From IMG/VR virus record IMGVR_UViG_3300021425_001932, positions 1 through 25,944 of that record: a DNA stretch of 25,944 bases; one strand, given 5' to 3'. Positions 1 through 25,944 of the stretch are shown here, piece after piece (positions within the stretch are counted from its first letter, which is position 1; the number at the start of each line of letters is the position of its first letter). Made by a program: the position numbers and the translations under genes. This DNA comes from a virus. The notes beneath the pieces were generated by a model. The model was not told where the DNA came from, did no database searches, and saw only the letters and a list, made by a program, of their open reading frames with translations.

Positions 1-61
1 GCCAAGTCCAATCAATGTCTAAATTTTCAGCAAAGCTACAACCATAAACAAATACTTTCAT
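1..61 (-). CDS. SGNH/GDSL-like hydrolase, N-terminal fragment (cut by window edge)
   Basis: Twenty codons are visible before the left edge, starting at an ATG at 61 one base after the stop codon of the preceding gene. The peptide begins MKVFVYGCSFAENLDID, which matches the start of the complete SGNH-like protein at 12688-13461 (MRLIAYGCSYTQGAEL). The GCS(F/Y) motif right after a hydrophobic strand is where the GDS(L) nucleophile serine sits in SGNH hydrolases (here Ser9). The rest lies outside the window, so the His region cannot be checked. Tight spacing suggests co-transcription with the oxygenase gene upstream. The fold assignment is inference from a short fragment plus the in-window paralogue. 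Confidence 0.6.
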   Translation of the reverse strand, partial: MKVFVYGCSFAENLDIDWTW

Positions 62-62
62 C

Positions 63-770
63 TTAGTTCCTATTTGTGTAATAACTGCTTCTCAGGACAT
101 AGAAAAAATCACGGAGACGTCTACCAATTTCATAATGTATAATCATATGTATTCTTGGTTTATCGCTACGATTGATGACTGCGTGTTTGTTACTAATATC
201 CATTAAGAAGGCACTGCCTTCATCCTTAAACGGTACACGACCAAACCCATCCATTACCATTTCGCAGCCTTCTGGCATATTAAGACTAATATTACAAACA
301 CTTAAACGTTTTTGATCACTAGGACGATCTTGGTGTGGTAAAATGTATCCGCCCGGTTCTAGCAACATAAAACGCACACGATTTAAATATTCAGCAGGCC
401 AAACATCGGTTAAAAACTTTTTAGTTACAGGGCATTTATCTGCTACCCAAGTCCAATCTAGTTGTTCAAGTGTTGCATTACGATCTTCACCGTATTGTTC
501 TAAACTTTGTGTATCTTCATTAAGTCCGTGTAGTGTTAAACTTTTCCAGCCTTTGCCGTAACTATCTTCTCTATGTGAATGAAACTTATCAACAAGTGCT
601 TCGGCTTCTGCATACATTTCTTTCCAAGGTTGGTCATCTAATGCACTTAGTTGAAACCACGGCCAACCTGATTCTGTTACTGTCCATTTAGGGTCAAACA
701 TATCAGGATATTTAATTTTATAGGTATCTAAATTGTTTTTTAAATAATTTTCTAACTCAATAGGAAACAC
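63..770 (-). CDS. 2OG-Fe(II) oxygenase, aspartyl/asparaginyl beta-hydroxylase-like
   Basis: A 235-residue protein whose C-terminal half carries the cupin (double-stranded beta-helix) signature of the aspartyl/asparaginyl beta-hydroxylase family. LEPGGYILPHQD at about 137-148 gives the HxD iron ligands (His146, Asp148). His196 in KHAVINRS is the distal ligand, and Arg206, ten residues later, is where the family's 2-oxoglutarate-binding Arg lies. The expected role is hydroxylation of a protein or small molecule using Fe(II), O2 and 2-oxoglutarate; the substrate is unknown. The start is GTG at 770, supported by GAGG six bases upstream (777-780). It is divergent from the radical SAM gene at 833 across about 60 bases and is followed at one base by an SGNH-like gene. 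A second, diverged oxygenase of this type is at 5461-6117. The fold is fairly certain, the substrate open. Confidence 0.75.
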   Translation of the reverse strand: MFPIELENYLKNNLDTYKIKYPDMFDPKWTVTESGWPWFQLSALDDQPWKEMYAEAEALVDKFHSHREDSYGKGWKSLTLHGLNEDTQSLEQYGEDRNATLEQLDWTWVADKCPVTKKFLTDVWPAEYLNRVRFMLLEPGGYILPHQDRPSDQKRLSVCNISLNMPEGCEMVMDGFGRVPFKDEGSAFLMDISNKHAVINRSDKPRIHMIIHYEIGRRLRDFFYVLRSSYYTNRN

Positions 771-823
771 TTACCACCTCTTTTTATGCTATATACAGTA
801 GTTATCACGAATTTTTAAGGTTA
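771..823. promoter_or_regulatory. Divergent intergenic region, weak promoter candidates
   Basis: This short gap separates the minus-strand oxygenase gene from the plus-strand radical SAM gene, so promoters for both directions would be expected here or in the coding flanks. A palindromic TATATA at 790-795 could serve as a -10 in either direction, but no convincing -35 lies 17 bases away on either strand (best on minus is CTTAAA, 813-818). No exact TATAAATA late octamer is present. GAGG at 777-780 (minus) is the likely ribosome site of the oxygenase gene. Confidence 0.3.
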
Positions 824-832
824 TTGTTAGGA

Positions 833-1810
833 ATGAATTGCCAGTTTTTAGATCATCAGGTTTGCATTAGAGCAGACGGACAGTATAGATTGTGCTGTAT
901 AAGTCTAGAAACTAATAATCAAGAAAATATTAAAACACACACTATAGAAGATTGGTTAAACAGTAACACGCATAAAGATGCCGTAGAAAGTTTTGCAAAG
1001 GGTGTTTGGCCAGATGCGTGTAGAACTTGTGCAAATAAAGAAGCACAAGGATTTCCTAGCAAAAGATCACAGGCTGATTTAGGACCTGGATTAAGTCATT
1101 TAGATTTAAGATTTGGCAATAGTTGTAATTTAAAATGTGTAAGTTGTTGGGAAGGTTCTAGCAGCAGTATTGCAGAAGAAGCAATAGAAATGCAAAAACA
1201 AGGAATTATTCCTGTTAATAATGTATTAGAAATTCCTAACTTTAATTGGGCAAGCGAAACAGCGATTGAACAATTAGTCAAGTATCCACTAAAAGAAGTT
1301 TACCTAACCGGCGGTGAACCTATGATGGTTAAACACTTACCTATGCTATTAGAACGTTTAGATAGCAATGTAGCAATACGATTTAATACTAACGGTACAA
1401 TTTACAATCCTAAACTAGAAAAATTATTAAAACGCTTCGATGTAGTTAATATGGCGATTAGTATCGATGCTATCGGAAAACGTGCAGAATATATTAGATA
1501 CGGAAGTAATTGGAATACTGTTGAAACAAACTTTAACAAGTACAAAGATTATTGTAGAGTGAGTATCACACCTACAGTCAGTGTACTAAACGAGCTGTAT
1601 ATGGACGAGGTATACAACTGGGCAAAACAAAATAACGTAGAGGTTCACTTAAACATTTTAGAAAATCCTAATTACTTAAATATTAATAAAGCACAAGACC
1701 CAGAACAACGAAAAAAGTTTGTAGATGTTATCACAAGACTTGATAGCTTTAGAAATATTAGCATAAAGGACTACTTGCCCGAAGTAGCACAAGACTATGG
1801 AATTAATTAA
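833..1810 (+). CDS. Radical SAM protein with N-terminal twitch/SPASM-like domain
   Basis: A radical SAM protein of 325 residues from ATG 833. An in-frame TTG at 824 is possible, but ATG gives the family-like beginning MNCQFLDHQVC. The N-terminal part has the half-SPASM (twitch) cysteine pattern: Cys3, Cys11, Cys21-Cys22, then CRTC at 63-66, likely to bind an auxiliary Fe-S cluster. The radical SAM core follows, with CNLKCVSC giving the CX3CX2C cluster at 98, 102 and 105 and GGEP at about 160-163 for SAM binding. It belongs to the same architectural class as the proteins at 6114, 11555 and 14668 and is the shortest of them. It heads a plus-strand set of four overlapping genes. It should generate a 5'-deoxyadenosyl radical to modify a peptide or sugar; the substrate is unknown. 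Confidence 0.88.
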   Translation: MNCQFLDHQVCIRADGQYRLCCISLETNNQENIKTHTIEDWLNSNTHKDAVESFAKGVWPDACRTCANKEAQGFPSKRSQADLGPGLSHLDLRFGNSCNLKCVSCWEGSSSSIAEEAIEMQKQGIIPVNNVLEIPNFNWASETAIEQLVKYPLKEVYLTGGEPMMVKHLPMLLERLDSNVAIRFNTNGTIYNPKLEKLLKRFDVVNMAISIDAIGKRAEYIRYGSNWNTVETNFNKYKDYCRVSITPTVSVLNELYMDEVYNWAKQNNVEVHLNILENPNYLNINKAQDPEQRKKFVDVITRLDSFRNISIKDYLPEVAQDYGIN

Positions 1811-2243
1811 AGAAAATATACAAAAGAAACGTGCTGTATTTTTAAAAGATAGTGACACCATTAGAAAGTATTGGTATGACAAAGATTCTAAGTGGATGCA
1901 ACAACACGCCGAGATACTAGATAAAGTACAACCGGGCTATGTTAAATATGTAGGTGAAAACTTTATCGACTTTACTAGATACGTAGGACTACCTGCAAGT
2001 AAATTAAAACATACTCCACAGTTCCGTGATGAGGTATGTAAATTTTGTATAGATCAAATAAACAACACACTACCGTATGCACACGGTGATTGGGTATTAA
2101 GTAATATCATAGTTGACGGTGATACTATGCGTATGGTTGATTGGGATAATGTTGGAATTTACGATTCTAAATCTATACACACAAAATTAAAAGCAGATTT
2201 GCAATCAGCATTTGGAGAGTTATTTGACCCCGCAAGCATTTAG
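1797..2243 (+). CDS. Minimal APH/choline-kinase-like phosphotransferase
   Basis: A 148-residue protein with the catalytic core of the aminoglycoside phosphotransferase/choline kinase superfamily. HGDWVLSN at 96-103 is the Brenner-type catalytic loop (Asp98, Asn103), and VDWDN at 114-118 supplies the metal-binding Asp (Asp115 or Asp117). Family members are usually about twice as long. Here the N-lobe is cut to roughly 90 residues with no recognisable glycine loop, and almost no C-terminal helical subdomain follows the DWD. It may be a streamlined sugar or small-molecule kinase, or need a partner. The ATG lies inside the end of the radical SAM gene (14-base overlap), implying translational coupling and a shared pathway. 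The motifs are clear; activity and substrate are inference. Confidence 0.65.
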   Translation: MELIKENIQKKRAVFLKDSDTIRKYWYDKDSKWMQQHAEILDKVQPGYVKYVGENFIDFTRYVGLPASKLKHTPQFRDEVCKFCIDQINNTLPYAHGDWVLSNIIVDGDTMRMVDWDNVGIYDSKSIHTKLKADLQSAFGELFDPASI

Positions 2244-3444
2244 TTACCCTACTGTAGGCCCTAATGGACTAATTTACATTCCGCCTTATGGACTAAACGA
2301 AAGTTTAGATTATATGCTAGTGGTTAATCCTAAAACATATGTTATTGAAAAGATTAAACTAGATGTAGATAAGTCCACAGAAAAGTGGCAAAAAGGTATT
2401 GTACACCGTAACTTCATTTATTTCTTACCTTACAACGAGAAAAATATTTTAGTATTAGATACCAACGATAATAGTATACAATACATTGAGGTTCCTATAG
2501 ACGGCCAAGGCAAATACATTCAAGGACACATATATAAAAATAAAATATATGCACTACCTTACGGTGAACACTCTCCATACAGTTACGCATTAATATTTGA
2601 TATGGATGCAAAATGGGTTAAGCAAATTGAATTGCGTATCCTACCAGACGATGAAAAGAAGTGGCACCAAACACAACTCGTAGGAAATACTATTTACGGC
2701 CTACCTAGAGGAGAAAACTTAGACAAGCATTTTAACTATGCTATTGAGTTTGATTGCGATATGGAAACATACTCACTCACCGACTTATCTAATCAATGGA
2801 TAGACTACGATAAACAGAGGCACTGCAATAAAAAATTTACAACACTTGCAAAAGTAAACGAAAAACTTTGGTCGCCGCCTTATAGCGAACACGAAGATTT
2901 TGATATTCTTGCAAAGTACAACAATGGTTGGACATTTGAAAAAACTGGTATTAAGGGCACTAGCAGAAAGTATTATTCACATACGGTTGCAAGTAACAAC
3001 AAGATATATTTCCCTCCGGCAGGACACGAAGAAGACTGGAGTGAGATGCTAATTGTTGATGCTATCAACGACACGTGGTACACAAAAGACTTAGGTATAG
3101 GTAAAGAAAGTAAAAAGTATTTTGCAGGAGCAGAAAATAGTCAAGGAAAAATATATTATATTCCTAGAGGCGGTTGTGTTTGTGAGCCAGAAGAAACTTG
3201 GAAAAGCCAAGGCGACCTAGCAGAAATATTAGTGATTGACACAGCAGACGATTCTAGTTATACTATAGATGTCGGTGAATACTTTACTGATAGCACAACT
3301 ATTGAAAAATATAACCAGTGTGTTATTGTTAACGATATCATATATGCGTTCCCATACGGCGAAAGTGAAAGTTTTCAAACTGTCCTAATTTTTGATACTA
3401 TTAAAGAAGAAGTTGTTACAACAATAGACTTAAATGACATATAA
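2224..3444 (+). CDS. Repeat protein, predicted beta-propeller (kelch-like)
   Basis: About 406 residues made of roughly eight repeats, each 43-58 residues long and marked by a strand motif like (I/L)Y-x-x-P-(Y/R)-G-E: IYIPPYG, IYFLPYNE, IYALPYGE, IYGLPRGE, LWSPPYSE, IYFPPAGH, IYYIPRGG, IYAFPYGE. After each motif comes a hydrophobic strand ending in a D-x-x turn (for example LIFD, VIDT). This spacing and strand pattern are typical of beta-propeller blades. No catalytic motif is evident. There is no ATG: TTG at 2224 is chosen because GGAGAG (2214-2219) lies just upstream, and TTG at 2212 is the alternative. It overlaps the kinase-like gene and the next gene, a paralogue. It could bind a glycan or protein or act as a lyase/epimerase-like propeller; I cannot tell which. 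Confidence 0.7.
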   Translation: MTPQAFSYPTVGPNGLIYIPPYGLNESLDYMLVVNPKTYVIEKIKLDVDKSTEKWQKGIVHRNFIYFLPYNEKNILVLDTNDNSIQYIEVPIDGQGKYIQGHIYKNKIYALPYGEHSPYSYALIFDMDAKWVKQIELRILPDDEKKWHQTQLVGNTIYGLPRGENLDKHFNYAIEFDCDMETYSLTDLSNQWIDYDKQRHCNKKFTTLAKVNEKLWSPPYSEHEDFDILAKYNNGWTFEKTGIKGTSRKYYSHTVASNNKIYFPPAGHEEDWSEMLIVDAINDTWYTKDLGIGKESKKYFAGAENSQGKIYYIPRGGCVCEPEETWKSQGDLAEILVIDTADDSSYTIDVGEYFTDSTTIEKYNQCVIVNDIIYAFPYGESESFQTVLIFDTIKEEVVTTIDLNDI

Positions 3445-4594
3445 AGCATTCGAAGACTGGTATAAAGAAGCAGAAATTAAGCATTTAATTTTGCAAGATA
3501 TAAATGGTGTGTTAGTATCGCCACCGTTTGCTACTGAGTTGTGCAAAGACTATACTTGGTTTAAGTACATTGTCAAAGGTGATACAAAATTAAATTTAGA
3601 TGTATTTTTAGATCTGCCGCCGGCAACAAGTAAAACTAACACTTGTGAATTAATCGGTGGAAACATATGGATGGTGCCTTACGGCATTTATGATGATTTA
3701 AACTTTGTCGTAGAACTTGATCTTAACAAAATTAAATTACATAAACTATCATTCGGCGGCAAAGGACAATTTTATAACCTAGCTTCTAACGGAGATGAAG
3801 GGTTTAGTTTTCCATTAGGTTATCAAGATACTAACATCGGACTACACATCAAGAACAGTAAAGTAACATCATATCCATTACCTACAAAAGGTAAAAAACT
3901 ACATATGGGTACTGTTTATTGTAATGGCAGTTTTTGGAGTATGCCTAGAGGTGATGATCCTGGATACAACACATTACTAGAATTTAACGGTAAAGAAATT
4001 GTTACACACGAAATCAAAGGTATTGACGATTCAATTACACGCAAATATACAGACATCATTGTTAAAGACAATACGCTTTATGCATTACCGTTTGGAGAAA
4101 CTGCTGGTCTAAATGAAATTGTAGAATTTAACACAGACACTAAAACTTACAAGTTGCATACAATCGATGGACACGACTTTGCTAAAAAATACAACACAGG
4201 TGTTTTAGTAGACGACACAATCATAGCATTGCCCTACGGTGAAGATTATAATGACGATAGCAATTGGGGGCTTGTGTTTGACACAAAAACTAAGCAAAGT
4301 TATCAGTTCGATATTGGATTAAAGTTTGGTGGCAAATATAGATTTAGAACAGGCATAGAATACAACAGTTCAGCATATTTTTTTCCGGCAGGCACACCTT
4401 CTTGTCCAATACTAAAAATATCAAAACAAGGTGATATAGAAAAAGAATTGTATATGAAAGATTGGCTTCTAGGAAGACCTATTGTTTATAATAATATGAT
4501 GTGTGTAATAGGATACAATTTAAAAAATAAAGACCATAAGATTTTTCAGTTTGACGCAGACTTAAATTTGCTTTCGCAAATAGATATCACTTAA
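3434..4594 (+). CDS. Repeat protein, predicted beta-propeller, paralogue of the upstream gene
   Basis: A 386-residue protein with about seven repeats of the motif seen in the gene before it: IWMVPYG (78), FSFPLGY (124), FWSMPRGD (167), LYALPFGE (215), IIALPYGE (263), AYFFPAGT (314) and a degenerate last copy near 357. Spacing is 43-51 residues, as expected for propeller blades. The first 70 residues lack the motif and may form a separate cap. The ATG overlaps the upstream stop by 11 bases, so the two are translationally coupled and probably arose by duplication. Its 3' end overlaps the oppositely oriented radical SAM gene by 33 bases, leaving no room for a separate terminator. No signal peptide is visible. 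Function is unknown; carbohydrate or protein binding is a guess from fold and context. Confidence 0.7.
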   Translation: MTYKAFEDWYKEAEIKHLILQDINGVLVSPPFATELCKDYTWFKYIVKGDTKLNLDVFLDLPPATSKTNTCELIGGNIWMVPYGIYDDLNFVVELDLNKIKLHKLSFGGKGQFYNLASNGDEGFSFPLGYQDTNIGLHIKNSKVTSYPLPTKGKKLHMGTVYCNGSFWSMPRGDDPGYNTLLEFNGKEIVTHEIKGIDDSITRKYTDIIVKDNTLYALPFGETAGLNEIVEFNTDTKTYKLHTIDGHDFAKKYNTGVLVDDTIIALPYGEDYNDDSNWGLVFDTKTKQSYQFDIGLKFGGKYRFRTGIEYNSSAYFFPAGTPSCPILKISKQGDIEKELYMKDWLLGRPIVYNNMMCVIGYNLKNKDHKIFQFDADLNLLSQIDIT

Positions 4595-5464
4595 ACAAGC
4601 ACACGTTGTCTTGCCACAAGTGATAGGCGCAGTAGGCATAGTGTAATTACTAATTGTTCCTAACTTGCCACCTTGTTCACATTCTGCACGATATATGTCT
4701 CCATACATATCAATCTTTATCATATGCAAGCCAGCCCAACAAGTCCAACCATAGTGATTGTTAAGTTCTTTAACAATTAAGTCATTTGCTGTCACTACCT
4801 CATCGTCGAGCATAATTTCTCCACGATGTAATTTATTATCGTCTAACTTCCTAAAATAAGGCCAGTTGCTTATTATGTCTTGCTGTTCTTGTGTGTATGA
4901 ACTAACTTTGTTAGTTACGTGATCTACACTTGTCTTGTCTACAATTACTTTAGGCCATATTGCAAGGGCGTCTGTAAGCGCATATAAGCGTTCTGCAACG
5001 CTTTCTTGTTCAGCAAAGTGCTCTGGTACCATCATTAAATTCAAAGCTACAGGGCAGTCTATAGCGTTTGCAACGTCTGCAATATGCTGTATGTCTGCAT
5101 ACTTAGGATGATAACTAATTATTATACCATCGCTCCACTGACTTATCTCTTTGTAGTAATCTACGCTTTGACTACCGTTAGTAAGGAAACTAAATGAATG
5201 TCCTTGTTGTTTAACTGTTTTTGCAAACTCAGTAAAGTGCTTCCAATATGTAGGTTCACCACCTGTTATTCTATAGCAAACTTCTTTACCCGGTAAATCA
5301 AAAGTCTTTACAAAATTAATCACATCGTCTTTGTTAGGCCAACCACTAGAACCATCGTGTAAGAAACTAGGACAATAGTCGCAACGATAGTTGCACTTGT
5401 TACTTAATGTCCAACTAACAAGAAACCAATTTTCTTTTTCTGCATTTTGATAAGTTAGCTTCAT
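4562..5464 (-). CDS. Radical SAM protein with short C-terminal cysteine-rich domain
   Basis: A 300-residue radical SAM enzyme. CNYRCDYC near the N-terminus gives the CX3CX2C cluster (Cys24, 28, 31) and GGEP lies at 68-71. The C-terminal region has further cysteines at 242, 262, 283, 288 and 290, an arrangement like a SPASM/twitch auxiliary cluster domain but compact. It is the counterpart of the protein at 8974-9960: both share (C)NY-x-C-x-YC and a GW-(T/S)-C-x-AG stretch before the auxiliary cysteines. It is the last gene of the long minus-strand run, its ATG overlapping the oxygenase gene's stop by 4 bases, and its 3' end overlaps the plus-strand propeller gene. The radical SAM assignment is firm; the substrate is unknown. 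Confidence 0.88.
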   Translation of the reverse strand: MKLTYQNAEKENWFLVSWTLSNKCNYRCDYCPSFLHDGSSGWPNKDDVINFVKTFDLPGKEVCYRITGGEPTYWKHFTEFAKTVKQQGHSFSFLTNGSQSVDYYKEISQWSDGIIISYHPKYADIQHIADVANAIDCPVALNLMMVPEHFAEQESVAERLYALTDALAIWPKVIVDKTSVDHVTNKVSSYTQEQQDIISNWPYFRKLDDNKLHRGEIMLDDEVVTANDLIVKELNNHYGWTCWAGLHMIKIDMYGDIYRAECEQGGKLGTISNYTMPTAPITCGKTTCACLSDIYLRKQI

Positions 5465-6117
5465 TCCGACATTGTGTTTTTTAAAATAAGATTTTGTGTA
5501 CGTTCATTTAGTTTTACGGTTAAAATTAAACTATACAAATTATTACTAAAACTAAAAACACTATGATCTAATTGAAAATTCGTAAAGTACACTGATCCTG
5601 GCTCTGGATATAACGGCTTCCCGTCTATCAGCTGCACATAGTTTTCAGGACTACAATTTCCAAACACAACTAAAAGTCTAAAATATTCTGGACTTACTCC
5701 GTGAAAATCTCTATGCGGAGGGAAAAATCCTCCTTGATCAACCCGTACTAAATGCACACGACCAATGTCAGGCGCAAATACGTCTACTAGTTTTGCTATC
5801 TCTGGAATCTTATGATACACCTCAGTTGGTGTATTAAAGTTTTCTTCTTTCATTTCAACATCGTGATAACGTTGCATATGTCCAAAGCTATTCAAATGAT
5901 AATTGTCCATTACATCGCCAGTATGGCTTGTTACAGGTAAACCCCATCTATTATTGTGTGTATCTTTTTTTGCATTATACGGACACCAATTGTCTTTGAA
6001 CTGTTCTAATTGCTGTTGTACAGCATAATGATCAATCTGCCATTTTAATTTAACTTGATTACCTAAGTTAACAAGGCTTTGCCAACGTAATCCTCTTTCA
6101 ATTTCTTCCGGGGTCAT
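5461..6117 (-). CDS. 2OG-Fe(II) oxygenase-like protein with atypical cosubstrate site
   Basis: A 218-residue protein with the cupin pattern of aspartyl/asparaginyl beta-hydroxylases. VRVDQGGFFPPHRD at 124-137 places the HxD iron ligands at His135 and Asp137, and DHSVFS gives the distal His185. Ten residues after that His, where the family's 2-oxoglutarate-binding Arg is expected (Arg206 in the protein at 63-770), this protein has Tyr195. It may bind cosubstrate differently, use another residue, or be non-catalytic. It overlaps both flanking radical SAM genes by 4 bases (ATGA-type coupling), so it is produced together with them and plausibly acts on the same substrate. The fold call is moderately confident; activity is open. 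Confidence 0.65.
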   Translation of the reverse strand: MTPEEIERGLRWQSLVNLGNQVKLKWQIDHYAVQQQLEQFKDNWCPYNAKKDTHNNRWGLPVTSHTGDVMDNYHLNSFGHMQRYHDVEMKEENFNTPTEVYHKIPEIAKLVDVFAPDIGRVHLVRVDQGGFFPPHRDFHGVSPEYFRLLVVFGNCSPENYVQLIDGKPLYPEPGSVYFTNFQLDHSVFSFSNNLYSLILTVKLNERTQNLILKNTMSE

Positions 6118-7409
6118 ATATTCCTCAATTCTTCAAACGTTTCTCTAAAATTTAAATCTCTGTTACTATCACTTATTTCTAAGTATTCTACTGCGGCTGA
6201 AAGTTTATGTGACCAGTCCTCACTATTCATATAATCAACAAGACCTAGCCAACGTTGTTTACCATATTTGTTATTAATAAACTCTTTTGTGTTGTATGAA
6301 TTAGCAAATGTACTTATAGAATGTGACACCTGTTTCTTGATATCTTTGGGTAGCACTTTTATATTTAAATAGCTAGGCAAATAAACTAAATGTAACCCTA
6401 TAACACCTGCTCCGTAAGGTGCAGCATTTATTTTTTTAAAGTTTTGATCTATTTTCCATTCTGCTAGTTCTACTAAACTGCCTACATTTAATAGCTGAAC
6501 TGCACAAGCCATATTAACTGTAACATTTTTATTAGTGTTATCTAACTTGTGCATATTAGAAACTAAACTATCCCAGTTACTAGGATAGCGAATGTAATCA
6601 TTTTTTTCGCCTACTGCATCAATACTAAAGTTAAATTTGACTTCCTTAAAATGCTTCCATAAGTCTAACAGTTTATCACTTATATCAGTGCCGTTTGAGT
6701 TATAACGTAATACACATTTCTTTGCGTGGCCTTCTGCTACCATAAATTCTAATATAGTATAATGTTCTGGTATCATTAAAGGTTCGCCGCCGGCAAAGTA
6801 TAGTTCTTTAATATTTTGTGCTTGTCCCTTAACTGAATTAAGAAACATACTTTTCTTATACCAGGCGTAATCAAAGCTAGGATCCCATCCTTGATCTTGT
6901 TTTAAATCTTTATTTTTATATTTAGGATATTGAAGTTTCCAATCCTTAATCCAACTTGAGCTGTCGTGAGGACTACACATAATACATTTTAAATTACACA
7001 TATTACCTAGGCGCAAATCAAAGTAAGGAATATTTGGCGGCACAGTACCGTCTCTTTTAGTTTGCAATACAATGCTATCAATGTCTAATCGCTTGCTCCA
7101 TACTTCTGTTTCCCAGTTGCGTTTACTTTTAATTCCCTTACTTTCTTCTTCAAAACACTTACGACAACTTGCAGGAATTTCTCCACGCAACATCTCTAGT
7201 CGTGTATTACGCATTTGGCGACTATTAAAAACTTCTTCAATAGTATGATCACGTAAATTCATATTAACGCCATCTTTTTTAACAAGTCCTACTTCTTTGT
7301 CGTCTGTAGTACCAGCACCACTAGCGTTAGCAGTACAACACACTCGTACATCTCCATTAGGACGAGTTGCTAAATGTATCCAAGGTAATGGACAAAAAGT
7401 TTCGCTCAT
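6114..7409 (-). CDS. Radical SAM protein with N-terminal twitch/SPASM-like domain
   Basis: The largest of the CC-type N-terminal twitch class here, at 431 residues. FCPLPWIHLATRPNGDVRVCC gives Cys6 and Cys24-25, a Glu-rich 'HTIEEVFNS' helix follows, and CRKC at 82-85 completes the auxiliary cluster set. The radical SAM core has CNLKCIMC with Cys138, 142 and 145, and GGEP at 207-210. Downstream, 'FSIDAVGEKNDYIRYPSNW' closely resembles 'ISIDAIGKRAEYIRYGSNW' in the protein at 833-1810, marking recent common ancestry. The ATG overlaps the methyltransferase-like gene by 4 bases and its end overlaps the oxygenase gene by 4. Chemistry on a peptide or sugar substrate is expected from the family; the substrate is unknown. 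Confidence 0.9.
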   Translation of the reverse strand: MSETFCPLPWIHLATRPNGDVRVCCTANASGAGTTDDKEVGLVKKDGVNMNLRDHTIEEVFNSRQMRNTRLEMLRGEIPASCRKCFEEESKGIKSKRNWETEVWSKRLDIDSIVLQTKRDGTVPPNIPYFDLRLGNMCNLKCIMCSPHDSSSWIKDWKLQYPKYKNKDLKQDQGWDPSFDYAWYKKSMFLNSVKGQAQNIKELYFAGGEPLMIPEHYTILEFMVAEGHAKKCVLRYNSNGTDISDKLLDLWKHFKEVKFNFSIDAVGEKNDYIRYPSNWDSLVSNMHKLDNTNKNVTVNMACAVQLLNVGSLVELAEWKIDQNFKKINAAPYGAGVIGLHLVYLPSYLNIKVLPKDIKKQVSHSISTFANSYNTKEFINNKYGKQRWLGLVDYMNSEDWSHKLSAAVEYLEISDSNRDLNFRETFEELRNI

Positions 7410-8005
7410 TTCTTTTTTCCTATAAGCATATAACGTTCGTACTTAGATGTAGGAAAGGTTCCTCTAAAGTACGGCTTAATTTTGCTCATCTTTGTAAAGT
7501 CAGTTAAATCTATAGAACAACGAATGTGTTCGTCTAGGTCGAAATAATTATTACTTTGAAGTACAAAAACTGCATCGCCTGGCTGATTAGACAACCATCG
7601 CTCATACTGTTCTTGTGTTATATGCTCACAACTTGTGTTTATTACAACATCGGCATCTGTTTTAAAATCGCACATATCTGCTGTAATTGCGCTAAATTTT
7701 CCTTGCATCTCATAACGTTTATTAATTGTATATGCTATATTTTCGCATAATGGGTCTATATCTACGCTTGTAATGCGTTGTATGCTAATTTTAGAATTAA
7801 ACAGTATACTTGCTAAAACTCCGTTCCAACCACCGTATATGACGATATTTAACGGTTTAACCGGTACAAATCCTAGTAGTTGTTCAGCTAGCCATACTTT
7901 GCTGTTTACTTGCCCTTTCCAAAAGCTCTCAAGGGTACGATACCTATCCTCGCTATTACGAATAGCATCCATCCAAAATAATACGTCTTGTATATCAACT
8001 TTCAA
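7406..8005 (-). CDS. Class I SAM-dependent methyltransferase-like protein
   Basis: A 199-residue protein with a Rossmann-type nucleotide-binding pattern. LNIVIYGGWNGVLASIL at about 52-68 corresponds to methyltransferase motif I (glycine-rich loop, here GGWNG), VDIDP at 81-85 to the acidic residue after strand 2, and DADVVINTSCEHI at 117-129 to strand 4, where a proline- or asparagine-containing motif usually sits. The start is TTG at 8005, supported by AGGAG six bases upstream (8012-8016), so the unusual start looks real. It overlaps the radical SAM genes on both sides. It probably methylates a pathway intermediate, though a non-catalytic Rossmann protein is possible. Target unknown. Confidence 0.6.
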   Translation of the reverse strand: MKVDIQDVLFWMDAIRNSEDRYRTLESFWKGQVNSKVWLAEQLLGFVPVKPLNIVIYGGWNGVLASILFNSKISIQRITSVDIDPLCENIAYTINKRYEMQGKFSAITADMCDFKTDADVVINTSCEHITQEQYERWLSNQPGDAVFVLQSNNYFDLDEHIRCSIDLTDFTKMSKIKPYFRGTFPTSKYERYMLIGKKK

Positions 8006-8981
8006 ATTGAGCTCCTAGTTTATCAAACTTACCGCACTGTTTTTTACAAGTTTCTAAACAACTTGACGACCAAGTATTTTCTATTTGAGTAAAATAATCA
8101 GAATTAAATATCTCTTCTAAACTTGTAGTTCGAAGGTTAGGAAACTTTCCTATTTTCCCCATATAATCAATGCGCTCATTGCTTACTGGCGGAAGCCATT
8201 CTAAATCTATCCAACAGCACGGAGAAACTGCTCCGTTAGCACCAATGTACATCTCATTAGCATTTTTTGCTTTACAACTAATAGTAGGTTTTATTTCTGA
8301 TTTTGCATCCTCGATTTTTTCTATAAAACTTACACTGCGGTCGGTAGGATACAATGTGTCAATTGGTTTTCCGGCGTCATCCAATACAATATATTTGCCG
8401 TCTTTAAATCTACTAGAATCTTTCTTTTGAAATTCTTTAAATCCTAACTCGTATGCTAGTTTTTCACATTCTTCAGTCTGATGTTGATTATGCTGAAATA
8501 CTAACATATCCCAACGTGCTTCTCCACCTGCATTTATAAATGTTTTTGCATTTTCAATAATTCTGTTAAAGTCTGTATTGATACGATACTTACTGTGTGT
8601 GTCCTCTAAACCATCAAGGCCAAACACTACAATTACATTTAGGTATGCTAGATCTTTCCAAAACTTTTTATTTCTAGCACTTCCGTTAGTATGCATCTGC
8701 AAATGTACTTTAGGATTGAGGCTTCTAATATATTCAAATATAGGTACTGTATCTTTAGCTATAATAGGATCACCTAAATTACCGCACATATAAAATTTAT
8801 CAAGTTGTTTTATAAACGAAACTGGAAACCATTCTTTGAATTGTGTCAATGTAATTTCTTCTAAGTCTACCCAAGGCATCATCGGACCGCCTTGCAGTCT
8901 TCTAGGACACATAGGACAACGTGCCTGACACTTACTTGTAACTTCAAAGTGTATTATTCTTATTTGATCTAAATTATACAT
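7995..8981 (-). CDS. Radical SAM protein with C-terminal SPASM-like domain (CGNLGDP type)
   Basis: A 328-residue radical SAM enzyme with CQARCPMC (Cys18, 22, 25) right at the N-terminus. The usual GGEP is replaced by CGNLGDP at 66-72. The C-terminal region looks like SPASM: Cys236, Cys255-256 in a 'G-x-V-x-PCCW' context, a 'SLEEIFNS' helix, then Cys308, 312 and 316. This is the layout of peptide-modifying SPASM enzymes, although SPASM proteins also act on other substrates. It is a paralogue of the protein at 13464-14678, which has CGVHGDP. It overlaps its neighbours by about 8-11 bases, in the middle of the operon. Confidence 0.9.
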   Translation of the reverse strand: MYNLDQIRIIHFEVTSKCQARCPMCPRRLQGGPMMPWVDLEEITLTQFKEWFPVSFIKQLDKFYMCGNLGDPIIAKDTVPIFEYIRSLNPKVHLQMHTNGSARNKKFWKDLAYLNVIVVFGLDGLEDTHSKYRINTDFNRIIENAKTFINAGGEARWDMLVFQHNQHQTEECEKLAYELGFKEFQKKDSSRFKDGKYIVLDDAGKPIDTLYPTDRSVSFIEKIEDAKSEIKPTISCKAKNANEMYIGANGAVSPCCWIDLEWLPPVSNERIDYMGKIGKFPNLRTTSLEEIFNSDYFTQIENTWSSSCLETCKKQCGKFDKLGAQFES

Positions 8982-9960
8982 TCTTTACCTTTGGTAATTT
9001 TGAGTCGGCGCTACTAACACAAGAAGGTGTAATGCACTGTGCTGGCGCTGTAAACAGCTTAAAACCGCCATCTAAAGTGCCCAATGGTTCATCGTGACAG
9101 CTATAACTACGCTTGACTTCATTTTCACGTATAACACATCCTTGATAGCCTGCATTACAGGACCATCCTTTGAACTTGTTAAAGCCAAACGCATTAAAGC
9201 GTTCTGCTTGATCTAACTCGTACTCTATTCCTTGGGCATCTTTGAGTAGGATTTGTGCGACTTGTTCGCCTTTCCACTCTTGGGGGAATCCTTGTTGCAT
9301 TCTTTGGATTTGGTCTTGTGTATATCCGTGTACGACAAAACTGGCGGTAGGATCGGACTGGGGCTTGAGAGTAACGCTGATGCCTCTGGCGGCAAATCGT
9401 TCAAGGCGTTCGTAAAGCTCTTCAAACATTTCAGGGACCATAACTTGATTGATTGTAACAAATGTTTCATTATGCATTAATTGGAGACATTTATCTCCAA
9501 ACTCCTGTTCGTTTGCAAATTCTGCGTGATAACTTGCAGTAATACTTCTACGCTGAAGTTTGCTTGTTGATTCTAACCACCTATTCCACCATTTACTGCC
9601 TGGGGACAAATTAGTAGTCATATGTATACTCTGGTACTCAGGATTGTTATCATCACAATAGTGATCAATAATCTCTCCAAAGTATTTATAAGCAGTAGGT
9701 TCCCCGCCAGAAAAACTAAAATGAAAGTTTTTAAATCCGTTTTCTCTTGCTTGACGTTTTATTTCATCAAGAGTTTTAATATAAACGCTTAGATCTTGAT
9801 GATCGGGCGTACTTGATCTAGCGTAAGGCCAGCAATAGGAACAGTTATAGTTACAGAATCTCGCAAGAATCCAAGACACTGTAAATAATTCAGTGCCTAA
9901 TAGGGTCTTTTGCCCGAACTCTGTAATGTCATTCCACGGTATTTTGCTGAAATTGTTCAT
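8974..9960 (-). CDS. Radical SAM protein with short C-terminal cysteine-rich domain
   Basis: From ATG 9960 this is 328 residues; a TTG at 9972 in the same frame would add four residues but has no better ribosome site. CNYNCSYC gives Cys36, 40 and 43, and SGGEP follows at about 84-88. C-terminal cysteines at 268, 275, 288, 309 and 314 form a probable auxiliary cluster region. Its closest relative in the window is the protein at 4562-5464. Its start lies inside the end of the repeat glycosyltransferase-like gene by about 32 bases, one of the longest overlaps in the run. The enzyme class is certain from the motifs; the substrate is unknown. Confidence 0.88.
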   Translation of the reverse strand: MNNFSKIPWNDITEFGQKTLLGTELFTVSWILARFCNYNCSYCWPYARSSTPDHQDLSVYIKTLDEIKRQARENGFKNFHFSFSGGEPTAYKYFGEIIDHYCDDNNPEYQSIHMTTNLSPGSKWWNRWLESTSKLQRRSITASYHAEFANEQEFGDKCLQLMHNETFVTINQVMVPEMFEELYERLERFAARGISVTLKPQSDPTASFVVHGYTQDQIQRMQQGFPQEWKGEQVAQILLKDAQGIEYELDQAERFNAFGFNKFKGWSCNAGYQGCVIRENEVKRSYSCHDEPLGTLDGGFKLFTAPAQCITPSCVSSADSKLPKVKNV

Positions 9961-11518
9961 ATAACCACTCAAAGTTGTTTATTAACTGAAGGTCAGCCCC
10001 GCTAGAAAGGCCAAACTCCATACCAGCGGCAGCGCCTGCCAAAGCATATTTGCCAAATGGTCTATCGTGTCCCACGGTTGTCCAAGTTTTAAGTCTTGCG
10101 TCTGTTTCATTGTCTACTTGTCCTCTTATTGTTTTTGATGATAATTTACAGCATTCTCTAAATGCTGATCTCCACGTATTAAATTCTGTTGTTGCAAAGT
10201 TTGTAATATTACTTACTTCAGGCATTGCATTAAATTTAGTAGAAATACTAGTTGTCATATCTGTTTTTGTAACATCCATTGCTAATGTTTCTTTTACAGG
10301 AAATAATTTAACGCCTCCATAACCATATTCTAAATTGTTTATTGGATTACGACTTCTCCAGACAAATACGTTATCCTTTTGCCACTTAGGTACCTGATAG
10401 TTAAGCTCAAATTCATCTAATAATTCAGCATCTCCATCAATAACCCAAAACATAGTTGTTGTACATAACTTAGCAGCTTCAATATGTGCTTGATGTATGC
10501 CTTTTACTCCGTCAACACGTTTGGCTCTAGGATAGCGTTTGAGTAATTGCTCGTAGTGCTTATCAGCATTAGGTTCGTTGTAACTAATAAACACAATATC
10601 ATAAGGCTTAGGAATACTAACCAGGTGCGAAATTTCTTTCTTTTTAGTATGCCAACAAAATTCATACTCTCTTCGAGAAATATATCTGTCTTTGTGCTGT
10701 AGCATTACACCGTCATTGTACAACCCATTTTTAAAAATATGTATGTTGTCTTTTTCCCAATAAGGAATTTGATAATCAAATGTAAAGTCTGTTTCTACAT
10801 CACCGGGTATGATCCAAACAAACTCACTAGTAACTGTTGTTAGTTGTGTAACGTAATCATCATAATCACTAACAGTTATTTGTTCATAATATTTAGGAGT
10901 CGAAGCAACAATGTCTACTTCTTTCTTGTTTGTAAAGAATCTATAATCATATTCTCGTTTAGAAACATACTTGTCTTTATGTTGTAAAAATATTCCATCA
11001 CTATATGCGCCATTTTTAAAAATATGAATTACATCCTTTTCCCAATAAGGTGCTTGGTAATCAAAATTAAAATCTACGTTTAAATCTGTAGGAATTATCC
11101 AGACAAATTCACTAGTAATATTTTTTAATTGTTGTAGATAATCATCATATGTACTAACAACTATTCTTTCATAATTGATCGGATTAGATGCGACAATATC
11201 AACTTCTTTTTTATTTGTAAAAAATCTGTACTCTAATTCTCTTTTTGCAGGTTCTGCTTTTTTAGGAAATAGACATACTCCGTCAAAATTTTGACGGTTT
11301 TTAAATACGTGTATGTAATCCTTACTGTATTCGTCTATCTTATAATCAAATGAAAAGCTATCGTTAATTTCAACGTCCGGCCAAACTGCCCAAAAGAACT
11401 TTGTAAAACACATCGAATTAGCCGTAGCAAAATCTTTTGCTAACTTTGCCGTGGGGTAATTACTCTTTAATTTGCCGAATTGTTCTCCGTCAGAACCTAT
11501 GAAAATGATATCATACAT
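9929..11518 (-). CDS. Glycosyltransferase-like protein with tandem N-terminal repeats
   Basis: A 529-residue protein. The C-terminal part (about 306-529) matches the single-domain protein at 18628-19524. Shared features are a (V/I)FxSYxEPNA segment, an acidic VIDGDAE motif (359-364; VDADN in the paralogue) resembling a GT-A DxD site, an aromatic W-R-(S/A)-(A/G)-FRE segment, and a final FEWL. Ahead of it lie about three modules of 95 residues (42-137, 138-232, 233-about 302) that echo the same core (FxW...D...FDY...KD-x-IH-x-FKN...DG...L) but lack the full acidic motif (WPDVE, PTDLN, PGDVE). This looks like module duplication followed by decay of active sites. The start is ATG 11518 without an obvious Shine-Dalgarno, after a rare 36-base gap in the run. 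A sugar-transfer role is inference. Confidence 0.6.
   Translation of the reverse strand: MYDIIFIGSDGEQFGKLKSNYPTAKLAKDFATANSMCFTKFFWAVWPDVEINDSFSFDYKIDEYSKDYIHVFKNRQNFDGVCLFPKKAEPAKRELEYRFFTNKKEVDIVASNPINYERIVVSTYDDYLQQLKNITSEFVWIIPTDLNVDFNFDYQAPYWEKDVIHIFKNGAYSDGIFLQHKDKYVSKREYDYRFFTNKKEVDIVASTPKYYEQITVSDYDDYVTQLTTVTSEFVWIIPGDVETDFTFDYQIPYWEKDNIHIFKNGLYNDGVMLQHKDRYISRREYEFCWHTKKKEISHLVSIPKPYDIVFISYNEPNADKHYEQLLKRYPRAKRVDGVKGIHQAHIEAAKLCTTTMFWVIDGDAELLDEFELNYQVPKWQKDNVFVWRSRNPINNLEYGYGGVKLFPVKETLAMDVTKTDMTTSISTKFNAMPEVSNITNFATTEFNTWRSAFRECCKLSSKTIRGQVDNETDARLKTWTTVGHDRPFGKYALAGAAAGMEFGLSSGADLQLINNFEWLYEQFQQNTVE
10823..11395 (-). repeat. Two adjacent in-frame direct repeats of about 285 bp
   Basis: The units 11108-11395 and 10823-11107 encode residues 42-137 and 138-232 of the glycosyltransferase-like protein; a third partial copy continues leftward to about 10613. 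Protein identity between the second and third copies is very high (for example YWEKD-x-IHIFKNG), and the DNA is also visibly similar: compare the stretches starting near 10731 and 11014, both with tttttaaaaatatg. The high similarity suggests recent duplication or ongoing recombination. Confidence 0.8.
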
Positions 11519-11554
11519 ATTAACATTATACAGCCAATTGCATAGTAATGCAAC
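11519..11554 (-). promoter_or_regulatory. Possible internal promoter with hairpin, upstream of the repeat gene
   Basis: Read on the minus strand, a perfect TATAAT lies at 11530-11525 and TTGCAT 17 bases further upstream (11553-11548), a partial -35. TTGCAT and ATGCAA (11538-11543 and 11548-11553 on plus) also form a 6-bp hairpin with a 4-base loop, so the -35 could be sequestered. The predicted transcription start falls at or next to the ATG at 11518, which would give a nearly leaderless message. No Shine-Dalgarno is visible. Confidence 0.35.
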
Positions 11555-12691
11555 CTATTTTAATTTGTGTTTTTTGAGCGTTGTTGTTAGTTCTGGCCAT
11601 AGCTCTTCAAAAGAATATTTTTTGTCGGGATGGAATTTTGTTTCTAGCTCTTGAGTGTATTTGAAAAAACCGTGATCTACAGTAGGTTTGTCGTGCGAAA
11701 GATCTGTCCTATATTCTTCTAGTCTTGCAACTGCTGTATATTTGTCTCTGTGCTTTTCCAATACTCTGTTAATTTCTTGTTTTGCTGTTGTACGCATTTC
11801 TTTAGGTAGATCAAAAACACTAAAATGACTTGGGTTTAATATTGCACACCAATAGATATCATTTATTCCTCTACCGTCAATCTCATCATAAAATTCCATT
11901 AGATTAAATGCAGTGTATATGTTGTACATAGGATGAATGTTTACTTCTCTTACACGTTCAACTAGATATTCTAAGTTTTCCATAAGAACATTCCATTCTG
12001 CTCTGTGTCTTACGTATTCAAATCTAGGGCCTACATTTTCAAAACTTATACCCCAAGATACATTTGGAAACTCATTAATTATTTTTTGTGCAACTTTATT
12101 TGTTTTTAACGGAACACTTAAATTAGTTAAAATATAGCCTTTTGTTTCGTTATCAATAATATCAAATAATTTATGATTTTCTTTTTGTAGTAGAGGTTCC
12201 CCTCCAAGCAAGTTTATATTTGAAATTGTATCTTTGTTCTTTTCAATATAACTTAACAAGTCTGTCGAATCTTTTAATGGATCCATATACTTGTTTAAAA
12301 TTTTTGCCCAAATGCTACTAAAATATTCATAACAATAATTACACGCTAAGTTACAAGTATTACTCCAACGCAAGTCTATCTGTTGAAGGATAAAATCTTC
12401 TTCAGTTAGATCTTTCATCTCTTCGTATTTGTACAGAGCTCCTAACCGTTCTGTGTGAGCTCCTACGCCTTCGAGTTGAGCGCATTGCGAACAGTTTTTC
12501 ATATCCCATTTGCCCGTAACAATACCACGTCTAATCTCTTTTGCACGTTCACCGTTTACAATTTCTTCAATTGTTTGTGTGTTTAGATCTCCAAGTTCAT
12601 CTCTAGCTGTACAACAAGTTTTAACTTTGCCATCTGCACCTAAAAATATACTGTCAAAAGGAAAACTACAAAATGTTTTCTTGTCCATCAT
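11555..12691 (-). CDS. Radical SAM protein with N-terminal twitch/SPASM-like domain
   Basis: A 378-residue protein of the CC-type N-terminal twitch class. FCSFPFDSIFLGADGKVKTCC provides Cys8 and Cys26-27, 'TQTIEEIVN' follows, and CSQC at 67-70 completes the auxiliary set. The radical SAM core has CNLACNYC (Cys113, 117, 120) and LLGGEP ending at 166. It resembles the proteins at 833, 6114 and 14668 but differs downstream: 'WGISFENVGPRFEYVRHRAEW' occupies the position of the 'SIDA/SIDG' segment of the others. Two ATG codons in tandem begin the gene. It overlaps the SGNH-like gene by 4 bases and is followed by the only sizeable gap in the run. Substrate unknown. Confidence 0.9.
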   Translation of the reverse strand: MMDKKTFCSFPFDSIFLGADGKVKTCCTARDELGDLNTQTIEEIVNGERAKEIRRGIVTGKWDMKNCSQCAQLEGVGAHTERLGALYKYEEMKDLTEEDFILQQIDLRWSNTCNLACNYCYEYFSSIWAKILNKYMDPLKDSTDLLSYIEKNKDTISNINLLGGEPLLQKENHKLFDIIDNETKGYILTNLSVPLKTNKVAQKIINEFPNVSWGISFENVGPRFEYVRHRAEWNVLMENLEYLVERVREVNIHPMYNIYTAFNLMEFYDEIDGRGINDIYWCAILNPSHFSVFDLPKEMRTTAKQEINRVLEKHRDKYTAVARLEEYRTDLSHDKPTVDHGFFKYTQELETKFHPDKKYSFEELWPELTTTLKKHKLK

Positions 12692-13461
12692 TTTTCTAAT
12701 CCTAATTTTTTTCTTAGTGCTGTTCCAACTTTTTCTCCGAAGGTATTTGCAATTTCGTGCCTAGGGTGATGAAACCCGTGTGTAGGGTTTTCATAGTCAC
12801 CGTGTTCTATTTCCATCCAAAAGCTATAACCAGGAATAATACACGTTCTTTCAATATTAATTAATTCATTCCATATAGACTGTGTAACTTCACTTTTATT
12901 ATGTAAATCTGTGTAAGGATAATGCACAGTTTGATAACAGAACTTATAATCCTTTAGCAATCCTTTTAACGAATAAAACCCTACTACAGTGTCATAAAGA
13001 TAATCGTCATCGGTCCAAGTTTTTAATATTTGATTTCTTAGTTTAGGATTCGGCCACGATCCGCCCATTGGCAAACCATAATGTGTTTTTCCATTCTGAA
13101 ACCAAGTGTATCTATCAGAACTAGTAAGTCCTACAAAAATTAAATCATCTTTTTGTATAAATCCACTTTGAATATCTTCTACTACATCTAAAAATATAGC
13201 CTTGTTACTTTTACCTGCGTGAGCTCTGTTTATATAATCATCAGCGTTAATAGAGACTGCAATTTTTGCTGCATAACTTTTTTGTGCCATTATTCTTTCA
13301 TATCTATCACGATCGTACTGTTTAGTATATTTTTGATAGAAAGAATCAACTCCTAAGGCCTTTTTTTCTTTGTCTATTGTAAGATGATGTTTTCCGGTTA
13401 ACCAGTCATCTGCAAGTTCTGCACCCTGCGTGTAACTGCATCCGTATGCTATAAGTCGCAT
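12688..13461 (-). CDS. SGNH/GDSL-like hydrolase
   Basis: A 257-residue protein. The N-terminal strand plus YGCSYTQG (Ser9) corresponds to block I of SGNH esterases, where the nucleophile serine resides. Near the C-terminus, HGFHHPRHEIANTFG at 228-242 looks like the catalytic His block (HP-x-x-x-H pattern, His232 or His235). The middle section 'DDLIFVGLTSSDRY' may form the oxyanion block. In surface-glycan clusters such proteins often add or remove acetyl or other ester groups; whether this one does is inference. It sits two bases after the radical SAM gene at 13464 and overlaps the next by 4 bases. A second gene of this type begins at the left edge of the window. Confidence 0.65.
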   Translation of the reverse strand: MRLIAYGCSYTQGAELADDWLTGKHHLTIDKEKKALGVDSFYQKYTKQYDRDRYERIMAQKSYAAKIAVSINADDYINRAHAGKSNKAIFLDVVEDIQSGFIQKDDLIFVGLTSSDRYTWFQNGKTHYGLPMGGSWPNPKLRNQILKTWTDDDYLYDTVVGFYSLKGLLKDYKFCYQTVHYPYTDLHNKSEVTQSIWNELINIERTCIIPGYSFWMEIEHGDYENPTHGFHHPRHEIANTFGEKVGTALRKKLGLEK

Positions 13462-13463
13462 TT

Positions 13464-14678
13464 CTACCTCACAAACCTAGATGGATTTTCAATATCATCG
13501 TGTGTGAAGATTTTATCAATTGAACTACACTGCCCACAAGTATCAGCACAAAATGCCATCTTACCTTTCTTGACACTCTTTTTATCCCAAGTATCAGCAA
13601 ACACTCTGTTTAAGTGTCCTTCTTTTAAAATGTCTTCTAGACTATGTAAATTTAAATCAAATTTATCCCAACCGTAGTCATTCATTGCTTTATGTAATTG
13701 CAAACTCTTAGGTTCTGAATATGTACCGTTCAAATGTGTTCCAATATAACAACAGGGCATAACACGACCAAAATTGTCTACAAATATTTCGGTGCCAAGA
13801 AATGTTTTACTTTTACAACTAATTTTCATCCTATCATACTTGGAGTCTGGCGCTATACTATCATAAACTCGTTCAACTTCATCTTGATAATTTTTAGATG
13901 ATTTTTCTTTTTTCATTTTGAAATAATCGTCTCTATTAAACGGATAATGTTGTTGTTGAACAGGTCCGGCTGGACTCTCTAGGTTTCTGTTTTTTGGATT
14001 TTCAGGTGCGTCAATCCAATAGTCTAACTCGCCATCTTTTGTTAAGGCGGGCATACGTTGTAATGCAACACCATTATCTACTCCTAATGCTTTTTTAGGA
14101 ATAAATTCTGAAATGTTAAGTTCTTTACACTTTTGTTTAGCTTCTTCTAACTGGTGTTCGTTATGCTTAAAGATTAAATAGTCCCAGGCACTTACAGGAT
14201 TATGTTTTGTAAAAGCACGAACGTTTGCTTCTAGCTTTTCCCAAACAACATTCCTGCGATAGATATGATTAGTATCTTCTAATCCATCGATGCTAAACGT
14301 TATTAACCATTCTCTACTTTTATATTTTGCAAATAATGCACCCATCTTATCCCACCATTCAGGAGTTCTCATACCTCCATTGGTGTTCATCATTATTTTT
14401 GTGTTAGGCGATGTTTCGCCGATATATTTGCAAATTTCATATGTGTCTCTAGCAACACAAGGATCACCGTGAACACCACAAAACAGTATTAGTCTAGTTT
14501 GTTTAAGTATGTCATCAGGAAAATACTTTTTAAATAATTCTAGCGTTATTTGGCCTGTTTGCATATCAGGACGAATAAGAGGACTATTATTATGAAATCT
14601 TACACACATAGGACAAGCAGCGTTACACGCATTTGTTAGTTCAATATGTATTTGTACGAGGTTCTCATCAGTCCACAT
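13464..14678 (-). CDS. Radical SAM protein with C-terminal SPASM-like domain (CGVHGDP type)
   Basis: The start is ATG 14678 (404 residues), with AGAGG nine bases upstream; an in-frame TTG at 14684 is also possible but would sit too close to that site. CNAACPMC gives Cys18, 22 and 25. GGEP is replaced by CGVHGDP at 67-73. The C-terminal SPASM-like region has Cys288, Cys309-310 (VMPCCY), a 'SLEDILKEG' helix, and Cys377, 381 and 384. It is a longer paralogue of the protein at 7995-8981, with an insert of about 60 residues before the SPASM region. It overlaps the upstream radical SAM gene by about 11 bases. Confidence 0.9.
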   Translation of the reverse strand: MWTDENLVQIHIELTNACNAACPMCVRFHNNSPLIRPDMQTGQITLELFKKYFPDDILKQTRLILFCGVHGDPCVARDTYEICKYIGETSPNTKIMMNTNGGMRTPEWWDKMGALFAKYKSREWLITFSIDGLEDTNHIYRRNVVWEKLEANVRAFTKHNPVSAWDYLIFKHNEHQLEEAKQKCKELNISEFIPKKALGVDNGVALQRMPALTKDGELDYWIDAPENPKNRNLESPAGPVQQQHYPFNRDDYFKMKKEKSSKNYQDEVERVYDSIAPDSKYDRMKISCKSKTFLGTEIFVDNFGRVMPCCYIGTHLNGTYSEPKSLQLHKAMNDYGWDKFDLNLHSLEDILKEGHLNRVFADTWDKKSVKKGKMAFCADTCGQCSSIDKIFTHDDIENPSRFVR

Positions 14679-15873
14679 TTTCAATTACCTCTTTGTATTC
14701 CTTAAAGGTATCAGCAAACTTTTCTTCTCTGTATGCATCGTGAAGTTCGGTAGTTAAGAAAAGTTTCTCCCACACTTCTTTATTAGGTTTACCATTTCTA
14801 ATAAACTGAATTACTCCCGGCAAGTGCTGCCACGTATTTGTATAGTCTTTTGAAATAGATTCTAATTCTTCAATCACTTTTTCTTTTACACCGTCTGGCA
14901 AAATACTGATATTGTAATGATCTGGTCCGTGTACAAGATTTAGATAATGTCCCATATCACTAAAATTCTTATAGTAAAAATCTAATGTTTCTTTGAGATT
15001 GAAAATATTCAAAGTGCTCAAGGTAATACACCAACTAAGCGACAAATTCGGATATTCTAATTTAAATTTTTGTGCGTTTTTTAAATTAGTCATTAGTTCC
15101 GACCATTGCGCAGGATGACGCATATATTCAAATCTTTCGTATATGCCGTCGATGCTAAAACTTAAATTAACTGATTTAAAATGTTTCCATAATTCTACTT
15201 CTTTTGGCCAATGTGTACCGTTAGTGTTATAATGCAATTCAATATTTTTTGAATAACCTTTTTCTACAGCAATACGTAATAGTGCCCACATCTTTTTACT
15301 CATAAATGGTTCGCCGCCATAAAAGTCAAACTGTCTTACATTAGGAAGTGCTTCTTCAATGTCGTCCCAAAACGGACTATGTTCGTCATAGCTTTTATAG
15401 TACACATCCATTGTTTTTGCCCAGTCTCTATAACTTACTTTGTGAGACTCGTAAACATCGTAGTATTCTTTCATCCACTTACTACTAATAGCTGGCATAC
15501 AAGTTCTGCATTTGATGTTGCAAGTGTTACCTAAATTAAGTTCTACCTTGGCTAGTCCTTCATATGGGTCTTGTCCGTTAGAAAGATCCCATTCGTAACG
15601 ATGGTTGTCGCGGATACGCTTTGAATCTCTTCCGGCATCTTCCTCTTCCCAACATCTATGGCAGGCAGAATGACGCTTACCATTTTGTAGATCATTTCTA
15701 ATTTCGTTCCAAAACTCTCTATTAAAGTGCTTGTCTAGAGAATCAACACCTAGTCGCATTTCATCTCTCTCAGTGTCAATCATACAACAGATTTTTGTAG
15801 AACCATTATTATCGCCACTCATAGAATGACAAGCGTTTACGCACCAAGAATGTTTATTTTTGTCATTTATCAT
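14668..15873 (-). CDS. Radical SAM protein with N-terminal twitch/SPASM-like domain
   Basis: A 401-residue protein of the CC-type N-terminal twitch class. Auxiliary cysteines are Cys11, Cys15, Cys29-30 and CHRC at 71-74. The core cluster is CNIKCRTC (Cys118, 122, 125), and FYGGEP ends at 189. The segment 'LSFSIDGIYERFEYMRHPAQW' matches the SIDA/SIDG segment of the proteins at 833 and 6114. The extra 'MPAISSKW' after the cluster resembles the (S/P)xxSxxW that follows the cluster in several family members here. It overlaps the CYHP-type radical SAM gene upstream by 11 bases and the CGVHGDP-type gene downstream, so three different radical SAM classes follow one another directly. Confidence 0.9.
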   Translation of the reverse strand: MINDKNKHSWCVNACHSMSGDNNGSTKICCMIDTERDEMRLGVDSLDKHFNREFWNEIRNDLQNGKRHSACHRCWEEEDAGRDSKRIRDNHRYEWDLSNGQDPYEGLAKVELNLGNTCNIKCRTCMPAISSKWMKEYYDVYESHKVSYRDWAKTMDVYYKSYDEHSPFWDDIEEALPNVRQFDFYGGEPFMSKKMWALLRIAVEKGYSKNIELHYNTNGTHWPKEVELWKHFKSVNLSFSIDGIYERFEYMRHPAQWSELMTNLKNAQKFKLEYPNLSLSWCITLSTLNIFNLKETLDFYYKNFSDMGHYLNLVHGPDHYNISILPDGVKEKVIEELESISKDYTNTWQHLPGVIQFIRNGKPNKEVWEKLFLTTELHDAYREEKFADTFKEYKEVIENVD

Positions 15874-17230
15874 AATTGTCGTATACCTTTTTGCACTGAT
15901 TGTAAAAGTCCTCGTACATAGGAAATGTTTTAAGTAAATCTGTGCCTAGTCGTTTATCGTTTTCTTTAAAGAAACTATAAAAGTCTCTTCTACCTTGATG
16001 TATTTTTTCTTTATCTACTGGATTCTGATCCGCATAGTCTCGAACACGCTTAAACTTCTCATATTCTACATCAGTAAACCAATCTTTATTATCTGCAATA
16101 AACTTTAAAGTGTCGTCCATATGCGGCATTAAAAAGTCTCTTGGTAAAATATTTAACATCCAATGCGGCGGCTCTTTAAGATAAGGTACATCAAACTGTA
16201 TCTGATGTAATCCTTGTGATCCAATCTCTTTACGCCAATGCATTACACGCTTTAAAAAGTTTTGATATGTTGCAACACATAGAACATTGTAAGTACACAT
16301 AATACCAATTTTAAAACCTCTGCTTAATGCTTCTTTAAAATTCTCTTCCCAATGGTCGCACTTCAGTCCAGTACGCATATACTCTGCTTGCTCGCCCCAT
16401 CCTTCAATACTAGTATACAAAGAAAAGGATTTAATTTTCTTTTGCTCTAATAAACTTTGCACCCTATCAAAAAATTTAATCATTTTATTTTTGGTTACAC
16501 CTAAATTAGTGTTAATAGATATTTCTAACTGTGGTGCTGGTTCTTTCTCTAGCAAATCAAAGAACTGCATCGATCCTGGATTCATTAAAGGCTCACCACC
16601 TGTAATTCTTAGTGTCCAGAGATCCTTACGTAAACTAGGCCACCATTTCCAAAATGCTTCAATATAAGGATTGTCATCTTTAGGACCATAGTATGTTCCC
16701 CAATCTAAAAAGTCAATACCATACTGATTGTAAGTTAAATCATAGTTGCCGTGTTTTTTAATTTCGTCCATCCAAAGAGTGCTTGCTTGTGGACAACAAT
16801 AACCGCAACGATAATTACATCCGTTACCAAATGAAACTTCTAAATAACGTGGATTTACATTTTCGTCCCAGGCTTTTTCTCCTAAACTTTCTAGTTCATT
16901 AATTGCAAAAGAACTTGAACTATGAATCATTCTATCTGAGATATGATCTCCTTCAAGATCTTCAATATTCCAGCAGTAATAACATTCGTCTGGTCTACCA
17001 CCTTCTAGCATTGTTTTACGCTGTTGCTTTTTATGTTCGGTGTTGTGTAACGCTGCCGGATCTGCTTCAATTTCGTGTATCGGAATATGATGCGGTCTAG
17101 GATGATAACAACTATGATTGTCACCTGTGTGCAGGTACAGTGTTTGGTGCCACCATTTCATTGCACAAAATCCAGGACCAACTTTATTCAGTCTATCTCT
17201 AGTATTTTTTATTGTTTTAACGTCCTGCAT
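15863..17230 (-). CDS. Radical SAM protein, CYHP-type N-terminal cysteine domain
   Basis: A 455-residue radical SAM protein. The N-terminal auxiliary region has Cys22, then SCYHP at 40-44 where related proteins have CC, a conserved 'LHNTEHKKQQRKTML' helix and CYYC at 83-86. The core cluster is CNYRCGYC (Cys138, 142, 145) with a further Cys146, and TGGEP ends at 214. A proline-rich 'HPRPHHIP' follows the CYHP, so a histidine may replace one cysteine as a cluster ligand. It is a tandem paralogue of the next gene upstream (17217-18635); both share the 'AEYMRTGL/AEYIRNGL' segment, a C-terminal 'KRLGTD/KRRNTD' motif and overall length. It overlaps both neighbours by 11-14 bases. Confidence 0.9.
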   Translation of the reverse strand: MQDVKTIKNTRDRLNKVGPGFCAMKWWHQTLYLHTGDNHSCYHPRPHHIPIHEIEADPAALHNTEHKKQQRKTMLEGGRPDECYYCWNIEDLEGDHISDRMIHSSSSFAINELESLGEKAWDENVNPRYLEVSFGNGCNYRCGYCCPQASTLWMDEIKKHGNYDLTYNQYGIDFLDWGTYYGPKDDNPYIEAFWKWWPSLRKDLWTLRITGGEPLMNPGSMQFFDLLEKEPAPQLEISINTNLGVTKNKMIKFFDRVQSLLEQKKIKSFSLYTSIEGWGEQAEYMRTGLKCDHWEENFKEALSRGFKIGIMCTYNVLCVATYQNFLKRVMHWRKEIGSQGLHQIQFDVPYLKEPPHWMLNILPRDFLMPHMDDTLKFIADNKDWFTDVEYEKFKRVRDYADQNPVDKEKIHQGRRDFYSFFKENDKRLGTDLLKTFPMYEDFYNQCKKVYDNYDK

Positions 17231-18635
17231 TTATATCCTCGCATTTTTTAATAAACTGTTTCATTTCCGGAAAAGTTTTATTAATGTCAGTATTTCTTCG
17301 CTTATCGTGTTCTTTAAAAAATGTATTAAAGTTTGCCATTGCTATCTGTTCGTCATCAGTATTTAATGGTTGTTTAGCCCATTCTAGTAGCCTTCTGACT
17401 TTATCTACTTCGTAATCTTTAAATCCTTTAAATCTGTTTAGTGCAGTTTCGGGATTTTCTTTCATATAGTCTATGCTCTGTTGTAACGAATCTAGCATTT
17501 CGTCTGTTGCTAACTGCATACTCATCCATTTAGGATCGTGTAACATTGGCGTGTCAAACCATATAAGTTGTCTATCAGTATTAAACGTTTTACGTAATTG
17601 ATGTATTTGCTTAATATATTCTAACCAATTAGGTAAACTTAATATATTTGCTGTAATGATAAATGTAATACTGTGCTTGCTAGATTCTTTTAAATATTGT
17701 TTAACATTTTTGTATAATACCTCAAAATCTAATCCGTTACGAATATACTCTGCTTGTTTGCCCCAACTATCTAAACTACAAAATAGCATAAAATGATCTA
17801 CAGCGTTATTGTCGGTAATTTCTTTTAAGCTAGTCATAAACTTTTGCCACTGATCGCCTGGCGGACAACAATTACTAGTAATGCTTAATTGTAGCTCTTT
17901 GTGAGGATTTTGCTTTACATAATCAAACACTTTAAAAGTATTTTTATCCATAAGCGGTTCACCGCCTGTCATACGAAATGTTTTTAGTGTAGGATATACT
18001 GTAGGGAACCATTCCCAAAATGCTTTTACATAAGGGTTATTAGGAGAATTGTCAATACCTAAACTGTCTACCCATCTAGGATCATTATGATTACCTGTTG
18101 ATAATTCATATGCTCCGTGTTGTTTTACTTCTTTATGCCATTCTGTACTTAGATGAGGAGAGCAATATGCACACTTTAGATTACACGCTTGATTAAAGTT
18201 TACTTCTAAATATTTAGGTTTAGGATTTTCATCTATTTGTGCTGCCTCTATAAGACCTGGCTCATACACATCTTTACTACGATATGCACGATCACTTAAA
18301 TTGCCTTGATCTTCTAGTGCCCAACAAAATTCACACTCTTTGGGACGTTCGCCTTTGAGCATTTTAGCACGTTGCTCTTTTTTATACTTTGTATTGTGCA
18401 ATGCATCAGGTGATTCTTTAAGTTCTTCTAGAGGAATATTATGTGCAGGTGGATGATAGCAACTATGTGTTTTTCCAGTAGGCAAGTGTAGGCTTACGCT
18501 ATACCATTTTGCTAAACAAAAACTAGGACTAACTGTATTAAGTCCTTTTATTAAATCGTTTGTGTCTTCAAAATATTGGCTTTTGTATTTTCCTTTATAG
18601 AGTTTTACCTGATCACCTTTAATATTTTCAGACAC
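17217..18635 (-). CDS. Radical SAM protein, CYHP-type N-terminal cysteine domain (tandem paralogue)
   Basis: A 472-residue protein, the largest radical SAM protein in the window. N-terminal auxiliary region: Cys40, SCYHP at 58-62 and CEFC at 101-104, with 'LHNTKYKKEQRAKML' between. Core: CNLKCAYC (Cys151, 155, 158) and TGGEP ending at 227. The first 30 residues are an extension absent from its tandem copy at 15863-17230. The start is GTG at 18635 with AAGGA a few bases upstream, overlapping the end of the glycosyltransferase-like gene by 8 bases. Side-by-side placement and shared motifs point to duplication followed by divergence, perhaps toward successive steps on one substrate (inference). 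Confidence 0.9.
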   Translation of the reverse strand: MSENIKGDQVKLYKGKYKSQYFEDTNDLIKGLNTVSPSFCLAKWYSVSLHLPTGKTHSCYHPPAHNIPLEELKESPDALHNTKYKKEQRAKMLKGERPKECEFCWALEDQGNLSDRAYRSKDVYEPGLIEAAQIDENPKPKYLEVNFNQACNLKCAYCSPHLSTEWHKEVKQHGAYELSTGNHNDPRWVDSLGIDNSPNNPYVKAFWEWFPTVYPTLKTFRMTGGEPLMDKNTFKVFDYVKQNPHKELQLSITSNCCPPGDQWQKFMTSLKEITDNNAVDHFMLFCSLDSWGKQAEYIRNGLDFEVLYKNVKQYLKESSKHSITFIITANILSLPNWLEYIKQIHQLRKTFNTDRQLIWFDTPMLHDPKWMSMQLATDEMLDSLQQSIDYMKENPETALNRFKGFKDYEVDKVRRLLEWAKQPLNTDDEQIAMANFNTFFKEHDKRRNTDINKTFPEMKQFIKKCEDINAGR

Positions 18636-19524
18636 GCTTTTTCCTTATAACACGAGGACTATTATGGTAAAGTGCTTTGAAAAATTTACTTCCGTGAGCA
18701 TCTAGTTCTGCGATTTCAATGCCTAGACTAGATCTAATTTTATCACCTAAGTCTTCAATTTCTTCTAATAGTGTTTCTTCTGTTACATCTAAAGATTTCC
18801 AATAATCATTTAACCATTCAAAGTCACGTACTTCTGCATAATTCCAGTCAGTACACATTGTTTTGTATAATCCTGCTCTCGCACCATATACACTCCACAG
18901 ACCATTTTCAACATCTGCTCCTACTGAGCACCAAACTCGCAATCTATCAAAGTTTTGCCACCAAGTTTTACGAATATCTTCTACTTTGGCCCCTTGATCC
19001 AAAGACATCTTGACGCCTTCCCTAAAGCCAGCCCGCCAAGCCTGCCAAGGTGTCGCATTAGTATAAGAAATGCTGTAGTTCTCGTTAAACTGATGATACT
19101 TGTCGTCGAAACAGAATTCAACTTTTCCTCTTTCATCTCCATCTTCGCTTGCCTCGTGTGTTTTCATATTGTGTACAAACTTACGTGTCCACATCTTTAG
19201 TCCACCGTTGCCATACATTAGTCCGTTTACGTGAACTTTACCACACCAACTAAAAACGTGTTCAGGTGTAAGTCCTAAATCTTCATAATCTACTTCAACA
19301 TTTAAAAATTCTTGATTAATAATATTGTCTGCATCTACTGTAATGAAATATTCAGTTTCACTAAGGTCAGCACACGCTTTATGTGCAGCATCGCTACCGT
19401 GTACTCCGTGTACACGCTTTGCCCACGGCACTTTGCTACACAGATCTGTGTAATTTTTTTCTGCATTAGGCTCATCATAGGATAAGAAAATAATATCTTG
19501 GTCAACTATCTTAATTTTATTCAT
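18628..19524 (-). CDS. Glycosyltransferase-like protein ('DEPNA' type)
   Basis: A 298-residue protein. IIFLSYDEPNAEKNY at 11-25, KRVHGVHG at 37-44 and FITVDADN at 60-67 look like the first half of a GT-A fold, with D-A-D as the likely metal/nucleotide-sugar DxD motif. The C-terminal half (W-R-A-G-FREG, 'VWCSVGAD', final DFEWL) matches the end of the repeat-containing protein at 9929-11518, which preserves the same order. It lies between the gene at 19517, which I do not recognise, and the CYHP radical SAM pair, overlapping both by 8 bases. It probably transfers a sugar to a pathway intermediate or protein. The family is not one I can name with certainty. Confidence 0.6.
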   Translation of the reverse strand: MNKIKIVDQDIIFLSYDEPNAEKNYTDLCSKVPWAKRVHGVHGSDAAHKACADLSETEYFITVDADNIINQEFLNVEVDYEDLGLTPEHVFSWCGKVHVNGLMYGNGGLKMWTRKFVHNMKTHEASEDGDERGKVEFCFDDKYHQFNENYSISYTNATPWQAWRAGFREGVKMSLDQGAKVEDIRKTWWQNFDRLRVWCSVGADVENGLWSVYGARAGLYKTMCTDWNYAEVRDFEWLNDYWKSLDVTEETLLEEIEDLGDKIRSSLGIEIAELDAHGSKFFKALYHNSPRVIRKKRV

Positions 19525-20092
19525 CTAAGATCCTCGTTAGTTGGTATGTATCAAATTTCCTAGCGGTATAAACACTTATAGGAATATCTGTTGTTTCGAA
19601 TGGCATATCAAATGGTACTATATAGTAATTATCTGCTACTGTTTTCCCGATATGTGCAGAAAGAGTTTTGTATAAAATATTAGGGTCGCCTTTTTTAGTA
19701 ACACTAAACAAGAAATTTGCGTTTAGATTGATGCCTTTGCGTTTAATGTTATCTCGTATAGAATTACCTAATTTAATTTTCCAGCAAGTATTCGGTATAT
19801 CTTGTATTACTTGAACATCTGCATCATCAACCAATGTTTCAGGTAGTTCAAAAATAGAATCATTAACTGTTAACGCATCTAGTGCAAATTCATACTTTGA
19901 TTTTAATTCTAGTTCTTTATTTTTAGGATTATACTGTACGTGGTAATTAGAAATATTTTCTACACCAGTTTTTAAACTTAACACATCAGCTAAAGGAACT
20001 TGAATATATGTATCCTCGTTAGTAACATCATTTGAAATGCTTTCTATTTCGCCATTATCTTTGTTAAAAACTACATATGCTATTTTTGACAT
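19517..20092 (-). CDS. Protein of unknown function
   Basis: A 191-residue protein I do not recognise. The N-terminus (MSKIAYVVFNKDNGEIESIS) reads like a beta-hairpin domain, and most of the protein alternates short beta-like strands with charged turns. Only one cysteine is present, and no signal peptide, membrane segment, coiled coil or catalytic motif is apparent. It sits between glycosyltransferase-like genes, overlapping the upstream one by 13 bases and the downstream one by 8, so it is translationally tied to the pathway. Possible roles are a scaffold, an acceptor protein or a small structural protein; nothing in the sequence decides between them. Confidence 0.7.
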   Translation of the reverse strand: MSKIAYVVFNKDNGEIESISNDVTNEDTYIQVPLADVLSLKTGVENISNYHVQYNPKNKELELKSKYEFALDALTVNDSIFELPETLVDDADVQVIQDIPNTCWKIKLGNSIRDNIKRKGINLNANFLFSVTKKGDPNILYKTLSAHIGKTVADNYYIVPFDMPFETTDIPISVYTARKFDTYQLTRILDE

Positions 20093-20913
20093 TGTTCATA
20101 CTTCCTAATTAAATCGTCTGTAACAAAATTATTTTCTGTGTAATGAAAAATAGTGTCTTGTAAATGGTTGCCTACCTTTACAGTTGCATCGTCGGTTACA
20201 TAAGTGCCTACTCTGTCTTGCCAACTACTGGTTTGATGCCACCAGTTTTGTATTGCAGGTTTCATATGTACTATCATTGGTAGGTCTAATTTACTATTTG
20301 TAAACTGCGTGTCAATATCCATAATTTTTGCAGCAATCGCACAAGTAATATCCATACTAGGCATTTTAGGATAATATTCTTTACAGAAGTTACCATAGAA
20401 TAATTCCCAATTATTACAAATAAGCTCTACCCACGTATAGTATTCTTTACAAAAGTCGTTTTTCTTGAAGTAATGTAAGGTATTATATACACTAGGTAGT
20501 CGGTTTGCAACAAATGCTTTTCTATAATGGTTGTTTGTTATTAATTCTTTTCTATAAGTAAAAACTCTTGACGGATAATATAAATTATAATTAATCATTA
20601 GACTCCAAAAGGATTCTAAATCTTGCTGCACTAGCACATCGCTATCTAAAACAATAGTTTCTTCATAAGGAGTAGCGTGATATAGCTTCCATCTATGCTC
20701 TGTTTGAAATCTGCTGTCAGTCTCTGCATACCAAGGAATATCTATTACGTTGTCAAACACCTTTTTATACTTGTTAGGTAGTTTATCGCTAGTAACAATA
20801 CTTACAGGATACTTGTTTCCTGAAGCACGAATGCTTAATGCACACAAATAGGCTTGTTTTGTGTAATCTTTACCAGCTGCATAAATTAAAAATCCTCTAT
20901 TCGGTAATTTCAT
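20080..20913 (-). CDS. Glycosyltransferase-like protein with DSD motif (GT8-like)
   Basis: A 277-residue protein resembling GT-A glycosyltransferases of the GT8/nucleotide-diphospho-sugar transferase type. 'GFLIYAAGKDYTKQAYLCALSIR' at 7-29 is the nucleotide-binding beginning with the helix typical of that group. ETIVLDSDVLV at about 85-95 holds the DxD metal site (Asp90-Ser-Asp92). Downstream 'IVHMKPAIQNWWHQTSSW' includes a His and aromatics that could complete the sugar or metal site. It is the paralogue of the gene directly upstream, overlapping it by 17 bases. It probably uses a UDP- or other NDP-sugar; donor and acceptor cannot be read. Confidence 0.7.
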   Translation of the reverse strand: MKLPNRGFLIYAAGKDYTKQAYLCALSIRASGNKYPVSIVTSDKLPNKYKKVFDNVIDIPWYAETDSRFQTEHRWKLYHATPYEETIVLDSDVLVQQDLESFWSLMINYNLYYPSRVFTYRKELITNNHYRKAFVANRLPSVYNTLHYFKKNDFCKEYYTWVELICNNWELFYGNFCKEYYPKMPSMDITCAIAAKIMDIDTQFTNSKLDLPMIVHMKPAIQNWWHQTSSWQDRVGTYVTDDATVKVGNHLQDTIFHYTENNFVTDDLIRKYEQCQK

Positions 20914-21793
20914 CTATGCACCTATTTAAACTAAACTTATTCATTACGTGAACATTTGCATTTTTGATTCGCAACGGAGTATATTCTCCTTTATGTCCTT
21001 GTTTTTCTAATAGCAATAACATACTGTCACTATCTAATTTCCATAATATACTTTTATCTGTGGTATAATATAATATTCCTGGCATTGGATTTGCAAAATC
21101 ACCTTGTGAATACCCGTTCATAATGTGTATTGCGATACTAAAACTATAATCATTCCTGTAATAAGGAGTATTAATTTGAAATATATTTGTGTAGTGCTGC
21201 CAGTTTTCCTGAATATGCTGTAAAAGATCAAAGAAAATTTTGTTTGCTTGTGTTTTTCTAAAAAATACACAAGTTGCCCAATAAAAATCTACACTAGTAT
21301 CGGATATACGATCAAAAACATTAGCACGATCTATGTCAGCAATATCGTATGAGGTTTTATAAATTAAAAAATTGTGTTTTTGTGCAAAACACTGCTTTAA
21401 TGTATCGTTACAGATCACTACATCGCTATCTAAAATTAATGTTTCATCGTAAGGAGATACTTCATATGCAAGTGTGCGAGTTTCGTTTTTAAATTGTAGT
21501 TTCTTTTCGACTAATGAGCCGTCGTTATATGTCCTAATATCGTGATCTTCGTGTTTTGACTTTGTTGTATACTCTATAACATCTTCATCTTTCCAGACAA
21601 TGCTTATAATTTTATCAAAGACATCTGTTGCATCAGGATATTCTGTTAGCAAATATTCTGTACTATCAGTTACAATAGTTGTTGGAACATCTAAAAACTG
21701 TCGGACACGTTTTGCTAAAAAATATGCTTGTTTACAATAATCTATTTGTGCATTATTTCTTGCAAAAACTAATACACCTTTACTCGTACTCAA
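20897..21793 (-). CDS. Glycosyltransferase-like protein with DSD motif (paralogue of next gene)
   Basis: A 298-residue protein with the same organisation as its downstream neighbour: 'VLVFARNNAQIDYCKQAYFLAKRVR' at 7-31, then DETLILDSDVVI at about 116-127 with DxD at Asp122-Ser-Asp124. The insert at about 68-112, rich in charged residues, is absent from the paralogue. The start is TTG at 21793, supported by GGAG six bases upstream (21800-21803) within the end of the preceding gene; no ATG or GTG lies nearby downstream. Two adjacent DSD-type transferases suggest two successive sugar additions. The GT-A fold is a reasonable call; the exact family is not certain. Confidence 0.7.
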   Translation of the reverse strand: MSTSKGVLVFARNNAQIDYCKQAYFLAKRVRQFLDVPTTIVTDSTEYLLTEYPDATDVFDKIISIVWKDEDVIEYTTKSKHEDHDIRTYNDGSLVEKKLQFKNETRTLAYEVSPYDETLILDSDVVICNDTLKQCFAQKHNFLIYKTSYDIADIDRANVFDRISDTSVDFYWATCVFFRKTQANKIFFDLLQHIQENWQHYTNIFQINTPYYRNDYSFSIAIHIMNGYSQGDFANPMPGILYYTTDKSILWKLDSDSMLLLLEKQGHKGEYTPLRIKNANVHVMNKFSLNRCIDEITE

Positions 21794-22133
21794 CTAGCTT
21801 CTCCACGCTTCGATTTTTACGAAGTTTTTCATACTCGGCGTGATATTGATTTGCTGCTTCGTAATACGTAGTAGTAAGATCATCCATAAATTCTCGAACA
21901 TCTTTTACCATAATCGGTGTTTCATTATCGTCTACAAATACAACATTAGTTTGGTTGTAATAATCTAACAAGAATTTACAAAACGTAATAAGTTCTTGTG
22001 TTACTGTAAATTGACCGCCGCCATAGTAATACATCGACTGTTCACGGAATTGTTCTTTTAGTATACGCTTTTGATTGTTCAACGTAACCATATAATTGGA
22101 AAACTCTAACGCTTTCTCTAATCGTTCATCCAT
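21780..22133 (-). CDS. Small protein of unknown function, first gene of the minus-strand run
   Basis: A 117-residue, probably mostly helical protein rich in Tyr, Glu and Gln ('QFREQSMYYYGGGQFTVTQELITF', then 'AANQYHAEYEKLRKNRSVEKL'). It has no signal peptide or membrane segment. From memory, short proteins of this look occur near structural genes of T4-like marine phages; I cannot verify this. It has a clear ribosome site (GAGG six bases before ATG 22133) and sits 15-20 bases after the predicted start point of the sigma70 promoter. The glycosyltransferase-like gene begins inside its last codons (14-base overlap). Confidence 0.65.
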   Translation of the reverse strand: MDERLEKALEFSNYMVTLNNQKRILKEQFREQSMYYYGGGQFTVTQELITFCKFLLDYYNQTNVVFVDDNETPIMVKDVREFMDDLTTTYYEAANQYHAEYEKLRKNRSVEKLVEYE

Positions 22134-22153
22134 AAGAGACCTCTATTGTTTAG

Positions 22154-22169
22154 TATAGTATATACTATA
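22154..22169. promoter_or_regulatory. 16-bp perfect palindrome over the -10 (possible operator)
   Basis: TATAGTATATACTATA reads the same on both strands and contains the whole -10 hexamer of the accessory promoter at its centre. A dimeric regulator could bind here and block polymerase. The alternative is chance in AT-rich DNA, or a DNA cruciform. Confidence 0.4.
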
Positions 22170-22185
22170 AATAGCCGTTTGTCAA
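22157..22185 (-). promoter_or_regulatory. Sigma70-type promoter for the long accessory run
   Basis: On the minus strand, TTGACA (22185-22180) is followed by a 17-base spacer and TATACT (22162-22157), a perfect -35 and a 5/6 match -10 at ideal spacing. The expected start point is near 22150, giving a leader of about 16 bases with GAGG before ATG 22133. It is by far the best bacterial-type promoter I can find in the window and lies exactly ahead of the first gene of the 17.5-kb run. Confidence 0.75.
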
Positions 22186-22188
22186 GTA

Positions 22189-23187
22189 TTATTGGAGTGT
22201 ATTTGGAACAGTTACGGAAGGATTGCTTACTGCAACGTTAGAACCCGAAGCTCTACGTGTTTGAAATGTAACTGTGATGTCTAGATTAACATCTTCGTCT
22301 TGTGCTGGGCCAAATGGTGCTGGGGGAATTGACTGCTGATCGCCTGTGTCGTTATCTTCGAATGTTACCCTAAATTGTATTGTGCTAGAGTTTGTTGCTC
22401 TAGCTTCAATTCTGTATCTGTTTTCAGCATATACTGCGGCTGATCCTTGCTTTTCCATAATTGTTTGGTATGAAGTAGTTAATCCATAGTTACCAATTGA
22501 TGTCAAAGTTACACCATTAGTAGAACCAGTTATTGTTGCATAGTTGTGGCCTAGCTGCACCTGTCCTGGATTAGCAATAATTGTTGCCCAGTCAGATGAT
22601 TTAGAACCTGAACCGTTTGCACCAGCTGAACTAATTCTTAATTGTCCACCTGAGTTAAAAAAGTGTCTACGTTGGTTTGCACTACTAAACTGTGCCTGGA
22701 ATACGCAACTAATAGTACCGTTCCAAGTACTTGTTCTTGTATCTGTTGCAATATTAGCAATAGTATCTTCACCTGGGTCGATATCAAAACGATTAGCTTC
22801 AATTTCGTCCATTCTTGCCAAGTAGTCGTTAAAGCCGCCGGCTGTATCTTGGTTTTCAATTGTATAAGCACCACTACCGTGTGTTACATCTGAACCTGTA
22901 ACATCAGCACCAATTACATCACCTGCTTCAATGTTTGTAAGAGGAATATTATCACCAGTTTGGTGTGTCCAGCATTTTCCCATATCTGTACGTAAGTCGT
23001 CCATCTGTGCTGCTGTTACACTGTCGCCATCTCCGGCGCCTGCTGCGCTAGGTGCAGTAACTTGAGAGCTTGTTACAGCTTGTCCGTATCCAAAGTCTCC
23101 TGATCCGGTTCCTAATACTTGTTCAACTCTACTTTGTAAGCCATTAAACTGGGCTGCTGTAATATTATCGCCTGCTGTAACTGCCAT
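22189..23187 (-). CDS. Virion structural protein, tail fibre-like
   Basis: A 332-residue protein rich in Gly, Ser, Thr, Asn and Ala with little charge, typical of phage fibre or decoration proteins. Two copies of a short motif, 'GDNITAAQFNGLQSRV' at 6-21 and 'GDSVTAAQMDDLRTDM' at 54-69, form an N-terminal duplication. The C-terminal half alternates short strands ('YRIEARATNSSTIQFRVTFED') and ends in a beta-rich tail. It has an AGGAA-type ribosome site before ATG 23187 and a late promoter octamer upstream. It is probably exposed on the virion tail. I cannot assign a specific T4 gp number. Confidence 0.6.
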   Translation of the reverse strand: MAVTAGDNITAAQFNGLQSRVEQVLGTGSGDFGYGQAVTSSQVTAPSAAGAGDGDSVTAAQMDDLRTDMGKCWTHQTGDNIPLTNIEAGDVIGADVTGSDVTHGSGAYTIENQDTAGGFNDYLARMDEIEANRFDIDPGEDTIANIATDTRTSTWNGTISCVFQAQFSSANQRRHFFNSGGQLRISSAGANGSGSKSSDWATIIANPGQVQLGHNYATITGSTNGVTLTSIGNYGLTTSYQTIMEKQGSAAVYAENRYRIEARATNSSTIQFRVTFEDNDTGDQQSIPPAPFGPAQDEDVNLDITVTFQTRRASGSNVAVSNPSVTVPNTLQ

Positions 23188-23216
23188 TTTGTCCGTTCCT
23201 CATTATATGCTAGTAT

Positions 23217-23224
23217 TATTTATA
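23217..23224 (-). promoter_or_regulatory. T4-type late promoter octamer TATAAATA
   Basis: An exact TATAAATA on the minus strand overlaps the stop codon of the upstream fibre gene and lies 30 bases before ATG 23187. This is the T4 late promoter consensus (recognised by gp55-type sigma). The position suits a leader of about 20 bases containing GAGGAA at 23196-23201. Confidence 0.65.
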
Positions 23225-24740
23225 CTTTTAGCACACACTCTACTAATTTCTCTTCTTCGTGATGATCTGACTCTAACGCTATTCCTACAATAGATCCACC
23301 GTTAATCGTTGTACTTGCTGTGCCTTCGGCATCTACATATACAGCTTGTCCTTTTTTCACTGGTCCTACTACACGTACTGGAACACGCCCTTTAAGTGCA
23401 ATAGCTTGGCTGTCTTCTAAATCTTCATTCATAATAAGTGCAGGTTCAGTTGAAACAACACCCATTGCAATGTCTCCAATGTTAGCTGCTTCTACTTCGT
23501 GACCTTCGTGATCACAAACAGCAACTACTGTGCCAGGAGTTAGGTCTCCTGGTGTTGTGTATTTCTCTGCTAAATCAGCAAATTTTGCTGTAAGTGCAGT
23601 GCCTCGGAATAAATTTGCACGTAAATCACCGCTTGCATCACGTACTGCAACAGTATTTGCAGTTGTAGCAGTATCGCCAGATCTATTATTTCCGTTTACT
23701 ACTAGTGCAGATGCTTTTTCAGATGTACCAATAAAGTTTGTAGCATATACACGGTTAAATCTTGCATTGTCTGCTCCTAAATCAACTGTTGAAACTGTAA
23801 CACCGTCTGCTGTAAATCCTGGTTCAAAAGAGTTAGATTTAATCGAAAATGATCCCGGAGTGTCTGACGGTCTGTTAGTATCTGCTGTGTTTAGTGTGAT
23901 TGATTTTAATGTAATTTTAGTAGCTGTATTTTGTAGCACTGCTTCGTTGTCATTTTCAATAAAACAACGTAAATCGTTTGAGTCACCTAAGGCATAGCCT
24001 TCATCGGCAAATTCTACTAAATTACTAAAGACAGTTGGTTGTCCTGGAGCAGATGTTACATACGCAGATGCATCAATGCCGTTTAGTTTTTTAGCGTTTG
24101 ATGCTGTACCCCAGAAAAGATGTTCTGTAGATGTTACACCGTTAGTAGAAGCTAGTGTATTAATTAAAGTAATACCTTTTTTGATAATATCAAAACCAGG
24201 AATTCTATTTTCAGCATCACTACTATCAATAGTAAATTCGTCATTTGAAATAACGTGTACAACAGTATCATTAACAACAGAAACAATAACAGAATGGTTA
24301 ACAGCTTGAGTATCACGAACTGAACGTGATTGCATTTGGGTTACGCCGTCTCCAGCGTCTTGTGGACCAACTAGAACAAAGTCTGATCCGTTATAAGCAT
24401 ATAATTGTTCGTTGTTTGTATCCCACCAAAAATCACCTTCAGTAAGACCTGATGGTGCTGTAGCAAGTACTTCTGCGCCGCCTGTAGTACGCCATTTTGT
24501 TCCGTCAAAGAACTTTAATTTACTTGCACTAGAATCAAACCAAATTTGACCACTAATTGCTTTTGGTGGTGCTGTTGATCCTGCAAAGTTTTCTAGTAAG
24601 AAAACAAAATTTTCATTTTGTATTTCACCATACCCTGCATAGTTCTTACCAACTAACTTAATGTCAGTTGTTTGATCTAGTGTCCCATCCTCAACTACTG
24701 TTAAGACTGTTCTATTGTATCTGTCGATAGTATATGCCAT
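23220..24740 (-). CDS. Tail fibre-like structural protein
   Basis: A 506-residue repetitive structural protein. The N-terminal part (about 1-130) contains two 'G-x-(I/F)-W-(F/W)-D-(S/T)' units (SGQIWFDSSASKLKFFDGTKW; EGDFWWDTNNEQLYAYNGSDF), a repeat common in fibre proteins of marine T4-like phages. The middle is beta-rich with 'AxFNRVYATNFIG' and 'GTASNAKKLNG/GTSEKASAL' type fibre segments. The C-terminus has 'FADLAEKYTTPGDLTPGTVVAV', resembling the DLAExY...PGTVV element seen near the end of many phage fibre or receptor-binding proteins. The start ATG 24740 has AGGGG nine bases upstream. It probably forms a trimeric fibre on the tail. The specific gp equivalent is not assigned. Confidence 0.7.
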   Translation of the reverse strand: MAYTIDRYNRTVLTVVEDGTLDQTTDIKLVGKNYAGYGEIQNENFVFLLENFAGSTAPPKAISGQIWFDSSASKLKFFDGTKWRTTGGAEVLATAPSGLTEGDFWWDTNNEQLYAYNGSDFVLVGPQDAGDGVTQMQSRSVRDTQAVNHSVIVSVVNDTVVHVISNDEFTIDSSDAENRIPGFDIIKKGITLINTLASTNGVTSTEHLFWGTASNAKKLNGIDASAYVTSAPGQPTVFSNLVEFADEGYALGDSNDLRCFIENDNEAVLQNTATKITLKSITLNTADTNRPSDTPGSFSIKSNSFEPGFTADGVTVSTVDLGADNARFNRVYATNFIGTSEKASALVVNGNNRSGDTATTANTVAVRDASGDLRANLFRGTALTAKFADLAEKYTTPGDLTPGTVVAVCDHEGHEVEAANIGDIAMGVVSTEPALIMNEDLEDSQAIALKGRVPVRVVGPVKKGQAVYVDAEGTASTTINGGSIVGIALESDHHEEEKLVECVLKV

Positions 24741-24762
24741 CTGTTCTAACCCCTGTTATATG

Positions 24763-24789
24763 TAATATTTATCCAGCTTTGAAATATTA
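24763..24789. repeat. AT-rich inverted repeat between fibre genes
   Basis: TAATATTT (24763-24770) and AAATATTA (24782-24789) are perfect inverted copies separated by 11 bases. They overlap the stop codon of the upstream fibre gene and the late promoter variant. The all-AT stem would be weak as a terminator; it may only be a by-product of the promoter and stop codon sequences. Confidence 0.35.
24766..24773 (-). promoter_or_regulatory. Late promoter variant GATAAATA
   Basis: On the minus strand GATAAATA matches seven of eight positions of the T4 late octamer and lies 26 bases before ATG 24740, the same arrangement as the exact octamer ahead of the next fibre gene. Confidence 0.5.
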
Positions 24790-25944
24790 TGCTGTGCCTA
24801 TCCAAGTCCAGGCCCCTCCATTTACTTCAAACGTCATTGTTTGTCTTGTTGGTGTCAAGTTAGCATTAGCGTTAACTGGACTAAAGTTAACATCTTGTAC
24901 AACAGATTGTGCTGTTGAATCATCTGTTAACACTGATAGATAGCTCTTACTCATTGCAGATTGCACGTCAATACCTGTAACTTGTACGTTTGAATACGAA
25001 GTACAATGAATTCTTGCTCTAGTTCCATTTTCTTTTTCAGTTGCAGAATACAATGTTTCTAAAATAGCTTTAACATCATCATATGGATTACCTGTTGTTG
25101 GCTGTGTTAGTCCTGTAGTATCTAACATAAAAACAACAGGTTCGCTGTCAATTTGTGTATCTACATAAGATTTTGTAGCTGCATCAGTTGCTGCTGTCGG
25201 ATTAAGAACATCAACAATTTTATTATTTGATACGCTTACATCACCCGACGAATCAATTGTTAATCCAGCGCCAGTTGTGCTAATTGTAGTTCCGTCAAGT
25301 TCTATATTATCAACTTGTAAATCAGTAAGAGTGCCAACTTGTGCAAGTCCTAATGCAGTTGTAACTCCTGTTCCTAATGCAGTTGCACTTAGTACAGAAT
25401 TATCGTTGATTTTAAATTCTCTTCCGCTTTCGATGTTCCAATTTAAATTTGCACTAAAACTATCAGTAGCTTGTTTATATAATATTGTTTTGTCGCCGCC
25501 ATCTGATTTAATAATAATGCCGCCATTATCAACATCTGTATCACTGCCTAACGGACCTTCTCCTTGTCCTAATTCGATACTTTTATCTTCGACAGCGATA
25601 TTAGTAACATTTACATATGTAGCATCACCATTTACACGCAAGTTACCTTCAATTATTGCATCTCCAGTAGCGTGAAAGTCTCCTGATAAGTCTAAAGTAT
25701 ACTGTGGTTCATCAATGAATAAACCAATTCTATTAGCACTTCCGTCAATCTTTAACGCATTTGAAAAACTGTTTCCCGATCTTGTTCTTAATGCAATATC
25801 AGTGCCGCTTTGCTGTGTTTCTAGTGTAGTTGTAGTTCCTACAATCTTAAGAGTCATATACTCAGTATCAGCGATACCTACACTTAATCCTGCACTATTT
25901 TTAATTCTAATACTACCTGTAGTTTCGCCGTTTGCACCTGTAGG
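24787..25944 (-). CDS. Tail fibre-like structural protein, N-terminus beyond window
   Basis: The reading frame stays open to the right edge, so the ATG at 25857 is internal: 29 further codons are visible upstream ('PTGANGETTGSIRIKN' and following). The visible 385 residues are typical of fibre proteins of marine T4-like phages: 'IIEGNLRVNGDATYVNVTNI', 'AVEDKSIELGQGEG', 'DNGGIIIKSDGGDKTILYK', 'NWNIESGREFKINDNSVLSA' and 'PTAATDAATKSYVDTQI' are stock elements of such proteins. The C-terminal 120 residues form a distinct domain ending 'FEVNGGAWTWIGTA'. No late octamer is seen before ATG 25857, in keeping with a start outside the window. Confidence 0.75.
   Translation of the reverse strand, partial: PTGANGETTGSIRIKNSAGLSVGIADTEYMTLKIVGTTTTLETQQSGTDIALRTRSGNSFSNALKIDGSANRIGLFIDEPQYTLDLSGDFHATGDAIIEGNLRVNGDATYVNVTNIAVEDKSIELGQGEGPLGSDTDVDNGGIIIKSDGGDKTILYKQATDSFSANLNWNIESGREFKINDNSVLSATALGTGVTTALGLAQVGTLTDLQVDNIELDGTTISTTGAGLTIDSSGDVSVSNNKIVDVLNPTAATDAATKSYVDTQIDSEPVVFMLDTTGLTQPTTGNPYDDVKAILETLYSATEKENGTRARIHCTSYSNVQVTGIDVQSAMSKSYLSVLTDDSTAQSVVQDVNFSPVNANANLTPTRQTMTFEVNGGAWTWIGTA

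Follow-up and report, generated by a model that had tools for sequence, protein, structure and literature searches.

The window, i.e. the whole stretch of DNA analysed here, is the IMG/VR virus record IMGVR_UViG_3300021425_001932, with 25,944 nucleotides that are 98.9% coding. Its source is a large aquatic phage with ten radical SAM (rSAM) enzymes, R1 to R10, encoded together with fibre, glycosyltransferase (GT) and other genes (Table 1). All ten rSAM reading frames listed in the initial annotation were found, the coordinates given there being their left ends. R2 to R10 form one minus-strand run and R1 lies on the other strand. Nine of the genes had been described as a single overlapping run. 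They do share the minus-strand run, but it is interrupted twice, by short gaps of 2 and 36 bp, and only R7 to R10 are contiguous; R2 to R6 are interleaved with a methyltransferase-like gene, the O5 family, a repeat/GT-like protein and an SGNH gene. No curated name was obtained for O5, O6, O12 or two partner genes of phage CP220, and the kinase match of O2 is far below cut-off. Rfam and tRNA scans gave no matches, and promoter sites in the first 12 kb were no more frequent than in shuffled sequence.

Table 1. Genes of the window, with coordinates, strand and assignment.
Gene	Coordinates	Strand	Assignment and evidence
O1	63..770	-	aspartyl/asparaginyl beta-hydroxylase-like, PF05118 E=1.3e-14; adjoins R1 in related loci
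R1	824..1810	+	N-terminal-twitch radical SAM, opposite strand; PF04055 2.4e-11, NF033640 2e-68
O2	1797..2243	+	small APH/kinase-like; PF01636 E=0.003 (below cut-off); conserved in 32 loci
O3	2212..3444	+	beta-propeller/kelch-like; weak PF24681; O4 paralogue
O4	3434..4594	+	O3 paralogue (blastp)
R2	4562..5464	-	radical SAM, C-terminal auxiliary Cys; R5 paralogue; PF04055 3.5e-10
O5	5461..6117	-	tentative 2OG/Asp-hydroxylase-like, adjoins R3; weak O1 similarity, no Pfam match; conserved in >50 loci
R3	6114..7409	-	N-terminal-twitch radical SAM; NF033640 3.4e-123; AlphaFold pLDDT 90.7
O6	7406..8005	-	small methyltransferase-like, adjoins R3/R4; homologue has weak PrmA/Methyltransf_25 match; 77/80 R3-centred loci
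R4	7995..8981	-	radical SAM, C-terminal SPASM-like domain; R7 paralogue; PF04055 2.9e-9, PF13186 1.9e-8
R5	8974..9972	-	radical SAM, C-terminal auxiliary Cys; PF04055 3.2e-14
O7	9929..11518	-	internal repeats and C-terminal O9-like glycosyltransferase domain; blastp to O9 1e-28
R6	11555..12691	-	N-terminal-twitch radical SAM; NF033640 7e-63
O8	12688..13461	-	SGNH/GDSL-like hydrolase (tentative); homologue has weak PF00657 match; O8-type gene in 26/63 R10 loci
R7	13464..14684	-	radical SAM, C-terminal auxiliary Cys; fourth of core quartet; PF04055 1.2e-8
R8	14668..15873	-	N-terminal-twitch radical SAM; core quartet; NF033640 2.2e-96
R9	15863..17230	-	N-terminal-twitch radical SAM; core quartet; NF033640 1.2e-91
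R10	17217..18635	-	N-terminal-twitch radical SAM; first of quartet, after GT; NF033640 2e-98; 63 related loci
O9	18628..19524	-	GT-A-fold glycosyltransferase-like; invariant DxD (D64, D66); model pLDDT 85.6; Foldseek glycosyltransferases
O10	19517..20092	-	no assigned function; between GTs; fast evolving, position conserved
O11	20080..20913	-	GT8/mannosyltransferase-like; PF11051 21.7 bits vs cut-off 22
O12	20897..21793	-	O11 paralogue; blastp 3e-9
O13	21780..22133	-	small conserved protein at fibre/cassette junction; 51/63 R10 loci
F1	22189..23187	-	fibre/virion protein; homologue of PA5oct gp360, annotated MS-detected
F2	23220..24740	-	tail-fibre protein; homologue of PA5oct gp358/gp359 (MS-annotated)
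F3	24787..25944	-	fibre protein, truncated by contig end; homologues in related loci

PF04055 (Radical_SAM) matches all ten proteins (E from 3e-14 to 1e-4), nine of them above the gathering cut-off and R10 below it (23.0 vs 29.5 bits); a six-frame PF04055 search of the record gave ten again. Thus, the doubt voiced beforehand, that most of the ten might lack a radical SAM profile match, is dispelled. The CX3CX2C motif is as clear as had been claimed, being present in 10/10 rSAM proteins and absent from the remaining 16, while shuffling expects 0.07 of 10. GGEP, noted for most of them, occurs in eight, and R4 and R7 have GDP in its place. CX3CX2C is also kept in 793 of 820 homologues from related contigs. 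The rSAM enzymes seem to be intact and to be maintained by selection. The curated cut-off of NF033640 (N-terminal-twitch radical SAM), 170 bits, is exceeded by R1, R3, R6, R8, R9 and R10 (213-412 bits), with R2, R4, R5 and R7 under it (24-54 bits). Four paralogous groups were observed: R9/R10 (36% identity), R4/R7 (29%), R2/R5 (27%) and R1/R3/R6/R8 (22-28%). An identity as viperin was rejected (NF038283, best 41 bits vs cut-off 180), as were the cofactor enzymes MoaA, QueE, NirJ and AhbC/D, all far under their cut-offs.

Extra cysteines of SPASM/twitch type had been noted in all ten proteins. Extra cysteines are indeed there and fit the twitch type, but a full SPASM domain, with cysteines for two auxiliary clusters, was not found. 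In the alignments, each rSAM family conserves about four extra cysteines, which make up a single set: C40, C59, C101 and C104 in R9/R10; C6, C24, C82 and C85 (R3 numbering) in R1/R3/R6/R8; C236, C255 or C256, C312 and C316 in R4/R7; and C272, C292, C313 and C318 in R2/R5. This number fits one auxiliary cluster (twitch) per enzyme, whereas a full SPASM domain would have two. PF13186 matches only R1 (weakly), R3, R4 and R6. One auxiliary cluster per protein would bring the complete set to about 20 [4Fe-4S] clusters.

The heavy iron-sulphur demand that had been proposed is plausible, as A-type Fe-S carrier genes (PF01521) are present in four of the five longest records that contain R10 (G001, G002, G003 and G005). 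A search of ten records gave no phage ferredoxin (PF00111) or PaaD-like (PF01883) gene above cut-off, so the reductant would presumably come from the host. The carriers could also be taken to mean that the rSAMs serve the cofactor or Fe-S metabolism of the host, which is how the accessible text of Nishimura et al. (2017) reads such rSAMs. Since no member reaches a cofactor-enzyme cut-off, we regard this auxiliary role as very improbable.

The initial annotation had also asked whether the contig could be a chimera or a bacterial island, an explanation that we consider hardly credible. Other metagenomes repeat the gene order of the window: L009 spans F3 to O7 with 58-93% identity, and L102-L104 span R6 or O7 to R1/O1, in the same order, with 98-100% identity. 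As independent assemblies show the same order, the contig is not chimeric. GTDB contigs, scanned with exact peptide patterns of R10 and R3 and thus not exhaustively, contained no relative. The contig is called phage because homologues of F1 and F2 are MS-annotated in PA5oct virions and because relatives carry the T4 major capsid gene gp23. This gene is absent from the window fragment and present in two long relatives, G001 with 282 kb and G002 with 219 kb, where it is nearest to jumbo T4-like phages such as Phosso, Vibrio phage 2.275.O, PA5oct and CBB (66-72% identity). R10, O9 and O13, queried against 50,697 phage records, gave zero matches.

Related loci contain two conserved blocks, which are joined in the window. 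Block A consists of two fibre genes, O13, two GT8-like genes, O10, O9 (GT-A-like) and four rSAMs, and it was found in 23 non-redundant loci. The conserved order is fibre > O13 > GT > GT > O10 > O9 > (O7) > R10 > R9 > (R3-like) > R8 > R7. Within these loci an O9/O7 gene lies directly upstream of R10 in 20/23, a fibre gene lies at most 7.5 kb upstream of R10 in 17 of the 19 testable ones, and R9 is among the next three genes after R10 in 17/17. In G002 all four rSAMs lie within 4 kb behind fibres. Block B comprises R5, R4, O6, R3, O5 and R2, often with O1, R1 and O2-O4; it is conserved independently in 80 R3-centred loci, often away from fibres. R7-R10 are the conserved core and R1-R6 an exchangeable second block. 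By Pfam count, rSAM genes number 4 in G002, 10 in the window, 19 in G001, 23 in G003 and 22 in G012, the last two being close relatives of each other. The view that the rSAM enzymes belong to the fibre operon is supported.

The partner genes are of sugar type, with glycosyltransferase, UDPG/GDPM dehydrogenase, GT9, SDR, SGNH, amidinotransferase and carbamoyltransferase families. The UDP-sugar dehydrogenase, the amidinotransferase and the carbamoyltransferase are found in relatives and not in the window, and the carbamoyltransferase is shared with the Pelagibacter phage Mosig. The structural neighbours of O9 are mostly glycosyltransferases and its DxD (D64xD66) is invariant in the alignment; Foldseek probability to GT-A enzymes is about 1, but global TM-scores to solved GTs are about 0.3. 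Single-sequence PDB searches with O9 and R3 gave no match. In profile searches, R4/R7 match the cytosylglucuronate decarboxylase BlsE (1.6e-8), and the N-terminal domain of the R3 family weakly matches the BtrN twitch domain (E=0.002). BtrN, SpeY and BlsE are twitch radical SAM enzymes that act on sugar-type substrates. They share with the window proteins the rSAM core and one auxiliary cluster; unlike in them, the auxiliary domain is N-terminal in R1, R3, R6 and R8-R10, and the similarity is weak. The structure search with R3 was too unspecific for assigning a substrate: its fold matches the peptide maturases CteB, SkfB and SuiB as well as MoaA, anSME and BlsE, and therefore decides neither for a sugar nor for a peptide.

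From the rSAM density together with the fibre genes, the initial annotation had proposed a radical tailoring pathway, and a tailoring pathway is the likeliest reading. We tentatively favour, below even confidence, a soluble phage-encoded sugar/glycan-tailoring pathway of the tail-fibre operon, whose product would probably decorate the tail fibres. It starts from what was observed, i.e. gene order, family membership, retention of the cysteines and recurrence behind the same fibre family. Each rSAM would use its [4Fe-4S] cluster for SAM cleavage and for hydrogen abstraction from a sugar-type substrate, and the auxiliary cluster would accept or donate an electron, as it does in dehydrogenases of the BtrN type or decarboxylases of the BlsE type. 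With O6, O5/O1 and SGNH as partners (and, in relatives, the UDP-sugar dehydrogenase, amidinotransferase and carbamoyltransferase), the rSAMs could make unusual sugars, one or several. Their transfer, most likely onto newly made fibre proteins encoded immediately upstream, would be the task of the GT-A and GT8-like enzymes, and this decoration may tune receptor binding or shield the fibre. Some observations count against this model: many rSAM genes lie away from fibres (block B, and in G001 a group of about 12 located at 230-261 kb), the match to BtrN is weak, the TM-scores of O9 are low, the R3 fold is ambiguous, and three of the partner enzymes are outside the window.

The R3 fold, being close to that of peptide maturases, is in favour of the rSAMs modifying the fibre proteins directly, by epimerisation, cross-linking or C-methylation. 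In this they would act alongside the Asp/Asn-hydroxylase-like and PrmA-like methyltransferase genes and separately from the GTs. The operon common to rSAMs and fibres agrees with this, and the Asp_Arg_Hydrox and weak PrmA-like genes are of protein-modifying types. However, sugar-type partner genes are dense, the nearest profile of R4/R7 is a sugar-nucleoside decarboxylase and the Pfam matches contain no RiPP recognition domain, so that we consider direct modification unlikely, if worth keeping in mind.

The same sugar-type genes could serve for remodelling the host surface polysaccharide in infection (superinfection exclusion or diversified O-chains), as has been proposed for glycosyltransferases of pelagimyophages and cyanophages in similar clusters (PMC7029224; PMC7824862). 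This is, to our judgement, a slightly weaker candidate than direct modification. None of the 26 window proteins has a transmembrane segment, and neither flippase (PF01943) nor initiating transferase (PF02397) was found in 12 records in which controls worked. The genes are, besides, co-linear with virion fibre genes, for which late expression is expected. Since the pathway looks soluble and is co-linear with virion genes, the fibre would be the likelier acceptor compared with the host envelope, although the missing membrane steps could come from the host.

Combinations of rSAM, amidinotransferase and carbamoyltransferase are known in secondary metabolism, and the twitch enzymes are similar to BtrN and BlsE. 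On these grounds one could imagine a pathway for a small molecule or a RiPP, such as an antibiotic, a cofactor or a signalling molecule, but this is improbable. A RiPP maturase would be accompanied by a precursor gene and a RiPP recognition element, and neither was found: the 98.9% coding density of the window with overlapping genes leaves no room for a separate precursor gene, and the Pfam matches include no RRE/PqqD. The constant linkage of the core quartet to fibres also speaks against it.

Fibres of the same family precede rSAM cassettes in other phages. F2 homologues are the gene before the rSAM cassettes in the rhizobial jumbo phages Phosso and Atu_ph07 (470-490-kb genomes), where all four rSAMs of each phage follow the F2 homologue; the two phages are related to each other and are not independent cases. 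None of their rSAMs matches a window protein at E<0.01. For one of the Phosso rSAMs there is a match (4e-10) to R2-type homologues of the related loci, thus these are different families that are not wholly unrelated. PA5oct has the fibres without a cassette and has zero rSAM matches. Phages of Campylobacter and Pelagibacter have similar cassettes close to their fibre genes. In CP220 an F2-like tail fibre is about 5-20 kb from a cassette of rSAM genes with two NDP-sugar transferases and an amidinotransferase; the latter matches the family of the marine relatives (7e-45), and CP220 rSAMs match the R4/R7 and R2 types. CP220 and CPt10 (Firehammervirus) resemble the window in having 11-12 rSAMs, the fibre nearby and these rSAM types, and they differ in gene order and lineage, and in that the R10/R3 N-terminal-twitch families are missing from the cassette sequences compared. 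Of their exchangeable five-rSAM module with NDP-sugar transferases and amidinotransferase, the window has at least five rSAMs, sugar transferases and a nearby fibre, the amidinotransferase being present only in relatives. It is conceivable, as a slightly more tentative proposal than the pathway itself, that tail-fibre genes in several lineages of the T4 superfamily recurrently recruit rSAM cassettes, and that fibres carry radical-made modifications, either unusual sugars or unusual residues, as a general virion-tailoring system that had so far escaped notice in phages.

The density of rSAM genes, presented as undescribed in the initial annotation, is not new. CP220 and CPt10 were published in 2010 with 11 and 12 radical SAM proteins, termed 'highly unusual' (PMC2853527); our Pfam recount for CP220 is also 11, and the relative G003 reaches 23. 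A marine T4-like phage genome, TARA_ERS488813_N000010, followed with 12 rSAM genes and an A-type Fe-S carrier; the accessible text reports the rSAMs as Fe-S metabolism and describes neither their arrangement nor a fibre linkage (Nishimura et al. 2017). What appears new is the organisation, a conserved fibre-GT-rSAM module recurring behind one fibre family, to which 'undescribed' may still apply: the quartet, its conservation and this recurrence were absent from the literature searched, whose coverage was incomplete. Reports of phages crowded with rSAM genes go back to 2010 and have offered metabolism as the only explanation. The conserved fibre link suggests that phages use radical chemistry for unusual sugars on their own fibres or on the host surface. 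As the cassette keeps its place behind one fibre family and comes with soluble sugar enzymes but without membrane machinery, it leads to a testable hypothesis of radical-decorated receptor-binding fibres. If true, many uncharacterised phage enzymes would be linked to host recognition and evasion, and they would be a source of many new sugar- or protein-modifying radical enzymes.

The host-recognition cluster of pelagimyophages (Zaragoza-Solas et al. 2020) likewise combines fibres, glycosyltransferases and radical SAM cassettes within a single variable region. Its place is between VrlC and gp14, genes to which the window does not extend. Unlike in pelagimyophages, the gp23 of the window's relatives is closest to that of jumbo T4-like phages (PA5oct, Phosso, CBB). 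Mosig (EXVC030M) shares R4-, O6- (methyltransferase-like), SGNH- and carbamoyltransferase-type genes with them, and has only 2 rSAM matches, versus 10 in the window.

Both radical SAM genes of the Pelagibacter phage Mosig (EXVC030M) are annotated as molybdenum cofactor enzymes, a naming that we consider doubtful because these genes are similar to the R4/R7 and R2 types of radical SAM protein in the window. The highest radical SAM density was observed in G003, a long related phage record, where a single 40-kb run contains ~22/23 radical SAM hits, a B12-binding type among them.

Among the loci aligned on homologues of R3, the N-terminal-twitch protein, 17 (L163, L166, L168 and L178 among them) contain a QueC-like ATP-pyrophosphatase gene amid the radical SAM genes, possibly providing an additional tailoring step. 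The radical SAM gene R1, the APH-like kinase gene O2 and two paralogous, beta-propeller-like genes, O3 and O4, form a unit kept in about 30 related loci. In O7, an O9-like glycosyltransferase domain comes after a stretch of internal repeats, which have a motif around FFTNKKEVDIVAS...FVWIIP...FDYQ.PYWEKD.IHIFKNG.

Coordinates of the features discussed
Feature	Record	Position
Mosig radical SAM gene	L190	7962-8597
Mosig radical SAM gene	L190	10862-11686
O3 and O4	window	2212-4594
O7	window	9929-11518
Radical SAM run	G003 (L073-L074)	1-40 kb
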